A stretch of 64,000 nt of DNA from Sphingomonas sp. PAMC26645. GTDB lineage: Bacteria; Pseudomonadota; Alphaproteobacteria; Sphingomonadales; Sphingomonadaceae. The position numbers were made by a program, and so were the translations under genes. Position 1 is the first letter of the stretch. Every line of letters begins with the position of its first letter. Positions 1 through 64,000 of the stretch are shown one piece after another. The stretch is taken from contig NZ_CP039249.1 in the NCBI RefSeq assembly GCF_004795835.1, positions 124,001 to 188,000 on the forward strand. Direction: 5' to 3'. The notes below the pieces were generated by a model that saw only the letters and a program-made list of their open reading frames with translations, was not told the origin of the DNA and searched no databases.

Positions 1-108
1 ATTTTTCGGGTTGCCGGCGCGGTCGCGGGGGTGTTGATCCTTGGGGTCGTGGTTTTGGTCGTTGCGTGGGTGGTCGCGCGAAAAATGTGGGTGCGGCGGA
101 AGTCGTGA
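1..108 (+). CDS. C-terminal end of an unidentified membrane protein (partial)
   Basis: An open frame enters from the left edge and stops at TGA after 35 codons. The visible peptide is one hydrophobic stretch (VAGVLILGVVVLVVAWVV) followed by a short basic tail ending RRKS, which is what a last transmembrane helix with a cytoplasmic positively charged end looks like. Codon use is GC-rich like that of the neighbours. The start and the rest of the protein are outside the window, so no family can be named. It lies on the same strand as rsmE but is separated from it by a palindromic repeat. Confidence 0.55.
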   Translation: MFRVAGAVAGVLILGVVVLVVAWVVARKMWVRRKS

Positions 109-136
109 ACCGCCCCCGCCCCTTCAGAGGGAAATG

Positions 137-334
137 CAAATCCTCCCCGGCACGGGGAGGGGGACCGTTCGCCATCGGCGAAGGGTGGAGGGGGATCGCC
201 GCGTACGATACGCTGATCGAAGGCGAGACACTTGCCGGAACCCTTGTAGAAGACGCTAAACGCTGGCGTGACGCCTGTGGAAGCCCCCCTCCACCAGCTG
301 CGCTGGTCCCCCTCCCCGTGCCGGGGAGGATTTG
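137..334. repeat. Long-armed inverted repeat (REP-like pair)
   Basis: Two 30-base arms, at 137-166 and 305-334, are exact reverse complements of each other. Each arm also contains its own small hairpin (CTCCCCGGCACGGGGAG). About 140 bases lie between them. The right arm ends 13 bases before the rsmE start codon. The layout matches the paired REP-type palindromes common between genes in sphingomonads. No coding sequence is evident inside. Confidence 0.8.
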
Positions 335-347
335 CTAGAGGCGAGCT

Positions 348-1097
348 ATGCCTGCAACTCCCGCCTGGCCGCCGCAGTCCACGCCGCGCCTTTTCGTCGA
401 TCGCCTCCTCGCGCCTGGTCCGCTTCACGTTGACGGTCCCGCCGCGCATTACCTCGTCGGGGTGATGCGGATGAAGATTGGCGATCCGGTGAAGCTGTTC
501 GACGATCGGACCGGCGAATGGCTCGGCGTCGCTTCGAGCGTCGGCAAGCGGGATCTGGTGCTCGACGTCACCGAATTGCTGCGGCCGCGCGAGGGCGTGC
601 CCAATCTTTGGCTCTGCGCCGCTCCACTTAAAAAGGGCCGGGTCGACTGGATGGCGGAGAAGGCGTGCGAGCTTGGCGTCGCTAGGCTGCAGCCGGTGGT
701 CACCCGGCGGACGATCGTCGACAAGCCCAATACCGAGCGCCTGCGCACGCAGATGATCGAGGCGGCCGAGCAATGCGGGCGCACCGCGCTGCCCGAGGTC
801 GCCGAACCGGTGAAGCTCGCCGCGTTGCTCCGCGACTGGCCCGAGGACCGCGCGCTGTTCTTTGCCGACGAGACCGGCGGCGTGTCGGCGTTGGAGGCGA
901 TGCGGTCTCGGCCCGGTCCGGCGGCGATACTGATCGGGCCCGAAGGCGGCTTCGATGCCGACGAACGCGAGGCGATTCGCGCGCATCCGAACGCGGTCGG
1001 GATCGGGCTGGGGCCGCGGATTCTTCGCGCTGAAACCGCGGCAGGGGCGGCCGTTGCCTTGTGGATGGCGGCGGCGGGAGATTGGCGCGGCGAATGA
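348..1097 (+). CDS. rsmE: 16S rRNA (uracil-1498-N3)-methyltransferase RsmE
   Basis: SPOUT-class RNA methyltransferase that methylates N3 of U1498 of 16S rRNA with S-adenosylmethionine. At 249 residues it is the usual length for the family. The N-terminal PUA-like region carries RLFVDR and HYLVGVMRMKIGD, and the middle carries the typical KKGRVDWMAEKACELG stretch. The C-terminal knot holds the cofactor-binding signatures ILIGPEGGFDADE and LGPRILRAETAAGAA. The ATG is taken because the conserved domain begins about 13 residues later and the repeat upstream leaves little room. gshA follows on the same strand after a 73-base gap. Family assignment is firm. Confidence 0.95.
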   Translation: MPATPAWPPQSTPRLFVDRLLAPGPLHVDGPAAHYLVGVMRMKIGDPVKLFDDRTGEWLGVASSVGKRDLVLDVTELLRPREGVPNLWLCAAPLKKGRVDWMAEKACELGVARLQPVVTRRTIVDKPNTERLRTQMIEAAEQCGRTALPEVAEPVKLAALLRDWPEDRALFFADETGGVSALEAMRSRPGPAAILIGPEGGFDADEREAIRAHPNAVGIGLGPRILRAETAAGAAVALWMAAAGDWRGE

Positions 1098-1170
1098 TCG
1101 ATACGACATTGCTACCGATTGGTCCGGATACCCTCTAGCACCCTCGTTCATCGACGCGTAAGGCGCGGCG

Positions 1171-2544
1171 ATGACGACGATTCCCGCTCCGAAAAAGACC
1201 AGCCCGACGATCGAGTCGCGCGACCAGTTGATCGCCAGCTTCGCGGGCGGCGAGAAGCCGAAGGACGCGTGGCGGATCGGCACCGAGCACGAGAAGTTCG
1301 TCTATGCGAACGGCGATCACCACGCGCCGTCCTATGATGAGCCCAGTGGCATCCGCGCGCTGCTCGGCGAGCTAGAGCAATATGGCTGGAAGCCGGTCAT
1401 GGAGGGCGGAAACGCGATCGCCATGTCGGGTCCCGACGGCAGCATCAGCCTGGAACCCGCAGGCCAGTTCGAACTGTCGGGCGCGCCGCTCGACTCGTTG
1501 CACGAGACCTGCGCCGAGACCGGGCGCCATCTGGAGCAGGTGAAGGCGGCGGGCGAGAAGCTCGGCATCGGCTTCCTCGGGCTCGGCATGTGGCCGGACA
1601 AGACGCGTGCCGAACTGCCGACGATGCCCAAGGGGCGTTATGCGATCATGCTGCGGCACATGCCGCGCGTCGGCAGCATGGGCCTCGACATGATGCTGCG
1701 GACCTGCACGATCCAGGTGAACCTGGACTACGCGTCCGAGGCGGACATGGTGAAGAAATTCCGCGTCGGGCTCGCCCTCCAGCCGCTGGCGACCGCGCTG
1801 TTCGCGAACTCGCCGTTCACGGAAGGGCGGCCCAACGGCATGCTGTCGTATCGAAGCCATATCTGGTCGGACACGGATCCGCATCGCACGGGCATGCTGC
1901 CGTTCGTGTTCGAGGATGGCTTCGGCTACGAGCGCTATGCCGAGTACGCGCTCGATGTGCCGATGTACTTCGTCTACCGCGAGGGCAAGTATATCGATGC
2001 CGCCGGGCTGTCGTTCCGCGACTTCCTGAAGGGCGAACTGAGCATTTTGCCGGGCGAGAAGCCGACGCTCGACGACTGGACCGATCATCTGTCGACCGCT
2101 TTCCCCGAGGTCCGGTTGAAGACCTTCCTCGAGATGCGTGGTGCCGATGGCGGGCCGTGGAACCGGATCTGCGCGCTGCCGGCGCTGTGGGTTGGATTGC
2201 TGTACGATCAGAGTGCGCTCGATGCGGCGTGGGACCTGGTCAAGGACTGGACGATCGACGAGCGCCAGGCGTTGCGCGATGCGGTGCCGAAGCTCGCGCT
2301 GAACGCGCCGATCGCGGGCGGCGGGAAGCTGCGTGACATCGCGGGCCAAGTGCTCGATATCGCCGGTGCGGGGTTGTCGGCGCGCGCGCGGTTCAACCGG
2401 GCGGGCGATAACGAGACAGGCTTCCTCGATCCGCTGCGCGAGATCGTGCGGAGCGGCAAGGTGCCGGCCGAGGTGCTGTTGGAGCGCTATAACGGCGCGT
2501 GGAACGGCGACGTCTCGAAGGTCTACGACGAAGCCAGCTTCTGA
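1171..2544 (+). CDS. gshA: Glutamate-cysteine ligase, plant/alphaproteobacterial type
   Basis: Catalyses ATP-dependent joining of glutamate and cysteine, the first step of glutathione synthesis in the cytoplasm. The 457-residue protein belongs to the GCS2 (plant-like) class, not the E. coli class. The IGTEHEKFVY segment near residue 36 and SLEPAGQFELSG near residue 95 form the expected substrate and metal site, and MLRTCTIQVNLDY is the family core motif. It directly follows rsmE on the same strand, a common pairing in sphingomonads. The next gene is convergent, with a palindromic repeat between the two stops. Confidence 0.95.
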   Translation: MTTIPAPKKTSPTIESRDQLIASFAGGEKPKDAWRIGTEHEKFVYANGDHHAPSYDEPSGIRALLGELEQYGWKPVMEGGNAIAMSGPDGSISLEPAGQFELSGAPLDSLHETCAETGRHLEQVKAAGEKLGIGFLGLGMWPDKTRAELPTMPKGRYAIMLRHMPRVGSMGLDMMLRTCTIQVNLDYASEADMVKKFRVGLALQPLATALFANSPFTEGRPNGMLSYRSHIWSDTDPHRTGMLPFVFEDGFGYERYAEYALDVPMYFVYREGKYIDAAGLSFRDFLKGELSILPGEKPTLDDWTDHLSTAFPEVRLKTFLEMRGADGGPWNRICALPALWVGLLYDQSALDAAWDLVKDWTIDERQALRDAVPKLALNAPIAGGGKLRDIAGQVLDIAGAGLSARARFNRAGDNETGFLDPLREIVRSGKVPAEVLLERYNGAWNGDVSKVYDEASF

Positions 2545-2547
2545 CTG

Positions 2548-2653
2548 CTCCCCTCCCGTCTACGGGAGGGGTCGGGGGAGGGCTTGGCCGCGGACGCGAG
2601 GGCGAAAGCGTAAGGTAGCCCCTCCCCTAACCCCTCCCGCAAGCGGGAGGGGG
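2548..2653. repeat. Paired GC-rich palindromes between convergent genes
   Basis: Two short hairpins (CCCTCCCGTCTACGGGAGGG and CCCCTCCCGCAAGCGGGAGG) face each other across about 60 bases. The element fills the whole space between the gshA stop and the stop of the convergent methyltransferase-like gene, so it may also act as a bidirectional transcript end. It belongs to the same CTCCC/GGGAG class as the repeats near 137, 36472 and 59107. Confidence 0.7.
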
Positions 2654-2654
2654 A

Positions 2655-3929
2655 TTAGCCGCGCAGCCTCGCGAACAGTCGCGGCACCAGGCCGTTGCGC
2701 GTCATCCAGTCGAAATACACGCGATAGTCCGGGTCGAGCTTCAGATGCCGCTCCTCGGTCTTCGCGCGCCAGTAATACACCCCGCTGACCGCTGCCATCA
2801 GCAGCGTCGCACGCGCCGCGTCGACCATGCTGCCGAGCGTCAGCACCGGGATCGTCGAGATCCACCAGAACAGGTTCTTCGACAGATAAGCGGGATGCCG
2901 CGACACCGCGTACGGCCCGTGTGTCAGAATCCCCCGATTGGTGAGGTTCGAGAAGCGGAACCCGAACGCCATCGTCGCCCAGGCGTAGATCGCGGTCAGC
3001 CCCACCAGCACCGCGCCGATCAGCGCCAGCAGGATCGGATGCCCCTGGAACCAGTATGCCCAGTCCGACGTGCCCGGATGATAATCGAGCGGCCCGCCGG
3101 TCGTCATCAGGATGAACGGCGGATAGCACATGAGCGCCGGCATCCAGGCCGCGGCGAACGGATTTGCGCTGCGAATATGCGAATCGAGCGGCCGGAACGT
3201 CAGCAGATAGCCGACCGTCGCGAATGCCACGTCGATCAAGAACATCAACGTCACCAGCCAGCCCGACAGCGCGACCGGATCACGCAGCACCGACGCGACG
3301 TCACCGCGGACGAAGTTACCGAAGCCCGGCGGGACGATAGCCAGCATGAAGGCCAGGAAGAACGTCTTCACCCCCCATGCGCGCAGATGGCCGTAGATCG
3401 CCTCGCGGTCGACGCCGGCCTGTCCGGTCAGCCACGCGCCGAGATGCCAGGCGCCGTCGCGCGGCTCGATGAGGTACCGGTCGATCCACAGCACATACGG
3501 GATCGACGCGACGAACAGGATCGGTGCGGCATTGGTGAAGCACCACATCGCAAACGCGAAATTGCCTTCCCAATAAAATCGCCCGGCACCGTAGATCACC
3601 GCGATCCCCGCCCAGGTCGCCCACAGCCCGGCGAGCTTCGTCAGGCTCAGGTCCAGCGTTTCGCGCCAGAGCCTGGCGGTCGACCAGTCGATCCCGGTAC
3701 TGGGATTGCGATGAACCTTGTCGACCAGCAAAGACCACACGATCATCGGCAGCCCGCAGGCGACGACGTTGACGAGCGCCGAATAGGGCCCGTCCATGCC
3801 GAAATGGCGCGCGAACCCGATCCAGACAAGCACGCCAACGAGTCCCGACAACCCCGCGCCGTGACTGACCGCCGACCGCGGACGAGGGTCGGTCTCGGTC
3901 GTACCGGCAAGCTGAGCGTCGTGATCCAT
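2655..3929 (-). CDS. Isoprenylcysteine carboxyl methyltransferase-like membrane protein
   Basis: A 424-residue polytopic membrane protein with about ten predicted helices. The last 100 residues carry the ICMT/PEMT-type signature: ILTHGPYAVSRHPAYLSKNL near residue 330 and KTEERHLKLDPDYRVYFDW near residue 390. In known relatives this region binds S-adenosylmethionine and methylates a lipid or prenyl-type substrate at the membrane. The N-terminal two thirds are hydrophobic and poorly defined, so the protein is longer than simple bacterial ICMT homologues. Substrate is unknown. It is transcribed toward gshA and has no close partner gene. Confidence 0.7.
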   Translation of the reverse strand: MDHDAQLAGTTETDPRPRSAVSHGAGLSGLVGVLVWIGFARHFGMDGPYSALVNVVACGLPMIVWSLLVDKVHRNPSTGIDWSTARLWRETLDLSLTKLAGLWATWAGIAVIYGAGRFYWEGNFAFAMWCFTNAAPILFVASIPYVLWIDRYLIEPRDGAWHLGAWLTGQAGVDREAIYGHLRAWGVKTFFLAFMLAIVPPGFGNFVRGDVASVLRDPVALSGWLVTLMFLIDVAFATVGYLLTFRPLDSHIRSANPFAAAWMPALMCYPPFILMTTGGPLDYHPGTSDWAYWFQGHPILLALIGAVLVGLTAIYAWATMAFGFRFSNLTNRGILTHGPYAVSRHPAYLSKNLFWWISTIPVLTLGSMVDAARATLLMAAVSGVYYWRAKTEERHLKLDPDYRVYFDWMTRNGLVPRLFARLRG

Positions 3930-4235
3930 GGCGGTGATACGTAGCGCGGATTGGTAAGCAAGCCATGAAGCATGTTTGGCCGCCCGGTCCGAAGCAAGGT
4001 CATCCCCGTCGATTTAGGATGATCGGCAATGGCAGCATCGGATCCGAAATAACGCAGCGCGCGGGCCGAGCTGGGTGGGAGGAGAAACTCGCTCGGTGCT
4101 GAATAACAGGGGCAATCTGGACTCGGCGGCCACCTGTGGATCACGAGCGCGAATGTTCTATTTCGGGACCTGGATGACCGCGAATTTAATCGCGGGCGTC
4201 CCGTCGGGCGCTACGTTGCGATCAAGGAGATCGCG
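3930..4235. other. Intergenic stretch without a recognisable gene
   Basis: This 306-base region separates the divergent methyltransferase-like gene and a small forward gene. No convincing reading frame, RNA gene or palindrome was found. It probably holds the promoters of both neighbours. A clear ribosome-binding sequence (AAGGAGA) lies at its right end. Confidence 0.4.
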
Positions 4236-4403
4236 ATGTTTCAGAGACTTATCGGACGTGCCAAATGCATGATCGGCATACATCGTCGGTCTCGCAGACA
4301 CACCGTCTTCAAGGGTCGCGGCGCGGATACGAGCATCTGCCGCTATTGCAGGAAATCGATGCGGAGTACGCCGGCGGGCTGGGTCGTCGAACACTCGAAC
4401 TGA
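4236..4403 (+). CDS. Small zinc-knuckle-like protein, 55 residues
   Basis: A short frame that starts with ATG 5 bases after a strong AAGGAGA ribosome-binding site and ends at TGA. The peptide is basic. Cys11 and His16 (KCMIGIH) are followed by Cys35 and Cys38 (CRYCRKSM), giving a C-x4-H-x18-C-x2-C arrangement that could bind one zinc ion. Small proteins of this general pattern occur in sphingomonads as conserved hypotheticals; that is recollection, not a search. No function can be given. The overlapping longer frames on both strands look like shadows because they lack ribosome-binding sites and domain character. Confidence 0.6.
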   Translation: MFQRLIGRAKCMIGIHRRSRRHTVFKGRGADTSICRYCRKSMRSTPAGWVVEHSN

Positions 4404-4504
4404 GACGATCGTCTGAATGTGAGGCGGGGCCAGTACTCGTCGCGCTATCGCCCGTTTGGTGGTGCGATGAACGGACTAAAGCCCGGTCCGACAGCGCGTC
4501 GTCG

Positions 4505-5344
4505 TCAGTGACGCCACAATTCGTAGATGTTGAGGATGACCTCGAACGCGATCAGCCCGATCACGGCAAGCTCAAGCCGCAACGAGCGCTTGTCCTGCAC
4601 CAGGTCGAGCAGCCATTCGGCAGCGTCGCCGATCACCTCGAGCTTGCGTTCCATGGCGCGTGCGCGGTCGCCCAGTTCGAACTCGGCTTCGAGACGCCCG
4701 TAAAGCCGGTCGAGTTCGGGATGATCCCAGAGCAGGTCCGGCTTCTCGGAGATCTGCGCCCGGCCGACGACGCGGTGCTGCGCCGCGAGAACGTCACCGA
4801 TGCTCTGCATGACGCGTCGGATCGGCATCACCGCACGACCGTGGATGCGCAGTTCGTTGATGAGCGGCTCCACGCGATCGAACGCTTCGGCAATACGGCC
4901 TTCATCCCGCGCGAGGACGACGCTCCGGGCGACGACGGTGGCCGTCAGCAACAAGCGTTCCCGTGACGCCTCCCTCAACCGTATGTGTCCGTCTGCACTG
5001 ACCGTTTCCTCGCGGTCCGCGGAAATCTCGATCCAGGCGGTTTCCGTTTCGGGCGTGGCCAAGGGATCGATGATGTGCTCGGACAGGGTTTCGATGAACC
5101 GACGCTCGGTTTCGACCGCCGCCCCGATCAGCACCAGGACACCGTAGCGAAAGACGAACGCGGCCCCGACCCCCGACAGGTTGAGGGTCTCGGGCTCCGC
5201 GAAGTCCTGCAAATTGCGGGTATCGATACGCGTACCCAGCAGAAGCGCTCGCACGTCGCCCCTGGCGGCTTCGCCAGGCAGGGGTGCACCCAGCACCTCC
5301 CTGATCCCGACGCTTATCGTTCGCAGCGATCCGCCCTCAACCAT
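4505..5344 (-). CDS. RMD1/YagE family protein (DUF155)
   Basis: A 279-residue protein of the RMD1/DUF155 family, best known from yeast mitochondrial Rmd1/Rmd8 and bacterial YagE. Its biochemical role in bacteria is not established. Visible family features are the AAFVFRYGVLVLIGA strand near residue 60, a charged alpha-helical middle and the C-terminal pattern KLEVIGDAAEWLLDLVQDKR followed by a single hydrophobic helix (LELAVIGLIAFEVILNIYEL). That last helix suggests attachment to the inner membrane by the C-terminus. It stands alone, divergent from the DUF2490 gene. Confidence 0.85.
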   Translation of the reverse strand: MVEGGSLRTISVGIREVLGAPLPGEAARGDVRALLLGTRIDTRNLQDFAEPETLNLSGVGAAFVFRYGVLVLIGAAVETERRFIETLSEHIIDPLATPETETAWIEISADREETVSADGHIRLREASRERLLLTATVVARSVVLARDEGRIAEAFDRVEPLINELRIHGRAVMPIRRVMQSIGDVLAAQHRVVGRAQISEKPDLLWDHPELDRLYGRLEAEFELGDRARAMERKLEVIGDAAEWLLDLVQDKRSLRLELAVIGLIAFEVILNIYELWRH

Positions 5345-5526
5345 GTCGCGTCACAACCATGGGCCCGACCTTATCAGTTTCAGACACATCGTCTCGCAAC
5401 CGATTTAGCGGCCGCCGAGCTACACCGTAGCGTCACACGATTGTTGCCAGGCATGCAATCGATGAAAAGGACCGAGGCGACGCCAGTCCATTGCCTGCAT
5501 CGACAAAGCCGTGCCAACACCATGCG

Positions 5527-6215
5527 ATGTATCGCGCTTCACCCCTGGCGGTTTTGCCGCTGTTGCTGGCTGCCGCCCCGACCTGGGCACAGCAACAGGA
5601 TACGCAGGCGTGGGAGCAGCTCAACGTCGTCGTTCCCATCGCACCAAAATTGCGGGTGACGCTGGAAGAGATTGCGCGGACCAGCGACCGCCAGGACGGA
5701 ATCTACACCACCGAATTCGGTGCGCTTCTCGGCTGGCAGTTGGCCAAGGGCGTCGAGCTTGGATTCGGATACCGCCATGTCGGATTTCACAGTCGCAACC
5801 TCGCGCCGGACGAGGACCGGCTCCGCCAGCAGATCGTGGTCACCAGCGGGCGCTTCGCCGGGCGATTGCGACTCGACGAACGCTTCAACCCGGACGGTAG
5901 CGAGATCGGCTTCCGGGTCCGGCCGTTGCTGCGGTACAATTTGCCGCTCGGACCCAAGCGACTGGCCTTGTTCGTCAGCCACGAAAGCTTTTTCTGCCGA
6001 ACAGTACGACCTGGGGCCAGCGCGCCGGGTATGAGCGGATGCGCAACATCGTCGGGCTGGCTTTCCCGATCGGCAAGGCGGTGACGGCCGATGTCGGCTA
6101 TCTCAACCAGTACCGGTTCGCGCGCGGTGGCGCACGCGCCCAGATGGACAATGCGCTGAACCTGCAGCTTACCTTGAACCTGGGGACGCTTGGCGTGGCA
6201 GGTCTTCACGATTGA
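5527..6215 (+). pseudogene. DUF2490 outer-membrane-type protein broken by a frameshift
   Basis: The frame from ATG 5527 begins with a signal peptide (AVLPLLLAAAPTWAQ) and continues as a DUF2490-like beta-rich protein (LGFGYRHVGFHSRN, RFNPDGSEIGFRVRPLLRY). After HESFF it runs into unrelated residues and stops at 6084. Adding one T to the five-T run at 5989-5993 restores LPNSTTWGQRAGYERMRN and a normal ending (DNALNLQLTLNLGTLGVAGLHD) with a stop at 6213-6215. This is either a real one-base deletion that inactivates the gene or an error in the sequence. An upstream in-frame ATG at 5491 is less likely because it adds a polar stretch before the signal peptide. Confidence 0.75.
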
Positions 6216-6346
6216 GGTCCTCGCGCTGGAATCCGGATCCCGACCTCGGGTTTGCCGCGTCATCATCGAAGCCCGGCCTCCGAACGTTCGCCCCTGTGTA
6301 TCGGGACACCACTTGCGCGCGGTCCGCTTAGACGCAACGATAGGTC

Positions 6347-7444
6347 ATGTCGTTCCTGCTCTCGCTCCTGCTTCTCCAGGCCGCCGTCACGCAGACGCCG
6401 CCGCTCACGCCCGCGGTCAAGACCGCACCGTCCACGTCGAACTGGCCGGCACGCGACGCGCAGTTCACGGTTCGCCGCTTTCGCTTCCGCTCGGGCGAGA
6501 CCCTGCCGGAACTGCGCCTCAACTATACGATGCTGGGGCAGCCGCACCGGAATGCGCGGGGTGAAATCGACAATGCGGTGATGGTCCTGCACGGTACGGG
6601 TGGCACCGGTCGCCAATTCCTCAGCCCGCAGTTCGCCGATGAACTTTACGGCCCGGCTCAGCCACTGGACATTACGCGCTACTGGATCATCCTTCCCGAC
6701 GGAATCGGGCACGGCAAATCCTCCAAGCCGTCCGACGGGCTGCGCATGCGGTTTCCGCATTACGATTATGACGACATGGTCGAGGCGCAGTACCGGCTGC
6801 TCCACGATGGCCTCGGCATCCGCCGCATGCGGCTGATCATGGGAACGTCGATGGGCTGCATGCACAGCCTGGTCTGGGGCGAGACGTATCCCGAGTTCGC
6901 CCGCGCGCTCATGCCGCTCGCCTGCGAACCTGTCGAGATCGCCGGGCTGAACCGCATGTGGCGCAAGCTCGCGATCGACGGGATCAAGGCCGATCCGGCC
7001 TGGGCGGGCGGCGAGTACCGGACGCCACCGGTACAGGGCCTGCGCACAGCCGCCAGCCTGCTGTTCGTCGCCGGTGGTGCGCCGCTATTTTTCCAGAAAC
7101 AATATCCCGGGCGCGATGCCGCCGAGGCCTTTGCCAAGCAGCGGGTCGCAGCCTCGATCGACGGGACGGATGCCAATGACCTCGTGTATCAACTCGATGC
7201 CTCGCGGACCTATGCGCCCTGGTCGCGGCTGGAGGCGATCACCGCGCCGACGACCTGGATCAACTCGGCCGACGATTTCATCAACCCACGCAATCTCGAT
7301 TACCCGCTTCGCGCCGTTGCCCGCATGAAGAACGCGCGATTCCGGATGATTCCGGAGAGCACCGACACGCGCGGCCACGGCACCCACACTGCGGCCCGGT
7401 TCTGGAAGCAGGACCTGGCCGACCTGCTGCAACGTACCGAATAG
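6347..7444 (+). CDS. Exported alpha/beta-fold hydrolase, homoserine-acetyltransferase-like
   Basis: A 365-residue alpha/beta hydrolase related to the MetX/homoserine O-acetyltransferase fold. A short hydrophobic N-terminus (MSFLLSLLLLQAAVTQ) suggests export. The oxyanion region is VLHGTGGTGRQF near residue 80. The nucleophile elbow is GTSMGC with Ser168, the acid is likely in NSADDF near residue 306, and the histidine is in TRGHGTHT near residue 350. Because it appears to be secreted and stands away from methionine genes, it is unlikely to make O-acetylhomoserine; the substrate is unknown. Confidence 0.8.
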   Translation: MSFLLSLLLLQAAVTQTPPLTPAVKTAPSTSNWPARDAQFTVRRFRFRSGETLPELRLNYTMLGQPHRNARGEIDNAVMVLHGTGGTGRQFLSPQFADELYGPAQPLDITRYWIILPDGIGHGKSSKPSDGLRMRFPHYDYDDMVEAQYRLLHDGLGIRRMRLIMGTSMGCMHSLVWGETYPEFARALMPLACEPVEIAGLNRMWRKLAIDGIKADPAWAGGEYRTPPVQGLRTAASLLFVAGGAPLFFQKQYPGRDAAEAFAKQRVAASIDGTDANDLVYQLDASRTYAPWSRLEAITAPTTWINSADDFINPRNLDYPLRAVARMKNARFRMIPESTDTRGHGTHTAARFWKQDLADLLQRTE

Positions 7445-7538
7445 ATGTCGGAGGACGCGGCGACAAAAATTGCGTAGTTCAGCCGTGCGTTATCGCCTGC
7501 GTGGCAATCGAGCCGTCAGACGCAAGATGGGAAATGAC

Positions 7539-7757
7539 ATGCGATTTGTTCAGATCGAGATCCTGCCGCAGGGCAAGGCGCTGGTAGATATCGACAAGCT
7601 GACCCACGCGGTACCCGAGGGCGATGGGTCACGCCTGTTCCTGGGGGCGCAACACATCGACGTGCCGCATTCATTGGCCGAACTCGAGAACGTTCTGGCT
7701 GGGCGCGAGCGAACCGACGATGGCGCGAACAGCACGGCGGGGTTCGGCGTCCGGTAG
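7539..7757 (+). CDS. Small conserved hypothetical protein, 72 residues
   Basis: A short frame beginning MRFVQIEILPQGKALVDID and continuing with KLTHAVPEGDGSRLFLG and HSLAELENVLAG. The alternation of beta-like strands with a final helix suggests a compact folded domain, probably one small beta sheet. No family is recognised. Another ATG sits four codons earlier at 7527; neither has a strong ribosome-binding site, so the start is uncertain. It lies alone between the hydrolase gene and a convergent gene. Confidence 0.5.
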   Translation: MRFVQIEILPQGKALVDIDKLTHAVPEGDGSRLFLGAQHIDVPHSLAELENVLAGRERTDDGANSTAGFGVR

Positions 7758-7860
7758 GCTGACGCGACGGCGTGCGCTGGTGCAAATTTGACCTGCCGGC
7801 GCGGTCGTTATCGATCGCATTACGACCAGGTGGCTGCGCGTCAGGCCGTCGCCCGACGCA

Positions 7861-8364
7861 TCAGGCCTCGTCGGTGGAGATCGGCTTTCGCGCCGCCATC
7901 TGGACCGGCTTGCCAATGACCGCGCGGCCAGATGGCCAGCGTCGCGCGATGCAGCGGTCCTTGGCAATCCGGACTACGCTGACGGTATCGCCCTGGTTGC
8001 CGCCAAGGACGTGATACGCGGTTGGGTCTTCGCCGACATAGAACCCGACATGCCCACCACCCGGACGTTCGAACACCAGCACGGCGCCGGGAGCCAGTCG
8101 CTCCGGCCGCAGTGCCGACCCCCATGTCGACCATGACGTTGCGCGCACCGCGATAGCGGCCGGCTCGATACCGTCTTCCTGAAGACAATAAGCGACGAAC
8201 ACCCCACACCACGGGACGCTGTCGGCATTATAGACCATTCCGAGGATCTTCGTCCCCAGCCGCTTCGCCCAACCCAGGATCGTCGCGCTGTTGGCCGATC
8301 CGGCAGCTTCCTTCGTGCCCAGCTTCGCGCGCGCGGCTTTCAACCATTTGGGCTCCGTCACCAT
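7861..8364 (-). CDS. TIGR02594 family NlpC/P60-like amidase
   Basis: A 167-residue protein matching the TIGR02594 type of papain-like (CHAP/NlpC-related) domains that cut peptide bonds in peptidoglycan. The catalytic cysteine is expected at Cys53 in VPWCGVFVAYC, the histidine at His105 in GGGHVGFYVG, and the polar third residue at Asn123 in LGGNQGD. There is no signal peptide, which is common for members borne by phages or released by lysis. No phage structural gene lies nearby, so a domesticated lysin-like or self-maintenance role is inferred. It is followed by the arylesterase gene upstream on the same strand. Confidence 0.75.
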   Translation of the reverse strand: MVTEPKWLKAARAKLGTKEAAGSANSATILGWAKRLGTKILGMVYNADSVPWCGVFVAYCLQEDGIEPAAIAVRATSWSTWGSALRPERLAPGAVLVFERPGGGHVGFYVGEDPTAYHVLGGNQGDTVSVVRIAKDRCIARRWPSGRAVIGKPVQMAARKPISTDEA

Positions 8365-8425
8365 GATTCACTCGGCCTCAAAGCTAAAATCAGGGAACGC
8401 CCGTGGTTGCGCTCGAACACGCGCA

Positions 8426-8986
8426 CTACAGCATCCGCTTCACGGTCGGCAGGATCGCCGCGACTACCGCTGCGATCGCCGCCGCGTTGGGATGCACCCG
8501 ATCCGCCAGTACCATCTCGGAATGTCCCAACACGCCAGGCGGGAAGAATGGCCAGACGGTCGCGCCATGCTCGGCAGCCAACCCCGCGTGGATACCCAGA
8601 TACGCCGCGGCGCGGTCACGGATGAACGCCGGGGGGTCGACGGTGGTCAGCAACACGGGGATGCCGCAGCTACCCAGGCTCAGCAGGATCTGCTCGAGGT
8701 TCGCCCGCGTACGCGCCACGGGGATCTGCCGCAGGACATCGTTCGGTCCCACCTGAACGATCGCAAGTACGGGCCGCTGGTCGAGCGCGGACAGCAAGCG
8801 GGGCAAGCGCCGCAGGACGTCGGCAGTGGTATCGCCCGACACCCCGGCGTTCACCACGCGGGCGCCAGGATGTGCCGTCTGCAGCGATGCCTGCAATCGT
8901 GCGGGGAAACTATCGGCAGCTTGCAGGCCGTAACCGGCAATCAGGCTGTCACCTATTGCCAGGATCAAGGGTCGGTCGGTCGTCAT
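8426..8986 (-). CDS. SGNH/GDSL hydrolase (arylesterase, TesA-like)
   Basis: A 186-residue GDSL esterase. Block I is LAIGDSLIAGYG with nucleophile Ser14, block II is the conserved Gly in VNAGVSGDTT, block III is VGPNDVL with Asn82 and block V is ADRVHPN with Asp162 and His165. Block III has Pro where Gly is usual (GPND for GGND), a minor variation. Such enzymes hydrolyse short acyl esters or thioesters. Unlike E. coli TesA it shows no signal peptide, so it is probably cytoplasmic. Confidence 0.85.
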   Translation of the reverse strand: MTTDRPLILAIGDSLIAGYGLQAADSFPARLQASLQTAHPGARVVNAGVSGDTTADVLRRLPRLLSALDQRPVLAIVQVGPNDVLRQIPVARTRANLEQILLSLGSCGIPVLLTTVDPPAFIRDRAAAYLGIHAGLAAEHGATVWPFFPPGVLGHSEMVLADRVHPNAAAIAAVVAAILPTVKRML

Positions 8987-9120
8987 GCGTTGCCGCGAGA
9001 TAGTTCACGTTCGACGCATTGTAAGACGTTCGGGTAAGACGGCACGCCGCTATCGCGTCGAACCTTTGACGCTGATGCTCGTTCCTACGTAATGACAGAC
9101 GAACGGACGTCGCGGCGCTC

Positions 9121-9609
9121 ATGAGCGTATTCTTCACGGCCGACACGCATTTCGGCGACCATCGCACGATCAACATCTCGCGACGACCGTTTGCCAACAC
9201 CGCCGAAATGGATGCGGCGATGGTCGAGCGCTGGAACGCCGTCGTCGGCCCCGATGACGTGGTGTGGCACCTGGGCGACGTGGCACGTCGCCCGACGGAT
9301 GTCGCCGAACTGCTCGCCCGACTGAACGGGAGCAAGCATTTGCTGCGCGGCAATAACGATCCGGATGCGACGCTGGCGGCGCACGGATGGGCGAGCGTCG
9401 GCGACTATGCGGAAATCGAACTGGATGGCCGACAGCTCGTCTTGTGTCATTATCCGTTCCGAAGCTGGAACGGGCAGCACCGCGGCGCGCTCAATCTGCA
9501 CGGGCACAGCCATGGCCGGCTGAAACCGATGCCGCGCCAGTTCGACGTCGGCGTCGATGTTCACGACTTCGCACCGATCCTGCTCGACAGCCTGATTCAA
9601 GCGCGCTGA
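9121..9609 (+). CDS. Metallophosphoesterase family protein
   Basis: A 162-residue calcineurin-like phosphoesterase. The five metal-binding blocks are visible in order: DTHFGDH at residue 8, HLGDV near residue 50, GNNDPD near 78, CHYPF near 110 and GHSHG near 128. The first block has Thr in DTH, as is usual for the small phage/YfcE-like members. It probably uses a two-metal centre to hydrolyse phosphodiesters; the substrate cannot be read from sequence. It stands alone, divergent from the esterase gene. Confidence 0.85.
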   Translation: MSVFFTADTHFGDHRTINISRRPFANTAEMDAAMVERWNAVVGPDDVVWHLGDVARRPTDVAELLARLNGSKHLLRGNNDPDATLAAHGWASVGDYAEIELDGRQLVLCHYPFRSWNGQHRGALNLHGHSHGRLKPMPRQFDVGVDVHDFAPILLDSLIQAR

Positions 9610-9664
9610 TACACCTGCGTTCGACGTCCCGTCGCTTCGGCATCTAGCATCAGCGTGCGTAAGA

Positions 9665-10552
9665 TCAGGCGCGCATTGCCGTCACGAAGGCCTGGAACGC
9701 GGCGGTGGGTTGGCGTCGGCTGGGATAATAAAGATGGTTCGGGGCGAGGGTCAGTGCCCAGCCGGCCAGAACCTCGACCAGCGTGCCGTCAGCCAGTTGT
9801 AGCGCGGCGTGCGGCAGCGGCAGGCAGGTTACGCCTAGCCCCGACACCGCGGCGTCGCGCATCACGTCGATGTCGTTGGTCGTGAAGTCGCCACGGACCG
9901 ATCGCTCCAACGTCCGGCCATCCCGTTCGAATTCCCAGCGGTGGACCACGCCGGACGACGTGTACCGGTAACACAGGCACCGATGCGCCGAGAGATCGTC
10001 GGGATCGACCGGTGCAGCACGCCCGGCGAGATAGGACGGTGCTGCAACGAAGACGAGCGGCACCGGCGCGCTGATCCGGACCGATATCATGTCGGCTTGC
10101 AAGCTCTGCGCGTGGCGGACTCCGCAATCGAAGCGGTCCGCGACGATATCGACGAACCCGTCATCGACCACCAGTTCGACGGCGATGTCGGGATAGGCGT
10201 GCGCAAAGTCGGCCAGCCGCGGCAGGATGGCGTAGATGGCGGCAACCCGGTGCGCGCTGACCCGGATCCGCCCCGCCGGTCGTTCGCGCGCGTTGTCCAG
10301 GTCCGCCAGCGCGCCCGCGACCGACGCTATCGCCGGTCTCAACCGCGCCAGCAGTTCCTCGCCCGCAGGCGTCGGCGCCAGCGACCGAGTGGTACGATCG
10401 AGCAGCCGGACGCCCAGTTTCGTTTCCAGCGACCGCATCGCATGGCTGAGCGCAGAGGCAGACAATCCAAGCCGCGTCGCCGCCCGTGCGAAACTGCCGG
10501 CCTCGACGATCGTCTCGAACACCGCGAGACCGGACCAGAGATCGCGATCCAT
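9665..10552 (-). CDS. LysR-family transcriptional regulator
   Basis: A 295-residue LysR regulator. Residues 8-65 form the winged helix-turn-helix (FARAATRLGLSASALSHAMR), and the rest is a periplasmic-binding-like effector domain with the typical GRIRVSAHRV and MRDAAVSGLGVTCLP segments. It is divergent from the aldo/keto reductase gene, with 80 bases between the two starts. That is the classical arrangement for a LysR protein that controls its neighbour and itself, so the reductase gene is the likely target. Confidence 0.92.
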   Translation of the reverse strand: MDRDLWSGLAVFETIVEAGSFARAATRLGLSASALSHAMRSLETKLGVRLLDRTTRSLAPTPAGEELLARLRPAIASVAGALADLDNARERPAGRIRVSAHRVAAIYAILPRLADFAHAYPDIAVELVVDDGFVDIVADRFDCGVRHAQSLQADMISVRISAPVPLVFVAAPSYLAGRAAPVDPDDLSAHRCLCYRYTSSGVVHRWEFERDGRTLERSVRGDFTTNDIDVMRDAAVSGLGVTCLPLPHAALQLADGTLVEVLAGWALTLAPNHLYYPSRRQPTAAFQAFVTAMRA

Positions 10553-10632
10553 TCGTGAACATCCTTCAGCAACCCATGCGCCTGAGACGATCTAATCCTC
10601 GGGCGGTCCGGCGTCCATCTGGAGGCGACACA

Positions 10633-11751
10633 GTGCAGGATGCCATCATGAACCTCGACACCTATCGTCCGCTCGGCCGCTCCGGCCTGCTCGTCAGCCC
10701 GCTGGCGCTCGGCACGATGACCTTCGGCACGCCGCGCTGGGGCCTGGACGAACGCGGCAGCCGCGCGGTGTTCGATCGCTACACCGATCTCGGCGGCAAT
10801 TTCGTGGATACCGCCGACGTCTATGCCGGGGGACGATCCGAAGAGATGGTCGGCGCGTTCGTCGCCGCGCAATCGTCGCGCGACCGGATCGTCATTGCGA
10901 CGAAATCCGGGTTCGCTACCGGTCGTGGTTATCACGCGGGCGGCAACGGCGCACGCCACATACTGGCCTCGGTCGAGGGTTCGCTCCGCCGGCTCAAGAC
11001 GGACTTCATCGACCTGTACTGGGTGCATGTCTGGGACGGCGTCACCCCCGCCGAGGAATTGCTGCGGACGATGACCGCGCTCGTCGCAGCGGGCAAGATC
11101 CGCTATTGGGGCATATCCAATACGCCAGCGTGGTATGTCGCCGAACTCGCCACCCTGGCCCGCGTCCAGGGTCATCCGGCGCCGATCGGCCTGCAATATT
11201 TCTACTCGCTGGTAGAACGCGGGGTCGAGGCCGAGCACCTGCCGCTCGCGCGGTCGGCGGGCATGGGCCTCGTTCCCTGGAGCCCCCTCGCCTATGGCTT
11301 GCTGACCGGCAAGTACGACCGCGCCACCGTCGAGGCGGGACCGAAGCGGGCGGGTGGCGTCCCCAACCAGGCCGGGCCGGACGACACCGCGCGGCCCGCG
11401 GACGACAAGCGGCTCGACGGCGACAATCCGTTCGGCGACACACTGTTCACCGAACGCAACTGGCAGATCCTCGAGATACTCAAGCGCATCGCAGGCGAGA
11501 TTGGCGAAACGCCGGCACGTGTCGCACTGTCCTGGGTGGTCGGGCAGCCGGGGGTCGCATCGACGTTGATGGGCGTGAGCCGGCCCGAACAGGTGACCGA
11601 CAATGTCGCCGCACTCGGCCTTCGCCTGCCGCCGGAACACCGGGCCGCGCTCGATACGGCGAGCGGCGGTAACCTGCCGTTTCTCTACGGCCTGTTCCAA
11701 CCTGCCGTGCGCAACCAGGTCGTCTTCGGTGGGGCAGATGTCCAAAGCTGA
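10633..11751 (+). CDS. Aldo/keto reductase
   Basis: NADPH-dependent oxidoreductase of the aldo/keto reductase superfamily, about 372 residues with a TIM-barrel fold. Seen are the N-terminal LGRSGLLVSPLALGTMTFG, catalytic Asp and Tyr in FVDTADVYAGG, Lys in ATKSGF, His in LYWVHVWD, and the C-terminal cofactor-binding WVVGQPGVASTLMG. A GTG start is chosen because GGAGG lies seven bases upstream; the ATG at 10648 has no site at a good distance. Expression is probably controlled by the divergent LysR gene. Substrate is unknown. Confidence 0.9.
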   Translation: MQDAIMNLDTYRPLGRSGLLVSPLALGTMTFGTPRWGLDERGSRAVFDRYTDLGGNFVDTADVYAGGRSEEMVGAFVAAQSSRDRIVIATKSGFATGRGYHAGGNGARHILASVEGSLRRLKTDFIDLYWVHVWDGVTPAEELLRTMTALVAAGKIRYWGISNTPAWYVAELATLARVQGHPAPIGLQYFYSLVERGVEAEHLPLARSAGMGLVPWSPLAYGLLTGKYDRATVEAGPKRAGGVPNQAGPDDTARPADDKRLDGDNPFGDTLFTERNWQILEILKRIAGEIGETPARVALSWVVGQPGVASTLMGVSRPEQVTDNVAALGLRLPPEHRAALDTASGGNLPFLYGLFQPAVRNQVVFGGADVQS

Positions 11752-11878
11752 AGCTTGATCCTGGAGCCGGCAACGTGGGACGAAATCTGCGTTGGTCCGG
11801 CTCCAATCGACAATCTTCGCGTTTGAAGATGTCCGGTCCGCTGCACGCTTAGATGTTGCGCGCCGGCACGGGGGTATC

Positions 11879-12823
11879 ATGCGAATTGGGATCATCGGCG
11901 CGGGGATGGCAGGCCTGTCTTGTGCGCATGCATTACGCGACCAGGGTCATCACCCCGTCCTGTTCGACAAGGGTCGCGGGCCCGGTGGCAGGATGTCGAC
12001 GCGCCGGATCGACACGCCGCTGGACGAGGTCGCGTTCGATCACGGCGCGCAATATCTCACGGCGCGCGATCCCGCCTTCGTCGCGCAGGTCGATCGTTGG
12101 GCGCAGGCGGGCCACGTCGCGCGCTGGTCGCCTGCGGGCCCCGATGCCTGGGTCGGGACGCCAGCGATGAATGCGCCGGTCCGCGCCATGGCGAGCGACC
12201 TGGATGTTCGATGGAACACGGCGATCGACAGCGTCTCGTATGACGGCGACTGGCGGATCGGGCGCGAGCGGTTCGACGTGGCGATCGTCGCGGTACCCGC
12301 AGAACAGGTCGCGCCCCTGGTCGCGGCTCACGACGGTGCGCTCGCCGATGCGGCCCGCTCCACGGTGTCCGATCCCTGCTGGACCGTCATGGCGGCGTTC
12401 GATGGTCCGGTGCAGTTCGAATACGACCGGGTGACGGATTTGGGAGCGATCGGGTCCGCCGTCCGCAACTCGGCCAAGCCCGGGCGGACCGGACCGGAGG
12501 CGTGGGTACTTCAGGCCAGTGCCGACTGGTCGCGCGAACATCTCGAAGATACGCCGGACGTCGTCGAACAGGCAGTGCTCGCGGCCTTCGCCGACCACAT
12601 CGGCGTCGCGTCGCCTGCTATCATCGCGACCAGCGCCCATCGCTGGCGGTATGCAAAGACCAACGCACTGGACCGGGGTGCGTTCTGGAACCCGGACATC
12701 CAGCTGGGCGCATGCGGCGACTGGCTCGTCGGACCGCGGATCGAAGCCGCTTGGCTATCCGGGCAGCGGCTTGCGACACTAGTTGGTCCAACCGGATCAA
12801 CTGCCGCTGAAGGAGGTCACTGA
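11879..12823 (+). CDS. Renalase-like FAD/NAD(P)-dependent oxidoreductase
   Basis: A 314-residue flavoprotein. It starts with the Rossmann motif IGIIGAGMAGLSCAHAL, continues with FDKGRGPGGRMSTRR, which contacts FAD in this family, and DHGAQYLTARDPAF. The C-terminus has the second dinucleotide contact GACGDWLVG. These features match bacterial renalase-like amine oxidoreductases. Renalases oxidise isomeric, metabolically wrong forms of dihydro-NAD(P); whether this protein does so is inference. ATG 11879 is chosen because the glycine motif begins two codons later. Confidence 0.85.
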   Translation: MRIGIIGAGMAGLSCAHALRDQGHHPVLFDKGRGPGGRMSTRRIDTPLDEVAFDHGAQYLTARDPAFVAQVDRWAQAGHVARWSPAGPDAWVGTPAMNAPVRAMASDLDVRWNTAIDSVSYDGDWRIGRERFDVAIVAVPAEQVAPLVAAHDGALADAARSTVSDPCWTVMAAFDGPVQFEYDRVTDLGAIGSAVRNSAKPGRTGPEAWVLQASADWSREHLEDTPDVVEQAVLAAFADHIGVASPAIIATSAHRWRYAKTNALDRGAFWNPDIQLGACGDWLVGPRIEAAWLSGQRLATLVGPTGSTAAEGGH

Positions 12824-13054
12824 GACCTACCTTGCGCTGTCGACGCGCGCCTTCGTGCCCCCGCTACGATCGCGTTCGCAGTACCGGCACCAAGCTCCGC
12901 CGACGCTAATTTTTTGGTCGATCGCTATATCCGTCGACCGATAAGCGCGGCGAAGACGCGTCGCCAGTCCAGTAGCACCGTGGTCAGGGAGCCGGCCCTT
13001 TGCAAGGTCGTTTCTCGCAACGCATGTCAGCGAATGACTCGGTAGGGAAACCAG

Positions 13055-13145
13055 TGGCGGAGCGGGTGGGATTCGAACCCACGATACGCTTTTGACGTAT
13101 ACTCACTTTCCAGGCGAGCGCCTTCGACCACTCGGCCACCGCTCC
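13055..13145 (-). tRNA. tRNA-Ser (anticodon GGA)
   Basis: On the minus strand the sequence folds into a class II tRNA. The acceptor stem pairs GGAGCGG with CCGCTCC, and G73 and an encoded CCA follow. The D arm region is TGGCCGAGTGG, the anticodon loop CTGGAAA with anticodon GGA is flanked by CTCGC/GTGAG, a long variable arm pairs ATACG with CGTAT, and the T arm contains GGTTCGAATCC. The long variable arm and the GGA anticodon identify it as serine tRNA reading UCC/UCU. Length including CCA is 91 bases. Confidence 0.95.
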
Positions 13146-13233
13146 GCATTGCTCTGGAAGCGGGTCTGCTAGTGCGGGTTTCGCCCGCGCGCAAGCAATT
13201 GCGTGCGGTGATCGGCTGGGGCAGTCTACGGGG

Positions 13234-14091
13234 ATGTTGAATATCCTTCTCGCCGCCATGCTTGCGCAGGCCGTTCCGGTCGCCGCGACGCTCCCGTCCG
13301 ATCCGGTTGCGGCGGACTGGGTCGCGGTGCCGGACGACGAGCTGGTGGTGTTCACGCTGGCCAATGGGCACCGGTTCACGGTGCGGCTCGCGCCTCGGTA
13401 TGCGCCCATTCACGTGGCGAACATACGCAAGTTGGCGCTTGCGCATTGGTGGGATGCGGGGACGAGCGTGTACCGCGTTCAAGACAATTACGTGGCGCAA
13501 TGGGGTGACGCGACCGAGAAGAAGCCGTTGGTCGCGGGCGTCGTCGCCAACCCGCCGGCGGAATATCTGCATACCGGGTCGACGACGGTGGCGCGGCTTT
13601 CGCAGCGCGATCCTTATGCGGAATGGGCGGGGTATAGCCGCGACGGGTGGCCGCTTGCGGGCAATGGCGCGACCGAGTGGGTGCCGCATTGCTACGGGAT
13701 GGTCGGCGTCGCGCGCGATCTGGCGCCGAGCACGGGGAGCGGCGCTGAGCTGTATACCGTGATCGGGCATTCGCCGCGTGCGCTGGACCGGAACATCGCG
13801 GTGGTAGGCCGCGTGATCGACGGTGTCGAGTGGCTCTCGTCGTTGCCGCGCGGGACGGGGGATTTGGGATTCTACAAGACGGAAGGGGAGCGTAGCCCGA
13901 TCGTGTCCGCTCGCCTCGTGAGCGAACTGCCCGCCGCCGAGCGACCGCATTTCGAATATCGCGCGGCGGACAATCCGCGGTTCGTGGCCTGGATCGCCTC
14001 GCGGGAGAACCGGGCGGGGCCGTTCTTTACCGTGCCTGCCGGGGGCGCCGACATCTGTGCCGCGCTACCCCCGGTGCGCAAGGCGCCCTAG
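13234..14091 (+). CDS. Exported cyclophilin-type peptidyl-prolyl isomerase
   Basis: A 285-residue protein with a short signal-like N-terminus (LNILLAAMLAQAVPVAA) and a cyclophilin-like core: FTLANGHRFTVRLAPRYAPIHVANI near residue 45, DNYVAQWGDAT near 88 and the long C-terminal ALDRNIAVVGRVIDGVEWL. Compared with E. coli PpiA, the core is longer and motif residues are replaced (for instance QDNYVAQWGD for VIxxFMIQGGD), so catalytic strength is uncertain. Such proteins assist folding in the periplasm. Its stop overlaps that of the convergent pirin gene by four bases. Confidence 0.8.
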   Translation: MLNILLAAMLAQAVPVAATLPSDPVAADWVAVPDDELVVFTLANGHRFTVRLAPRYAPIHVANIRKLALAHWWDAGTSVYRVQDNYVAQWGDATEKKPLVAGVVANPPAEYLHTGSTTVARLSQRDPYAEWAGYSRDGWPLAGNGATEWVPHCYGMVGVARDLAPSTGSGAELYTVIGHSPRALDRNIAVVGRVIDGVEWLSSLPRGTGDLGFYKTEGERSPIVSARLVSELPAAERPHFEYRAADNPRFVAWIASRENRAGPFFTVPAGGADICAALPPVRKAP

Positions 14092-14942
14092 CGAATGACG
14101 GGCGGCTTGCCGAACAGGCCGGCGTTATAGTCCTCGATCGCGCGGACGATCTCTTCGCGGGTGTTCATGACGAACGGGCCGTGGGAGACGACGGGTTCGC
14201 CGATCGGATCGGCATGGCCGTAAAGGATTGTGGCGGAGGCTTCAGTCTCAACAGTGATGGTGTCGCCCTCGTTGCCGAATGTGGCGAGGTGGTGCGGCTT
14301 GATCGGCGTGCCGTTAGCCGTGGGGGCGCCTGCGACGACGTAGAAGAAGACCGCGCGGCCGGTTGGGGCTGGCAGGTCGACCTTGGCGCCGGCTTCGAGT
14401 TCGATCGTCATCATCGCAACGTCGGTCAGCGATTCGAACGGGCCCTGTCGTCCGGCAAACGTGCCCGAGATCAGGTTCACGGTGCCACCCTCGACCGGGA
14501 TCGCGGGAATGTCTTCGCGCTGGAGGCCGGTATAGGCGGGCTTGGTCATCTTGAGCCGACCGGGGAGATTGACCCAGAGTTGCAGGATCTCCAGCGAACC
14601 GCCGTCGCGCTTGAACGACGCCGGCGAGATTTCCGCGTGGATCAGGCCCGAGCCTGCCGTCATCCACTGGACGCCGCCCGCGCGGATGACGCTCTCGTGG
14701 CCGCCGCTGTCGAGATGCGCCATCTCGCCCTTCAGGATGAAGCTGACTGTCTCGAAGCCGCGGTGCGGATGCGGGCCGAACGGGAGGCCGCTATTGCCGG
14801 GACGATAGGTCTGCGGACCGTGATGGTTGAGGAACAGGAACGGATCGACCTGCGACAGGCCGGGACCCGGTAGCGGGCGGCGGGTGACGAGATCGGCGAT
14901 ATCGTCGCGCTGGGCGGGATACTGGTTGAGGACGTGGCGCAT
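14088..14942 (-). CDS. Pirin family protein
   Basis: A 284-residue bicupin. The metal ligands of pirin are present: His-x-His in FGPHPHRGFETV near residue 58 and His-x-Glu in GSGLIHAE near residue 102, so an iron-dependent cupin is expected. Some bacterial pirins act as quercetin 2,3-dioxygenases; others bind regulators. The start is the ATG immediately before the RHVLNQYPAQRDD segment. It follows the flavin reductase gene by one base and forms a block of three same-strand redox genes. Confidence 0.92.
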   Translation of the reverse strand: MRHVLNQYPAQRDDIADLVTRRPLPGPGLSQVDPFLFLNHHGPQTYRPGNSGLPFGPHPHRGFETVSFILKGEMAHLDSGGHESVIRAGGVQWMTAGSGLIHAEISPASFKRDGGSLEILQLWVNLPGRLKMTKPAYTGLQREDIPAIPVEGGTVNLISGTFAGRQGPFESLTDVAMMTIELEAGAKVDLPAPTGRAVFFYVVAGAPTANGTPIKPHHLATFGNEGDTITVETEASATILYGHADPIGEPVVSHGPFVMNTREEIVRAIEDYNAGLFGKPPVIR

Positions 14943-14943
14943 G

Positions 14944-15516
14944 TCAGGATGCCTCGCGGTCGGCGGCGGTCGGCCGCGCGATGTCGGCGAGCAGGTCGTC
15001 GACACCGGTGACGAGGAAGTCGAGCGTGCGCTGGTCGGTCAGGCGACCGTCGGCGATCTTCTCGTGCACCGCGCCAACGACGGCTTGTGGGCGCAGCACG
15101 GTGCGCGCGCCGATCGAGGCCAGCGTCTCGTTGAGTTGCGCGTGGGCGCGTGCGCCGCCGACTGCGCCGGGCGACGAGGTGAGCGTGAAGACCGGCTTCC
15201 CCGTAAGCGTCGCCTTGCCATGCGGGCGTGAGGCCCAGTCGAGCGCGTTCTTCAGGACGCCGGACATGCCGTGGTTATATTCGGGGCTGGCGATGACGAT
15301 CCCGTCGGCCGCGCCGATTGCCGCGCGCAGGCCTGCGACGGCGGCGGGGGGCGTATCGGTGTCGGCGTCCTGGTCGTAGAGGGGTACATCGTTCAGCGCG
15401 AAGACCGTCAGCGCGGCCTTGTCGGTGATCGCTTCGCCAAGCGTGGTCAGGATCGCGGTATTGTACGAGCCGCGGCGCAGGCTGCCGGAGATAGCGAGCA
15501 GGACGGGAAGAGCCAT
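14944..15516 (-). CDS. NAD(P)H-dependent FMN reductase
   Basis: A 190-residue flavodoxin-fold reductase. LAISGSLRRGSYNTAIL at the N-terminus is the FMN phosphate loop, and SPEYNHGMSGVLKNALDW near residue 80 is the flavin-contact motif of the YieF/ArsH/ChrR group. Such enzymes reduce FMN, quinones or other electron acceptors with NAD(P)H. It sits between the pirin and dioxygenase genes on the same strand with gaps of 1 and 10 bases, so the three are probably co-transcribed. Confidence 0.92.
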   Translation of the reverse strand: MALPVLLAISGSLRRGSYNTAILTTLGEAITDKAALTVFALNDVPLYDQDADTDTPPAAVAGLRAAIGAADGIVIASPEYNHGMSGVLKNALDWASRPHGKATLTGKPVFTLTSSPGAVGGARAHAQLNETLASIGARTVLRPQAVVGAVHEKIADGRLTDQRTLDFLVTGVDDLLADIARPTAADREAS

Positions 15517-15526
15517 GGAGTTTCCT

Positions 15527-16321
15527 TTAATTGAAGCGGTAGCCGGAGATTGCGGTTTGCAGCACGCGCTCGCTGTAATCTTGCGTGCCGGGTCGGTCGG
15601 AGGCACCGGCGGCAACCATCAGTGGGAGGAGATGCTCTTCGCGGGGATGCGAAAGACGGCCGGCGGGGGCTTCGGCCCAGCCGGCTAGCGCCTCTGCTCG
15701 GGCGGTCGGTTCGGACTCGACCGCGGCGGTCAGCCATTGGTCGAAGGCTTCGGACGGCGCAGTGAAGCGGGGGTCGCCGTAGCCGCGCATGTTGTGGAAG
15801 CTCATGCCCGAGCCGACGATCAGGACGCCTTCGTCGCGTAAGGGGGCGAGTGCGCGGCCGGCGGCGGCGTGCAACGTAGGGTCGAGATCGCGGTCGACGG
15901 ACATCTCGACGACCGGGATGTCGGCGTCGGGGAACGCGACCTTCATCGGGATGAAGACGCCGTGGTCTAGGCCGCGCGTCGGGTCGACAATGGCGGTCAG
16001 GCCGGCTTCGCGAAGCAGGCCGGCGGCGCGGGCTGCCAAGGCGGGATCGCCGGGCGCGTCGTAGCGGATCTCGTAGGTATGCGCGGGGAAGCCGCCGTAG
16101 TCGTAGATCAGTGGCGGCGTTGCCGCGCCGGTCAACGCAAAGCCGCGCGTTTCCCAGTGGCCGGAGACGACGAGAATCGCCTTGGGCTTTTCGGGTAGCG
16201 AGGCGGCGATCGACCGAAGGTACGCGGCCATGCCGGTCCAGTTCCCGGCGGGGTCGTCCATGAAGAAACAGGGCCCGCCACCGTGCGGAATGAAGAGCGT
16301 TGGCTGGCGGATGTGTGTCAT
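15527..16321 (-). CDS. Class III extradiol ring-cleavage dioxygenase (DODA/LigB-like)
   Basis: A 264-residue LigB-superfamily protein. The non-haem iron or zinc site is seen in FIPHGGGPCFF near residue 13, VVSGHWET near residue 54, GLDHGVF near residue 118 and SHPREEHLLPL near residue 225. Relatives cleave catechol-type rings; plant DODA makes betalamic acid, and bacterial members act on caffeate- or DOPA-like compounds. Being first in the dioxygenase, flavin reductase and pirin block, it suggests handling of aromatic or quinone compounds. The substrate is inference. Confidence 0.88.
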   Translation of the reverse strand: MTHIRQPTLFIPHGGGPCFFMDDPAGNWTGMAAYLRSIAASLPEKPKAILVVSGHWETRGFALTGAATPPLIYDYGGFPAHTYEIRYDAPGDPALAARAAGLLREAGLTAIVDPTRGLDHGVFIPMKVAFPDADIPVVEMSVDRDLDPTLHAAAGRALAPLRDEGVLIVGSGMSFHNMRGYGDPRFTAPSEAFDQWLTAAVESEPTARAEALAGWAEAPAGRLSHPREEHLLPLMVAAGASDRPGTQDYSERVLQTAISGYRFN

Positions 16322-16397
16322 GGTCTCGAGGTAGGTGGCGGTGGCGGCGACCGGAAGGCCGCGAATGGCAACGCTGCGTTGCCGGTGGGCGCGGCGG

Positions 16398-17465
16398 TCA
16401 GGTCCAGTAGAGGATGCGCGCCTGCGGGAGTTTGGCGGCGATCTCATCCTGGAAAAAAGTGCGTAGCGCGCGCATCGTGTCGGCGTCGTAGACGTATTTG
16501 ACCGAGCCGAACTTGGTGCGCTTCTCGGCGCGGTTGGCCATGCTGAGGTCGAGCGACGAGCCCGGGTACCAGGTTTCGAGCACCGCCTTCGATCCGGGGG
16601 TGTATCGATGCGTGATCAGTTCGATCGTCACGTCGGGCACGTCGGCGAGCACCCTGCCCGCCTCCGCCAGCAAGTCGCCATACGCCTCGCGCCAGCCCTC
16701 AGCGGCGATGATCGGCGCGACCGTCAGGCCAACCTTGTAGCCCGCGTCCGCCATCCTACGTAGCGCCACCAGCCGCGCGGCGACGGGGCTCGTGCCGCCC
16801 TCGAAGCGTGCATAGGCGGCGGGGTTGATCGAGGCGCGCATGCGGGTGCGGCCACCGTGGTCCAGACCCAGCAATGGCTCGACCGCGTCGAACTTGGTGG
16901 TGAAGCGCAGTTGCACGTCCGCCTCCCACGCGCCGAAATGCGCGATCAGTGCGGACAGCGATCCGGTGACGTGCTCGATACCGAGCGGGTCGGTGTAGCA
17001 GGAGGCCTCGAACGTGGTGCCTTCGTGCGCGCGGGCGGTCGAGCGCGAGGTTACTGTGCCCTGCCCGAGATGTGCGGGGAGTTCGGCGAGTATCTCGGGC
17101 AGGTTCGCGTAGACGCGCGTGATGGGTGGCCCTTTCAGCGAGCCGGCGAGGTAGCAATAGCCGCAATGCGCGGGGCAGCCTTCGGCGAGGTCGATCCGCC
17201 AGTCCGCGCTGGGGGCGATCGGCTGGAGCTTGCGCTTCGACGGCGGCGCGACGACCAGCGCGAGTGTCGCCTTGGCTTCGGCATAGGCACGGCGGGAGTC
17301 GTCGGGGAAATCGAGCTTTAGACGGTCGCTCGGTAGCGTCGTGACGGGCACGCCGAGTGCGGTCGCGCGCGCTGCAATCTCGGCGCCATGATCCCAGGTC
17401 AGCGCGGACGGGGTCGCGAGCAGTCGCTTCGGCTGCCAGAGTCGGGAGGGTTTTGGCGCTGGCAT
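16398..17465 (-). CDS. Spore-photoproduct-lyase-like radical SAM protein
   Basis: A 355-residue radical SAM enzyme of the SPL family. The [4Fe-4S] cluster cysteines Cys97, Cys101 and Cys104 lie in LAEGCPAHCGYCYLAG, which is the CX3CX2C pattern. Further matches are FTTKFDAVEPLL and the substrate-region RMRASINPAAY. In Bacillus, SPL repairs spore photoproduct in DNA; this organism type does not make spores, so a related DNA photodamage or other radical reaction is inferred. The ATG shown is chosen over one five codons earlier. It begins 36 bases after the response regulator gene on the same strand. Confidence 0.8.
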   Translation of the reverse strand: MPAPKPSRLWQPKRLLATPSALTWDHGAEIAARATALGVPVTTLPSDRLKLDFPDDSRRAYAEAKATLALVVAPPSKRKLQPIAPSADWRIDLAEGCPAHCGYCYLAGSLKGPPITRVYANLPEILAELPAHLGQGTVTSRSTARAHEGTTFEASCYTDPLGIEHVTGSLSALIAHFGAWEADVQLRFTTKFDAVEPLLGLDHGGRTRMRASINPAAYARFEGGTSPVAARLVALRRMADAGYKVGLTVAPIIAAEGWREAYGDLLAEAGRVLADVPDVTIELITHRYTPGSKAVLETWYPGSSLDLSMANRAEKRTKFGSVKYVYDADTMRALRTFFQDEIAAKLPQARILYWT

Positions 17466-17501
17466 CGAACGACAACGCACGCCTTCGGGGAAGCGTTGCG
17501 G

Positions 17502-18035
17502 CTATTTTACCGGGCGTTTCTCGAGCTTTCGCGCGAGCGTGCGGCGATGCATGCCGAGGCGGCGCGCGGTCTCGGAGATGTTGAAGTCGGTTTCGGCGAG
17601 CGTGGTGTGGATGCGCTCCCATTCGAGCGTCTTGATCGAGGTCGGGCGTTCCGACAATTCGGTGTCGACGCTGCCCTCGGTACGATCGAACGCGGCTTCT
17701 ATGTCGTCGGTGTTCGAGGGTTTGACGAGATAGTGCGACGCGCCGAGCTTGATCGCCTCGACCGCGGTGGCGATGCTGGCGAAGCCGGTGAGGACGACGA
17801 CAAGGATCTCGGGATCGTGTGCGTGGAGCGTCTGGACGCAGACGAGGCCGGACGCACCGCCCAGCTTCAGGTCGACGACCGCGTAGCGTGGGGTGCGCTC
17901 GGCGAGTTGCTCGACGAGTTCCTCGTGGCTGGCCGCCTGCATCACTTCGTAGCCGCGGCGTTCGAACGAGCGGCGGAGCGTGCGGGCGAAGGTCTCGTCG
18001 TCCTCGACGATCGCCAGGAGTTTGGGTTCGGTCAT
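17502..18035 (-). CDS. regA: RegA/ActR/PrrA-type response regulator
   Basis: A 177-residue regulator. The receiver domain has the acidic pocket EDD at residues 11-13, phosphorylated Asp55 in VVDLKLGGASG and Lys in LVKPS near residue 105. The C-terminal Fis-type helix-turn-helix (ISETARRLGMHRRTLARKL) is the hallmark of the RegA/PrrA/ActR group, which controls respiratory and redox genes in alphaproteobacteria. Its partner kinase gene lies just upstream on the same strand, 238 bases away, with a palindromic repeat in the gap. The start is set at MTEPKLL, since the longer frame adds a non-conserved leader. Confidence 0.9.
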   Translation of the reverse strand: MTEPKLLAIVEDDETFARTLRRSFERRGYEVMQAASHEELVEQLAERTPRYAVVDLKLGGASGLVCVQTLHAHDPEILVVVLTGFASIATAVEAIKLGASHYLVKPSNTDDIEAAFDRTEGSVDTELSERPTSIKTLEWERIHTTLAETDFNISETARRLGMHRRTLARKLEKRPVK

Positions 18036-18140
18036 TTGGGTAGCACCGATCCGACGTCCGTGTTTGGAGAAGGATTGTCCCAAACCACTCTGTCACCCCG
18101 GACTGGCTCGACGGCTATCCCTTGCGAGCTAGTAAGACGT

Positions 18141-18197
18141 GTTTCCCCGCGAAGGCGGGGATCCAGACTGGGCTCCCGCCTTCGCGGGAGAACAAGG
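18141..18197. repeat. Short palindromic repeat (GCGAAGGCGGG family)
   Basis: An inverted repeat whose arms are CCCCGCGAAGGCGGGGATCC and GGCTCCCGCCTTCGCGGGAG, joined through CAGACTGG. The same motif occurs near 26340, 35883, 42888 and 62301. It lies in the gap between the sensor kinase and response regulator genes, where a stable RNA hairpin could tune expression of the second gene. Confidence 0.75.
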
Positions 18198-18273
18198 AGG
18201 GGCATGGTGCCGCTCGGCATGAAAGAATTTCCGCCACAGTCTCCGTCTCGAACCGACGGTCGATCCGTCCGCG

Positions 18274-19587
18274 TCATGACAGCGCGATCGCGGAGAGGGG
18301 CATGCGGATCGTGACTTCGGCGCCGCCGCCTTCGCAGTTCACGACCGACACGCCGCCGCCAAGCTTGCGCATGACGTTGACCGCCAGGAACAGGCCGAGG
18401 CCATGGCCGGGTTCGCGCTTGCTCGACTGATAGGGTTTGCCGAAACTGGCGAGGCGTTCGTCGCTGAAGCCGGGGCCGCGGTCGCGGACGATCAGGGCGA
18501 GGTCGCCGTCGGTGCGTTCGCCGCGGAAGGCGACCCAGTGCGGCGAGGCTTCGGCGGCATTGTCGAGCACGTTGGCGATTACCTGTTTGAGCGCGGGGTC
18601 GGACACGACCTGCGGATCGTCGCCGACTCGGGTGGTGTAGTCGAAATCGACCGACGGGTGCACCGCGCGCCATTCGTCGACGATTCCGTCGAGGAGCTGG
18701 TGGAGCGGCATGATCTCGGGTGCTTCGCCGCGCGCTTCGCCCGCGGACAGCAATATGCCGGTGACGATTGCCTTGCAGCGCTGGACCTCGGACTGCATCT
18801 CGACGATCTCGGCCTGGAGGTCGGCGTCCTGCGCGAGCGTCGGCATGCGGCGCCAGTCGGCGAGAATAACCGCTATCGATGCGAGCGGCGTGCCTAGCTC
18901 GTGCGCGGCGCCCGAAGCCAAAAGGCCCATGCGGACAATATGATCCTCCTCGGCGGCCTGCTGGCGAAGGTCGGCGAGGCGCGTGTCTCGGGCGCGCAGG
19001 TTGCCGGTGATGCGGGCCATGAAGAGCATCAACAGCGTCGCGATCAGCATGAAGCAGAGCAGCGAGCCGATCGTGTAGAGCAGGAAATACTCGCCGCTGT
19101 AATCGGGGGGCAGGATCAGCGGGCGGTAATAGAGCGTGAGCACGCCGAAACACGCGGCGGTGACGGCGACGATCGCCCAGCTCGACCAGCGATCGAGCAG
19201 CACCGCACCGAGCACGACGTGGAGCAGATAGAGCGAGATGAACGGGTTGGTCGCGCCGCCCGCGAGATAGAGCTGCGTGGTGAGCAGGCCGACATCGAAC
19301 AGCAGCGCGAGCAGGAGCTGGATGTTCGCGCCCTTGCGCCAGCCGTAGAGCGGCATGCTCGCGAGGTTGAGCCCCACGGCCGCTGCAAGCGCGGCCATCA
19401 TCGGGACCAGCGGAAGGTCGAAGCCGAGGCCGAAGCGCGCGAACAAGATGGTGACGAACTGGCCGGCGACCGCGATCCAGCGCAGCGTCACCAGCTGGCG
19501 CATGTTGGCGTTGCCGGTCGCGTCGGTGCGCGCGGTCGCGAGCGCGAGCCAGCGTTGCCAGCCCTGGCGTGCCGCCTCCGAAGTCAT
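18274..19587 (-). CDS. regB: RegB/ActS/PrrB-type redox sensor histidine kinase
   Basis: A 437-residue membrane kinase. Six hydrophobic segments cover residues 35-190, including the quinone-sensing motif GGATNPF at 110-116 typical of RegB. The phosphorylated residue is His229 in ASGAAHELGTPL. Cys271 in EVQRCKAIV stands where RegB has its redox-active cysteine (alignment by eye). The ATP-binding boxes are VIANVLDNAAEAS, VRDRGPGF and PGHGLGLFL. The start overlaps the SURF1 stop by four bases, so it is translated together with the oxidase genes. Confidence 0.92.
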   Translation of the reverse strand: MTSEAARQGWQRWLALATARTDATGNANMRQLVTLRWIAVAGQFVTILFARFGLGFDLPLVPMMAALAAAVGLNLASMPLYGWRKGANIQLLLALLFDVGLLTTQLYLAGGATNPFISLYLLHVVLGAVLLDRWSSWAIVAVTAACFGVLTLYYRPLILPPDYSGEYFLLYTIGSLLCFMLIATLLMLFMARITGNLRARDTRLADLRQQAAEEDHIVRMGLLASGAAHELGTPLASIAVILADWRRMPTLAQDADLQAEIVEMQSEVQRCKAIVTGILLSAGEARGEAPEIMPLHQLLDGIVDEWRAVHPSVDFDYTTRVGDDPQVVSDPALKQVIANVLDNAAEASPHWVAFRGERTDGDLALIVRDRGPGFSDERLASFGKPYQSSKREPGHGLGLFLAVNVMRKLGGGVSVVNCEGGGAEVTIRMPLSAIALS

Positions 19588-20300
19588 TCCGCCCCCCGCC
19601 GCTTCCGCGCATCCTGGCGGACGAACACGACGAATGCGCCGATCGTCATCGCGGCGAGCGCGAACCAGGTCAGCATGTAGACGAGGTGGTTGTTCGGAAA
19701 GGCGATGATCGTCAGGCCGCCGACCGGGGCTGCGCTGCCGGACTTGTCCGCATCGACGAAATAGGGGGCGACGTTCGACAGGCCGCGCGCCTCGGCGATC
19801 GCGGCGACGTCGCGCGAATACCATTTGCCGGTGGCGGGGTCATTGTGGCGGAGGAAGCCGCCGCCAGGCTCGGTGATGCGGAGATAGCCGGTGATCGTGA
19901 CCGGGCCGGTTGGCTTGGTATGCGCTAGGCGTTGTTCGGGCGAGACGTATCCGCGGTTGACGAGGACGGTGAAGCCTTGCGCGGTCCGTAAGGGCGTCAC
20001 GACCCAGTAGCCGCTACCGAGCGCGGTTGCGGCGCGGACCAGCGTCTCGCGACTGTTATCGAAGGTGCCGTCGAGGCGGATGCGCCGATAGGCGTCGGTG
20101 GTGGCGGTGATCCTGCCCCAGAAGCCGGGTCCGGGCGGAGCGACCGGCGCGGCGTGCGAGCGCGCCGCTACCTGTGCGATCAGGTTGAGCTTCCAGGTGC
20201 GGCGCTCGACCTGCCAGATGCCGAGCGCCATGAACCCGGCGAACAGCAGCAGCGCGACCAGGCCTGCGACATAGACGGCAGGGCCCGGTCGCGTCTTCAT
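19584..20300 (-). CDS. SURF1 family cytochrome oxidase biogenesis protein
   Basis: A roughly 238-residue protein with two transmembrane helices, one at the N-terminus (VAGLVALLLFAGFMALGIWQV) and one near the C-terminus (YMLTWFALAAMTIGAFVVF), joined by a periplasmic domain. LGIWQVERRTWK, VLVNRGYV and the C-terminal PNNHLVYMLTWFALA are SURF1 signatures. SURF1 proteins help insert haem into terminal oxidases. The ATG overlaps the cyoD stop by one base (TGATG), which fits a role in assembling the oxidase encoded just upstream. Confidence 0.92.
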   Translation of the reverse strand: MKTRPGPAVYVAGLVALLLFAGFMALGIWQVERRTWKLNLIAQVAARSHAAPVAPPGPGFWGRITATTDAYRRIRLDGTFDNSRETLVRAATALGSGYWVVTPLRTAQGFTVLVNRGYVSPEQRLAHTKPTGPVTITGYLRITEPGGGFLRHNDPATGKWYSRDVAAIAEARGLSNVAPYFVDADKSGSAAPVGGLTIIAFPNNHLVYMLTWFALAAMTIGAFVVFVRQDARKRRGAE

Positions 20301-20683
20301 CACATGTCTGCCGCGGCCTGCATCGGCATCATGTTCGTGTTCATGTGGTACATCACCCAGATCGATCCGCTGAGCGTGATGACGACGAGGATGATCGTGA
20401 AGATCAGCGCCATCATCGTCCAGCCGCCCTCCGACTTGCCGCTCATGTGCAGGAAGTAGATCATGTGGACGACGATCTGCGCGACTGCGAAGACCATCAC
20501 GACGAGCGCGGCGGTCGACGGATCCTTGAACGCGCCAGTCATCACCGCCCAGAACGGGATCGCAGTCAGGATGACGGAGAGGAAGAACCCCTTGAGGTAG
20601 CTGCCACGCGTACCGTGTGCTGCGCCGTTGTCATGGTCGTGATCGGCGTGCGGATTGTTCGCCGGTGCTTGGGGATCGCTCAT
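20300..20683 (-). CDS. cyoD: Cytochrome o ubiquinol oxidase subunit IV
   Basis: A 127-residue subunit with three transmembrane helices. The KGFFLSVILTAIPFWAV segment at residue 31, AQIVVHMIYFLHM near 68 and WTMMALIFTIILVVITLSGSIWVMYHMNTNM at the end are characteristic of CyoD, although the last is quoted here only as its family landmark. The first 25 residues are His- and Asp-rich and presumably cytoplasmic. It overlaps cyoC by four bases and the SURF1 gene by one. Confidence 0.95.
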   Translation of the reverse strand: MSDPQAPANNPHADHDHDNGAAHGTRGSYLKGFFLSVILTAIPFWAVMTGAFKDPSTAALVVMVFAVAQIVVHMIYFLHMSGKSEGGWTMMALIFTIILVVITLSGSIWVMYHMNTNMMPMQAAADM

Positions 20684-21318
20684 CGCAGGGTGCCCATCAG
20701 ATAGACGAAGGTGAAGACGCCGATCCAGATGACGTCGAGGAAATGCCAGAACATGCTGAGGCACATCAGGCGGCGCTTGTTCGCGGCGATCAGGCCGTGC
20801 TTCTGGACCTGCACCATCAGCGTGACGAGCCAGATCAGGCCCATCGTGACGTGAAGGCCGTGCGTGCCGACGAGCGTGAAGAACGACGACAGGAACGCGC
20901 TGCGGGTCGGGCCCGCACCCTCGTGGATGAGGTTGGCGAACTCGTACATTTCGATCGACAGGAACGCGAGGCCGAACAGGCCGGTGAACACCAGCCACAT
21001 CTGCATGACGCGCTGGCGACCTTCCTCCATCGACAGCATCGCGAAGCCGTAGGTGATCGACGAGAACAGCAACATCGCGGTGTTCACGGCCACCAGCGGC
21101 AGCTCGAAGATCTCCTTCGGGCTGGGGCCGCCGGCATAGCTGTTGCCGAGCACGGCATAAGCCGCGAACAGCACCGCGAAAATGAGGCAATCACTCATCA
21201 GGTACATCCAGAAGCCCAGCATCGTGCTGGCGCCGTCGGGATGCTCGTGCTCCTCGATGTCGTAGAACGAGACCTTCTCGGTCTCGTTCAGACCATCCTT
21301 CATGGGTATTGCGGACAT
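20680..21318 (-). CDS. cyoC: Cytochrome o ubiquinol oxidase subunit III
   Basis: A 212-residue haem-copper oxidase subunit III with five transmembrane helices. Landmarks are LGFWMYLMSDCLIFAVLF at residue 33, FELPLVAVNTAMLLFSS near 71, EFANLIHEGAGPTRSAFLS near 125 and GTHGLHVTMGLIWL near 150. It supports the catalytic subunit and is required for stable turnover in other oxidases. It begins four bases after the cyoB stop. Confidence 0.96.
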   Translation of the reverse strand: MSAIPMKDGLNETEKVSFYDIEEHEHPDGASTMLGFWMYLMSDCLIFAVLFAAYAVLGNSYAGGPSPKEIFELPLVAVNTAMLLFSSITYGFAMLSMEEGRQRVMQMWLVFTGLFGLAFLSIEMYEFANLIHEGAGPTRSAFLSSFFTLVGTHGLHVTMGLIWLVTLMVQVQKHGLIAANKRRLMCLSMFWHFLDVIWIGVFTFVYLMGTLR

Positions 21319-21322
21319 CGCG

Positions 21323-23323
21323 TCAGGCTCCCTGGGTCGCGAGCTGGCGGGTGCGCGCGTTCTCGGTGGCGATCACGTCCTCGACCGGGATGTGGAAGTC
21401 GCGCTTGTAGTTGAAAGTGTGGAAGATGGTGGTGCCGAAGATGCCGGCGAGTGCCAGCCCTGCGAGCCACCAGACGTACCAGATCATCGCGAACCCGAAC
21501 GCCACGCTGAGGCCGGCGAGCACGACGCCCGTGCCGGTGCCACTCGGCATGTGGATCGACTTGAAGCCGGTCACAGGCCGCTCGTGCTTGCGATCCTTCA
21601 TGTCGTACCAGGCGTCCAGGTCATGGACGATCGGCGTGAACGCGAAGTTGTACTCCGGCGGCGGCGACGAGGTCGCCCACTCCAGCGTGCGACCGTTCCA
21701 CGGGTCGCCGCTATGATCGGCCAGCGCCTCGCGGTTGCGGATGCTGACGAAGATCTGGAGCAGGAAGGCACCGATGCCGGCTGCGATCAGGGCTGCACCG
21801 AAGGCGGCGATGACGAACCAGATCTGCAGGTTCGGATCGTCGAAATAGCGCATCCGGCGGGTCACGCCCATCAGGCCGAGCACGTAAAGCGGCATGAACG
21901 CGAAGTAGAAACCCACAACCCAGCACCAGAACGATACCGTGCCCCACTTCTTGTCCAGCTTGAAGCCGAACGCCTTGGGGAACCAGTAGTTGATGCCGGC
22001 GAACATGCCGAACAGCGTGCCGCCGATGATCACGTTATGGAAATGCGCGACCAGGAACAGCGAGTTGTGCAGCACGAAATCGGCTGGCGGGACGGCGAGC
22101 AACACGCCGGTCATGCCGCCGATCGTGAAGGTCACCATGAAGGCGATCGTCCACATCATCGGCAGTTCGAACCGGATGCGGCCCTTGTACATCGTGAACA
22201 GCCAGTTGAAGATCTTGGCACCGGTCGGGATCGAGATGATCATCGTGGTGATGCCGAAGAACGAGTTCACGCTCGCGCCCGACCCCATCGTGAAGAAGTG
22301 GTGCAGCCAGACGAGATAGGCGAGGATCGTGATGACGAGCGTCGCATAGACCATCGAGCTGTAGCCGAAGAGGCGCTTGCCCGAGAAGGTCGAGGTGACT
22401 TCCGAAAAGATGCCGAACGCCGGCAGGACCAGGATGTAGACCTCCGGGTGACCCCAGATCCAGATCAGGTTGACGTACATCATCGGGTTGCCGCCCGAGT
22501 CGTTCGTGAAGAACGCGGTGCCGATGTAGCGATCGAGCGACAGCATCGCGAGAACCGCGGTCAGCACCGGGAAGGCGGCGACGATCAGGATGTTGGTGCA
22601 CAGCGACGTCCAGACGAAGATCGGCATCTTCATCATGGTCATGCCGGGTGCGCGCATCTTGACGATGGTCGCGACCAGATTGACGCCGGACAACAGCGTC
22701 CCGATGCCCGCGATCTGCAACGCCCAGATATAGTAATCGACACCGACGTCGGGCGAATACGCCAACCCTGAGAGGGGCGGCATCGCGAGCCAGCCGGTCC
22801 GTGCGAACTCACCGATGAACAGCGACATCATGACGATCACGGCACCCGCCGCGGTCATCCAGAAGCTGAAATTGTTGAGGAACGGGAACGACACGTCGCG
22901 CGCACCGATCTGGAGCGGGACGACGTAGTTCATCAGGCCCGTGACCAGCGGCATCGCCACGAAGAAGATCATGATCACGCCATGTGCCGTGAAGACCTGG
23001 TCGTAGTGATGCGCCGTCAGGTATCCTTCGGACCCGTTGAACGCCATCGCCTGCTGCGCGCGCATCATGATCGCGTCGGAGAACCCGCGCAGCAGCATGA
23101 CGATCGCCAGGATGATGTACATGATGCCGATCTTCTTGTGATCGACGCTGGTGAACCACTGGTTCCACAGATAGCCCCAGACCTTGAAATAGGTCAGCGC
23201 GGCGACGAGCCCGAGCCCGCCGATCGCCACCATCGCGAAGGTGGCGACGACGATCGGTTCGTGCAGCGGCAGCGACTCCAGGGTCAGGCGGCCGAAGATA
23301 GTCTTCAACAGGGTGTCGTTCAT
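21323..23323 (-). CDS. cyoB: Cytochrome o ubiquinol oxidase subunit I
   Basis: The 666-residue catalytic subunit of the proton-pumping bo3-type quinol oxidase in the inner membrane. The haem-copper site is seen in [15 protein letters not shown] (His and cross-linked Tyr of CuB) and WLHHFFTMG (two CuB histidines); [11 protein letters not shown] holds the haem ligands. Ubiquinol-site residues match E. coli CyoB: Arg and Asp in [10 protein letters not shown] and His in DQVFTAHG. The size and these residues indicate a quinol oxidase, not a cytochrome c oxidase. cyoA ends 10 bases upstream. Confidence 0.97.
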
Positions 23324-23333
23324 GATGGTTTCT

Positions 23334-24572
23334 CTAGCCGTTCGCGACGGGGCGCGTGCCCGGCATGGTGGAGGGGGTCAGCATCGTGTGATTGCGGTTG
23401 GACTGCGAGCCGGGGGCGCTGTTTGCACCATCCTTTTTGATGTCGGCCGGCGCGGTCCAGTGGTTGCCGCTTCCCTTTTCGTTCGCGTCCTTCATCAGGG
23501 CGCCTTCGGGATGACCGGTGTCCTGCGGGCCCTTGCCGCCGTTGACTCCGGGCATCGCCATGCCGGCGTGCGAGTCCCCCCCGCCTTTGCCGCCGTGCAT
23601 CATCTGCGACATGCAGACCTTGCCGGGCTGGACGCACTGCTCGACGACCAGCTTGAACATGTTCGGCTCGACCGCATTGTAATAGCGGACCGGGACCTTC
23701 TCGCTCGGCTTCTCCAGCTGGAGATAGCTCGCGCGGTTCAGACCGCCGCCACGCTGCTTGACCTGGTTGATCCAGGCATCGAAGCCCGCGTCGCTGACGC
23801 CGTGGAAGCGGAAGCGCATCCCCGAGAAGCCCGCGCCGCTATAGTTGGACGAGAATCCCTCGTAGTTGCCGGGCTTGTTGATGACCGCGTTCAGCGTCGT
23901 CTGCATGCCAGGCATCGTGTAGATCATGCCAGCGAGCGCAGGGATGTAGAACGCGTTCATCACCGACGACGAGGTCATCGAGAAGCGGATCGGCCGATCG
24001 ACCGGCGCGGCCAGCTCGTTGACCGTGGCAATGCCGTATTCCGGATAGATGAAGAGCCACTTCCAATCGAGCGCGACCACCTGAACCTCGAGCGGCTTGC
24101 CGGCGCCGTTCGGACCGTTGCCCGCCTGCTGCTTGTCGACCAGATTGCCGACCGGCACGTTGTTCGCGAGCGTCGGAGAATCAGGCTTGATCCGGCCGAG
24201 CGGGCGATACGGATCGAGCAGATGCGTGCTGGTCCAGGTCAGCGCACCGAGCGCGATGATGATCAGCAGCGGGATGCCCCAGATCAACAGCTCGAGCCCA
24301 ACCGAGTGATCCCAGTTGGGTTCGTACTTGGCCGCCTTGTTCGACTGGCGATATCGGAACGCGAAGAACAGCGTGAGGCAGATCACCGGCACGATGATCA
24401 GCAGCATCAGCCCAGTCGAGATCAGCACGAGGTCGCGCTGCTGCACTGCGATATCGCCGGAGGGCGACATCACTACCCAGTCGCAACCGCTGGTGAGCAG
24501 TGCCAAAGGCATGGCCACCAACCATTTTCGAGCCGAGATTTTGGTGCGGGAAAGCTGTGTCACGACGGTCAT
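23334..24572 (-). CDS. cyoA: Cytochrome o ubiquinol oxidase subunit II
   Basis: A 412-residue subunit II. The N-terminus carries a lipoprotein signal with the lipobox LLTSGC, then two transmembrane helices ([36 protein letters not shown]) and a periplasmic cupredoxin-like domain that lacks CuA ligands, as in other quinol oxidases. It is about 95 residues longer than E. coli CyoA. The tail begins with [19 protein letters not shown] and is rich in Gly, Met, His and Lys; the E. coli tail is also Met- and His-rich but shorter. It is the first gene of the cyo operon. Confidence 0.95.
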
Positions 24573-24608
24573 TCGGTCCCCCTACGCCTCGGTTGCGCTG
24601 CGCTACAG

Positions 24609-24623
24609 TGGACAATTTGTCCA
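24609..24623. promoter_or_regulatory. Candidate operator: perfect 15-base palindrome before cyoA
   Basis: TGGACAATTTGTCCA is a 7-base perfect inverted repeat around one central T, 37 bases upstream of the cyoA start codon. It lies in the 213-base space between cyoA and the divergent transporter gene. The symmetry and place fit a site for a dimeric regulator that would act on the oxidase operon. Which protein binds is unknown; it does not look like a canonical FNR box. Confidence 0.45.
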
Positions 24624-24785
24624 ATGGGCGCTGCACTGCAACATCGGCATGACTTTATCGTCGCCCGGAGTAGCATAGATCACCCCTGCCCGCATTGGGC
24701 GCGGGAGATTGGCGCGGAATATATCTGCCCGCATCCGCCGGAACAGCGTATCATCGGGTTCGCGCCCTGAAGAGCGAGTTGAAGA

Positions 24786-26117
24786 ATGAGTGCAAATACA
24801 GTCCCCGAGACGAGCTTCGAAGCCGATGCTCGCAGTATCCACAGCGACGGCGAGCACGTCACGCCGGGCGTGATCGCGATCGGCGTGGTGATCGGCCGCA
24901 CCTCGGAATTCTTCGACTTCTTCGTGTACGCGATCGCCTCGGTGCTGGTGTTCCCGACGCTGGTGTTCCCGTACGTCGACCGGTTGCAGGGCACGCTCTA
25001 TTCGTTCGCAGTGTTCGCGCTGGCATTCTTCGCCCGGCCGATCGGCACGGTCATCTTCATCGCGGTCGATCGCGCCTATGGCCGCAGCGTCAAGCTGACG
25101 ATCTCGATCTTCTTGCTCGGCACCTCGACCGTCGCGATGGGGTTTATCCCGAGCTATGATTCGGTCGGCAACTGGTCGGTGGCGATCCTCGCGCTGCTGC
25201 GCATCGGCCAGGGCATCGCGCTCGGTGGCGCCTGGGATGGTCTCGCCTCGCTGCTGTCGCTGAACTCGCCCGAGAAGCATCGTGGCTGGTACGCGATGCT
25301 GCCGCAGCTCGGTGCGCCGATCGGCCTGCTGGTCGCCAGCGGCCTGTTCGCGTTCTTCGTCGCTGCGTTGCCGACCGAGGATTTCTTCTCGTGGGGCTGG
25401 CGCTATCCGTTCTTCGTGGCGTTCGCGATCAACGTCGTCGCATTGTTCGCGCGTCTTCGTCTGGTGGTGACGCCAGAGTTCGAAGAAATGTACGCCAAGC
25501 GCGAACTCGAGCCCGCGCCGGTCGTCGAGACCGTGCAGTCGCAGTGGAAGGCGATCTGGCTCGGCTCGTTCGTGCCGCTCGCGAGCTTCGCGCTGTTCCA
25601 CATGGTCACGGTGTTCCCGCTGTCGTGGGTCGTGCTGTTCACGCGTGAGGCACCGGCGCGTTTCCTGGTGGTCGAGGTGATCGGCGCGGTGATCGGTATC
25701 GGTGCGATGCTCGTGTCGGGGCTGCTTGCGGACCGGTTCGGGCGTCGCACGATGCTCGGCACGATCGCGGTGCTGATCGCGCTGTTCGCGATCGCCGCAC
25801 CGAAGCTGCTCGATGGCGGCGACGTCGGCGAGCGCCTGTTCATGGGCGTCGGCTTCCTGCTGTTCGGCCTGTCGTTCGGCCAGTCCTCGGGCGCGATCGC
25901 GTCGAGCCTGTCGCCGCAGCATCGCTACACGGGGTCGGCGCTGACGACCGATCTGGCGTGGCTGTTCGGTGCCGGGTTCGCTCCGCTGGCGGCACTGTTG
26001 CTGACGAGCAAGCTTGGGCTGGCGGCGAGCGGCGCGTACCTGTTCTCGGGCGCGGTGTTCACGCTGATCGCACTGGGTCTGAACAAGCAGCTGGCGAAGC
26101 GGGACATCGCGCGGTGA
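24786..26117 (+). CDS. MFS transporter, metabolite:H+ symporter (ProP/ShiA-like)
   Basis: A 443-residue inner-membrane transporter with 12 predicted helices. The metabolite:H+ symporter subgroup is indicated by SEFFDFFVYAIASVLVFP at the start of helix 1, FFARPIGTVIFI and DRAYGRSVKLTIS between helices 2 and 3, RIGQGIALGGAWDG in helix 4 and the second-half repeat LADRFGRRTMLG. Substrates in this group include organic acids, shikimate and betaines; none can be chosen here. It is divergent from cyoA across a shared 213-base promoter region. Confidence 0.88.
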   Translation: MSANTVPETSFEADARSIHSDGEHVTPGVIAIGVVIGRTSEFFDFFVYAIASVLVFPTLVFPYVDRLQGTLYSFAVFALAFFARPIGTVIFIAVDRAYGRSVKLTISIFLLGTSTVAMGFIPSYDSVGNWSVAILALLRIGQGIALGGAWDGLASLLSLNSPEKHRGWYAMLPQLGAPIGLLVASGLFAFFVAALPTEDFFSWGWRYPFFVAFAINVVALFARLRLVVTPEFEEMYAKRELEPAPVVETVQSQWKAIWLGSFVPLASFALFHMVTVFPLSWVVLFTREAPARFLVVEVIGAVIGIGAMLVSGLLADRFGRRTMLGTIAVLIALFAIAAPKLLDGGDVGERLFMGVGFLLFGLSFGQSSGAIASSLSPQHRYTGSALTTDLAWLFGAGFAPLAALLLTSKLGLAASGAYLFSGAVFTLIALGLNKQLAKRDIAR

Positions 26118-26196
26118 TTGGTCGGGGCTGACGGACTTACCGAACGGGCCCCCGCCCCCTCCTTCCGCACCCACGAACATCACACGAACTGAAGAG

Positions 26197-26304
26197 CACC
26201 ACCCCGGCGGAGGCCGGGGCCCAATTGGCAAGGCTGCAGTAACGGAGCGCTGCCGCTAGTTAGCACCGTCCCCCAATTGGGCCCCGGCCTTCGCCGGGGT
26301 GGTA
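26197..26304. repeat. 108-base long palindromic repeat, copy 1
   Basis: Two arms of about 30 bases (from CACCCCGGCGGAGGCCGGGG to CCCGGCCTTCGCCGGGGTGG) pair to form a long stem with internal small hairpins, ending at the inner pair CCCAATTGG/CCAATTGGG. Closely related copies are at 49380-49485 and 56475-56582. It lies between the two transporter genes, which face each other here, in a 338-base gap that holds no gene. Confidence 0.85.
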
Positions 26305-26339
26305 GTGATTGAGATAACCCGGACGACCCACCAGAACCG

Positions 26340-26419
26340 TTCCCCCGCGAAGGCGGGGGTCCAGGAGCCACTGGCGCCATCATTCGTAACCCGAGCCTCC
26401 CGCTTTCGCGGGAGAACAG
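26340..26419. repeat. Palindromic repeat of the GCGAAGGCGGG family, long-loop form
   Basis: Arms CCCCCGCGAAGGCGGGGGTC and GCCTCCCGCTTTCGCGGGAG flank about 40 bases. It is the same family as the copies near 18141, 35883, 42888 and 62301. With the 108-base repeat it fills most of the gap between the two convergent transporter genes. Confidence 0.75.
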
Positions 26420-26455
26420 TATTCGGCGAGCACTCAAACTCGCTAGTGCTCCTTC

Positions 26456-27616
26456 TCATACCCGCCGACGATCCAGCCCCCACGACACCGCCCAGATCGC
26501 AAACCCGCCAAGCGCCAGCGCGGTCCCGACCCAACCGGTCGATGGCAACCCATACCCACCCGCGATCGCCAGCCCGCCAAGCCAAGGCCCAAGCGCATTG
26601 GCCGTATTGAACGCGGAATGATTGAGCGCTGCGGCCAGGGTCTGCGCCTCCTCTGCGACATCCATCAGCCGCGTCTGGAGGATCGTCGACAGACCGCCCC
26701 CGCACCCGATCAACACCACCACGGGCAGCATCGCCCACAGATGCGGCGTCGCCGGCGCGTAGAGCGCGAGCGCCCCTGCCCCGAACAGCAAGGTGATCCC
26801 CGCCGCCGGCATCAGCGCGACGTCCGCTGCCTTGGCACAGACCAATGTCCCGATCGTCATGCCGACGCCGAACAAAGCGAATGCCACCGGCGTGAACGCG
26901 GACGACACCCCCGTGACCTCGGTCAAGGTCGAGGCGAGATAGGTGTAGACGCAGAAAATCCCGCCAAACCCGACCGCACCGATGGCAAGCGTCAGCCACA
27001 CCTGCCCGTTACGTAGCGCCGCCAGTTCCCCGAGCGGGCTCGCATCCTTGGCGGGGCGCAAGACCGGCGCGAACCTGAACAGCATCGCCACCGTCGCGGC
27101 CGCGATGATCGCGACGATCCCGAACCCCCAGCGCCAGCCGAACCACTGACCGATGCCGTTCGCCAGCGGCACGCCTGCAATCGTCGCGATCGTCAGCCCG
27201 AGCATCATCCGCGATACCGCACGCGATCGCTTCTCGCGCGGCACCATCGACGCCGCGACCAGCGATCCGACCCCGAAATACGCGCCATGCGGCAATCCAC
27301 TCAGGAACCGGGCGAGCAGCATCAGGTGATAGGTCGGCGCGAGCGCGGACAGGCCGTTGGCGATTCCGAGGAACATCATCAACCCGATCAGCAACACCCG
27401 CCGCTCGATCTTCGCCGCCAGCACCGCGATCGTCGGCGCGCCAACCACCACGCCCAGGGCGTAGGCACTGATGACATGCCCCGCAGTCGGCTCGTCGATC
27501 CCGAGCCCGCGCGCGAACTGCGGCAACAGGCTCATCGCCGCGAACTCGGTCGTCCCGATCGCGAACCCGCCGACGGCGAGCGCGAGCAGCGCCATGCGCG
27601 TATCGACAGGTTTCAT
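26456..27616 (-). CDS. MFS transporter, drug/sugar efflux type (DHA1, AraJ-like)
   Basis: A 386-residue, 12-helix transporter. LAVGGFAIGTTEFAAMSLLP in helix 1, AYALGVVVGAPTIAVLAAK with the following KIERRVLLIG (motif A region), and ARFLSGLPHGAYFGVGSL in helix 4 place it with AraJ/YdhP-like proton-coupled efflux proteins of the DHA1 group. Substrate is unknown. It has no adjacent regulator. The flavin reductase gene lies 64 bases upstream on the same strand. Confidence 0.88.
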   Translation of the reverse strand: MKPVDTRMALLALAVGGFAIGTTEFAAMSLLPQFARGLGIDEPTAGHVISAYALGVVVGAPTIAVLAAKIERRVLLIGLMMFLGIANGLSALAPTYHLMLLARFLSGLPHGAYFGVGSLVAASMVPREKRSRAVSRMMLGLTIATIAGVPLANGIGQWFGWRWGFGIVAIIAAATVAMLFRFAPVLRPAKDASPLGELAALRNGQVWLTLAIGAVGFGGIFCVYTYLASTLTEVTGVSSAFTPVAFALFGVGMTIGTLVCAKAADVALMPAAGITLLFGAGALALYAPATPHLWAMLPVVVLIGCGGGLSTILQTRLMDVAEEAQTLAAALNHSAFNTANALGPWLGGLAIAGGYGLPSTGWVGTALALGGFAIWAVSWGLDRRRV

Positions 27617-27680
27617 AGAGGTATCGCTTTCTCAGGGTCGCTGCGGCGGCACAATGCTGCATCGCAACATGGGCCCTCTA

Positions 27681-28298
27681 TCACCCCGGACGGCGCATCT
27701 TGAACAAGGAATCCTCCGTGATCGCAAAGTAATCCGCAGGGCCGCCGCCGCGCAGGATCGGGTTCGCGCGGGCTGTCTGGTAGACGCCGTCCTCCAGCAT
27801 CGCGGAATCGATGTGGATCGCGACCGCCTCGCCGAGCACCAGCCACTGGTCGAGTTCTTTGCCGTCCTTGGTCTCAAGCCGGATCAGCTGCGTGAGCTTG
27901 CACTCGAACTGCGCGCGCGAAGCGGCGACCCGCGCCGGCTTGATCTTCGTCGAAGCGGCCATTTCCAGCCTCGCCAGCGCGAACTCGTCGACGTCGGCGG
28001 CGACGTTCGCGGCGGTCGTATTCATCGCCTCGCCGAGATCGCGCGTGACGAGGTTCCAGACGAACTCACCGGTCGCCTCGATATTGGCGACGCTGTCCTT
28101 CCAGCCCATCGACGAGAAGCCGATGATCGGCGGTGCGTAGTTGAAGAGGTTGAAGAAACTGTACGGTGCGAGGTTCGCCACGCCGTCGGCGGACATCGTA
28201 CTGACCCAGCCGATCGGGCGCGGCGCGACGATCGCGTTCAGAGGATCGTGCGGCAGGCGATGGCCGTTCGCGGGCTCGTAAGAATGCCATTCGATCAT
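27681..28298 (-). CDS. Flavin reductase family protein (split-barrel FMN-binding)
   Basis: A 205-residue FMN-binding split-barrel protein. PLNAIVAPRPIGWVSTMSAD near residue 20, NLAPYSFFNLFNYAPPIIGF near 42 and EFVWNLVTRDLGEAMN near 80 match the flavin reductase-like domain that binds FMN and reduces it with NAD(P)H or acts as an FMN-dependent oxidoreductase. The start is the ATG at MIEWHSYEPANG, because the extended frame upstream overlaps the divergent cytochrome gene. It is divergent from the cytochrome b gene with 52 bases between starts. Confidence 0.88.
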   Translation of the reverse strand: MIEWHSYEPANGHRLPHDPLNAIVAPRPIGWVSTMSADGVANLAPYSFFNLFNYAPPIIGFSSMGWKDSVANIEATGEFVWNLVTRDLGEAMNTTAANVAADVDEFALARLEMAASTKIKPARVAASRAQFECKLTQLIRLETKDGKELDQWLVLGEAVAIHIDSAMLEDGVYQTARANPILRGGGPADYFAITEDSLFKMRRPG

Positions 28299-28350
28299 GC
28301 GGTACGTTCCTGCTATATCACGGTGCGACTGCCTATAGCGAAGGTCGAGC

Positions 28351-29118
28351 ATGAACGATCCCACTGACCCGACAATCACCCCGGTCATCAAGCGCCACCG
28401 GATGGCGACGCGCGTCTGGCACTGGGTGACGGTGGTGACGATGTTCATCATGATCGGCAGCGGCATCGGCATCCTCAAGGCGCATCCGCGGCTGTACTGG
28501 GGACGGTACGGCGCGAATTTCGATACCGCGTGGACGACGCTCGACCAGTGGCCGAGCTGGCTGGTGTCGCTGCTCAACCTGCTGACGATTCCGGCGGGCT
28601 ACAACCTCGCGCTGTCGCGACGCTGGCATTTGCTATTCGCGCTGGTGCTCGCCTTCGCGCTGCTCGGGTTCATGATCGTCAGCCTGATCAACAAGCACTT
28701 CCAGCGCGATCTCCGCGTGCGTGCCGCCGAGCTTTCGCCGCGCGAAGTGGTGCATGACGTGAGTGAGCATCTTGCCTTCCGCTTTCACGATCCCAAGAAG
28801 CCGGGCGCGTACAATATCCTCCAGAAGCTCTCGTATGTCGTAACGATCTTCGTGCTGATCCCGGTGATGATCCTGACCGGGCTGACGATGTCGCCGGGGA
28901 TGGACGCGGCGTGGCCGTGGCTTCTCGAGGTGTTCGGTGGTCGGCAGTCGGCGCGCTCGATCCACTTCATCGCTGCCACCGGGCTGGTGCTGTTCATCAT
29001 CGCGCATCTGGCGCTGGTGATCCTCGCGGGGACCTGGAACGAAGTGCGGTCGATGATTACCGGGCGCTGGAAGGTTCCGGGGCACGTCCCCGCCCACACG
29101 TCGGAGGACGTCGCATGA
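28351..29118 (+). CDS. Cytochrome b561-type membrane electron carrier
   Basis: A 255-residue four-helix di-haem cytochrome b. Likely haem ligands are His in RVWHWVTVVTMF at residue 24, RRWHLLFAL near 91, and two in RSIHFIAATGLVLFIIAHLAL near 210-225. It resembles the cytochrome b subunits of thiosulfate, Ni-Fe hydrogenase and YedYZ-like systems that pass quinol electrons to a periplasmic enzyme. The stop overlaps the start of the molybdoenzyme gene by four bases, so the two surely form one complex or pathway. Confidence 0.88.
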   Translation: MNDPTDPTITPVIKRHRMATRVWHWVTVVTMFIMIGSGIGILKAHPRLYWGRYGANFDTAWTTLDQWPSWLVSLLNLLTIPAGYNLALSRRWHLLFALVLAFALLGFMIVSLINKHFQRDLRVRAAELSPREVVHDVSEHLAFRFHDPKKPGAYNILQKLSYVVTIFVLIPVMILTGLTMSPGMDAAWPWLLEVFGGRQSARSIHFIAATGLVLFIIAHLALVILAGTWNEVRSMITGRWKVPGHVPAHTSEDVA

Positions 29119-29876
29119 GCTCGCTGATCACCCGCCGTTCGCTCGTCATGGGCGCGACCATCGGTGCCGGCGCGCTGCTGACCGGCTGCGACAAGATCGC
29201 TGCGAATCCCGAGGCGCGGAAGATCCTGTTCATGGGCGAGGACATGAACCGCGGGCTGCAACGCGCGCTGACCAACCGCAACGCGCTCGCGCCCGAGTTC
29301 AGCCCTGCGCAGATGTCGCCGATCTTCCGCTCCAATGGGACGAGCAATCCGGGGACCGCGGAGTATACTTCGATGGTCGCCAATAATTTCGCGGATTACC
29401 GGCTCAAGGTCGGCGGTTTGGTCGATCGGCCGCTGTCGGTTTCGCTCCCGCAACTCCGCCAGATGCCATCGCGTGCGCAGATCACGCGCCACGATTGCGT
29501 CGAGGGCTGGAGCGCGATCGGCAAATGGCAGGGGCCGAAGCTCGGCGCGCTGCTGACCGCTGCGGGTTTGCAGAAGTCCGCGCGCTACATCGTGTTCACC
29601 TGCGCCGACTTGTTCGGCGGCGCGAACTATTACGAGTCGGTTGATCTGGTCGACGCGTTCCATCCGCAGACGATTCTTGCCTGGGCGCTCAACGATCAGG
29701 TGCTCGACGTCGCGCACGGCGCCCCCGTTCGGCTGCGCGTCGAGCGGCAACTCGGGTACAAGCACGCCAAATACGTCATGGCGATCGACGCGGTCGCCAG
29801 TCTCGCCGGGATCGGCAAGGGCAAGGGCGGCTATTGGGAAGATAACGTGGATTATGACTGGTACGCAGGCATCTGA
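29115..29876 (+). CDS. Molybdopterin-dependent oxidoreductase, Tat-type lipoprotein (YedY/sulfite-oxidase fold)
   Basis: A 253-residue protein of the oxidoreductase molybdopterin-binding fold. Cys128 in TRHDCVEGWSAIGKW is the conserved molybdenum ligand. The N-terminus has a twin-arginine motif (ITRRSLV) and then a hydrophobic run ending in LLTGC, a lipobox with Cys25. Together these suggest a folded, cofactor-loaded lipoprotein sent out by Tat and anchored in a membrane. It would receive electrons from the overlapping cytochrome b gene product. MsrP methionine sulfoxide reductase is a related system, but this one lacks a YedZ-type partner. Substrate is unknown. Confidence 0.88.
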   Translation: MSSLITRRSLVMGATIGAGALLTGCDKIAANPEARKILFMGEDMNRGLQRALTNRNALAPEFSPAQMSPIFRSNGTSNPGTAEYTSMVANNFADYRLKVGGLVDRPLSVSLPQLRQMPSRAQITRHDCVEGWSAIGKWQGPKLGALLTAAGLQKSARYIVFTCADLFGGANYYESVDLVDAFHPQTILAWALNDQVLDVAHGAPVRLRVERQLGYKHAKYVMAIDAVASLAGIGKGKGGYWEDNVDYDWYAGI

Positions 29877-29926
29877 GCCGCCCCGAGGGGTAGCGCAATT
29901 CCATACCAGTCATTAGCTAACGCGAC

Positions 29927-31153
29927 ATGGCCCTATTCGATCGTTTCCTGGCGCGGCAGGTTAAAACCGGCGAACTCACGCTCATCCATGCGGACGGCAC
30001 GACCAAGCATTTCGGCAAGCCCGACCCTGCGTATAACCCCGTCGCGATCCGGCTGACCCAGCCGGGCGTGGCCGGCGCGATCGTCCGCCACCCGGCGCTG
30101 GGCGCGGCGGAGGCGTTCATGGATGGGCGCCTGGTGATCGAACGGGGCGACATTCGCGACCTGGTCAACCTACTCAAGGGCAACACCCCGTGGGAGCGTG
30201 GCGGCGGGCTCAATCCGTCGCTGCCGATCAAGCTGCTCGACAAGGTGGTGCACCGCGTCGACCGCGTGAACATGGCGCGCCGGTCGAAAAAGAACGTCGC
30301 GCATCACTATGACCTGTCGGATCGGCTGTACGACCTGTTCCTCGACGCGGACCGGCAATATTCCTGCGCGTACTTCACCGATCCGGGGAACAGCCTGGAG
30401 CAGGCGCAGTCGGACAAGAAGGCGCATATCGCCGCCAAGCTTGCGATCCAGCCGGGCATGCGCGTGCTCGACATCGGTTGCGGCTGGGGGGGGATGGCGC
30501 TGTATCTGCACGCGAAGACCGGCGCCGAAGTGCTGGGCGTGACGCTGAGCGAGGAACAGTTGAAGGTCGCGCGGCGACGGGCCAAAGAGGCTGGCGTCGC
30601 CGACAAGGTGAAGTTCGAGCTGATCGACTACCGCGCGCTGACCGGGAGTTTCGACCGGATCGTCTCTGTCGGGATGTTCGAGCACGTCGGCCCGGCGCAC
30701 TACAAGGCGTTCTTCCGCAAATGCCGCGACCTGCTGACCGCGGACGGCGTGATGCTGCTCCATACGATCGGCCGGATGGGCGGTCCGGGCGTCACCGACA
30801 CCTTTACGACCAAGTATATCTTCCCGGGCGGCTATAACCCGGCGCTGTCGGAAATCGTGAAGGGGTATGAGGGGCTGCGGATGTTCCCGACCGATATCGA
30901 GGTGCTACGCGTCCATTACGCACTGACGATCGACCAATGGTACGACCGCACGGTGGCCGCGAAGGACGCGATCGTCGCGTTGTACGACGAGCGGTTCTAC
31001 CGGATGTGGACGTTCTATCTCGCGGGCGCGGCGGCAGCGTTCCGGACCGGGGGGATGGTCAATTACCAGATCCAGTTGTCGAAGAGCCGGATGACGTTAC
31101 CGTTGACGCGGGACTATATGCTCGAGGGTGAGCGAGCGTTGCGGGAGGGGTGA
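29927..31153 (+). CDS. cfa: Cyclopropane-fatty-acyl-phospholipid synthase
   Basis: A 408-residue SAM-dependent enzyme that adds a methylene group across double bonds of membrane phospholipid acyl chains. The middle holds ARRSKKNVAHHYDLSDRLYDLFLD near residue 110, quoted only as the family landmark for the lipid-binding start of the domain, then the SAM motif VLDIGCGWGGMALYL near residue 180 and DRIVSVGMFEHVG near residue 245. The C-terminus has the TKYIFPGGYNPALSEI and YYALTIDQWYDR-like segments of Cfa. It stands alone, 50 bases after the molybdoenzyme gene. Confidence 0.93.
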   Translation: MALFDRFLARQVKTGELTLIHADGTTKHFGKPDPAYNPVAIRLTQPGVAGAIVRHPALGAAEAFMDGRLVIERGDIRDLVNLLKGNTPWERGGGLNPSLPIKLLDKVVHRVDRVNMARRSKKNVAHHYDLSDRLYDLFLDADRQYSCAYFTDPGNSLEQAQSDKKAHIAAKLAIQPGMRVLDIGCGWGGMALYLHAKTGAEVLGVTLSEEQLKVARRRAKEAGVADKVKFELIDYRALTGSFDRIVSVGMFEHVGPAHYKAFFRKCRDLLTADGVMLLHTIGRMGGPGVTDTFTTKYIFPGGYNPALSEIVKGYEGLRMFPTDIEVLRVHYALTIDQWYDRTVAAKDAIVALYDERFYRMWTFYLAGAAAAFRTGGMVNYQIQLSKSRMTLPLTRDYMLEGERALREG

Positions 31154-31193
31154 CCCGCTCTGCTCCCTGGAAGGGAGGGGAATTGGTTACGCT

Positions 31194-31583
31194 TTAGCGC
31201 GGCCCCTGCATCTCCGACTTCGCCGCAGCGCGCTCGTCGCCGCCGATCTTGCCGTCCTTGTTCGCGTCGTACTTCGCAAACGTTGCCGCCAGGAGTGCCT
31301 GCGCTTCGGCCTGCGTGACTTTGCCGTCCTTGTTCTTGTCCGCGCTGGTGAACCACAGATCGGCGAGGCGCTTGGCATGCACCGGATCCGGACGGCCCGG
31401 CCCGACCTTCATGTTGCCGATCCGTGCCTGCACTTCCGCGCGCGTCAGGACGCCGTCCTTGTTGGTATCCGACGCGGCGAACTCGGTCTTGAACTTGGCC
31501 GAGGCGGACGCGCGGGTTTCCTGCGCGAGCGCCGGAGTCGCAAGGCCGGCAAGGACGAGAAGAGTGAGGCTTTGGCGTAGCAC
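31194..31583 (-). CDS. Secreted EF-hand calcium-binding protein
   Basis: A 129-residue exported protein starting at GTG. The signal peptide LTLLVLAGLATPALAQ is followed by three EF-hand loops: DTNKDGVLTRAE near residue 40, DKNKDGKVTQAE near residue 81 and DANKDGKIGGDE near residue 105. Each has the Asp, Asn, Asp, Gly and Glu pattern of a calcium site. An upstream GGAG 10 bases from the GTG supports the start. A calcium-binding or sensing role in the periplasm is inferred. Confidence 0.85.
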   Translation of the reverse strand: MLRQSLTLLVLAGLATPALAQETRASASAKFKTEFAASDTNKDGVLTRAEVQARIGNMKVGPGRPDPVHAKRLADLWFTSADKNKDGKVTQAEAQALLAATFAKYDANKDGKIGGDERAAAKSEMQGPR

Positions 31584-31731
31584 GGTGGGTTAACTCCAGA
31601 GGATTTGCGGCGCGAATAGACCGGTTCGGTTGTACGCGCCATTAACGCTTGCGGTTGCATGCACAGGTTGCATGAGGGGCCCCCAGCGCATAGGGGCGCG
31701 GGCATTGCATATTGCCCGAAGGATTCTGCCC

Positions 31732-32976
31732 GTGACCGATCAGATCAATCGTCCCGCCGGCGAGGCCGGCATCAATCGGGTCGTGCTCGCCTATTCCGGT
31801 GGCCTGGACACGAGCGTGATCCTGAAATGGCTCCAGCAGACGTATAACTGCGAGGTCGTGACGTTCACCGCCGATCTTGGCCAGGGCGAGGAACTCGAGC
31901 CGGCGCGCGCCAAGGCCGAGATGATGGGCGTCAAGCCCGAGCACATCTTCGTCGACGATCTGCGCGAGGAGTTCGTGCGGGATTACGTGTTCCCGATGAT
32001 GCGGTCGAACGCGCTGTACGAGGGGCTGTACCTGCTCGGCACGTCGATCGCGCGGCCGCTGATCGCCAAGCGCCAGATCGAGATCGCCAAGATGGTCGGC
32101 GCCGACGCGGTCAGCCACGGCGCGACCGGCAAGGGCAACGACCAGGTGCGGTTCGAGCTCGGCTATTACGCGCTGTCGCCCGACATCAAGGTGATCGCGC
32201 CGTGGCGTGAGTGGGATCTCACCAGCCGTACGCGCCTGATCGAGTTCGCCGAGCAGCACCAGATTCCGGTCAGCAAGGACAAGCGCGGCCAGGCGCCGTT
32301 CTCGACCGATGCGAACATGCTGCACACGTCGAGCGAAGGCCTCGTGCTCGAGAACCCGTGGGACGAGGTCCCCGACTATGTCTATTCGCGCACCGTGAAC
32401 CCCGAGGACGCGCCTGATACCCCCGAGTACATTACGATCGATTTCGAGCGCGGCGACGGCGTCGCGATCAACGGCGAGGGCATGAGCCCGGCGACGTTGC
32501 TGTCGACGCTCAACGACTATGGCCGCCGTCACGGGATCGGCCGTCTCGATCTCGTCGAGAACCGCTTCGTCGGCATGAAGAGCCGCGGCATGTACGAGAC
32601 TCCCGGCGGCACGATCTATCACCTCGCGCATCGCGGCATCGAGCAGCTGACGCTCGATCGCGGCGCGGCCCACCTGAAGGACGAGCTGGCACCACGTTAT
32701 GCCGAGCTGATCTACAACGGCTTCTGGTTCTCGCCAGAGCGCGAGATGCTGCAGGCCGCGATCGATCACAGCCAGGAGAAGGTCTCGGGCACCGTTCGGC
32801 TGAAGCTCTACAAGGGCGGCGTGTACGTGGTCGGCCGGAAATCGCCGAACTCGCTGTATTCGGAGAAGGTCGTGACGTTCGAGGACGACCAGGGCGCCTA
32901 CGACCAGCGCGATGCGGCGGGCTTCATCAAGCTGAACGCACTGCGCCTGCGCCTGCTCGGACGGCGTGATCAGTAG
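31732..32976 (+). CDS. argG: Argininosuccinate synthase
   Basis: Joins citrulline and aspartate with ATP to give argininosuccinate in arginine synthesis. At 414 residues it has the normal length. The PP-loop ATP motif [19 protein letters not shown] starts near residue 17, [16 protein letters not shown] near 132 and [16 protein letters not shown] [14 protein letters not shown] near 290 are family markers. The GTG start is chosen because GAAGGA lies eight bases upstream and the homology begins soon after; the longer frame from 31630 is not needed. Confidence 0.95.
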
Positions 32977-33098
32977 GGGCGAACAGTAACCCGTTCCCCG
33001 TCGGACCTCAGTCTAATGTCGAAGTTTGCGGGGAAGATCGTCAACTCGTCGTGCGCGCACTTGTCTAGTGCGCCCACCCGCCCCTAGGGTTCGACGAT

Positions 33099-34688
33099 AT
33101 GATTACTCAGGGGGAAACGCTGCATTGGTGGCAGACGCGCGCATTCGTTGCCGCGGTTGCGATCGCATCGATCATACCGTTGCTGTGGCCGGAAATACCG
33201 CCGCTGGTCGACCTGCCCGGGCATATGGGCCGGTACCGCGTCCAGCTGGCGATCGCCGACAATCCCTGGTTGAATCAGTGGTATAACTTCCGCTGGCAGA
33301 TGATCGGCAACCTCGGCATCGACCTGCTGATCGTGCCGCTCGCGCCGATCTTCGGGTTGCAGCTCGCGGTGAAGCTGATCGTGATGGCGATCCCCGCGCT
33401 CACCGTGACCGGGCTGCTGTGGATCGCGCGCGAGGTGCACGGGCGAATCCCCGCGACCGCGCTGTTCGCGCTGCCGCTCGCGTACAGCTATCCGTTCCAG
33501 TTCGGATTCGTGAATTTCGCGCTCGGCATGGCACTCGCGCTCAACCTGTTCGCATTGTGGCTGCGGATGGGGCGGCTCGACCGGCGGCAGCTGCGGACCA
33601 TCATCTTCGTCCCCGTCTCGTGCCTGTTGTGGCTGTGCCATACGTTCGGCTGGGGCGTGCTGGGCGTACTCGCCTTCTCCGCAGAGCTGATCCGCCAGCA
33701 CGACATCCGTCGCGACAGCGATCCCAAGAGCTGGGCGCATGGTTGGTTCAAGGCGTGCATCCAGGCGGGGCTGAACTGCCTGCCGCTCGCGCTGCCGATG
33801 GTGATGATGATCGTCTGGCGCTCGGGTGATCATGTAGGCGGCAAGACGCAGGACTGGTTCAACTGGCGCTGGAAGATGAACTGGATCACGATGGTCCTGC
33901 GCGATCGTTGGATGACGTTCGACATCGCGTCGGTCACCGTGCTGTTCGTGATCCTGTTCCGCGGCGTGCGCGACCAGACGATCGAATATTCGCGCAACCT
34001 GAGCCTGTCGGCGCTGTTCCTCGCGATCGTGTATATCCTGTTGCCGCGGATCGTGTTCGGGTCGGCCTATGCCGACATGCGGCTCGCGCCGTTCATGCTC
34101 GGGATCGCGGTGATCGCGCTGCGGCCGCGACACGGGCTTTCGCTGCGCGGCGCGGCGGTGCTCGCGGTGCTGGGCTTTGCGTTCTTCGGCGTGCGGCTGG
34201 TGGGGACGACGGTCAGCTACCTGATGTACGATCGCAGCTACGACCAGGCGATCGCGGCGATCGATACGGTGCCCGAGCGATCGCGCGTCGTGTCGTTCGT
34301 CGGGCGGCGGTGTCGCGACGACTGGGCGTATTCGCGGCTCGAGCATGTCCCCGCGCTGCTGCTGGAGCGGCGACTGGCGTTCACCAACGATCAGTGGTCG
34401 ATGGCCGGCGCGCAGTTGATGACGACGCACTATCCGGCGGCGAAGGGCTTCGCGCACGATCCGTCGGAGATCGTCAGCGACATCAAGTGCCGTGGCCAGT
34501 TCTGGCGGCCGATCGGCGTGGCGCTGCAGAAATTCCCGCGCGATGCTTTCGATTATGTCTGGCTGATCCACCCGCCGAAGTTCGATTCGAAGCTGGTCCG
34601 CGACCTGACGCTGATCCGGCGCGATGGCACCAGCCTGCTCTACCGCGTCAATCGGGTTGCTGCTGCTCGCCCCGCCGGAACGGAGTAA
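33099..34688 (+). CDS. Large polytopic membrane protein, GT-C-glycosyltransferase-like
   Basis: A 529-residue protein with about 10-11 predicted helices in the first 390 residues and a soluble C-terminal part. After the first helix it has LVDLPGHMGRYRVQLA, with acid and histidine residues where GT-C glycosyltransferases place a catalytic loop. The rest shows no recognised domain. The resemblance in layout is an inference; a different membrane enzyme or transporter cannot be excluded. Its 3' end overlaps the convergent acyltransferase gene by 41 bases. Confidence 0.7.
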   Translation: MITQGETLHWWQTRAFVAAVAIASIIPLLWPEIPPLVDLPGHMGRYRVQLAIADNPWLNQWYNFRWQMIGNLGIDLLIVPLAPIFGLQLAVKLIVMAIPALTVTGLLWIAREVHGRIPATALFALPLAYSYPFQFGFVNFALGMALALNLFALWLRMGRLDRRQLRTIIFVPVSCLLWLCHTFGWGVLGVLAFSAELIRQHDIRRDSDPKSWAHGWFKACIQAGLNCLPLALPMVMMIVWRSGDHVGGKTQDWFNWRWKMNWITMVLRDRWMTFDIASVTVLFVILFRGVRDQTIEYSRNLSLSALFLAIVYILLPRIVFGSAYADMRLAPFMLGIAVIALRPRHGLSLRGAAVLAVLGFAFFGVRLVGTTVSYLMYDRSYDQAIAAIDTVPERSRVVSFVGRRCRDDWAYSRLEHVPALLLERRLAFTNDQWSMAGAQLMTTHYPAAKGFAHDPSEIVSDIKCRGQFWRPIGVALQKFPRDAFDYVWLIHPPKFDSKLVRDLTLIRRDGTSLLYRVNRVAAARPAGTE

Positions 34689-35805
34689 GCTCGCCAAGAT
34701 ATTCCTGCTGCTCGGCGACGGCTTCGCGTTCACGGAGCAGATAGTCGGCGATCGCGCGGCGGAAGCTCGGGTCGGGGATGTAGTGCGCGGAATAGGTCGC
34801 GACCGGGGCATAGCCGCGCGCGAGCTTGTGTTCGCCCTGCGCGCCCGCCTCGACGGTCTGCAATCCCCGCGCGATGGCCGTGTCGATCGCCTGGTAATAG
34901 CAGAGTTCGAAATGGAGGAACGGCACCTCCTCCGTCGCCCCCCAATAACGACCGTAGAGCGTGTCGTCGCCGATCAGGTTGAGCGCGCCGGCGATCGGTG
35001 CGCCATCACGCTCTGCGAGGATGAGGAGCACGCGGTCGCCCATCGTCTTGCCGATCTGGTCAAAGAAGCCGCGCGTGAGGTACGGTTGGCCCCATTTGCG
35101 GCTGCCGGTGTCCTGGTAGAAAACCCAGAACGCGTCCCAGTGCTCGGGCGTGATCTCGGTACCGACGAGGTGGCGGATCGTCAGACCTTCGACGGCGGCG
35201 GCGCGCTCCTTGCGGATCGCCTTGCGCTTGCGGCTGGCAAGGACGGCGAGGAAGTCGTCGAAGCTGGCGTAGCCGTCGTTCTTCCAGTGGAACTGCGTAC
35301 CCTGGCGGATCAGCCAGCCTGCCGCCTCGAATAGCGCCACTTCGTCGGGATCGATGAAGGTGGCGTGGGCGGAGGATAGCCCGCTCTGGTCGGTCACCGC
35401 CTCCAGCGCGGCGATCAGCGCGGGGGCTTGCTCGCGGTCGCGAAGGAGCAGGCGTGGGCCGGGTACAGGACTGAACGGCGCAGCGATCTGGAGCTTGGGG
35501 TAATATTGCCCCCCTGCCCGCTCCCACGCGTCCGCCCAGCCCTGGTCGAAGACGTATTCGCCTTGGCTGTGACTCTTGGCATAGGCGGGCGCGATTGCCG
35601 CGGGCTTGCCGTCGGCGCCGTCGACCACCACCGGCAATGCCTGCCAGCCGGAGCGGCCGCCGACGCTTTTCGACCCTTCGAGCGCGGAGAGGAAGGCGTG
35701 GCCGACGAACGGGTTGGCGGTGCCGGAGCACGCCTCCCAGTCCGCGGCCGCGATCGAAGTGACGCCTTGGGCGATGCGGGCTGTGACGGCGTTCATCCGC
35801 GACAT
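34648..35805 (-). CDS. FemAB/DUF482-type GNAT-fold acyltransferase
   Basis: A 385-residue protein of the DUF482 (peptidoglycan or FemAB-like) family. Typical segments are NPFVGHAFLSALEGSKSVG near residue 30, FPKGQYVFDQGWADAWER-like EYVFDQGWADAWERAG near 85, ASRKRKAIRKERA near 190 and the C-terminal GAQGEHKLARGYAPV with AHYIPDPSFRRAI. Homologues are predicted acyl- or aminoacyl-transferases with a double GNAT fold; no substrate is established. An ATG three codons downstream is an alternative start. It is convergent with the membrane protein gene. Confidence 0.82.
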   Translation of the reverse strand: MSRMNAVTARIAQGVTSIAAADWEACSGTANPFVGHAFLSALEGSKSVGGRSGWQALPVVVDGADGKPAAIAPAYAKSHSQGEYVFDQGWADAWERAGGQYYPKLQIAAPFSPVPGPRLLLRDREQAPALIAALEAVTDQSGLSSAHATFIDPDEVALFEAAGWLIRQGTQFHWKNDGYASFDDFLAVLASRKRKAIRKERAAAVEGLTIRHLVGTEITPEHWDAFWVFYQDTGSRKWGQPYLTRGFFDQIGKTMGDRVLLILAERDGAPIAGALNLIGDDTLYGRYWGATEEVPFLHFELCYYQAIDTAIARGLQTVEAGAQGEHKLARGYAPVATYSAHYIPDPSFRRAIADYLLREREAVAEQQEYLGELTPFRRGEQQQPD

Positions 35806-35882
35806 TTGGGGTAGCGGGGTGCCGATAGCAAAGGGCGCGTCAGCTTATCTCGAAGGAAAACAGCCGTCCGTCCCATACGCCG

Positions 35883-35961
35883 CTCTCGCGCGAAGGCGGG
35901 AGCCCAGGACCACATGGGCTGCGCTTGGTAACCCTGGGCTCCCGCTTTCGCGGGAGAACAA
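35883..35961. repeat. Palindromic repeat of the GCGAAGGCGGG family, long-loop form
   Basis: Arms GCGCGAAGGCGGGAGCCCAGG and its near complement CCCTGGGCTCCCGCTTTCGC enclose about 25 bases. It fills the gap between the acyltransferase start and the RidA stop, ending four bases before the RidA stop codon. Its layout matches the copy at 26340. Confidence 0.7.
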
Positions 35962-35964
35962 GTG

Positions 35965-36429
35965 TCAGGCGGAAACTTGAACGATCGCGTCGACCTCGAC
36001 AGCGGCGCCGAGCGGGAGGACAGGAACGCCGACTGCCGCGCGCGCATGCTTGCCGGCATCGCCGAACAGCGCAACCATCAAGTCCGAAGCGCCATTGGCG
36101 ACTTTCGCCTGGTCAGTGAAATCGCCGGTCGAGTTGACGAACACGCCAAGCTTCACGATCCGCTCGACGCGGCCGAGCGTGCCGAGTGCCGCCTTCATCT
36201 GTGCGACGAGCATCAGCCCGCAGAGCTTCGCCGCTTCCTGTGCGTCTTCGAGCGAGACGCCGTCTCCGACGCGACCGGTAACCAGCGCGCCGTCCTTGAA
36301 CGGTAGCTGGCCCGAGATATGGAGCATGCCGTTCGCCAGCACGGTCGGGACGTAGGACGCCACGGGTGCGGCGGCCTGCGGAAGGGTGAGGCCCAGCTCT
36401 TCGAGCTTGCGGTCGATACGATCGGTCAT
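35965..36429 (-). CDS. RidA family protein (enamine/imine deaminase-like)
   Basis: A 154-residue member of the longer RidA subgroup. VLANGMLHISGQLPFKDG near residue 30, VSLEDAQEAAKLCGLMLVAQMKAALG near 58, described here only as the helical core, and HARAAVGVPVLPLGAAVEVDAIVQV at the C-terminus are typical. The conserved Arg that gives imine hydrolysis in canonical RidA is likely the one in HARAAVGV. RidA removes reactive enamines from PLP enzymes; the exact role of this subgroup is less clear. Confidence 0.9.
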   Translation of the reverse strand: MTDRIDRKLEELGLTLPQAAAPVASYVPTVLANGMLHISGQLPFKDGALVTGRVGDGVSLEDAQEAAKLCGLMLVAQMKAALGTLGRVERIVKLGVFVNSTGDFTDQAKVANGASDLMVALFGDAGKHARAAVGVPVLPLGAAVEVDAIVQVSA

Positions 36430-36471
36430 GGAGGAGGTATCACCACAGCGGTGGGGGATGGGTCAAGGGGC

Positions 36472-36597
36472 CCCTTCTGCTCCCCTCCCTGGAAGGGAGG
36501 GGCCGGGGGTGGGTGGGCTTCCGCATTTGTCGGAACGGTTGCGACTGAAGCTGGCCTACCCACCCCCAACCCCTCCCTTTCAGGGAGGGGAGAATGC
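36472..36597. repeat. Paired CTCCC/GGGAG palindromes
   Basis: Left arm CTCCCCTCCCTGGAAGGGAG with a GGGGGTGGGTGGG tail pairs with the right arm CCCACCCCCAACCCCTCCC followed by TTTCAGGGAGGGGAG. The loop is about 50 bases. It lies between the RidA start and the HAD stop, on a stretch with no gene. Confidence 0.7.
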
Positions 36598-36621
36598 TGT
36601 GTTCGTGGTGACGTGGACGAC

Positions 36622-37248
36622 TCAGGCGTCCGCCGGCAAACCCGCTTCGAACCGTGCGGCGATCCAATCCGCCGCCTCGCGCCAGTCGTCGATCCGCGCA
36701 TGAGCCTCGGGCGCCTTCGGGACGCTCACCGCCAGCGTCGGCTCGGAGACCATGTGCAGCCGGTGCACCCCCGGGGCGTGCTTCGCGACCGACTCGTGAT
36801 GCACCGCCAGATCATCCACGAACACCGTGACCGGCGAGCCGTATTCTTCGACCAGCCGCGATACCGGCGTGCCCTTGCCGCCCTGGTTGCACTCAACACG
36901 GTGCGCGATGCCGAACTTCGCCAGTTGCTCGATCCGCGGCTGGCGGCATTCGTCCTGGAGGTTGGTGAGGATGACGATGTCCGCCACCTGTGCGAGCCGC
37001 TCCAGCGCCTCGACCGCATGCGGTACCAGCGTCTGGCGGTGCATCTCGCCGGGAAAGAACTCACCCAGCATCGCCCACATGTCCTCGCGCGACGGCGGCG
37101 GGCCACCGTCACGCCGCGTCATTGCGGTCGAGAAATCGCCGTGCTGGATCGCGAAATCGATGTCGTGGCGCTCGTCGAGCCAGACGCCGAAATGCTTGAC
37201 CATGTGCAGCAGCACTTCGTCGCAATCGCTGATCAGCAACGGCCTCAT
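36622..37248 (-). CDS. HAD-superfamily hydrolase
   Basis: A 208-residue HAD phosphatase-like protein. Motif I is LLISDCDEVLL with the nucleophile in DCDEV, motif II is the Thr in VILTNLQDE near residue 93, and the acidic metal pair is VTVFVDDLAVHH near residue 138. The cap is the helical region residues 20-80. Motif I has Cys-Asp where D-x-D is usual with x as a small residue, which still keeps both acids. Its start overlaps the DUF3572 stop by four bases. Confidence 0.82.
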   Translation of the reverse strand: MRPLLISDCDEVLLHMVKHFGVWLDERHDIDFAIQHGDFSTAMTRRDGGPPPSREDMWAMLGEFFPGEMHRQTLVPHAVEALERLAQVADIVILTNLQDECRQPRIEQLAKFGIAHRVECNQGGKGTPVSRLVEEYGSPVTVFVDDLAVHHESVAKHAPGVHRLHMVSEPTLAVSVPKAPEAHARIDDWREAADWIAARFEAGLPADA

Positions 37249-37529
37249 GCTTCAAATTCTCCCTGGTCCAGCTTGGCGTGTGCGCGGACGAGTGCCTCTG
37301 GCTTCACACCCAGCGACTCGGCGCAGGCAATCAGGTCCGGCTCATGGTTTTCGAGAAAGCCGAGCGCCGCCGACAGCACCGTCGGGTCGCTCGCCCGAGC
37401 GCGGAGGTCATGCGGCTCAAGGCCGGTCACCGACAGCAATCGCATAGCGCGATCGGGCTCGACCAGCGTCCATACCAACGCGCGCAGGGCGAGCGCTTCG
37501 GCGTCTTCGTTTGAATCACGGTCGCGCAT
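37245..37529 (-). CDS. DUF3572 family protein
   Basis: A 94-residue helical protein matching DUF3572, a family common in alphaproteobacteria next to divK and without a known role. Visible features are DAEALALRALVWTLVEPDRA and PTVLSAALGFLENHEPDL. It is divergent from divK, with 36 bases between the two starts, and overlaps the HAD gene by four bases. The conserved neighbourhood suggests a link to cell-cycle control, but this is inference only. Confidence 0.85.
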   Translation of the reverse strand: MRDRDSNEDAEALALRALVWTLVEPDRAMRLLSVTGLEPHDLRARASDPTVLSAALGFLENHEPDLIACAESLGVKPEALVRAHAKLDQGEFEA

Positions 37530-37565
37530 TGCCTATCGTGCCCTCTTTCCGGATAAGGTGCGGCG

Positions 37566-37928
37566 GTGACAAAGAAGGTGCTCGTTGTCGAGGACAACGA
37601 ACTCAACCTCAAACTATTCTGCGACCTGCTGCGCGCGCATCAGTTCGCCGTCGAACCCGTGCGGGACGGTCGCGAAGCCGTTGCGCGCGCTCGGGAATTC
37701 GTGCCCGACCTAATCATCATGGACATCCAAATGCCGCACGTCACCGGCTACGAGATCATCCTCGAACTGAAGGCGGACGAGGAGTTGAAGGCGATCCCGG
37801 TGATGGCGGTGACCGCGTATGCTGGGCGCGAGGACAAGGAGCGGATCCGGGCTGCGGGCGCGGACTCGTATGTGTCGAAGCCGATCAGCTTGGCGCGGTT
37901 CATGGATGCGGTCGGGGCGCTGATCTGA
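37566..37928 (+). CDS. divK: Single-domain response regulator DivK
   Basis: A 120-residue CheY-like receiver without output domain, as is DivK. Acidic residues EDNE near residue 9, phospho-acceptor Asp in LIIMDIQMPHVTG near residue 53, Thr in MAVTAYAG near 82 and Lys in YVSKPISL near 104 are all present. In Caulobacter, DivK couples the kinases DivJ and PleC to CckA and so controls polarity and replication timing. Divergent DUF3572 upstream is the usual neighbour. Confidence 0.93.
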   Translation: MTKKVLVVEDNELNLKLFCDLLRAHQFAVEPVRDGREAVARAREFVPDLIIMDIQMPHVTGYEIILELKADEELKAIPVMAVTAYAGREDKERIRAAGADSYVSKPISLARFMDAVGALI

Positions 37929-37997
37929 GGTGGGAACGAACGGACAGCCATCTACTCCGCCTGCACGTTGCTTAACCCGCACATTCCGTTGCCAACC

Positions 37998-38155
37998 CCC
38001 CAACCCCGTTCGTGCTAAGTAGAGACCGAGTAGCTCCGTCAGGAGCGTATCGAGGGCGCGTATCGAAGCATGGGTTCCGCGCGCCAACCTGTCCTTCGAT
38101 ACGCCCTCTCGATACGCCGCCTTCGGCGACTACTCGATGGCTACTCAGGACGAAC
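37998..38155. repeat. Long imperfect palindrome (CGTTCGTGC...ACGAACG family)
   Basis: Outer arms CGTTCGTGCTAAGTAG and CTACTCAGGACGAACG pair with inner arms GCGTATCGAGGGCGCGTATCGAAG-like and CTTCGATACGCCCTCTCGATACGC-like sequences, forming a long imperfect stem. The outer ends resemble the shorter element before rpoN at 47758. It occupies the 337-base gap between divK and rpmG together with a terminator hairpin; no gene is present. Confidence 0.65.
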
Positions 38156-38193
38156 GGGAGGGGGGACGAATCGAGGAGGGAATCACAAACGCC

Positions 38194-38223
38194 AAAAGCC
38201 GCGGGGGCTACCCCGCGGCTTTT
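38194..38223. terminator. Intrinsic terminator, bidirectional, after rpmG
   Basis: A perfect 13-base stem (AAAAGCCGCGGGG with CCCCGCGGCTTTT) closes a four-base loop. Read on the minus strand it ends in a T run 42 bases past the rpmG stop, so it should end the rpmG transcript. Symmetric A and T runs mean it could also stop transcripts coming from divK. Confidence 0.85.
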
Positions 38224-38265
38224 CGGATCTTCGCAATCAAACGACGGCTTGCACCGCCGACCGGA

Positions 38266-38433
38266 TTACTTGATCTTGGCTTCCTTGAACTCGACATGCT
38301 TGCGCACGACGGGATCGTATTTCGAGAAGGAGAGCTTCTCCGTCTTGGTACGGGGATTCTTCTTGGTGACGTAGAAGAAGCCGGTGTCAGCGGTGCTGAG
38401 CAGCTTGATCTTTACGGTGGTCGGCTTGGCCAT
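38266..38433 (-). CDS. rpmG: 50S ribosomal protein L33
   Basis: A 55-residue ribosomal protein on the minus strand: [20 protein letters not shown], then [20 protein letters not shown] and a basic end EFKEAKIK. Size, order of motifs and Lys content match L33. It lacks the CxxC pairs found in zinc-binding L33 forms, so this is the zinc-free type. It is followed by a strong intrinsic terminator. Confidence 0.95.
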
Positions 38434-38625
38434 GAGCCCAATTCCTATGGCTTGAAAATGCGAAAGCGGCGAACTGACGCCGCCGCTCCATCAGGGGCGG
38501 CGCATGGCGGACGCAGGGAGCGAAGTCAAGCTTTACCCTGTCGCTGCATGCCGAGACGCTTCATTTAACCCGCTATTCACTACCACAAGCGCATCATATC
38601 ATCAGATAAAGACAGGAGCGGGATC

Positions 38626-38958
38626 GTGGGGCAGGCGCTGGTTCGAATCGACGACATGATCGCGGTGAAAGCCGATCTCGCGGCGCGAATCGCGGCGATC
38701 GATGTCCGAGCGCCCTATTCCCGCCCTTGCGACATCGCCACCGAGATCGATGCGATCCGCGTGATCGCACATACCAACGGCCTCAACCCCGCGGTCACGG
38801 TCGCGCACTTCGTCGATTCCGCCCTGTCGCGCGGCGAGCATGGTGCGCTGGTACATGGCTGGCTGTCGATCCTGCGCGATGCGGTCGGGTGCGAGCGGCA
38901 GGACGTCCAGGCGTGCCACGCGTTCGCCGCGGCGTGTTCGGTGCGCCTTGCGGGATAA
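38626..38958 (+). CDS. Hypothetical protein, 110 residues
   Basis: Starts at GTG seven bases after AGGAG and ends four bases before the next gene, so the two are likely co-transcribed. The protein appears all-helical and soluble (AVKADLAARIAAID, DIATEIDAIRVIAHTNGLNP, GALVHGWLSILRDAVG). Three cysteines occur (two late in VGCERQDVQACHAF). No family is recognised. Codon use and the ribosome-binding site support it as real. Confidence 0.65.
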   Translation: MGQALVRIDDMIAVKADLAARIAAIDVRAPYSRPCDIATEIDAIRVIAHTNGLNPAVTVAHFVDSALSRGEHGALVHGWLSILRDAVGCERQDVQACHAFAAACSVRLAG

Positions 38959-38961
38959 TTC

Positions 38962-39528
38962 ATGGACGCGTTGATGGCAGCGCTGGTCGCGGCGGCGCTC
39001 GCACAGGTCGGCGATCGAACGGCGTGGCTCGCAGCGATCCTGTCGGACCGATACCGAAAGCCGGGTCTTGTGATCGCGATGGCGGCGCTGGCGTTGTTCG
39101 CGGCGAGCGGCTTGGCGGCGGCGCTCGGCGCGGTGATCGGGCCGAAGCTTGCCCCCAATGCGCAACAACTGATGCTCGCGCTCGCATTGCTGTTGCAGGG
39201 TGGTGGATCGTTCTTTCCGGCCAGGGCACCCGAGCGGCTGGATCGCTGGAAGATCGGCGCGATCGCCACTACCGCGCTCGGCCTGTTCATCCTGGCTTTC
39301 GGCGACGGCGTTCAGTTCATCGTCCTGACGCTTGCCGCGCGGACGCCCGTCCCGGCCCTCGCGGCGATCGGCGCGACGATCGGCTCGCTGGTGGTGATCG
39401 TCCCCGCGGCGCTGATGGGCGAGGCCGCGTGGCTTAGACTGCCGCTCAAGCCGTTGCGCATCGCCATCGGCACCGTGTTCCTGATCTTCGGTATCGTCCT
39501 GGCGCTTGGCGCACTACGCTTGGTCTGA
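38962..39528 (+). CDS. TMEM165/GDT1-like membrane protein with degenerate motifs
   Basis: A 188-residue, six-helix protein with the two-fold repeat of the UPF0016/GDT1 family. The family has the pattern E-x-G-D-K/R-T/S in both halves. Here the first is AQVGDRTAW (Gln15 for Glu, Asp18 kept) and the second AFGDGVQF (Ala112 for Glu, Gly116 for Lys). GDT1 proteins exchange Mn2+ or Ca2+ for protons and need those acids. The protein is probably related but may have another or no transport activity. It follows a hypothetical gene by three bases. Confidence 0.75.
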   Translation: MDALMAALVAAALAQVGDRTAWLAAILSDRYRKPGLVIAMAALALFAASGLAAALGAVIGPKLAPNAQQLMLALALLLQGGGSFFPARAPERLDRWKIGAIATTALGLFILAFGDGVQFIVLTLAARTPVPALAAIGATIGSLVVIVPAALMGEAAWLRLPLKPLRIAIGTVFLIFGIVLALGALRLV

Positions 39529-39589
39529 CGGCCGGGAGCAAGTGTGCGTTCGGATCGTTCACGCGACGACCTTCCAACGGGAGCTAAAC

Positions 39590-40087
39590 ATGGCCGAGAT
39601 CAACCCTGCTCTCGACACGCCGACCGACCTGCCGAGCAACAGCACCAAGTCGGTCGCCGACGCGCTGAACGCCGCGCTCGCCGATTGCTATGCGCTGTAT
39701 CTCAAGACCAAGAATTTCCACTGGCACATGTCGGGGCCGCATTTCCGGGATTACCACCTGCTGCTCGACGACCAGTCCGCGCAGATAATCGGCGTGACCG
39801 ACGCGATCGCCGAGCGCGTGCGCAAGACCGGCAACACCACGCTGCGCTCGATCGGCGACATCTCGCGGCACCAGACGATCGCGGACAACGACATGGCGTT
39901 CGTCGGCCCAACCGAGATGCTCGCCGAACTGCGCGAGGACAATCTGAAGCTCGTCGAACAGTTCCGCATCGTCAAGGACGCCGCCGACGCCGCCAAGGAC
40001 AACGCGACGAGTGGTATCGTCGACGAATGGACCGATCATGCCGAAGAGCGTGCGTGGTTCCTGTTCGAGGCGAGCCGCAAGGGTTGA
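39590..40087 (+). CDS. dps: Dps family ferritin-like DNA protection protein
   Basis: A 165-residue four-helix bundle that stores iron and protects DNA during oxidative stress or starvation. The ferroxidase ligands are complete with E. coli spacing: His44, His56 and Asp60 (NFHWHMSG, DYHLLLD), then Asp71 and Glu75 (VTDAIAERV). The start is ATG 39590, preceded by GGGAG at a good distance. It stands alone after the GDT1-like gene and is likely under stress control, though no operator was found. Confidence 0.95.
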   Translation: MAEINPALDTPTDLPSNSTKSVADALNAALADCYALYLKTKNFHWHMSGPHFRDYHLLLDDQSAQIIGVTDAIAERVRKTGNTTLRSIGDISRHQTIADNDMAFVGPTEMLAELREDNLKLVEQFRIVKDAADAAKDNATSGIVDEWTDHAEERAWFLFEASRKG

Positions 40088-40099
40088 GAACGGCCGTAG

Positions 40100-40135
40100 C
40101 CTCAATCCTCCCCCGCAAGGGGAGGATTGTGAGGC
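40100..40135. repeat. Single hairpin of the CTCCC family after dps
   Basis: CAATCCTCCCC and GGGGAGGATTG form a perfect 11-base stem around CGCAA. The outer bases GCC and GGC extend it with a bulge. It begins 12 bases past the dps stop and may stabilise or end that message; there is no T run, so it is not called a standard terminator. It looks like one half of a paired repeat. Confidence 0.6.
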
Positions 40136-40253
40136 CACTCCACCCTCAACTGCTCGGCAACTTTCAAAACTGCGGATTGACCGTCGCCGGGGCCGCCCGC
40201 CGGCGGTCGTTTCGCCTCTGCATCCCTTCGGGCGGCAGGTGCGTTTACCGACA

Positions 40254-41846
40254 ATGCACGCATTCGCCGCCCTGCTCGATTCGCTCACCTACACCCGGTC
40301 GCGTAACGCCAAGCTGAAGCTGATCGCGGATTACCTGCGCGCGACGCCCGACCCGGACCGGGGCTGGGCGATGGCGGCGCTAACCGGCGATCTCGATCTC
40401 AAGGGCGTGAAGTCCGCGGTGATCCGCGGACTGATCGAAGAGCGCGTCGATCCGGTGCTGTTCCGGATGAGCCGCGATTATGTCGGCGATACTGCGGAGA
40501 CGGTGGCGTTGCTCTGGCCCGAGCCGACGGTTCCGGTCGACCCCACCCCCTTGTCGATTACCGACGTCGTCGAGCGGCTGGCGGCATTGTCGCGGGCCGA
40601 TGCGCCGGGTGCGCTGGCGGACATGCTCGACCGATCCGATGCCGAGGAGCGGTTCGCGCTACTCAAGATGGCGACCGGCGCGTTGCGGATCGGCGTGTCG
40701 GCGCGGTTGGCGAAGACGGCGCTGGCGGATGCGTTCGGGCTCGACGTCGATGCGGTCGAGGAGGTCTGGCACGGGCTCGATGCGCCGTATCCGAGCCTGT
40801 TCGCCTGGGCGGAGGGAACCGGAGAGCAGCCGACGCCGGCGGACGTCCCCGTATTTCGGCCGTTCATGCTCGCGCACGGACTCGAAGACCTGCGCGTCGA
40901 TCTCACCGACTATGCCGCCGAGTGGAAATGGGACGGCATCCGCGTCCAGATCGTCCATGTCGCGGGAGAGACACGGCTTTACAGCCGGACCGGCGACGAC
41001 GTGACGGACAGCTTCCCCGAGATCGCGGCTGCGTTCCGGACGCCGGGGACGGTCGACGGCGAACTTTTAGTGAAGGGCGAGCATCAGGGCGGGACACTGG
41101 AGGATGGCGGCGGAGCGGCGAGCTTCAACGCGTTGCAGCAAAGGCTTGGGCGCAAGACTGTGTCGGCCAAGATGCTGGCGGACTATCCCGCGTTCGTGCG
41201 GCTCTATGATCTGCTGATCAATGGCGACGAGGATCTGCGCGCGCTGTCCTGGACCGAGCGGCGGAAGCGGTTGGAGGCGTTCGTGCCGCAGCTGGATCCC
41301 GAGCGGTTCGATCTGAGCGCGGTGATCGAGGCGGACGACTTCACCGCGCTGGAGGCGATTCGCGCGACCTCGCGCGACGCGGCTATCGAGGGCGTGATGC
41401 TCAAGCGCCGCGATTCGCCGTATGTCGGCGGTCGGCGTGCCGGGCTCTGGTATAAATGGAAGCGCGATCCGCTGACCGCCGATTGCGTGATGATGTACGC
41501 GCAGCGTGGGTCGGGGCGGCGATCGTCCTATTATTCGGATTACACGTTCGGTTGCTGGACCGAGGAGGGGGAGCTGCTTCCGGTCGGGAAGGCGTATTCG
41601 GGGATCACCGACGAAGAGCTCAAGATGCTCGACAGTTTCGTTCGCAATCACACGCAGAACCGGTTCGGCCCGGTGCGCGAGGTGGAGAAGACGCTGGTGC
41701 TCGAGATCGCGTTCGATTCGCTGCACGGCTCGAAGCGCCACAAATCAGGGGTGGCGATGCGCTTTCCCCGGATCGCGCGGATCCGGACGGACAAGCCCGC
41801 GGCGGAGGCGGACCGGATCGAGACGCTCAAGCGGATGATTACGTAA
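40254..41846 (+). CDS. ATP-dependent DNA ligase of the ligase-associated DNA damage response set
   Basis: A 530-residue ligase. Residues 1-200 are the helical DNA-binding domain, followed by the nucleotidyltransferase domain. Lys225 in AEWKWDGIRVQI is the AMP-accepting lysine (KxDG), TVDGELL is motif III, IEGVMLKRRDSPYV is motif IV and GLWYKWKRD is motif V; an OB domain follows (TFGCWTEEGELLPVG). It seals nicks with ATP, unlike the essential NAD ligase LigA. This type belongs to a set with an MBL exonuclease, an Lhr helicase and PdeM, all found farther along in this window. The start is the only ATG near the domain. Confidence 0.92.
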   Translation: MHAFAALLDSLTYTRSRNAKLKLIADYLRATPDPDRGWAMAALTGDLDLKGVKSAVIRGLIEERVDPVLFRMSRDYVGDTAETVALLWPEPTVPVDPTPLSITDVVERLAALSRADAPGALADMLDRSDAEERFALLKMATGALRIGVSARLAKTALADAFGLDVDAVEEVWHGLDAPYPSLFAWAEGTGEQPTPADVPVFRPFMLAHGLEDLRVDLTDYAAEWKWDGIRVQIVHVAGETRLYSRTGDDVTDSFPEIAAAFRTPGTVDGELLVKGEHQGGTLEDGGGAASFNALQQRLGRKTVSAKMLADYPAFVRLYDLLINGDEDLRALSWTERRKRLEAFVPQLDPERFDLSAVIEADDFTALEAIRATSRDAAIEGVMLKRRDSPYVGGRRAGLWYKWKRDPLTADCVMMYAQRGSGRRSSYYSDYTFGCWTEEGELLPVGKAYSGITDEELKMLDSFVRNHTQNRFGPVREVEKTLVLEIAFDSLHGSKRHKSGVAMRFPRIARIRTDKPAAEADRIETLKRMIT

Positions 41847-41916
41847 TCGGCACGTCATGGAAGTGCGCGGCCGGGCCGGGTATTCATCCGGTCTTGGTAC
41901 GAGTCAGGACGATCCA

Positions 41917-42690
41917 GTGAAAAGTTCGAAACATCCTCGCACGGTAGCGGCACGACGCTGGCGGCGCGGCGCGTGGGTGACTGCTATAATATCCGCGATC
42001 GTCGTGCTGTTCGTCTACCTCGCGGGCTATTTCGACCGCGATCCGGTGCATGTGTATCCGGCGATCGGCGTGCACGCGTCGGGACCGCCGCCGATCGCGG
42101 TGGTGAACTTCTCAGGCGACATGGGGCTGCGGTTCCTGCTCGGCGCGTCGACCTCGCGGAGACTGACCGAGCACGGCATCCCGGTCGTCGGGATCACCAC
42201 GCCAGCGTTGTTCGCGCATCGTGTCACGCGTCACGAGCTCGATGCGATCATCGCGGATGGCGTGCGGACGGCGCTCTCGCGGACCGGGGCGAAGCGGATC
42301 GTCGTGATGGGGCAGTCCTATGGCGCGGATATCGTCCAGACCGGACTCGCCAACCTGCCCGCGGACTTGCGACCACACGTTGCCGCGATCGTGCTGATCC
42401 TGCCGGGTAACACGGTGTTCTATCGCGCGGATCCGTCCAGCCTGCTCTACGATCACGGCACGCCCGACAGCATGGGCGCGACGACCGGCAATCGGCTGAC
42501 CTGGGCACCGGTGACGTGCATCTATGGGCTGGAGGAGACGGACAGCCTGTGTCCGCTGCTGACGACCGCGAACGCGCGGAAAGTCGGGATGCCGGGGGGG
42601 CATAATATCCATCACGATGCGGATGGGTTGCTGCGGCATGTGCTGGCGGCGATCCGTGCGGTCGCGCCGGGGGCTGGACGGGGGTTCTAG
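41917..42690 (+). CDS. AcvB/VirJ-like periplasmic hydrolase
   Basis: A 257-residue protein that starts at GTG seven bases after AGGA. One transmembrane or signal-anchor helix (AWVTAIISAIVVLFVYLAGYF) is followed by an alpha/beta hydrolase with nucleophile motif VVMGQSYGADIVQTGL. NFSGDMGLRFLLG, ALSRTGAKRIVVMGQS and CIYGLEETDSLCP match the VirJ and AcvB C-terminal domain of Agrobacterium, which hydrolyses lysyl-phosphatidylglycerol. This protein lacks the N-terminal half of AcvB and is VirJ-sized. The acid and His are likely Asp in EETDS and His in GGHNIHHD. Confidence 0.85.
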   Translation: MKSSKHPRTVAARRWRRGAWVTAIISAIVVLFVYLAGYFDRDPVHVYPAIGVHASGPPPIAVVNFSGDMGLRFLLGASTSRRLTEHGIPVVGITTPALFAHRVTRHELDAIIADGVRTALSRTGAKRIVVMGQSYGADIVQTGLANLPADLRPHVAAIVLILPGNTVFYRADPSSLLYDHGTPDSMGATTGNRLTWAPVTCIYGLEETDSLCPLLTTANARKVGMPGGHNIHHDADGLLRHVLAAIRAVAPGAGRGF

Positions 42691-42748
42691 CGGAATTCAC
42701 CATCTACGAAGCGACCCCCTCCAGAAAGGCGCGCCTGACTACGCCCTT

Positions 42749-42830
42749 CGTCATCCTAATGAAAGTCAGGATCCGGGGTAAAACAGGATAGCTCTGGTGG
42801 CTCTGGATCCTGACTTTCGTCAGGATGACG
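42749..42830. repeat. Inverted repeat (TCATCCT...AGGATGA family)
   Basis: CGTCATCCTAATGAAAGTCAGGATCC and its near complement GGATCCTGACTTTCGTCAGGATGACG, each 26 bases, face each other across 30 bases with mismatches at two positions. Together with the next palindrome it makes up the 291-base gap between the VirJ-like gene and the convergent glutaminyl cyclase gene. Confidence 0.75.
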
Positions 42831-42887
42831 GAACTCTGATTGCAGCGGTTGAAGACTGCGTTCACGAGACGGCCGGCGACCCTCCAT

Positions 42888-42943
42888 GTTCTCCTGCGAA
42901 GGCGGGAGTCCAGTCTGGGCTCCCGCCTTCGCGGAAGAACAAG
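42888..42943. repeat. Palindromic repeat of the GCGAAGGCGGG family
   Basis: GTTCTCCTGCGAAGGCGGGA and TCCCGCCTTCGCGGAAGAAC pair around TCCAGTCTGGG, which is itself near-palindromic. It is closest in sequence to the copies near 18141 and 62301 (short-loop form). Confidence 0.75.
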
Positions 42944-42981
42944 TCGGGGTGCGGTGTCGGTGGCCCGGACTCGCTCGCCGA

Positions 42982-43815
42982 CTATTGCGGCTTCGCGGCG
43001 ATCTTTATCTCGAAGAGCGTCGGCCAGTATTTGCCCGTCACGAACAGCCGGTCGGCCTTCGCGTCCCAGGCAATACCGTTGAGCACCGCTTCGGGATCGG
43101 TCGCGGCGATCTCGGCAACCAGCGGGCGGAGGTCGATGACCGCGATCACCTTGCCGGAGGCGGGATCGATGCGGACGAGGAAGCCGGTGTGCCATACGTT
43201 GGCGAGCAGCGCGCCATGGACATATTCGAGCTCGTTGATGTCTCGCAACGGGCGACCGTCGATCGTCACCGCCACGCGCTTGCGTTCGGCCAGAGTGAGC
43301 GGATCGCGGACGATGATGTCGGGGCTGCCATCGGACTGGAGCAGCGAGACGCCGTCGCTGGTCAGGCCCCAGCCTTCGCCGGTGTAGCGGTTCTGCCCCT
43401 TGGGCTTGAGCGTGCGGACGTCCCAGCGGTGCGCGATGCCGTCATGCCAGGTGAGGCTGACGAGCTGGTCCTTCCACAGTGCAAGGCCTTCGCCGAACTG
43501 TGCGGGGTCGATTCGCACCTTGGCAAGGATCTTGCCGTCCTTGAGCGAGACGCGGCGGACGTCGGATTGCCGCTCCTGCCCCGTGCTCTCGTACAGCGCA
43601 CCGTCGTGCCAGAGCAGGCCTTCGGTGAATGCCGTGCGATCGTGCGGGTAGCGCGCGACGATCGTCGCCGAGAACACCGGCACGCGGGTCGGCTCGCGCG
43701 GAGCTGAGACAGCATTCTGCCCGGCCTGCGCCGCGGACGACAGCGAAGACGATGAAACGAGAACGGCCGGTCCCGCCAAAGCGAAACCGGCCGCAATCAT
43801 TATCCTACCGAACAC
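42982..43815 (-). CDS. Glutaminyl-peptide cyclotransferase
   Basis: A 277-residue exported beta-propeller enzyme. The signal peptide is IMIAAGFALAGPAVLVSSSS. The glutamine cyclotransferase domain begins with RYPHDRTAFTEGLLWHDGALYESTG-like repeats; the marked segments are AFTEGLLWHDGALYESTG, INELEYVHGALLANVWHT and LNGIAWDAKADRLFVTGKYW, the usual C-terminal signature. It converts N-terminal glutamine into pyroglutamate on secreted proteins. It lies downstream of the cold-shock gene by 31 bases on the same strand. Confidence 0.92.
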   Translation of the reverse strand: MFGRIMIAAGFALAGPAVLVSSSSLSSAAQAGQNAVSAPREPTRVPVFSATIVARYPHDRTAFTEGLLWHDGALYESTGQERQSDVRRVSLKDGKILAKVRIDPAQFGEGLALWKDQLVSLTWHDGIAHRWDVRTLKPKGQNRYTGEGWGLTSDGVSLLQSDGSPDIIVRDPLTLAERKRVAVTIDGRPLRDINELEYVHGALLANVWHTGFLVRIDPASGKVIAVIDLRPLVAEIAATDPEAVLNGIAWDAKADRLFVTGKYWPTLFEIKIAAKPQ

Positions 43816-43846
43816 GGTACGATCAGCGTTCTGGGTCAGACAGCTA

Positions 43847-44716
43847 TCAGCCGCCTGCGCTCAGGTTCACTGCTGCGTACTTGCCGCGACGATCGACTTC
43901 GAGCTCGAACTCGAGCTTGTCGCCCTCGTTCAGCGTCGACATGCCGGCGCGCTCGACGGCCGAGATGTGGACGAATGCGTCAGGCTGTCCGTCGTCGCGC
44001 TGGATAAAGCCGAAGCCCTTCATCGCGTTGAAGAACTTGACCGTACCGGTCGCCTTCTCGCCGGTAAGCTGACGCTGTGCGCCACCTGCACCACCGTCAC
44101 GGTCGCGATCGCCACCACGGGGCGCGCCCGGGCCGGCATCACGGTCACGCGGCGGGCCGCGATCGGTGACGGCCATCGGCTCGCCGTCAATCTTCAGGTC
44201 GGTTGCCGAGATACGGCCGCCGCGATCGACGAGCGTGAAGCCGAGCGGTTGACCCTCGGCGAGAGCGACCATGCCGGCCTGCTCGACTGCGCTGATGTGG
44301 ACGAACACGTCCTCGCCGCCGTCATCGCGAACGACGAAGCCGAAGCCCTTCTGCGCGTTGAAGAACTTTACGACGCCCGTGCCTTCGCCGACAACCTGGG
44401 GAGGCATGCCGCGGCCACCGCCGCCGCCGCCACCGCCCGAGAAGCCGCCGCCACCGCCGCCGCCGCGGTAACCGCCGCCGCCGCCGCCGCTGCCGCCACC
44501 GAAGCTGCTGCCGCCGCCGTAGCTGCTGCCACCGCCGCCACCGTAGCTCGAGCCACCGCCGCCGCCATAGCTGCTACCGCCGCCGCCGCCGAACCGATCG
44601 CCGCCACCGCCAAAGCTGCTGCCGCCGCCGAACTCGTTGTCGCCGCCGCCGAAGCTGTCGCGCTTGTCGCGGCCACGCCCGCCACGGTTCCCGCGGCCAC
44701 CTTTATCGAAACCCAT
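43847..44716 (-). CDS. Double cold-shock-domain protein with glycine-rich N-terminus
   Basis: A 289-residue nucleic-acid-binding protein with two cold-shock domains. Residues 1-105 are a Gly-rich tail with Arg-Gly pairs at the start and repeated GGGGGSSYG units, probably disordered. CSD1 starts near residue 112 (GVVKFFNAQKGFGFVVRDDG, then DVFVHISAVE) and CSD2 near 225 (GTVKFFNAMKGFGFIQRDDG, then AFVHISAVERAG); both keep the RNP1 KGFGF and RNP2 FVHI motifs. Double-CSD proteins occur in alphaproteobacteria, but this long Gly tail is unusual. A role as RNA chaperone in cold or stress is inferred. Confidence 0.9.
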   Translation of the reverse strand: MGFDKGGRGNRGGRGRDKRDSFGGGDNEFGGGSSFGGGGDRFGGGGGSSYGGGGGSSYGGGGGSSYGGGSSFGGGSGGGGGGYRGGGGGGGFSGGGGGGGGRGMPPQVVGEGTGVVKFFNAQKGFGFVVRDDGGEDVFVHISAVEQAGMVALAEGQPLGFTLVDRGGRISATDLKIDGEPMAVTDRGPPRDRDAGPGAPRGGDRDRDGGAGGAQRQLTGEKATGTVKFFNAMKGFGFIQRDDGQPDAFVHISAVERAGMSTLNEGDKLEFELEVDRRGKYAAVNLSAGG

Positions 44717-45018
44717 AAGCTCTGTTCGTCTTCCCGGTTCGCCCGCAAATTTCTCAAAACCCTTGTGCCGGACGACGAACGCAGGTTTTCCAGCGCGAAA
44801 CCTTTTGCGCCTTGAGGGGACCCTTAGCGCAAAATACAAGCCGTCGCGAATAGATTCTGATCCGAGGACGCTCGATTTGGATCGATACTGGCGCAAGTGT
44901 CGCGCGCCAGCCACGACTCGTCGCATCAACGATCGCAAAGCCTTCTTGTCGCCTGATTTGGATCGGTGACGCATATAGAGGCATTGAGCGTTAAGCTTCG
45001 GGCGGCTACGGCCGGCGC
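44717..45018. other. Intergenic region between divergent cold-shock and RNase D genes
   Basis: The 302 bases contain no convincing gene. They must hold the promoters of both divergent genes, and part may be a long 5' leader of the cold-shock gene. An 11-base direct repeat, GATTTGGATCG, occurs at 44874 and 44955. No clear terminator or riboswitch was found. Confidence 0.4.
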
Positions 45019-45639
45019 ATGACAGTTCATCTCCACGAAGGCGACATTCCCGCCGACCTGTTCGCGGCCGGCGCCGCGATCGCCGTCGATACCGAGACGA
45101 TGGGGCTGATCACGCCCCGCGACCGGTTGTGCCTCGTCCAGCTTTCCGATGGCGGGCCCGACGAGCACCTCGTCCGATTCGCCGCGGGTGCCGGCTACGA
45201 CGCACCGAACCTGAAGGCCCTGCTGGCCGATCCGGCGCGCGTGAAGCTCTATCATTTCGGCCGGTTCGACATCGCGGCGGTCCAATATTATCTCGGGGTG
45301 GTCGCGGCACCGGTATATTGCACCAAGATCGCATCGCGGCTGGTGCGGACCTACACCGATCGTCACGGTCTCAAGGAAATCGTCCGCGAACTGCTCGGCC
45401 AGGACATCTCGAAGCAGCAGCAGTCGTCCGACTGGGGCAGCCCCGAACTGTCCGAGGCGCAGAAGGATTACGCGGCGTCGGACGTCCGCTTTCTCCACCG
45501 GCTGCGGACCGAACTCGACAAGCGATTGATTCGCGAAGGCCGGATGGAGCTCGCGCAGGCCTGCTTCGACTTCCTGCCGACTCGTGCCGCGCTGGATATT
45601 GCCGGCTGGCCCGAAATCGACATTTTCGCACACGCATGA
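45019..45639 (+). CDS. rnd: Ribonuclease D-like 3'-5' exonuclease
   Basis: A 206-residue DEDD exonuclease domain. Motif I is AIAVDTETMGL near residue 20 (Asp, Glu), motif II is LYHFGRFDIAAV near residue 77 (Asp), and motif III is KDYAASDVRFLHRL near residue 155 with Tyr and Asp. There are no HRDC domains, so it is half the size of E. coli RNase D and resembles the short alphaproteobacterial form. It trims the 3' ends of structured RNA. Its last four bases overlap the lptC start. Confidence 0.9.
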   Translation: MTVHLHEGDIPADLFAAGAAIAVDTETMGLITPRDRLCLVQLSDGGPDEHLVRFAAGAGYDAPNLKALLADPARVKLYHFGRFDIAAVQYYLGVVAAPVYCTKIASRLVRTYTDRHGLKEIVRELLGQDISKQQQSSDWGSPELSEAQKDYAASDVRFLHRLRTELDKRLIREGRMELAQACFDFLPTRAALDIAGWPEIDIFAHA

Positions 45640-46292
45640 TCGAAGTTCCGCCGCCCTCCCCCGTCGCCCGTCGCGTGCGGACCGCGCGCCAGGACTGGGC
45701 TGCGCCCGGTGGCAGCCACGATCGGTTCGTGGCGATCGCCCGTGTTGGGCTGCCGACCGCGATCGGCGTGCTGGCGGCGTTCCTGGTGATGGCACCGCTC
45801 ACCGCGGGCGGCGACGTGTCGTTCCTGCTCGACAAGAACAAGGTCGACGTCGCGCAGGAGCGGATGAAGACGCAGGTGGCGCGCTATCGCGGTGAGGACA
45901 CGAAGGGCCAGGCATTCACGCTCGACGCGGCCTCGGCGATCCAGAAGAGCTCGGCCGAGCCGATCGTCCAGCTCAATCAGCTCGCCGCGCAGATCCAGCT
46001 GACCGACGGCCCCGCCAACATCAAGGCGAACACCGGCCGCTACGACATGGACACCGAGAAGGTGCAGTTGTTCGGGCCGCTGAACGCCACCGCAGCAGGC
46101 GGCTACGACCTGAAGACCACCAACGCGACGATCGACATGAAGGCGCGTACGCTCGAAAGCGGCGGGGCTGCGACCGGCACCGTCCAGCAGGGCACGTTCA
46201 GCGCGAACAAGCTGCGCGCGAACCTGGAAGAGCGGACCGTGACGCTCGATGGCAATGCGCGCTTGCGGATCATCCCCAGAGGGCCGAAATAG
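45636..46292 (+). CDS. lptC: LPS export protein LptC
   Basis: A 218-residue bitopic protein of the LPS transport bridge. One helix near residues 33-53 (VGLPTAIGVLAAFLVMAPL) anchors it, and the rest is the periplasmic jellyroll with AASAIQKSSAEPIVQLNQLAAQI and TLDGNARLRI near the end. It hands lipopolysaccharide from the LptBFG transporter to LptA. The ATG overlaps the rnd stop, and lptA follows after five bases. Confidence 0.88.
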   Translation: MIEVPPPSPVARRVRTARQDWAAPGGSHDRFVAIARVGLPTAIGVLAAFLVMAPLTAGGDVSFLLDKNKVDVAQERMKTQVARYRGEDTKGQAFTLDAASAIQKSSAEPIVQLNQLAAQIQLTDGPANIKANTGRYDMDTEKVQLFGPLNATAAGGYDLKTTNATIDMKARTLESGGAATGTVQQGTFSANKLRANLEERTVTLDGNARLRIIPRGPK

Positions 46293-46297
46293 CCGCC

Positions 46298-46846
46298 ATG
46301 CGCGCTCCCCACATCCTTGCCGGCTTGTCTGCCCTTTTGCTCTCCACGACCACGGTCGCGCAGCAACCGCACAACTCCAACGCCCCGATCAATTTCGGCG
46401 CGGATCATATCGAATTGCAGGACAAGGCGAACCGCGCGATCCTGTCGGGCAACGTCGCGGTTAAGCAGGCCGAGATGACGCTGAACTCGGCGCGAATGAC
46501 GGTGGCGTATACCGGCCAGGTGATCGGCGGGAACCCGCAAGTCTCGCGGCTCGACGCGTCGGGAGGCGTGATCGTCAAGCGTCCAGACCAGACCGCGCGA
46601 AGCCAGTATGCGATCTACGATCTCAACCGGCGCGTCATCACGATGCTCGGCGCGGTCACGCTGACGCAGGCGGGGAACACCGTGAACGGCGGGCGCCTGA
46701 CGATGAACCTCGACACCGGGCGTTCGGTGATTGACGGGTCGTCGGTCGCCGGCGGCAGCGCTGGCGGATCGGCAGCGAGTGGAGGCACCGTTACGCAGAC
46801 CGGTGGCCGCGTGACCGGTACGTTCTCGGTCCCCAAGCGCAACTGA
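46298..46846 (+). CDS. lptA: LPS export periplasmic protein LptA
   Basis: A 182-residue exported protein with signal peptide ILAGLSALLLSTTTVAQ. The OstA/LptA jellyroll follows: NFGADHIELQDKANRAILSG, AEMTLNSARMTVAY and NRRVITMLGAVTLTQAGNTV. The C-terminus is Gly- and Ser-rich (AGGSAGGSAASGGT). LptA forms the periplasmic bridge that carries LPS to the outer membrane. It is placed between lptC and lptB as is usual. Confidence 0.92.
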   Translation: MRAPHILAGLSALLLSTTTVAQQPHNSNAPINFGADHIELQDKANRAILSGNVAVKQAEMTLNSARMTVAYTGQVIGGNPQVSRLDASGGVIVKRPDQTARSQYAIYDLNRRVITMLGAVTLTQAGNTVNGGRLTMNLDTGRSVIDGSSVAGGSAGGSAASGGTVTQTGGRVTGTFSVPKRN

Positions 46847-46954
46847 GCGTGTGAGCATGTCGCGAGGGCTTCCCTCGAACGGCGCGCTCCTGCATGTTTC
46901 CTGCCAAACCCCCGCCGAGTGTTCGGCGACTGATTATTGCGAGGGCCTGATCCC

Positions 46955-47737
46955 ATGGACGCCACCACGCTGCCCCCGATCGAGGACGTCGCCCCGATTT
47001 CCGAGCCTCCGGTGAACAACGGGCTCCAGGTCGTCTCGATCGCGAAGTCCTACGACAAGCGCGTCGTGTTGACCGACGTGTCGGTGTCGGTCGGGCGCGG
47101 TGAAGTCGTCGGGCTGCTCGGGCCCAACGGCGCGGGCAAGACGACGTGCTTCTATTCGGTGATGGGCCTGGTGAAGCCGGATTCGGGCCGCATCATGCTC
47201 GACGGCGAGGACATCACGAAGCTGCCGATGTACCGACGCGCGATCCTGGGCCTGGGCTATCTGCCGCAGGAGACGTCGATCTTCCGCGGGCTGACGATCG
47301 AGAAGAACATCCTGACCGTGCTGGAGCTGTCCGAGCCGGACAAGGCGGCGCGCCAGCGGAAACTTGATACGCTGCTGGAGGAGTTCGGTTTGACTCGGCT
47401 CCGTGCTGCACCGGCGATGGCGCTGTCGGGTGGCGAGCGGCGGCGTGCGGAAATCGCGCGCGCGCTGGCGGCGGATCCGTCGATCATGCTGCTCGACGAG
47501 CCGTTCGCGGGCATCGATCCGATCTCGATCGCCGACATCCGCGACCTGGTGAAGGATCTGAAGCGCCGCGACATCGGCGTGCTGATCACCGACCACAACG
47601 TCCGCGAGACGCTGGAAATCGTCGACCGCGCGTACATCATCTATGACGGCCGGGTGCTGTTCTCCGGCTCGCCCGAGGAACTGGTCGCGGATGCCAACGT
47701 CCGGCGCCTGTACCTCGGCGAAGGCTTCTCGCTTTAA
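46955..47737 (+). CDS. lptB: LPS export ABC transporter ATPase LptB
   Basis: A 260-residue ABC ATPase that powers LPS extraction from the inner membrane. The Walker A motif is GLLGPNGAGKTTCFYSV near residue 56, the Q-loop is LGYLPQETSIFRGL, the signature is ALSGGERRRAEIARALA near residue 157, Walker B is IMLLDEPFAGIDP and the switch His is in VLITDHNVRE. The start is the ATG before DATTLPP; about 18 acidic residues precede the ABC core. It follows lptA after a 108-base gap. Confidence 0.96.
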   Translation: MDATTLPPIEDVAPISEPPVNNGLQVVSIAKSYDKRVVLTDVSVSVGRGEVVGLLGPNGAGKTTCFYSVMGLVKPDSGRIMLDGEDITKLPMYRRAILGLGYLPQETSIFRGLTIEKNILTVLELSEPDKAARQRKLDTLLEEFGLTRLRAAPAMALSGGERRRAEIARALAADPSIMLLDEPFAGIDPISIADIRDLVKDLKRRDIGVLITDHNVRETLEIVDRAYIIYDGRVLFSGSPEELVADANVRRLYLGEGFSL

Positions 47738-47757
47738 GCCGATGGATACGCCCCTTT

Positions 47758-47834
47758 CTCCGTTCGCCCTGAGCGAAGTCGAAGGGCTGCCGCGTGAGCC
47801 GGTGCTTCGACTTCGCTCAGCACGAACGGACGGG
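47758..47834. repeat. Palindromic repeat immediately before rpoN
   Basis: Arms CCGTTCGCCCTGAGCGAAGT with CGAAGGGC and CTTCGACTTCGCTCAGCACG with AACGG form a stem of about 28 pairs with few mismatches, closed by about 16 bases. It fills the gap from lptB to rpoN and ends six bases before the rpoN start codon. A transcript hairpin here would cover the ribosome-binding region of rpoN if transcribed from lptB. Confidence 0.7.
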
Positions 47835-47839
47835 GTGGC

Positions 47840-49339
47840 ATGAGCCTCGCCCCTCGCCTGGACATCCGCCAGTCGCAGTCGCTGGTGATGACCCCGCAGC
47901 TCCAGCAGGCGATCAAGCTGTTGGCGCTGTCGAACCTCGAGATCGAGGGATTCATCGCCGAGGAGGTCGAGCGCAACCCGTTGCTCGAAGCCAGCGCCGC
48001 CGAGGATAGCGACGCGCCCGACCGCGAACCCGCCCCCGAAGTCCGCGACGAACGCGTCGCCGCCGACGAATTGGTCTCCGGTACGGGTAGCGGCGACGAA
48101 CCGACGCTCGACGTCGACTACGCCACCGAAAGCCACCAGCAGGACAGCGTCGCCGACGGCGGCAGCGGGATGGACGGCGCGCTGTCGATGACCGGCGCGA
48201 GCGCGGGCGGCGCAGGCGGCGAGGACGGCCCCGATCTCGACGCGTTCGCCGATACCAGCCTCAGCCTCGCGGATCACCTGCTTGCCCAAGCCGGCCCTGC
48301 CATCCCGCACGAAGACGCGTTCATCGCCGCGCATCTGATCGACCAGATCGACGAGGCGGGATACCTGACCGTGTCGCTGCTCGACATCGCCAACCGGCTC
48401 GGCGTGCCGCTGGTCCGCGTCGAGCGCGTGCTGGCGACGATCCAGACGTTCGACCCGACCGGCGTCGGTGCGCGCGATCTATCGGAATGCCTCGCATTGC
48501 AGGCGCGCGAGGCGGACCGTTACGACCCTTGCATGGCGCGGTTGATCGACAACCTTGACCTGCTTGCGCGCGGCGAACTGACGCGGCTGAAGCGGATGTG
48601 CGATGTCGACGACGAGGACATGGCCGACATGATCCGCGAACTGCGCGGTTATGACCCGAAACCGGGGTGCCGATACGGGGGCGAACCGGCGCAGTCGGTG
48701 ACGCCCGACCTGTTCGTGGCGCGGACCAAGGCGGGCTGGGCGATCGAGATCAACGCCACCACGCTGCCGCGCGTGCTGGTCAACCGCAGCTATTATACCG
48801 AGCTGTTGGGCGGGCAGCAGGACAAGGCGTCGAAGGCTTGGCTGAGTGATTGCCTCGCGAGCGCGAACTGGCTGGTGAAGGCGCTCGACCAGCGCCAGCG
48901 GACGATCATCAAGGTCGCGACCGAGATCGTGAAGCAGCAGGAGGCGTTCTTCCTGAAGGGCGTCGCGCATCTCCGCCCGCTGACGCTGCGCCAGGTGGCC
49001 GACGCTATCGAGATGCACGAATCGACCGTCAGCCGCGTGACGAGCAACAAATACGTGTCGTGCGCGCGCGGGCTGTACGAGCTGAAATACTTCTTCACGA
49101 GCGCGATCCAGTCCGCGGACGGCGGCGAGGCAGTATCGGCGCAGGCGGTGAAATCGGCGATCCGGGCGCTGATCGATACCGAGGGTGCGAAGATCTTGTC
49201 GGATGACACGCTGGTCGATTTGCTCAACGCGAAGGGCTTCGACATCGCGCGCAGGACCGTCGCCAAGTACCGCGAGGCGCTCGGGATCGGAAGTTCGGTA
49301 CAGCGGCGGCGTGCAAAAGCGCTGGAGGGGGTTCGGTAG
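47840..49339 (+). CDS. rpoN: RNA polymerase sigma-54 factor
   Basis: A 499-residue sigma-54. Region I at the start is Gln- and Leu-rich (LDIRQSQSLVMTPQLQQAIK), region II is acidic (about residues 50-130), and region III holds the core-binding part, the helix-turn-helix near LRQVADAIEMHESTVSR and the RpoN box ARRTVAKYREALGI near the C-terminus. It needs an AAA+ activator to open promoters and usually controls nitrogen and other accessory functions. It follows lptB, the standard alphaproteobacterial order, with a palindromic repeat between. Confidence 0.97.
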   Translation: MSLAPRLDIRQSQSLVMTPQLQQAIKLLALSNLEIEGFIAEEVERNPLLEASAAEDSDAPDREPAPEVRDERVAADELVSGTGSGDEPTLDVDYATESHQQDSVADGGSGMDGALSMTGASAGGAGGEDGPDLDAFADTSLSLADHLLAQAGPAIPHEDAFIAAHLIDQIDEAGYLTVSLLDIANRLGVPLVRVERVLATIQTFDPTGVGARDLSECLALQAREADRYDPCMARLIDNLDLLARGELTRLKRMCDVDDEDMADMIRELRGYDPKPGCRYGGEPAQSVTPDLFVARTKAGWAIEINATTLPRVLVNRSYYTELLGGQQDKASKAWLSDCLASANWLVKALDQRQRTIIKVATEIVKQQEAFFLKGVAHLRPLTLRQVADAIEMHESTVSRVTSNKYVSCARGLYELKYFFTSAIQSADGGEAVSAQAVKSAIRALIDTEGAKILSDDTLVDLLNAKGFDIARRTVAKYREALGIGSSVQRRRAKALEGVR

Positions 49340-49379
49340 GCGTTGCGCGTGGGTGGGAGGATTACGTTTCGAAAGAGAG

Positions 49380-49485
49380 CACCACCCCGGCGGAGGCCGG
49401 GGCCCAGTTGGAGGGTCCTAAGTAACGACGCGCAACATCCCTCAGCTACGTTTCCCAACTGGGCCCCGGCCTTCGCCGGGGTGGC
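49380..49485. repeat. 108-base long palindromic repeat, copy 2
   Basis: Same architecture as the copies at 26197 and 56475, but the inner pair reads CCCAGTTGG/CCAACTGGG instead of CCCAATTGG/CCAATTGGG. Both sides changed so that pairing is kept. It lies between the convergent rpoN and S10 peptidase genes. Confidence 0.85.
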
Positions 49486-49500
49486 GTACTCAGGAATGGC

Positions 49501-51141
49501 TCAGTTCGGAACCTGCCCCGAGTCCCCCGCCCCCGACACGCTCGCGCCACCCGGTGGCGTTGCGCTACGCGCCTCGCCGATCGCCTGATCATACCAGCGC
49601 GCCAGGTCCGCCTTCATCTGGTGCAGCGCCTCGGGGTTGAGATACGTCATGTGCCCCGCGGGATAATAGCGAAACGCCAGGTTCCGCTGCCGTGACGGGT
49701 CGAGCATCATGTGCCCGAGATCGTTCTCCGTCCCGAAGAATGGCGTCGCCATGTCGTAATAGCCGTTCATCGACAGCACGTTGAGATACGGATTCTCACG
49801 CATCGCCGCGGCGAGGTCGACCGCGGTATTCGGGTTGTTCTGCGACTGGCCGCCACGACCCGGCGCATCGTGCTTCCAGTTCCACGTCCAGCCGGGCGCG
49901 TCACGCGCGCTGAGGCGGTACGGCATCTCGGTCTTGTAGCCGAGCGTGTGCGTCACGTAATCGTTGAACGTGGCGATGAACGCGCCGGCGATCGCGGTGT
50001 CCGACGCATCGGCCTCGGGCCGCTCGCCCGCCGCATCGCTGTCGACGCCGGTGTAGCGCGAGTCGAACCGGCCGAGCGTCAGCCGCTGATCGCGCAACAG
50101 TTCCTTCTGGAAGCGGGCGAGATCGATGCGCAGGTTGGCGCGCTTGATGAAGTCGGGCGAGATGCCGATCAGCTGGCTCATCCGGTTGGCGACCGCATCG
50201 CGCTCCGCATCCGAGATCGTCTGCCCCTTCGACAGCGCCGCCGCGTACGGCCCGGTCGCGAATGCACGCGCTTCGGCGACCGTGGTGGCGACGTCGGCAG
50301 GGCGGTTCTGGAGGCGGTTATGGTACCACGCGCTCGCCGCATAGCTCGGCAGATAGTTGAGGTAGATCTCGTCGAGCCCAGGCTGCCTGTATCCATAATT
50401 CATGATCGACGACAGCAGCACGACGCCGTTGAGCGCCATCCCGCGATCCTGCAACTGGTATGCGAGCGCACCCGAGCGCGTGGTGCCGTAGCTTTCGCCG
50501 AACAGGAACTTCGGGCTGTTCCAGCGACCGTACTTGGTAGCGTAGCGCAGGATGCCCTTGGCGAACGCGTCGGCATCCTCGTCAACGCCGTAGAACGCGG
50601 AGGGCTTGGTATCGCCGAGCGGCCGCGAATACCCGGTGCCGACTGCGTCGATGAACACCATGTCGGTCTTGTCGAGCAACGTGTCGGGATTGGGACCAAA
50701 ATCGTACGGCGCGGGCTTGATGTATTCGGGGTTGGCCGTGCGCAGCCGAACCGGCGCGAACGAGCCCATGTGCAGCCAGAAACTGGGTGAGCCCGGCCCA
50801 CCATTGTAGAAGAACGTCACTGGGCGTTTGGTGCCGGGCTTCACGCCGTCGAGCGTGTAGCCGGTGTAGAACAGGCTGGCGGTCGGCTTGCCCTCGGTAT
50901 CGCGCAGCGTCAGCGTGCCGACAGTCGCGGTATAGCCGAGCGACTTGCCGCCGACGGTGACGCGCCCCTTCGACTTGACCTCCTGCTCGGCGATGGGAGC
51001 GTTGGCGTAGTCCGCCTCCGCCTCGGCCTTCATCCGGTCGGCGTTGGTCTCGGACTTGTCCTTCTTCGGCGCGTCCTGCGCGACGGCGGTGGTGGAAAGC
51101 GCGAGCAGCAACAGAGCGGCGAACTTGGTCGAACGGGCCAC
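49501..51141 (-). CDS. Exported S10 family serine carboxypeptidase
   Basis: A 546-residue enzyme. The signal peptide is FAALLLLALSTTAVAQ. The catalytic Ser is in LFGESYGTTRSG near residue 210, the Asp is in NGYYDMATPF near 445 and the His is in PAGHMTYL near 505; YNGGPGSPSFWLHMG near residue 125 is the S10 oxyanion loop. It removes C-terminal residues from peptides in the periplasm or outside the cell. The start is a GTG with AAGGA eight bases upstream. Confidence 0.92.
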   Translation of the reverse strand: MARSTKFAALLLLALSTTAVAQDAPKKDKSETNADRMKAEAEADYANAPIAEQEVKSKGRVTVGGKSLGYTATVGTLTLRDTEGKPTASLFYTGYTLDGVKPGTKRPVTFFYNGGPGSPSFWLHMGSFAPVRLRTANPEYIKPAPYDFGPNPDTLLDKTDMVFIDAVGTGYSRPLGDTKPSAFYGVDEDADAFAKGILRYATKYGRWNSPKFLFGESYGTTRSGALAYQLQDRGMALNGVVLLSSIMNYGYRQPGLDEIYLNYLPSYAASAWYHNRLQNRPADVATTVAEARAFATGPYAAALSKGQTISDAERDAVANRMSQLIGISPDFIKRANLRIDLARFQKELLRDQRLTLGRFDSRYTGVDSDAAGERPEADASDTAIAGAFIATFNDYVTHTLGYKTEMPYRLSARDAPGWTWNWKHDAPGRGGQSQNNPNTAVDLAAAMRENPYLNVLSMNGYYDMATPFFGTENDLGHMMLDPSRQRNLAFRYYPAGHMTYLNPEALHQMKADLARWYDQAIGEARSATPPGGASVSGAGDSGQVPN

Positions 51142-51203
51142 GGGATATCCTTGCGACAGAAGCGATACCCTATCCTGCCGCAGCCTCCACAAAGCGCAAG
51201 GGC

Positions 51204-52202
51204 TCAGTCGTCCTCGTCCTCGAACCCCACCAGCGCGAGCGCGCGTGCCTTGATCTGGCGGGTCATGCACCAGTGGACCAGCGCGTCCTCGCGGCCGTGC
51301 GTGACCCATACCTCGCGGGGCGCGATCTCGGTGAGCGTAGCGATCAGTTCGTCCCAGTCGGCATGATCGCTGAGGATCAGCGGCAGTTCGACGTTCTTCT
51401 GGCGCGCACGGCCCCGGACACGCATCCAGCCGCTGGCCATCGCGGTGATCGGATCGGGCAGCCGCCGCGACCAGCGATCGTTGAGCGCGCCGGGCGGGCA
51501 CATCACGACATGCCCCGCCATGTCCGCCTTCTTCGCATCGGCGACAGGGAGGAGTTCGCCGAGCCTGACGCCGTGCTCGGCATACAGGTCGCAGAGACGT
51601 TGCAACGCGCCGTGGATGTAGATCGGCGCTTCATGCCCGCGTTCGCGGAGTTCGGCGATCACGCGTTGCGCCTTGCCGAGCGCGTAGGCGCCGACGACGA
51701 CGCAGCGATCGGGGTTGGCGTGGAGGGCGGCGATCAGCTTGTCGATCTCGTCGCCGGTGTCGGGGTGGCGGAAAACCGGCAGGCCGAACGTGGCTTCGGT
51801 GATGAAGACGTCGCATTTGACGGGTTCGAACGGGGTGCAGGTCGGGTCCGAGCGGCGTTTGTAATCGCCCGAGACGACGATCCGTTCGCCGCGATAGTCG
51901 AGCACGATCTGTGCGGAGCCGAGGACGTGACCGGCAGGCACGAAGCCGATGTCCACCTCTCCCATGCGGATCGTCTCGCCATATGCGACCGGGTTGCCGG
52001 CTTGCGGGCCATAGCGCGCATCCATGATCGCGAGCGTCTCAGGCGTGGCCCAAACGGCCTCGTGGCCACCGCGGGCATGATCGGCATGGCCGTGCGTAAC
52101 GAGTGCCTTGGCTGTGGGGATCGAGGGGTCGATCCACGCGTCGATCGGCTTGACGAGGATGCCGTGCGGATGCGGTTCGAGCCAGTCGCCGAGTTTTGCC
52201 AT
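51204..52202 (-). CDS. Ligase-associated DNA damage response exonuclease (MBL fold)
   Basis: A 332-residue metallo-beta-lactamase/beta-CASP nuclease. The metal motif is LVTHGHADHARGG near residue 38, with further ligands in FVPAGHVLGSAQ near residue 90, VVSGDYKR near 112, and the beta-CASP signatures LPLILSDHADWDELI and EVWVTHGRED in the C-terminal part. In other bacteria this protein is encoded together with the ATP ligase, the Lhr helicase and PdeM. The ATG is directly at the start of the family match. It is divergent from the signal-peptidase-like gene. Confidence 0.9.
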   Translation of the reverse strand: MAKLGDWLEPHPHGILVKPIDAWIDPSIPTAKALVTHGHADHARGGHEAVWATPETLAIMDARYGPQAGNPVAYGETIRMGEVDIGFVPAGHVLGSAQIVLDYRGERIVVSGDYKRRSDPTCTPFEPVKCDVFITEATFGLPVFRHPDTGDEIDKLIAALHANPDRCVVVGAYALGKAQRVIAELRERGHEAPIYIHGALQRLCDLYAEHGVRLGELLPVADAKKADMAGHVVMCPPGALNDRWSRRLPDPITAMASGWMRVRGRARQKNVELPLILSDHADWDELIATLTEIAPREVWVTHGREDALVHWCMTRQIKARALALVGFEDEDD

Positions 52203-52434
52203 GCCAGTACTACGCGTGAACCGGGCGTGCGGTGCCAGCATTGTCTCGCGCCCAGTGTCCCGTACGATGCGCGCGCTCACCGGGGGGATGTCGCATAAAC
52301 GATACGATAGAAAACCCGGTCGACCGGCGAAGCGTGCCAGCACGGGTCGGCGTCGCCGCGCTCAACCTGATCTTGCCCGGACTCGGGCTGATCCGCGTCG
52401 GCGATCGGCGCGGCGCGGCGCGGCGCTGACTTTC

Positions 52435-53238
52435 ATGGCGCAGTTCGCACTCGCCGCACTCGTGACGTTCGGGTTGGGGCACATTCCCATCTCAGGTTAC
52501 GGTGTCGCGGTAGCGGCGCTGGTGCTGGTCATCGCGTTGCTTGGTGCCGTTTACGTCGTGCCGATCATGCTCACATGGCGCAAAAGCAGGCTTCGCGGCC
52601 CCAAACCTTGGTGGTCTCGCTGGTATGCGCTGGCGCTGATCGTCGTGGTCGTGCTGGGCCTTTGGGAACGCGTGCCGCCGATGATGCACCATTTCTACAA
52701 GCCGTTCTTCGCACCGTCCGACAGCATGGCGCCGACGATCGGCAGCGGTGACAAGTTCGTCGTCGACATGCGCTGGCATGGGCCACCGAAACGCGGCGAC
52801 GTGATCGTCTTCCAGGCGGCCGACAGCGTCCGGGTCAGTCGGATCGCGGCGATCGCGGGCGACAGGATCGCGATGCGCGCTGGCCTGCCGATCGTGAATG
52901 GGGTCCCGGTCGCGCAGCACACCGAAGGCAGGGTGATGGTCGACGATATCGAAGGCCGACATCCTGCGACGATCCTGACGGAACGCCTGCTGGGCGAGCG
53001 ATCCAGCCATCGCATATTGGACACGGATGCGTCGCTGTTCGACGACGCGAGCGAGGTCACCGTCCCGCCGGGCCATCTCTTCGTGCTCGGCGACAATCGC
53101 GATCGCTCCGCAGACAGTCGCGTGCCGCTCGAGCAACAGGGCGTCGGGATGGTGCCGACGACGACGATCATCGGCCGCGCTATGTACCTGTATTGGAGCA
53201 GCAATCGCGCGAAGATCGGCGATCGGCTCGACCGCTAG
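52435..53238 (+). CDS. Signal-peptidase-I-like (S26) protein, probably frameshifted and lacking the catalytic lysine
   Basis: The frame shown encodes 267 residues: hydrophobic helices (ALAALVTFGLGHIPI, VAALVLVIALLGAVYVVPI, YALALIVVVVLGLW) and then the S26 domain with Ser97 in PSDSMAPTIGSG, KRGDVIVFQ and GDNRDRSADSR. The lysine usually found in the IKR-V motif is Ser135 (VSRIAAIAGD). A typical N-terminal segment (VGVAALNLILPGLGLIRVGD) lies just upstream in another frame that stops at 52429, with GC repeats at the junction, so one base may be lost. It may be a broken gene or an atypical enzyme. Confidence 0.7.
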   Translation: MAQFALAALVTFGLGHIPISGYGVAVAALVLVIALLGAVYVVPIMLTWRKSRLRGPKPWWSRWYALALIVVVVLGLWERVPPMMHHFYKPFFAPSDSMAPTIGSGDKFVVDMRWHGPPKRGDVIVFQAADSVRVSRIAAIAGDRIAMRAGLPIVNGVPVAQHTEGRVMVDDIEGRHPATILTERLLGERSSHRILDTDASLFDDASEVTVPPGHLFVLGDNRDRSADSRVPLEQQGVGMVPTTTIIGRAMYLYWSSNRAKIGDRLDR

Positions 53239-53329
53239 ACGGTACGAGCCCCCGAGCTTGCTCCCGTACTCCGAAGCGGAAGTACCTGCGGAATGCCGCC
53301 GGTTTCGGATCCCAGCGACGGGCGCCGGA

Positions 53330-53935
53330 TTAGCGGCGGCGGCCTATTTTAATCGTCGCGACGATCGCGTCCATCTGGGCTGCGGCTACCGCCTGGGTCG
53401 GCGCGTTGCGTGCCGGCGCTGCTGCCGCCTTAACCGCGTAGGTGACGCGGTCGATCGCGTAGCAGGTGCCGTCGACGACGGTGCGCAGGTTCGTTGCGTT
53501 GACCTGTTGGCTCATCCCCGCGTCGCCGTTGGCATAGACCGTCCAGCGGTGGCCGCCGAGCATCCGGTTGGGCAGGCGCCGACCGCTTCCCGACTTCAGC
53601 CCCGCGGTGCCGCAGGTCGCGACGACCGCGGCGCTGCGGCTGAAACCGACCTGCACCATTTCTGTGACCTGGCCCTGGCCGTCGCTCGGCTTGGCGACCT
53701 GCCAGAAGCGGACGATGCCGACCCCGCGACCGACCGGGCTGCCGTCCCAGACCTGGCGCCAACCGGCGTTCATAAGGGCGCGGCCGGCGAAGTTGCGCGT
53801 GGGGGTGAGCGCAGACGGGTAGGACAGCCGGACCATACCGCCTGCCCCGAGGAAGGACTTGGTCGCGGCGCTGGCGTTGGCGAAGGGAAGAAAAGCGAGC
53901 AGTGGCAGTGGCAGCAAGAAGCGAAGAAGCGTCAC
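53330..53935 (-). CDS. Exported hypothetical protein, 201 residues
   Basis: A signal peptide (LLRFLLPLPLLAFLPFANAS) precedes a soluble domain of mixed strands: GAGGMVRLSYPSALTPTRNF, GIVRFWQVAKPSDGQGQVTE, and GTCYAIDRVTYAVK near the end. Cysteines Cys108 and Cys157 could form a disulfide in the periplasm. The family is not recognised. It is convergent with the signal-peptidase-like gene and divergent from the helicase gene. Confidence 0.7.
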   Translation of the reverse strand: MTLLRFLLPLPLLAFLPFANASAATKSFLGAGGMVRLSYPSALTPTRNFAGRALMNAGWRQVWDGSPVGRGVGIVRFWQVAKPSDGQGQVTEMVQVGFSRSAAVVATCGTAGLKSGSGRRLPNRMLGGHRWTVYANGDAGMSQQVNATNLRTVVDGTCYAIDRVTYAVKAAAAPARNAPTQAVAAAQMDAIVATIKIGRRR

Positions 53936-54017
53936 CGATCGTCTTTCATAAAGAGAGCCTTGGCAGTGTGCCGGCCGTTTGCGCCGCGTCCATAGCGGTG
54001 CGGCGCAACGCCCCCAT

Positions 54018-56450
54018 ATGACGATGATGCGTGAACAGGCCGTGAGCGACCTCCCCCCTCCCCTCGAAAACTGGTTCGCGACGCGCGGGTGGCGGCCGCG
54101 GCGGCATCAGCTGGAGATGCTGGCGGAAGGCCGTGCTGGGCATCACGCACTGCTGGTGGCGGCGACCGGGGCGGGGAAGACGCTCGCGGGGTTCCTGCCG
54201 ACGCTCGCCGAGCTGATCGAGGCGCCGACCAACGGGCTCCACACGCTGTACGTCTCGCCGCTGAAGGCGCTTGCGGTCGACGTGCAGCGCAACCTGCTGA
54301 CGCCGATCGACGAGATGGGCGTCGATATTCGCGTCGAAACGCGGACCGGCGATACGCCGTCGGACCGCAAGGCGCGGCAACGGGTCAAGCCACCGCAGAT
54401 CCTGCTGACGACCCCAGAGTCCCTGTCGCTCTTGCTGAGCTATCCCGACAGCATCACGATGTTCGAGAACCTCCGCACGATCGTCGTCGACGAGGTGCAC
54501 GCGTTCGCGACCGGCAAGCGCGGCGACCTGTTGTCGCTGTGCATGGCGCGGTTGCAGACGATCTCGCCGGGGATGCGCCGCGTTGCGCTGTCGGCGACGG
54601 TCGCGGATGCGGACGGCTACCGCGCGTGGCTCGCGCCCGACGGCGACATCGACCAGGTCGCGATGATCCGCGGCGAGGCGGGCGCCGATCCCAACATCGC
54701 GATCCTGCTGCCCGAGGGCCGCGTGCCATGGTCGGGACATTCGGGCCGCTATGCCGCCGCGCAGGTGATGGCGGAGATCGAGGCGCACGAGACCTCGATC
54801 GTGTTCTGCAACACGCGCAGCTTGGCTGAGCTCATCTTCCAGGATCTTTGGAAGGTGAACTCGGGCAACCTCCCGATCGGCGTCCACCACGGCAGCCTCG
54901 CCAAGGAGGCGCGGCGAAAAGTCGAGAACGCGATGGCCGAGGGCAAACTCCGCGCGCTGGTCGCGACGTCCAGCCTCGATCTTGGGGTCGACTGGGGCAA
55001 TGTCGATTGCGTGATCCAGATGGGCGCGCCGAAGGGATCGTCGCGACTGTTGCAGCGGATCGGGCGCGCCAACCACCGGCTCGACGAATCGTCGCAGGCG
55101 ATCGTCGTGCCGGGAAACCGCTTCGAATATCTGGAGGCGCGCGCGGCGCTCGACGCGGTCGAGGCGGGCGAGCTCGATGCGGATATCTTCCGCGTCGGTG
55201 CGCTCGACGTGCTGGCGCAGCACGTGATGGCGTGCGCATGCGCGGCGCCGTTTCGCGAGGCGGATCTGCTCGACGAGATCCGCTCGGCGCTCCCCTATTC
55301 CGCGCTACCGACCGAGACGTTCGAACGGGTGCTGCACTTCATCAGCGACGGCGGCTATTCGCTGAAGGCGTATGACCGGTTCAAGCGGCTCACGAAGGAT
55401 GCGGACGGGACGTGGCGGGTCAGCCATCCGAAATTCATCGGCCAGCATCGGCTGAACGCGGGCATCATCGTCGAGGCGACGATGCTCAACGTGCGGTTCG
55501 GCAATGGCCGCGTGCTCGGCCGCGTCGAGGAGGCATTCGCGGCGCAGTTGAGCCACGGCGATACGTTCTTCTTCGCAGGGCTCAGCCTCGAGGTGATGAA
55601 GATCGACCTCGAGGACCTAGTCGTGCGCGCGACATCGAAACCCGCGCGGATTCCGACCTATGGCGGCAGCCGGATGCCGCTGTCGACCAACCTTGCCGAC
55701 CGCGTTCGCGGGTTCCTCGCGCATCCCGGCGACTGGGCGCGCTTCCCCGACGACGTGCGCGAATGGCTGGAGATGCAGGCGTATCGCTCGGTCATGCCCG
55801 AGCCCGGCCAGCTGCTGGTCGAGACGTTCCCGCGCGAGGGGCGGCACTACATGGTCGCGTACAGTTTCGAGGGGTGGAACGCACACCAGTCGCTCGGCAT
55901 GCTGATCACGCGGCGGATGGAGACGCAGGGGCTGAAACCGCTCGGCTTCGTCGCCAATGATTATGCGCTGGCGGTGTACGGGCTGGAGAAGATCACCGAC
56001 CCGGCGTCGCTGTTCTCGGCGGATATCCTCGAGCATGAGTTCGTCGAATGGGTGCAGCAATCGCATCTGCTCAAACGCGCGTTCCGCGAGGTCGCGGTGA
56101 TCGGCGGGCTGGTCGAGCGGCAGCATCCGGGCAAGCGCAAGACCGGTAAACAGGTGACGTTCTCGACCGACCTGATCTACGACGTGCTGCGCAAATACGA
56201 GCCGACGCATCTGCTGCTGGAAGCGGCGTGGGCGGATGCGCGCGCGCGGATGACCGATGTCGGGCGTTTGGCGTCGCTGCTCGACCGTGCGGCGGCGACG
56301 ATGGTGCATGTCGATCTGGAGCGGGTCACGCCGCTCGCGGTGCCGGTGCTGACGCTGATCGGGCGCGAGAAGATCTCGACGAACAGTTCGGACGACGCGT
56401 TGTTGATCGAGGCGGAGGCGATGATCGCGGATGCTATGCGGCCGGATTGA
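54018..56450 (+). CDS. Ligase-associated DNA damage response DEXH-box helicase (Lhr-core type)
   Basis: An 810-residue superfamily 2 helicase. Walker A is VAATGAGKTLAGFLP near residue 45, motif Ia is YVSPLKALAVDVQRN, motif II is TIVVDEVHAFA, motif III is VALSATVAD, and the second RecA domain has VHHGSLAKEARRKVE and RLLQRIGRANHRLDE. The C-terminal part has the winged-helix and beta-barrel regions of Lhr-core. It unwinds DNA or RNA-DNA hybrids 3'-5' in studied relatives. The start is one of several close ATGs; the first codons are not conserved. No partner gene lies within 1.8 kb. Confidence 0.92.
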   Translation: MTMMREQAVSDLPPPLENWFATRGWRPRRHQLEMLAEGRAGHHALLVAATGAGKTLAGFLPTLAELIEAPTNGLHTLYVSPLKALAVDVQRNLLTPIDEMGVDIRVETRTGDTPSDRKARQRVKPPQILLTTPESLSLLLSYPDSITMFENLRTIVVDEVHAFATGKRGDLLSLCMARLQTISPGMRRVALSATVADADGYRAWLAPDGDIDQVAMIRGEAGADPNIAILLPEGRVPWSGHSGRYAAAQVMAEIEAHETSIVFCNTRSLAELIFQDLWKVNSGNLPIGVHHGSLAKEARRKVENAMAEGKLRALVATSSLDLGVDWGNVDCVIQMGAPKGSSRLLQRIGRANHRLDESSQAIVVPGNRFEYLEARAALDAVEAGELDADIFRVGALDVLAQHVMACACAAPFREADLLDEIRSALPYSALPTETFERVLHFISDGGYSLKAYDRFKRLTKDADGTWRVSHPKFIGQHRLNAGIIVEATMLNVRFGNGRVLGRVEEAFAAQLSHGDTFFFAGLSLEVMKIDLEDLVVRATSKPARIPTYGGSRMPLSTNLADRVRGFLAHPGDWARFPDDVREWLEMQAYRSVMPEPGQLLVETFPREGRHYMVAYSFEGWNAHQSLGMLITRRMETQGLKPLGFVANDYALAVYGLEKITDPASLFSADILEHEFVEWVQQSHLLKRAFREVAVIGGLVERQHPGKRKTGKQVTFSTDLIYDVLRKYEPTHLLLEAAWADARARMTDVGRLASLLDRAAATMVHVDLERVTPLAVPVLTLIGREKISTNSSDDALLIEAEAMIADAMRPD

Positions 56451-56474
56451 GGGCGCCTCACCCCGCTGAAACGG

Positions 56475-56582
56475 CACCACCCCGGCGAAGGCCGGGGCCC
56501 AATTGGAAAGGTGGTCGTAACGGAGCACTGCCCTCCATTAGCAACGTCCCCCAATTGGGCCCCGGCCTCCGCCGGGGTGGTA
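56475..56582. repeat. 108-base long palindromic repeat, copy 3
   Basis: Close in both arms to the copy at 26197 and with the same CCCAATTGG/CCAATTGGG inner pair; the central loop differs. It lies 24 bases after the helicase stop. Confidence 0.85.
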
Positions 56583-56653
56583 CGGTTTATAGCGTCGTCC
56601 GTTCCTAACAACGACCGTTGCGTATCCACCAAATCAGGCGCAGCATTTGCAGC

Positions 56654-57637
56654 ATGCGCAGGTGGCTAGCCCCTCTACTGCTAGCCATTGCCGCCCAGGC
56701 TAGCGCTCAGGACGCAGCCTCTCCACGCGATAATGCTGCACCTTCGCCCAGCGCAGCATCGGCAGCAGAACCAGACCCCGCCACGCTTCTGTTCGGTGAC
56801 GACCAGGCCCGGATGACGGTGCCGGTCACGATCGCCGGCGCAGGACCGTTCGCGTTCGTCGTCGATACTGGCGCCCAACGGACCGTCATCGCGCGCGAAC
56901 TCGCAGCAACGCTAGGCTTGGCGCCGGGGCGCATCGTCCGCGTGACCGGCATGACCGGATCGAGCGCCATCGGCACCGTCGTCATCCCCTCGCTGAAGGT
57001 CAGCGTGATCGGCAGCGCGGCGATCGAGGCGCCGGCGATCAGCGCGATCAATCTCGGCGCGCGCGGGCTGCTCGGAATCGATGCGTTGCAGGCCCACGCG
57101 GTAGGAATCGACTTCGACACCAACACGATGACCGTCACACCCTCGCGCAAACGGCAGAGCCGCGAGCGCGCCGGGCCCGACGAGATCGTCATCCGGGCGC
57201 GCAGCCTGTTCGGGCAGCTCGTCGTCACCGACGCCTATTGCAACGGCATCCGCATCCGCGTGATCCTCGACACCGGCACCTCGGTCAGCATGGCCAATGC
57301 CGCGCTCCGCCGGAAGGTGACGCGCAAGGGGCTGGGCAGCGCGGGGGCGTCGCAGCCCGTGTCGCTGACCGGGGTCACTGGCGAGACCGTGATCGCCGAC
57401 TATACGACGATCGACCGCGTCACGATCGGCAGCCTGACGCTTGGCGACCTGCCCGTGGCGTTCACCGCAGTCGACGCACCGCCTTTCCGCCTGTTCGGCC
57501 TTGCCGAGCGGCCCGCGATGCTGCTCGGGATGGACGTGCTGCAACTGTTCCGCCGCGTCGACATCGACTTTGCCAACCGCGAGGTACGGCTCACCTTGCC
57601 GCGCGAGACGCGCCGTCGTGGCGAGCTGCGCCGCTGA
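56654..57637 (+). CDS. Retropepsin-like aspartic protease family protein with two domains
   Basis: A 327-residue exported protein with signal peptide APLLLAIAAQASAQD and an Ala- and Pro-rich linker. Two aspartic-protease halves follow: FVVDTGAQRTVIA near residue 75 and VILDTGTSVSMAN near residue 210, each with its own Asp-Thr-Gly and a later hydrophobic Gly motif (LLGIDAL; LLGMDVL). Such single-chain, gag-asp-like proteins in the periplasm are found widely in proteobacteria, but their substrates are not known. An ATG at 56618 would add a leader before the signal peptide and is not preferred. Confidence 0.82.
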   Translation: MRRWLAPLLLAIAAQASAQDAASPRDNAAPSPSAASAAEPDPATLLFGDDQARMTVPVTIAGAGPFAFVVDTGAQRTVIARELAATLGLAPGRIVRVTGMTGSSAIGTVVIPSLKVSVIGSAAIEAPAISAINLGARGLLGIDALQAHAVGIDFDTNTMTVTPSRKRQSRERAGPDEIVIRARSLFGQLVVTDAYCNGIRIRVILDTGTSVSMANAALRRKVTRKGLGSAGASQPVSLTGVTGETVIADYTTIDRVTIGSLTLGDLPVAFTAVDAPPFRLFGLAERPAMLLGMDVLQLFRRVDIDFANREVRLTLPRETRRRGELRR

Positions 57638-57696
57638 GGTTGCGTCCTGGTGCGTTCGCTGCAACTCTCCCGCCGAAAACGAAAAAGGGGATGACG

Positions 57697-59106
57697 ATGC
57701 GCGCAACTGGCTGGCTACTCACGGCGGCAATCCTGACGACCCCCGTGACAACGGCGCTTTCCGCACAGGCGCAGTCGCGGCCCGACCAGAAGGCGTTCCT
57801 CGGGCTCTACAAAGAGCTGGTCGAGACCAACACGACTCTGTCCGCGGGCAGTTGCACGCAGGCCGCGGCACAGATCGGGGCGCGTCTGAAGACCGCGGGC
57901 TATGCCGATGCCGACATAACCTATTTCTCGGTGCCCGAGCACCCGAAGGACGGCGGGCTGGTCGCGGTGCTGAAGGGGTCGGACGCGTCGATCAAGCCGA
58001 TGCTGCTGCTCGCGCATCTCGACGTGGTCGAGGCCAAGCGCGAGGATTGGGTGCGCGATCCGTTCAAGCTGATCGAGGAAGGCGGCTATTACTACGCGCG
58101 CGGCACCGTCGACGACAAGGCTCAGGCGGCGATCTGGTCCGACGCAATGATCCGCTTCAAGACGAGCGAGTACAAGCCGAAGCGGACGATCAAGCTGGCG
58201 CTGACCTGCGGCGAGGAGACGACCTTCGCGTGGAACGGCGCGCAGTATCTGGCGAAGTCGAGGCCCGACCTGATCGCGGCGGAGTTCGCGTTGAACGAGG
58301 GCGGCGGCGGGCGGATCGACGACAATGGCAAGCGCCAGCTGCTGGCGATCCAGGTCGGCGAGAAGGCGGCGCAGAACTACACGTTCCTCGCCACCAACCC
58401 GGGCGGGCACAGCTCGCAGCCGATCCCCGAGAACGCGATCTACGAGCTCGCCGATGCGGTGAAGGCCGTCCAGGGCTACGAGTTCCCAGTGAAGTTCACC
58501 GACACGACCAAGGCGTTCTTCGCGGCCAGCGCGAAGGCGATGCCGGGCGAAATGGGGGATGCGATCACGAAGCTGCTCGCCAATCCGGAGGACAAGGCGG
58601 CGGATGCGATCGTCAGTCGCGACAAGGCGATGCACTCCACGTTGCGCACGACCTGCGTGGCGACGTTGCTGAACGCGGGTCACGCGGAGAACGCGTTGCC
58701 GCAGCGCGCGACCGCGAACATCAACTGCCGGATCTTTCCGGGCGAGACGGTGGAGGGAACGCTCGCCAAGCTGAAGGAACTGGCGGGGGCGAAGGTGACG
58801 GTGACGGCGAACCAGCCGGTGCGGCCCACCGCGATCCCGCCGACGCTCGACCCGAAGATCATGGGGCCGGTGACCAAGGTGGCGGCGAAGCACTTCCCCG
58901 GCCTGCCGATTCTCCCACTGATGTCGACCGGGGCGACCGACGGCATCTTCTTCGAGGCGATCGGGATCCCGGTCTACGGCGCGCCGGGCGTCTTCATCGA
59001 CAAGGACATGGGCGGCATCCACGGCCTCAACGAGCGAATTCGTGTGAATTCCCTGTATGACGGCCGCGACTACCTCTTCGATCTGGTGAAGGCGTTTGCT
59101 GGGTGA
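57697..59106 (+). CDS. Exported M20/M28-type zinc metallopeptidase
   Basis: A 469-residue exported peptidase. The signal peptide is WLLTAAILTTPVTTALSAQ. The two-zinc site is visible: His and Asp in LLLAHLDVVEAK, Asp in RGTVDDKAQ, Glu-Glu in LTCGEETTF and His in IHGLNERI; the dimer domain is in between. It probably trims dipeptides or amino-acid derivatives outside the cytoplasm. The start is the ATG six bases after AGGGG; another ATG six bases earlier is too close to it. The last 13 codons are also present as a decayed copy 210 bases downstream. Confidence 0.9.
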   Translation: MRATGWLLTAAILTTPVTTALSAQAQSRPDQKAFLGLYKELVETNTTLSAGSCTQAAAQIGARLKTAGYADADITYFSVPEHPKDGGLVAVLKGSDASIKPMLLLAHLDVVEAKREDWVRDPFKLIEEGGYYYARGTVDDKAQAAIWSDAMIRFKTSEYKPKRTIKLALTCGEETTFAWNGAQYLAKSRPDLIAAEFALNEGGGGRIDDNGKRQLLAIQVGEKAAQNYTFLATNPGGHSSQPIPENAIYELADAVKAVQGYEFPVKFTDTTKAFFAASAKAMPGEMGDAITKLLANPEDKAADAIVSRDKAMHSTLRTTCVATLLNAGHAENALPQRATANINCRIFPGETVEGTLAKLKELAGAKVTVTANQPVRPTAIPPTLDPKIMGPVTKVAAKHFPGLPILPLMSTGATDGIFFEAIGIPVYGAPGVFIDKDMGGIHGLNERIRVNSLYDGRDYLFDLVKAFAG

Positions 59107-59475
59107 ACGTCCTTTCCCTCTCCCCTTCGGGGAGAGGGAGGGAGGAGCCTTAGGCGACGGAAGGGAGAGGGGCGTGAAGCTCGGGACGGTGACTCCCAAC
59201 GCCCCTCTCCCTTCCCACGGCAAGCGCCGCGGGCCCCTTCCCTCTCCCCGGAGGGGCGAGGGAGTTTTGTTAGCCGGGATTATCTGTTCGGGTTGGTGAA
59301 GGCGTTCGCTGGGTAACGAGGCCTTCCCTCGCCCCTTCGGGGAGAGGGAGGGAGGAGCCTTAGGCGACGGAAGGGAGAGGGGCTTGGGGCTCGAGACGAC
59401 GCATCCCAACGCCCCTCTCCCTTCCCACGGCAAGTGCCGCGGGCCCCTTCCCTCTCCCCGTAGGGGCGAGGGAGT
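59107..59475. repeat. Tandem 210-base repeat built from paired palindromes
   Basis: Two copies about 210 bases apart begin at the codons for the end of the upstream peptidase and then contain CTCTCCCCTTCGGGGAGAGG, a GC-rich core and GAGAGGGGC-like arms. Each unit is a paired palindrome of the CTCCC/GGGAG class. The region separates the peptidase from the convergent kup gene, and holds no intact gene. Confidence 0.75.
59275..59316 (+). pseudogene. Fossil 3' end of a second M20 peptidase gene
   Basis: The codons for RDYLFGLVKAFAG and a TAA stop lie 210 bases after the same ending of the intact peptidase (RDYLFDLVKAFAG, TGA). One residue differs and about seven of 13 codons differ at silent positions. 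That pattern shows descent from a second, diverged coding gene, not a recent copy of the first. The upstream part of that gene is gone, replaced by palindromic repeat. Confidence 0.65.
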
Positions 59476-61449
59476 TTAGACGGTGACTTGTTCGCCTAGT
59501 TCTAGCACCTTGCCGGGGGGGATTTTCAGGAAGTCGGTGGGATCGCTGGCGTTGCGTTGCAGGAACAGGAATATCCGGTCCTGCCAGGGCGGCATGCCCT
59601 TTTCCGCGTCGGGTTTCAGCGTGTTGCGGCCGATGAAGAACGAGGTGCGCATCGGGTCGAGCCCGAGCTGTTCGGTCTTGTTGCCGACGCCGAGATCGCG
59701 GGGCACGTCGGGGGATTCCATGAACCCGTAGGTCAGCACGACGATCGAGAAATTGTCGTCGACGCGTTCTACCTTCGCGCGCGACGCTTCCTCGACGAAT
59801 GGACGATCCGCGGTGCGGATGCTGACGATCAGGTTGCGCTCGTGGAGCACCTTGTTGTGCTTGAGGTTATGCAGCAGCGCGCCCGGCGTCGCGTGCGGGT
59901 TGCCGGTCAGGAACACGGCCGTCCCCGACACGCGCTCGGGCGGACGCTTTTCCAGCGCCGAGGCCAGATCGCTTAGCGGGATGCTCTGGCGCTTTTCGAA
60001 CGCGCTGACGATCTTCTTGCCACGCACCCAGGTGAAGATGATCAGCCCGATCGCGGCGGCGATGACCAGCGGTACCCAGCCACCCTCGATCACGCGCAGG
60101 ATGTTCGCGCCGAAGAAGATCAGGTCGAGCGTCAAGAACGGCAGGATCGCCGCTAGCGCGAGCGGGCGCGACCAGTTCCAGCGGTGCCGGACGACGATGT
60201 ACGCGAGCAAGGTGGTGACGACCATCGTGCCGGTCACCGCGATACCGTACGCGGCGGCCATCGCCGACGACGTCTTAAACTGGATCACGAGCACCAGCAC
60301 GCCGATCAGCAACAGCCAGTTGATCGCGGGCAGGTAAATCTGGCCGGCAAACACCGCCGAGGTCTGGCGGATGCGCAGGCGCGGGAGCAGGCCGAGCTGA
60401 ATCGCCTGCTGCGTCAGCGAGAACGCGCCGGTGATGACCGCCTGGCTGGCGATGACGGTCGCGAAGCCGGCGAGGATGATCAGCGCCGGACGCAGCGACT
60501 CGGGCGCCATCAGGAAGAACCAGTCCTGGTTGACGAACGGCACGCCCCGCGCCGCCGCATCCTCTAGCCGCGACAAGGCGAACGCGCCCTGGCCCAGGTA
60601 GTTGAGCGCCAATGCCGGAAAGACGAGGAAGAACCAGCCGATGCGGATCGGCAGCTTGCCGAAATGGCCCATGTCGGCGGTCAGCGCCTCAGCGCCGGTG
60701 ACGGTCAGGAACACCGCGCCGAGCACGAACAGCCCGGTGACGCCGTGCGTGGCGAGGAACGAGATGCCGTAGGTCGGCAGGAACACGCGGACGATCGAGG
60801 GCTCGTCGGCGATATGCCAGATGCCGAGCGCACCGATCGCCACGAACCAGAGGATGCAGACCGGGCCGAACAGCTTCGATACCTGCGCCGTGCCGCGCGA
60901 CTGGATCAGGAACAGCCCGATCAGGATGGCGATCGTCAGCGCGCGGACGACGCCTTCGTTGAAGATGTGCGCGGCGCTGGGGATCGTCCGCAGGCCTTCC
61001 ATGGCGGACAGCACCGACAGCGCCGGGGTGATGATCGCATCGCCGTAGAACAGCGACGCCCCCGCCGCGCCGAGCACGATCGCGATCCGCGATCGCATGC
61101 CGAGCGCGCGACGGGCGAGCGCAGCGAGCGCGAGTACCCCGCCCTCGCCTTGGTTGTCGGCGCGCATCAGGAAGATGACGTATTTGACGGTGACGACGAG
61201 GAACAGCGACCAGAGCGCGAGGCTCAGCACGCCAAGGATTTCGGTCGGATCAATGCCGCCTGCGGACGTCTGGCCGAGTGCCTCGCGGAACGCGTAGAGC
61301 GGGCTGGTGCCGATATCGCCGAACACCACGCCGATCGCGCCGACGGTCAGCGCGGCGAGTGCGGGGTGCGGATGCAGATGCGCCGCTGACAGATCGCCAG
61401 GCGTTTCCGGTACAGCGGCAGTTTGGGGTGTTCCGGCGACGGACGTCAT
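59476..61449 (-). CDS. kup: Kup-type low-affinity potassium uptake protein
   Basis: A 657-residue potassium:proton symporter. The 12-helix domain spans residues 30-450 with ALTVGAIGVVFGDIGTSPLYAF, GVLSLALWSLFLVVTVKYV, RADNQGEGGVLAL, and GASLFYGDAIITPALSVLSA. A cytoplasmic C-terminal part follows from residue 460. The motif FGDIGTSPLY is the Kup signature. The ATG chosen puts about 35 residues before the first helix. It is divergent from pdeM. Confidence 0.95.
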   Translation of the reverse strand: MTSVAGTPQTAAVPETPGDLSAAHLHPHPALAALTVGAIGVVFGDIGTSPLYAFREALGQTSAGGIDPTEILGVLSLALWSLFLVVTVKYVIFLMRADNQGEGGVLALAALARRALGMRSRIAIVLGAAGASLFYGDAIITPALSVLSAMEGLRTIPSAAHIFNEGVVRALTIAILIGLFLIQSRGTAQVSKLFGPVCILWFVAIGALGIWHIADEPSIVRVFLPTYGISFLATHGVTGLFVLGAVFLTVTGAEALTADMGHFGKLPIRIGWFFLVFPALALNYLGQGAFALSRLEDAAARGVPFVNQDWFFLMAPESLRPALIILAGFATVIASQAVITGAFSLTQQAIQLGLLPRLRIRQTSAVFAGQIYLPAINWLLLIGVLVLVIQFKTSSAMAAAYGIAVTGTMVVTTLLAYIVVRHRWNWSRPLALAAILPFLTLDLIFFGANILRVIEGGWVPLVIAAAIGLIIFTWVRGKKIVSAFEKRQSIPLSDLASALEKRPPERVSGTAVFLTGNPHATPGALLHNLKHNKVLHERNLIVSIRTADRPFVEEASRAKVERVDDNFSIVVLTYGFMESPDVPRDLGVGNKTEQLGLDPMRTSFFIGRNTLKPDAEKGMPPWQDRIFLFLQRNASDPTDFLKIPPGKVLELGEQVTV

Positions 61450-61573
61450 GGCGCGAAGAGCGCTCCTCCTGAGGGGACGGCGCGCTTTACGCCGATTGGG
61501 GGCATGCGCAAGTCCTGCTGGTTTGGGGCTATGGCGGGTTGATTCACACGGCGTGCACCGGCATGGCGAGGAA

Positions 61574-62236
61574 ATGGTTCCCTTTTCGTTCGGCGGGCAT
61601 GCGCTTCTGGCGTTGGCGCAAGGCGCGCTGTTCTGGCCGGAGCGGCGTGCGCTGCTGGTCGCCGACCTGCATTTCGAGAAGGCGAGCTGGTTCGCCAAGC
61701 GCGGCCAGATGCTGCCGCCGTATGATTCGATCGCGACTCTGGCCGATCTGACCACGCTGGTCGCGGCAACGGGCGCGCGCGAAGTCTGGTGCCTCGGCGA
61801 CAGCTTCCACGATAGCGACGGGTGCGAGCGGCTGCCGCAGCGCGCGCAGGACATGCTGCGGGCGATGACCGACGGGACGCGGTGGACGTGGATCACGGGC
61901 AATCACGATCCGGCGATCCTCGATCGGTGTGGCGGGGAGGTGGTAGACGAGGTGGTCGTCGATGGACTGGTGCTGCGGCATGAAGCGGACCGGGCAGAGA
62001 CGCGGCCGGAGCTGTCGGGGCATTTCCATCCGAAGCTTCGGTTGCGCGTGCGGGGGAAGCAGGTGGCGCGGCGGTGTTTCGTGGCGACGTCGACGAAACT
62101 GATCCTGCCGGCGTTCGGGTCGCTGACGGGCGGGCTGGACGTGGACCATCCGGAGATCGTGCGTGCGGTTGGGGTTGGGGCCGAGGCGATGGTGCCGGTG
62201 GCGGACCGGATGCTGCGGTTTCCGGTTGCGGCCTAA
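61574..62236 (+). CDS. pdeM: Ligase-associated DNA damage response endonuclease PdeM
   Basis: A 220-residue metallophosphoesterase nuclease. The five blocks are LLVADLHFEKAS near residue 30, WCLGDSFHDSDG near 73, WITGNHDPAIL near 107, LRHEA near 138 and SGHFHPKLRLRV near 150, with a C-terminal LPAFGSLTGGLDV that marks the PdeM family. Studied relatives are manganese-dependent nucleases. The ATG is chosen because the family match begins there; a GTG seven codons upstream is possible. It is the fourth member of the repair set, with kup divergent upstream. Confidence 0.9.
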   Translation: MVPFSFGGHALLALAQGALFWPERRALLVADLHFEKASWFAKRGQMLPPYDSIATLADLTTLVAATGAREVWCLGDSFHDSDGCERLPQRAQDMLRAMTDGTRWTWITGNHDPAILDRCGGEVVDEVVVDGLVLRHEADRAETRPELSGHFHPKLRLRVRGKQVARRCFVATSTKLILPAFGSLTGGLDVDHPEIVRAVGVGAEAMVPVADRMLRFPVAA

Positions 62237-62300
62237 GGTTCCTATCGTCACCCCGGAGCGGGTGCGATACTTCCCTGTCGAAACATCACCTCATCCCTCC

Positions 62301-62359
62301 TTGTTCTCCCGCGAAGGCGAGAGCCCAGTCTGGGTCCCCGCCTTCGCGGGGAAACAAGC
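62301..62359. repeat. Palindromic repeat of the GCGAAGGCGGG family
   Basis: TTGTTCTCCCGCGAAGGCGA and CCGCCTTCGCGGGGAAACAA pair around AGCCCAGTCTGGG. It lies between the convergent pdeM and msrA genes and matches the short-loop copies near 18141 and 42888. Confidence 0.75.
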
Positions 62360-62401
62360 TACTTAAGTCCAGTAATCTACTGGGGGCCCCGCTAACCGAA
62401 T

Positions 62402-63073
62402 TCAGCTAGAAATCGTCGGAAACGCCGCGCGGAAAGCGGCTACCTTCGGCTTGTCCCACATCACGACATACGGGTGTGTGGGGTTTCGGTCGTAGAAATT
62501 CTGGTGATACGCCTCGGCCGGATAGAACGTCCCCGTCTCCAGCTTCGTCACGATTGGCCCGGAGAACGCGTGCGTGGCACCGAGTTGCGCGATGTAAGCC
62601 CGCGCGACCTGTGCCTGCGCGGGCGACTGCGGGAAGATCGCCGAGCGATAGCTGGTGCCGCTGTCCGGGCCCTGCCGGTTCAACGTCGTCGGATCATGCG
62701 CGATCGAAAAATAGACGCGGAGCAGCGTACCGTAACTCACGACGCGGGGATCGTAGGCGATCTTGATGGCTTCGGCATGCTTCGTCGTCTCGGCGGAGAC
62801 CTGGTCGTAGGTCGCGGTCGCCTTGGTGCCGCCGGCATAGCCGGTCGTGACGGCCTTCACGCCCTTCACATGCTCGAACACCGCTTCCATCGTCCAGAAG
62901 CAGCCGCCCGCGAGTACCGCGGTCTGAATACCGGGCGCGGCGGGAAGGTCTGTCTTGACGGCGGGGATGACGACGGCGCGGGCGCCTTGCGCGGTGCCGG
63001 TGGCAATAAACGCACCGGCGATACCGATGGCGGCGAGCGTGGCGAGAAGCGGCTTTTTCATGCTTTGATACAT
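62402..63073 (-). CDS. msrA: Exported peptide methionine sulfoxide reductase MsrA
   Basis: A 223-residue MsrA with an N-terminal signal peptide (LLATLAAIGIAGAFIATGTA), so it works outside the cytoplasm. The active-site motif is AGGCFWTMEAVF near residue 57; TTGYAGGTKATATYDQVS and CYDPRVVSYGTLLRVYF-like segments follow (here IAYDPRVVSYGTLL). It repairs the S form of oxidised methionine in proteins. Resolving cysteines at the C-terminus, common in cytoplasmic MsrA, are missing, so it must rely on another reductant. An ATG four codons in is an alternative start. Confidence 0.92.
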   Translation of the reverse strand: MYQSMKKPLLATLAAIGIAGAFIATGTAQGARAVVIPAVKTDLPAAPGIQTAVLAGGCFWTMEAVFEHVKGVKAVTTGYAGGTKATATYDQVSAETTKHAEAIKIAYDPRVVSYGTLLRVYFSIAHDPTTLNRQGPDSGTSYRSAIFPQSPAQAQVARAYIAQLGATHAFSGPIVTKLETGTFYPAEAYHQNFYDRNPTHPYVVMWDKPKVAAFRAAFPTISS

Positions 63074-63125
63074 GGGGTTGCGCTTGCGCTTCGCTAGGCC
63101 ATCGTTGCAGTTACCAAGTGGGCAT

Positions 63126-63275
63126 TTATCGCGCGGTGGCGGAGACGCTGTGCTCGAAATGGCTGGCGAAGGTCTGGCGGGCTTCGGCGGGCTGGAGTGC
63201 GAGCAAGCCGATGGCGCCGAGGACGAAACCGCCGCTGAACTGCCAGAAGAAACTCGACTTTACGATGCTGCGCAT
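63126..63275 (-). CDS. Small membrane protein, 49 residues
   Basis: A short frame on the minus strand: basic start MRSIVKSSFFWQF, then a Gly-containing helix (GGFVLGAIGLLALQPAEA) and a polar end with two histidines (SHFEHSVSATAR). It looks like a single-pass membrane protein. The reading frame is different from the longer one annotated by eye over the same bases, which is arginine-rich and not protein-like. It lies 52 bases before msrA on the same strand. Similar small proteins are recalled from sphingomonads but no search was made. Confidence 0.5.
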   Translation of the reverse strand: MRSIVKSSFFWQFSGGFVLGAIGLLALQPAEARQTFASHFEHSVSATAR

Positions 63276-63485
63276 GATGCGATCCCAATGAAACCCAGTG
63301 ATGGCGCCGACCGGATAGGTCAGCGTCAGTTACGGACCGGCATGTCGTAGAGATGCCGGTCAACCACAATGTCGTTTTTAGAAACTCTCGATTAACGCGC
63401 CGTGGCCGATGCGTTCATCGTGCAGCAGGCATCGCCCGGCAGGGTTGCCGGAAGATGTCGCCGCGTGTCTCGAATGTTGCCGGCG

Positions 63486-64000
<515 letters not shown>

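Follow-up and report, generated by a model that had tools for sequence, protein, structure and literature searches.

The four ligase-associated DNA damage response genes carried by the window, the 64,000-nucleotide stretch of Sphingomonas sp. PAMC26645 that was analysed here, can be understood, with a probability of about 0.7, as a broken-up set derived from a head-to-head cluster, which would form two nested modules kept together by function and in which control would be split, the PdeM gene being probably regulated by LexA. This view draws direct support from the identity of the genes and their single copy, from the layouts conserved in relatives, from joint presence and absence, and from conservation of the operator at the nucleotide level. 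In what follows, L denotes the ligase, X the exonuclease, H the helicase and P PdeM.

Identity and layout of the four genes

The genes lie at the coordinates and on the strands given in the original prediction, in reading frames that are open from start to stop (Table 1). The families that it had named are borne out by the NCBIfam profiles TIGR04120 to TIGR04123 used with their curated cut-offs, which all four proteins exceed. KWDG is presumably the adenylation motif of L, and we take the motifs listed for X, H and P to be family motifs. A profile search of the whole genome, complete as a single contig of 4.28 Mb, gave exactly one match per family, ruling out a second intact operon of the four genes elsewhere. 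L, X, H and P are a genuine ligase-associated DNA damage response set. Such genes usually form one operon, a usual feature that is not necessary for naming them; in the window they are spread over 22 kb and both strands, so that, as had been claimed, no single promoter can serve them all.

Table 1. Coordinates, in the window, of the repair genes, the genes between them and the control elements of P
Feature	Position	Strand	Remarks
L, ATP-dependent DNA ligase, TIGR04120	40254-41846	+	530 aa; 786 bits, cut-off 400; KWDG in translation
VirJ-like, glutamine cyclotransferase, cold-shock-type, RNase D-like (rnd), lptC, lptA, lptB, rpoN, S10 peptidase (start approximate)	41857-51135		between L and X
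X, MBL/beta-CASP ligase-associated exonuclease, TIGR04122	51204-52202	-	332 aa; 463 bits, cut-off 325; HGHADH
S26 signal peptidase	52417-53235	+	between X and H; start approximate
H, Lhr-core DEXH helicase, TIGR04121	54018-56450	+	810 aa; 1072 bits, cut-off 850; GAGKT, DEVH
Aspartyl protease, M20 peptidase, kup	56618-61425	+, +, -	between H and P; M20 and kup starts approximate
Probable P promoter, TTGATT and CATGGC	61539-61544 and 61562-61567	+	17-base spacer
P, PdeM phosphoesterase/endonuclease, TIGR04123	61574-62236	+	220 aa; 225 bits, cut-off 150; GNHD, GHFHP
SOS-like operator GTTCCCTTTTCGTTC, GTTCN7GTTC	61577-61591	+	codons 2-6 of P; exact match

Among the intervening genes, the one first described as LepB-like is indeed an S26 signal peptidase gene; the initial list was incomplete, omitting everything from the VirJ-like gene to rpoN. 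The lptC, rpoN and cold-shock genes were named by reading their translations, and lptB from an ABC-transporter match together with its neighbourhood. From L to X the order of these genes is identical in many Sphingomonas, and the S26 signal peptidase gene is found between X and H only in near relatives of PAMC26645.

Gene order across sphingomonads, which the original prediction proposed to compare, shows that the scattered layout L+ X- H+ P+ recurs in congeners and is not peculiar to PAMC26645. Twenty loci of other alphaproteobacterial families, taken from 50 genomes outside Sphingomonadaceae (hereafter the family) that have X, were used as an outgroup: 12 have the head-to-head form [L-X-][H+P+], P being usually included on the H side, and none has all four genes on one strand. 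The compact head-to-head cluster exists within the family (G077, G100, G112), and X and H are head to head in 40/40 family genomes with all four genes and X and H no more than 20 kb apart, all 40 actually within 6 kb. An X gene opposite to H and P is, judging from these gene orders, the old state in Alphaproteobacteria, and the derived features of the window are limited to a separated and flipped L and the extra genes. Rearrangement of an ancestral operon, as originally suggested, is not correct as worded if a one-strand operon was meant: such an ancestor is unsupported for this class, with 0/20 outgroup loci of that form and 12/20 head to head. The ancestor would have been a head-to-head cluster, L and X reading leftwards and H and P rightwards, which would have come apart more than once in Sphingomonadaceae. 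A single inversion beside the lpt block was also considered as origin of the layout, and is unsupported: no lpt genes were found within about 9 kb on either side of the X-L pairs of other genera (32 loci, L130-L161). L is linked to the rnd-lptCAB-rpoN block without X in G010, G137 and G153.

Joint presence and absence

The 149 family genomes, at most two per genus, comprise 121 with all four genes, 14 that keep H and P without X and L, 11 with none, and single genomes with X, L and P (67% complete), P (66%) or H (94%). X and L agree, both present or both absent, in all 149, L being scored as present in G143, where it is in two pieces, and in G176, where it is a fragment at a contig end. The pair lies within 20 kb in 94 of the 122 carriers and is unlinked in the other 28, in 14 of which one contig carries both genes at a distance above 20 kb, so that they are certainly apart, and in 14 of which they are on different contigs. 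Because agreement is complete although 28/122 carriers have the pair unlinked, what keeps the four-gene set together appears to be function and not linkage. The joint absence of X and L, which we infer to be loss rather than gain, may in part be due to one deletion, as 94/122 pairs are linked and 14 of the 28 counted as unlinked are on different draft contigs. No genome of the 149 has X and L without P, and the only one that has them without H is the 67%-complete genome. H and P are found together in 135 family genomes, H without P in one and P without H in two, all three less than 95% complete; in 89 of the 135 they are unlinked, 42 of these pairs lying over 20 kb apart on one contig and the others being on different contigs.

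Among 221 genomes of the genus with a completeness of 95% or more, X is absent in three, L in three and both in two, G468 and G574, which retain H; this overlap has a chance probability of 0.0004, assuming independent losses and genomes. G574 keeps csd-rnd-lptCAB-rpoN and H...P, and X is missing from the rpoN-H interval. The contrasts of presence and absence are based on genus labels, and genomes below 95% completeness were counted but excluded as contrasts (for example G082 67%, G142 66%, G156 94%, G078 85%, G194 77%, G152 94%, G067 86%, G202 90%), which drops contrasts g87 (G194) and g97 (G202). There are two exceptions among congeners: G555 has a remnant of X (residues 1-93) and an intact L, and G539 has X but no L was found on a contig that stops just past rnd, the expected site of L.

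Simple operon decay, in which the cluster broke up neutrally, no functional tie lasted and each gene is kept for housekeeping reasons of its own, would explain the variety of layouts: the four genes occupy at least three separate loci in 76 of the 121 family genomes that have them all (genes within 20 kb being joined, and different contigs counted as separate), and the nearest partner of L is hundreds of kb away even within the genus, at 372 kb in G010 and 659 kb in G021, both one-contig congeners. It would also explain G555, without intact X yet retaining L. Against it stand the unbroken agreement of X and L, which includes the 28 carriers where the pair is not together, and the absence of both genes from G574, G468, G134 and G166, although in their congeners the two are distant, split between contigs or parted by other genes. 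We regard decay of this kind as unlikely.

The recurrence of the L-X-H-P order within about 25 kb in many Sphingomonas might suggest that the neighbourhood is itself selected, for example because the genes are co-regulated at a distance or are transferred horizontally as one block. This is quite improbable: the 121 family genomes with all four genes have them on a single contig in 65 cases and within 25 kb in only 14, and because in G010, G137 and G153 L keeps its place beside the rnd-lptCAB-rpoN block, with X, H and P at other locations, the neighbourhood seems to reflect shared descent. The earlier view that the set is still kept in one neighbourhood is therefore not valid in general, with 14/121 genomes within 25 kb and L 372-659 kb away in congeners.

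In the functional reading that we prefer, the Lhr-core helicase and the PdeM endonuclease would form a core module that opens and nicks damaged DNA, and the exonuclease-ligase pair an add-on, kept only where the core is present, that trims and seals, in a presumed order of steps.

Control of P and of the other three genes

An exact GTTCN7GTTC box occupies the first codons of P, downstream of a probable promoter, and the transcript is predicted to be leaderless, starting at the ATG. Counted from that ATG, positions -35/-34 are a conserved TT in 64 de-duplicated relatives, and position -11 (-10) a conserved A (T). Taken by itself the motif is weak, because the 33 boxes found in 864 kb of the PAMC26645 genome are a modest excess over the 1.8 per 64 kb expected by chance in the window. 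Boxes in these 864 kb also precede radA, an mmcB-like gene and a uvrD-type helicase gene (two boxes); six of the nine genes adjoining boxes are not DNA-repair genes, and recA and lexA are not among the genes identified there. The exact box is kept at 92/102 family P loci, with one mismatch at six more and in neither form at four, and is found at 0/14 P loci outside the family. Between -60 and +30 it occurs at 91 of 115 distinct P starts, a set that takes in the loci outside the family, against 1/153 for X, 1/129 for H, 0/85 for L and 1/272 starts of six neighbour genes. It is present in 26 of 30 P genes selected either for their distance from H or for the absence of X and L.

The box lies within the reading frame and most relatives have a similar peptide, yet the idea that it reflects merely a conserved protein N-terminus (MVPFSF) and no operator is scarcely credible, for codon 2 is GTT in 80/80 distinct starts (chosen by a frame pattern that fixes only GT at codon 2, C opening codon 3 and TTY at codon 6) against 75/1032 of the other valine codons of the same genes, residues 3-5 vary (P/R/H, F/L/V/Y, S/P/L) while GTTC...GTTC persists, locus L192 has an exact box made of other letters at -19, ahead of the ATG, and elements resembling -35 and -10 sites lie upstream in register. 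We consider P, from its sequence, to be probably under LexA control: the gene of the cutter would have its own leaderless promoter, and LexA, the putative binder of the box, would keep it repressed until DNA damage. No report of PdeM as an SOS gene was found at the level of titles and abstract openings.

At L, X and H the window has no exact box. One-mismatch matches near the starts of X and H were left uncounted because such matches are common across genes (from -300 to +30, 43/166 X, 61/132 H, 19/61 rpoN and 21/37 gct). An SOS box common to all four genes was rejected for exact boxes, only P carrying one, and L, X and H are probably without a LexA-type operator and expressed otherwise. A -35 element resembling that of the EcfG general stress regulon, GGAAC, occurs between -55 and -22 in 40/136 X starts, where shuffled sequences predict 5.6, and in 33 of these 40 it lies at -33/-34; the stricter form GGAAC-N15-18-CGTT is present in 0/136, and X of the window has GGCAC. 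The EcfG promoter is given as GGAAC-N16-CGTT in PMC7083833 and as GGAAC-N17-20-GTT in PMC6599016. Independent control, which the original prediction had offered as one explanation of the spacing, is supported by P alone having an exact SOS box. For this very reason, the joint rise of all four mRNAs after damage, for which it proposed a test, is predicted to fail in part.

A bolder formulation, towards which the balance tips slightly, is that in Sphingomonadaceae the pathway has lost its cluster but not its unity, the modules being kept or lost as units even when unlinked, and that it would be gated at a single point by a LexA operator in the first codons of a leaderless pdeM, carried wherever this gene lies.

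Significance and comparison with known systems

The precise role of the ligase-associated pathway and the damage that it targets are not known, according to PMC10140301. The nested pattern amounts to a testable division of labour, in which H and P would be able to work alone and X and L occur only alongside them. The pdeM operator would identify SOS as the signal and P as the one point of control. As each of the four genes forms its own transcription unit, knocking out one of them in Sphingomonas should have no polar effect on the others, allowing a cleaner dissection of the pathway than in an operon.

An Lhr-core/MPE/ligase/nuclease cluster of Pseudomonas putida has reportedly been described by Ejaz and Shuman in 2018 and Ejaz and colleagues in 2019. 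The window resembles the ligase-associated DNA damage response cluster (TIGR04120-TIGR04123) in having all four families above cut-off; unlike it, the set is no operon, occupies 22 kb on both strands and is interrupted by other genes, has a P with what appears to be its own SOS-type operator, and belongs to a family in which H and P make up the core, with X and L as optional members. It departs from the head-to-head cluster in its flipped L. As in the alphaproteobacterial SOS regulon, where the Caulobacter box is GTTCN7GTTC (PMC9578287, PMC4211646), there is an exact box at the predicted P promoter, and the same box precedes radA, the mmcB-like gene and the uvrD-type helicase gene in PAMC26645; the particularity of P is that the operator falls within its first codons, the gene being apparently leaderless. 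Finally, for the bacterial Lhr-core helicase, PMC8301817 reports an MPE gene near blhr in 276/319 genomes. The H-P pair is likewise the stable core in Sphingomonadaceae, where, unlike in that pairing, the two genes co-occur even though 89/135 genomes have them unlinked, at over 20 kb or on separate contigs.

Identity and layout of the four genes

The host genome is a single contig of 4.28 Mb, the window forming its positions 124001-188000, and the window belongs to the Sphingomonas group: its exonuclease is 96-100% identical to the best 18 records, all Sphingomonas-titled. The translated frames of the ligase, exonuclease, Lhr-core helicase and PdeM genes are open from start to stop, and each of the four proteins scores above the curated threshold of its NCBIfam family in the ligase-associated DNA damage response set, which confirms the original observation that this set is present; a genome-wide search finds a single match per family, and hence no second operon elsewhere.

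Features discussed, in window coordinates unless another sequence is named
Feature	Position	Strand	Remark
Ligase	40254-41846	+	
Exonuclease	51204-52202	-	
Upstream of exonuclease	52203-52245		GGCAC, not GGAAC
No recognised gene	53236-54017		S26 gene to helicase, about 800 bases; Pfam scan of ORF 53330-53935 (-) found nothing
Helicase	54018-56450	+	
PdeM	61574-62236	+	
Exact GTTCN7GTTC	61577-61591	+	PdeM codons 2-6
Two boxes before UvrD/PcrA-type helicase	locus L268, 12615-12694		own genome 1972615-1972694
Box, radA/glycosyltransferase	own genome 1793899		
Ligase in two pieces	G143 C2:98007-99583		
Ligase in two pieces	G026 C1:2078752-2080319		
Exonuclease remnant	L172, 7502-7780		genome G555

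In a sample of 37 genomes of the genus (the host and 36 others), exonuclease and helicase are both found in 35, lying head-to-head at most 2 kb apart in 31 of these and on separate contigs in four (G002, G016, G022, G023). The ligase lies about 8-14 kb behind the exonuclease in 16 of the 37, and elsewhere farther off, beyond pdeM, on another contig or not found, the last among these 37 in G007 (84% complete) and G019 (86%); its nearest partner is 372 kb away in G010, on one contig, and 659 kb away in G021. The ligase-exonuclease interval holds the block csd-rnd-lptC-lptA-lptB-rpoN, which recurs in many Sphingomonas, and in close relatives of the window genome an S26 peptidase gene additionally separates exonuclease from helicase. 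A table in PMC9611098 gives, for two radiation-resistant Sphingomonas, exonuclease and helicase accession numbers two apart, consistent with a gene between them. Genome G020 (79% complete; C17 and C57) has two exonuclease and two helicase copies, perhaps a mixed assembly. Two records titled Arthrobacter and Microvirga (QDFQ01000008.1, L026; JAGSNX010000002.1, L047) carry a Sphingomonas-type exonuclease locus at 88-90% identity, and these assemblies are probably mislabelled or contaminated.

Ancestry and co-occurrence

Exonuclease loci were fetched for 20 of the 50 exonuclease-bearing alphaproteobacterial genomes outside the Sphingomonadaceae. Exonuclease and ligase are adjacent on one strand in all 20; in 12 the helicase stands on the opposite strand, head-to-head with the exonuclease across 71 bases to 6 kb, accompanied by pdeM in 11, while in the other eight no helicase was found inside the fetched stretch. 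The compact head-to-head cluster is also kept inside the family (G077, G100, G112). Since all four genes share one strand in none of these 20 loci, and in none of the 14 family genomes holding all four within 25 kb, the both-strand arrangement is the old state in the class. The idea that an ancestral operon was rearranged survives in part: the two-strand layout is no sign of a broken one-strand operon, yet a cluster did come apart within the family, at least twice, as some members keep the exonuclease-ligase pair and others the exonuclease-helicase pair. In two loci of other alphaproteobacterial families (L084, L094) an exact SOS box sits in the divergent exonuclease/helicase region, and there the entire head-to-head cluster may be SOS-controlled.

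Among 149 family genomes, 121 have all four genes, 14 only helicase and PdeM, and 11 none; single genomes lack only the helicase (G082, 67% complete) or carry only PdeM (G142, 66%) or only the helicase (G156, 94%). Exonuclease and ligase agree in presence or absence in 149 of 149, counting as present two ligases below the cut-off, one split in two (G143) and one truncated to a fragment where its contig stops (G176). The ligase gene in two pieces, seen in G143 and G026 beside the other three genes, is possibly broken or reflects sequencing errors. This agreement holds although the two genes are not found together in 28 of 122 carriers, 14 with more than 20 kb between them on one contig (25 kb to 3.4 Mb) and 14 on different contigs, which give no true distance.

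Contrasts between congeners, using as the lacking member only genomes with a completeness of 95% or more, show exonuclease and ligase lost with helicase and PdeM kept in G062 (genus g24), G129 (g91), G134 (g96), G179 (g59) and G192 (g83), and all four lost in G128 (g90), G131 (g93) and G166 (g43), where the helicase is absent even at E 1e-30. In g24, g91, g59 and g83 the congeners have exonuclease adjoining ligase, and each joint loss could be a single deletion. The two genes are 42 kb apart in the congener of G134 and on different contigs in that of G166; G134 itself has no exonuclease at a syntenic place; in G131's congener the exonuclease-ligase pair, helicase and PdeM are spread over three contigs. 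Among 221 genomes of the window's genus at least 95% complete, the exonuclease is missing from G468, G555 and G574 and the ligase from G468, G539 and G574, the helicase being present in all of them; G574 retains the block, helicase and PdeM around the former exonuclease place. The coupling is strong, not absolute, given two exceptions: G555 has exonuclease residues 1-93 only and an intact ligase, and G539 has the exonuclease and no ligase found, its contig ending just beyond rnd, where the ligase is expected. The G555 remnant lies 2 kb from the helicase, with the ligase elsewhere, possibly a loss in progress.

A putative SOS-like operator at the start of pdeM

The box GTTCN7GTTC is the Caulobacter SOS box in Table 1 of PMC9578287 and a legend of PMC4211646. 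With two exact matches in the window against 1.8 expected, the one at pdeM means little alone; the evidence that counts is its conservation. Across 102 family pdeM loci, unevenly sampled (many close Sphingomonas, and any genome possibly counted twice), 92 have the exact box, six have one mismatch and four neither; none of 14 class or order loci has it. With identical starts removed and class loci included, it occurs in -60..+30 of 91 of 115 pdeM starts, against 1/153 for exonuclease, 1/129 for helicase, 0/85 for ligase and 1/272 for six neighbour genes. It is kept where pdeM lies apart: 26 of 30 genes have it, from 20 genomes with pdeM far from the helicase and 10 lacking exonuclease and ligase. 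One-mismatch matches near the window's exonuclease and helicase starts are of a kind common in control genes too.

Selection is acting here on the DNA. A frame pattern that prescribed only GT at codon 2, besides C opening codon 3 and TTY at codon 6, selected 80 distinct starts, and codon 2 is GTT in all 80, whereas elsewhere in these genes GTT makes up 75 of 1032 Val codons; residues 3-5 vary while GTTC...GTTC stays fixed; and L192 has an exact box, differing in its letters, ahead of the ATG. In 64 de-duplicated sequences TT is conserved at -35/-34 and A at -11, T at -10 less strongly, relative to ATG, which suggests that the transcript starts at ATG. Two boxless loci are compact (L104, L105), with pdeM 83 and 21 bases after the helicase, from which it could be read; in L103, likewise compact with a gap of 44, the box is present. 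The remaining boxless loci, L213 and L218 (genomes G110 and G186), belong to one genus without exonuclease and ligase.

In 864 kb of the host genome (800 kb plus the window) there are 33 boxes against about 24 at the window's chance rate. Ten box-gene pairs, with nine genes, have the box within -120..+20 of a start from a rough gene prediction; pdeM is missing from them, presumably through a different choice of start in that prediction. Three of the nine are repair genes: radA, which passes the TIGR00416 cut-off; a gene that Pfam identifies as MmcB-like; and a helicase of UvrD type by Pfam, which has two boxes and scores too low for the PcrA and UvrD equivalog families. The remaining six comprise a glycosyltransferase, divergent from radA and sharing its one box, two small genes, yaaA, an acyl carrier protein and a phage-type gene with its box inside the gene before it; recA and lexA are not among the identified box-adjacent genes of this region.

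A probable division of labour, and comparison with known systems

The phyletic nesting suggests that helicase and PdeM can work with other enzymes, and exonuclease and ligase only with helicase and PdeM. Probably the helicase opens damaged duplex, PdeM nicks the exposed single strand, the exonuclease trims and the ligase seals; PdeM, as the cutter, would be the dangerous step, and the one placed under damage control. Excerpts of PMC8301817 and PMC7437997 describe helicase and MPE activities of Pseudomonas putida and mycobacterial homologues, the single-strand endonuclease activity of MPE by a title in a reference list, and an excerpt of PMC10140301 calls the role of the MBL nuclease not determined. 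The titles and abstract beginnings listed by the literature searches, with the Caulobacter SOS regulon and the Ejaz and Shuman papers outside this scope, contain no report of the scattered layout, the nested co-occurrence or the pdeM operator.

Upstream of the exonuclease, GGAAC occurs in -55..-22 of 40 of 136 starts outside the class set, against 5.6 in shuffles, and at -33/-34 in 33 of those 40; it looks like the -35 element of an EcfG stress promoter, yet the corresponding CGTT -10 is missing. By all four protein tests the window set is a member of the known ligase-associated DNA damage response family, to which it would add a scattered layout, nested co-occurrence across unlinked loci and a putative operator inside a leaderless pdeM.
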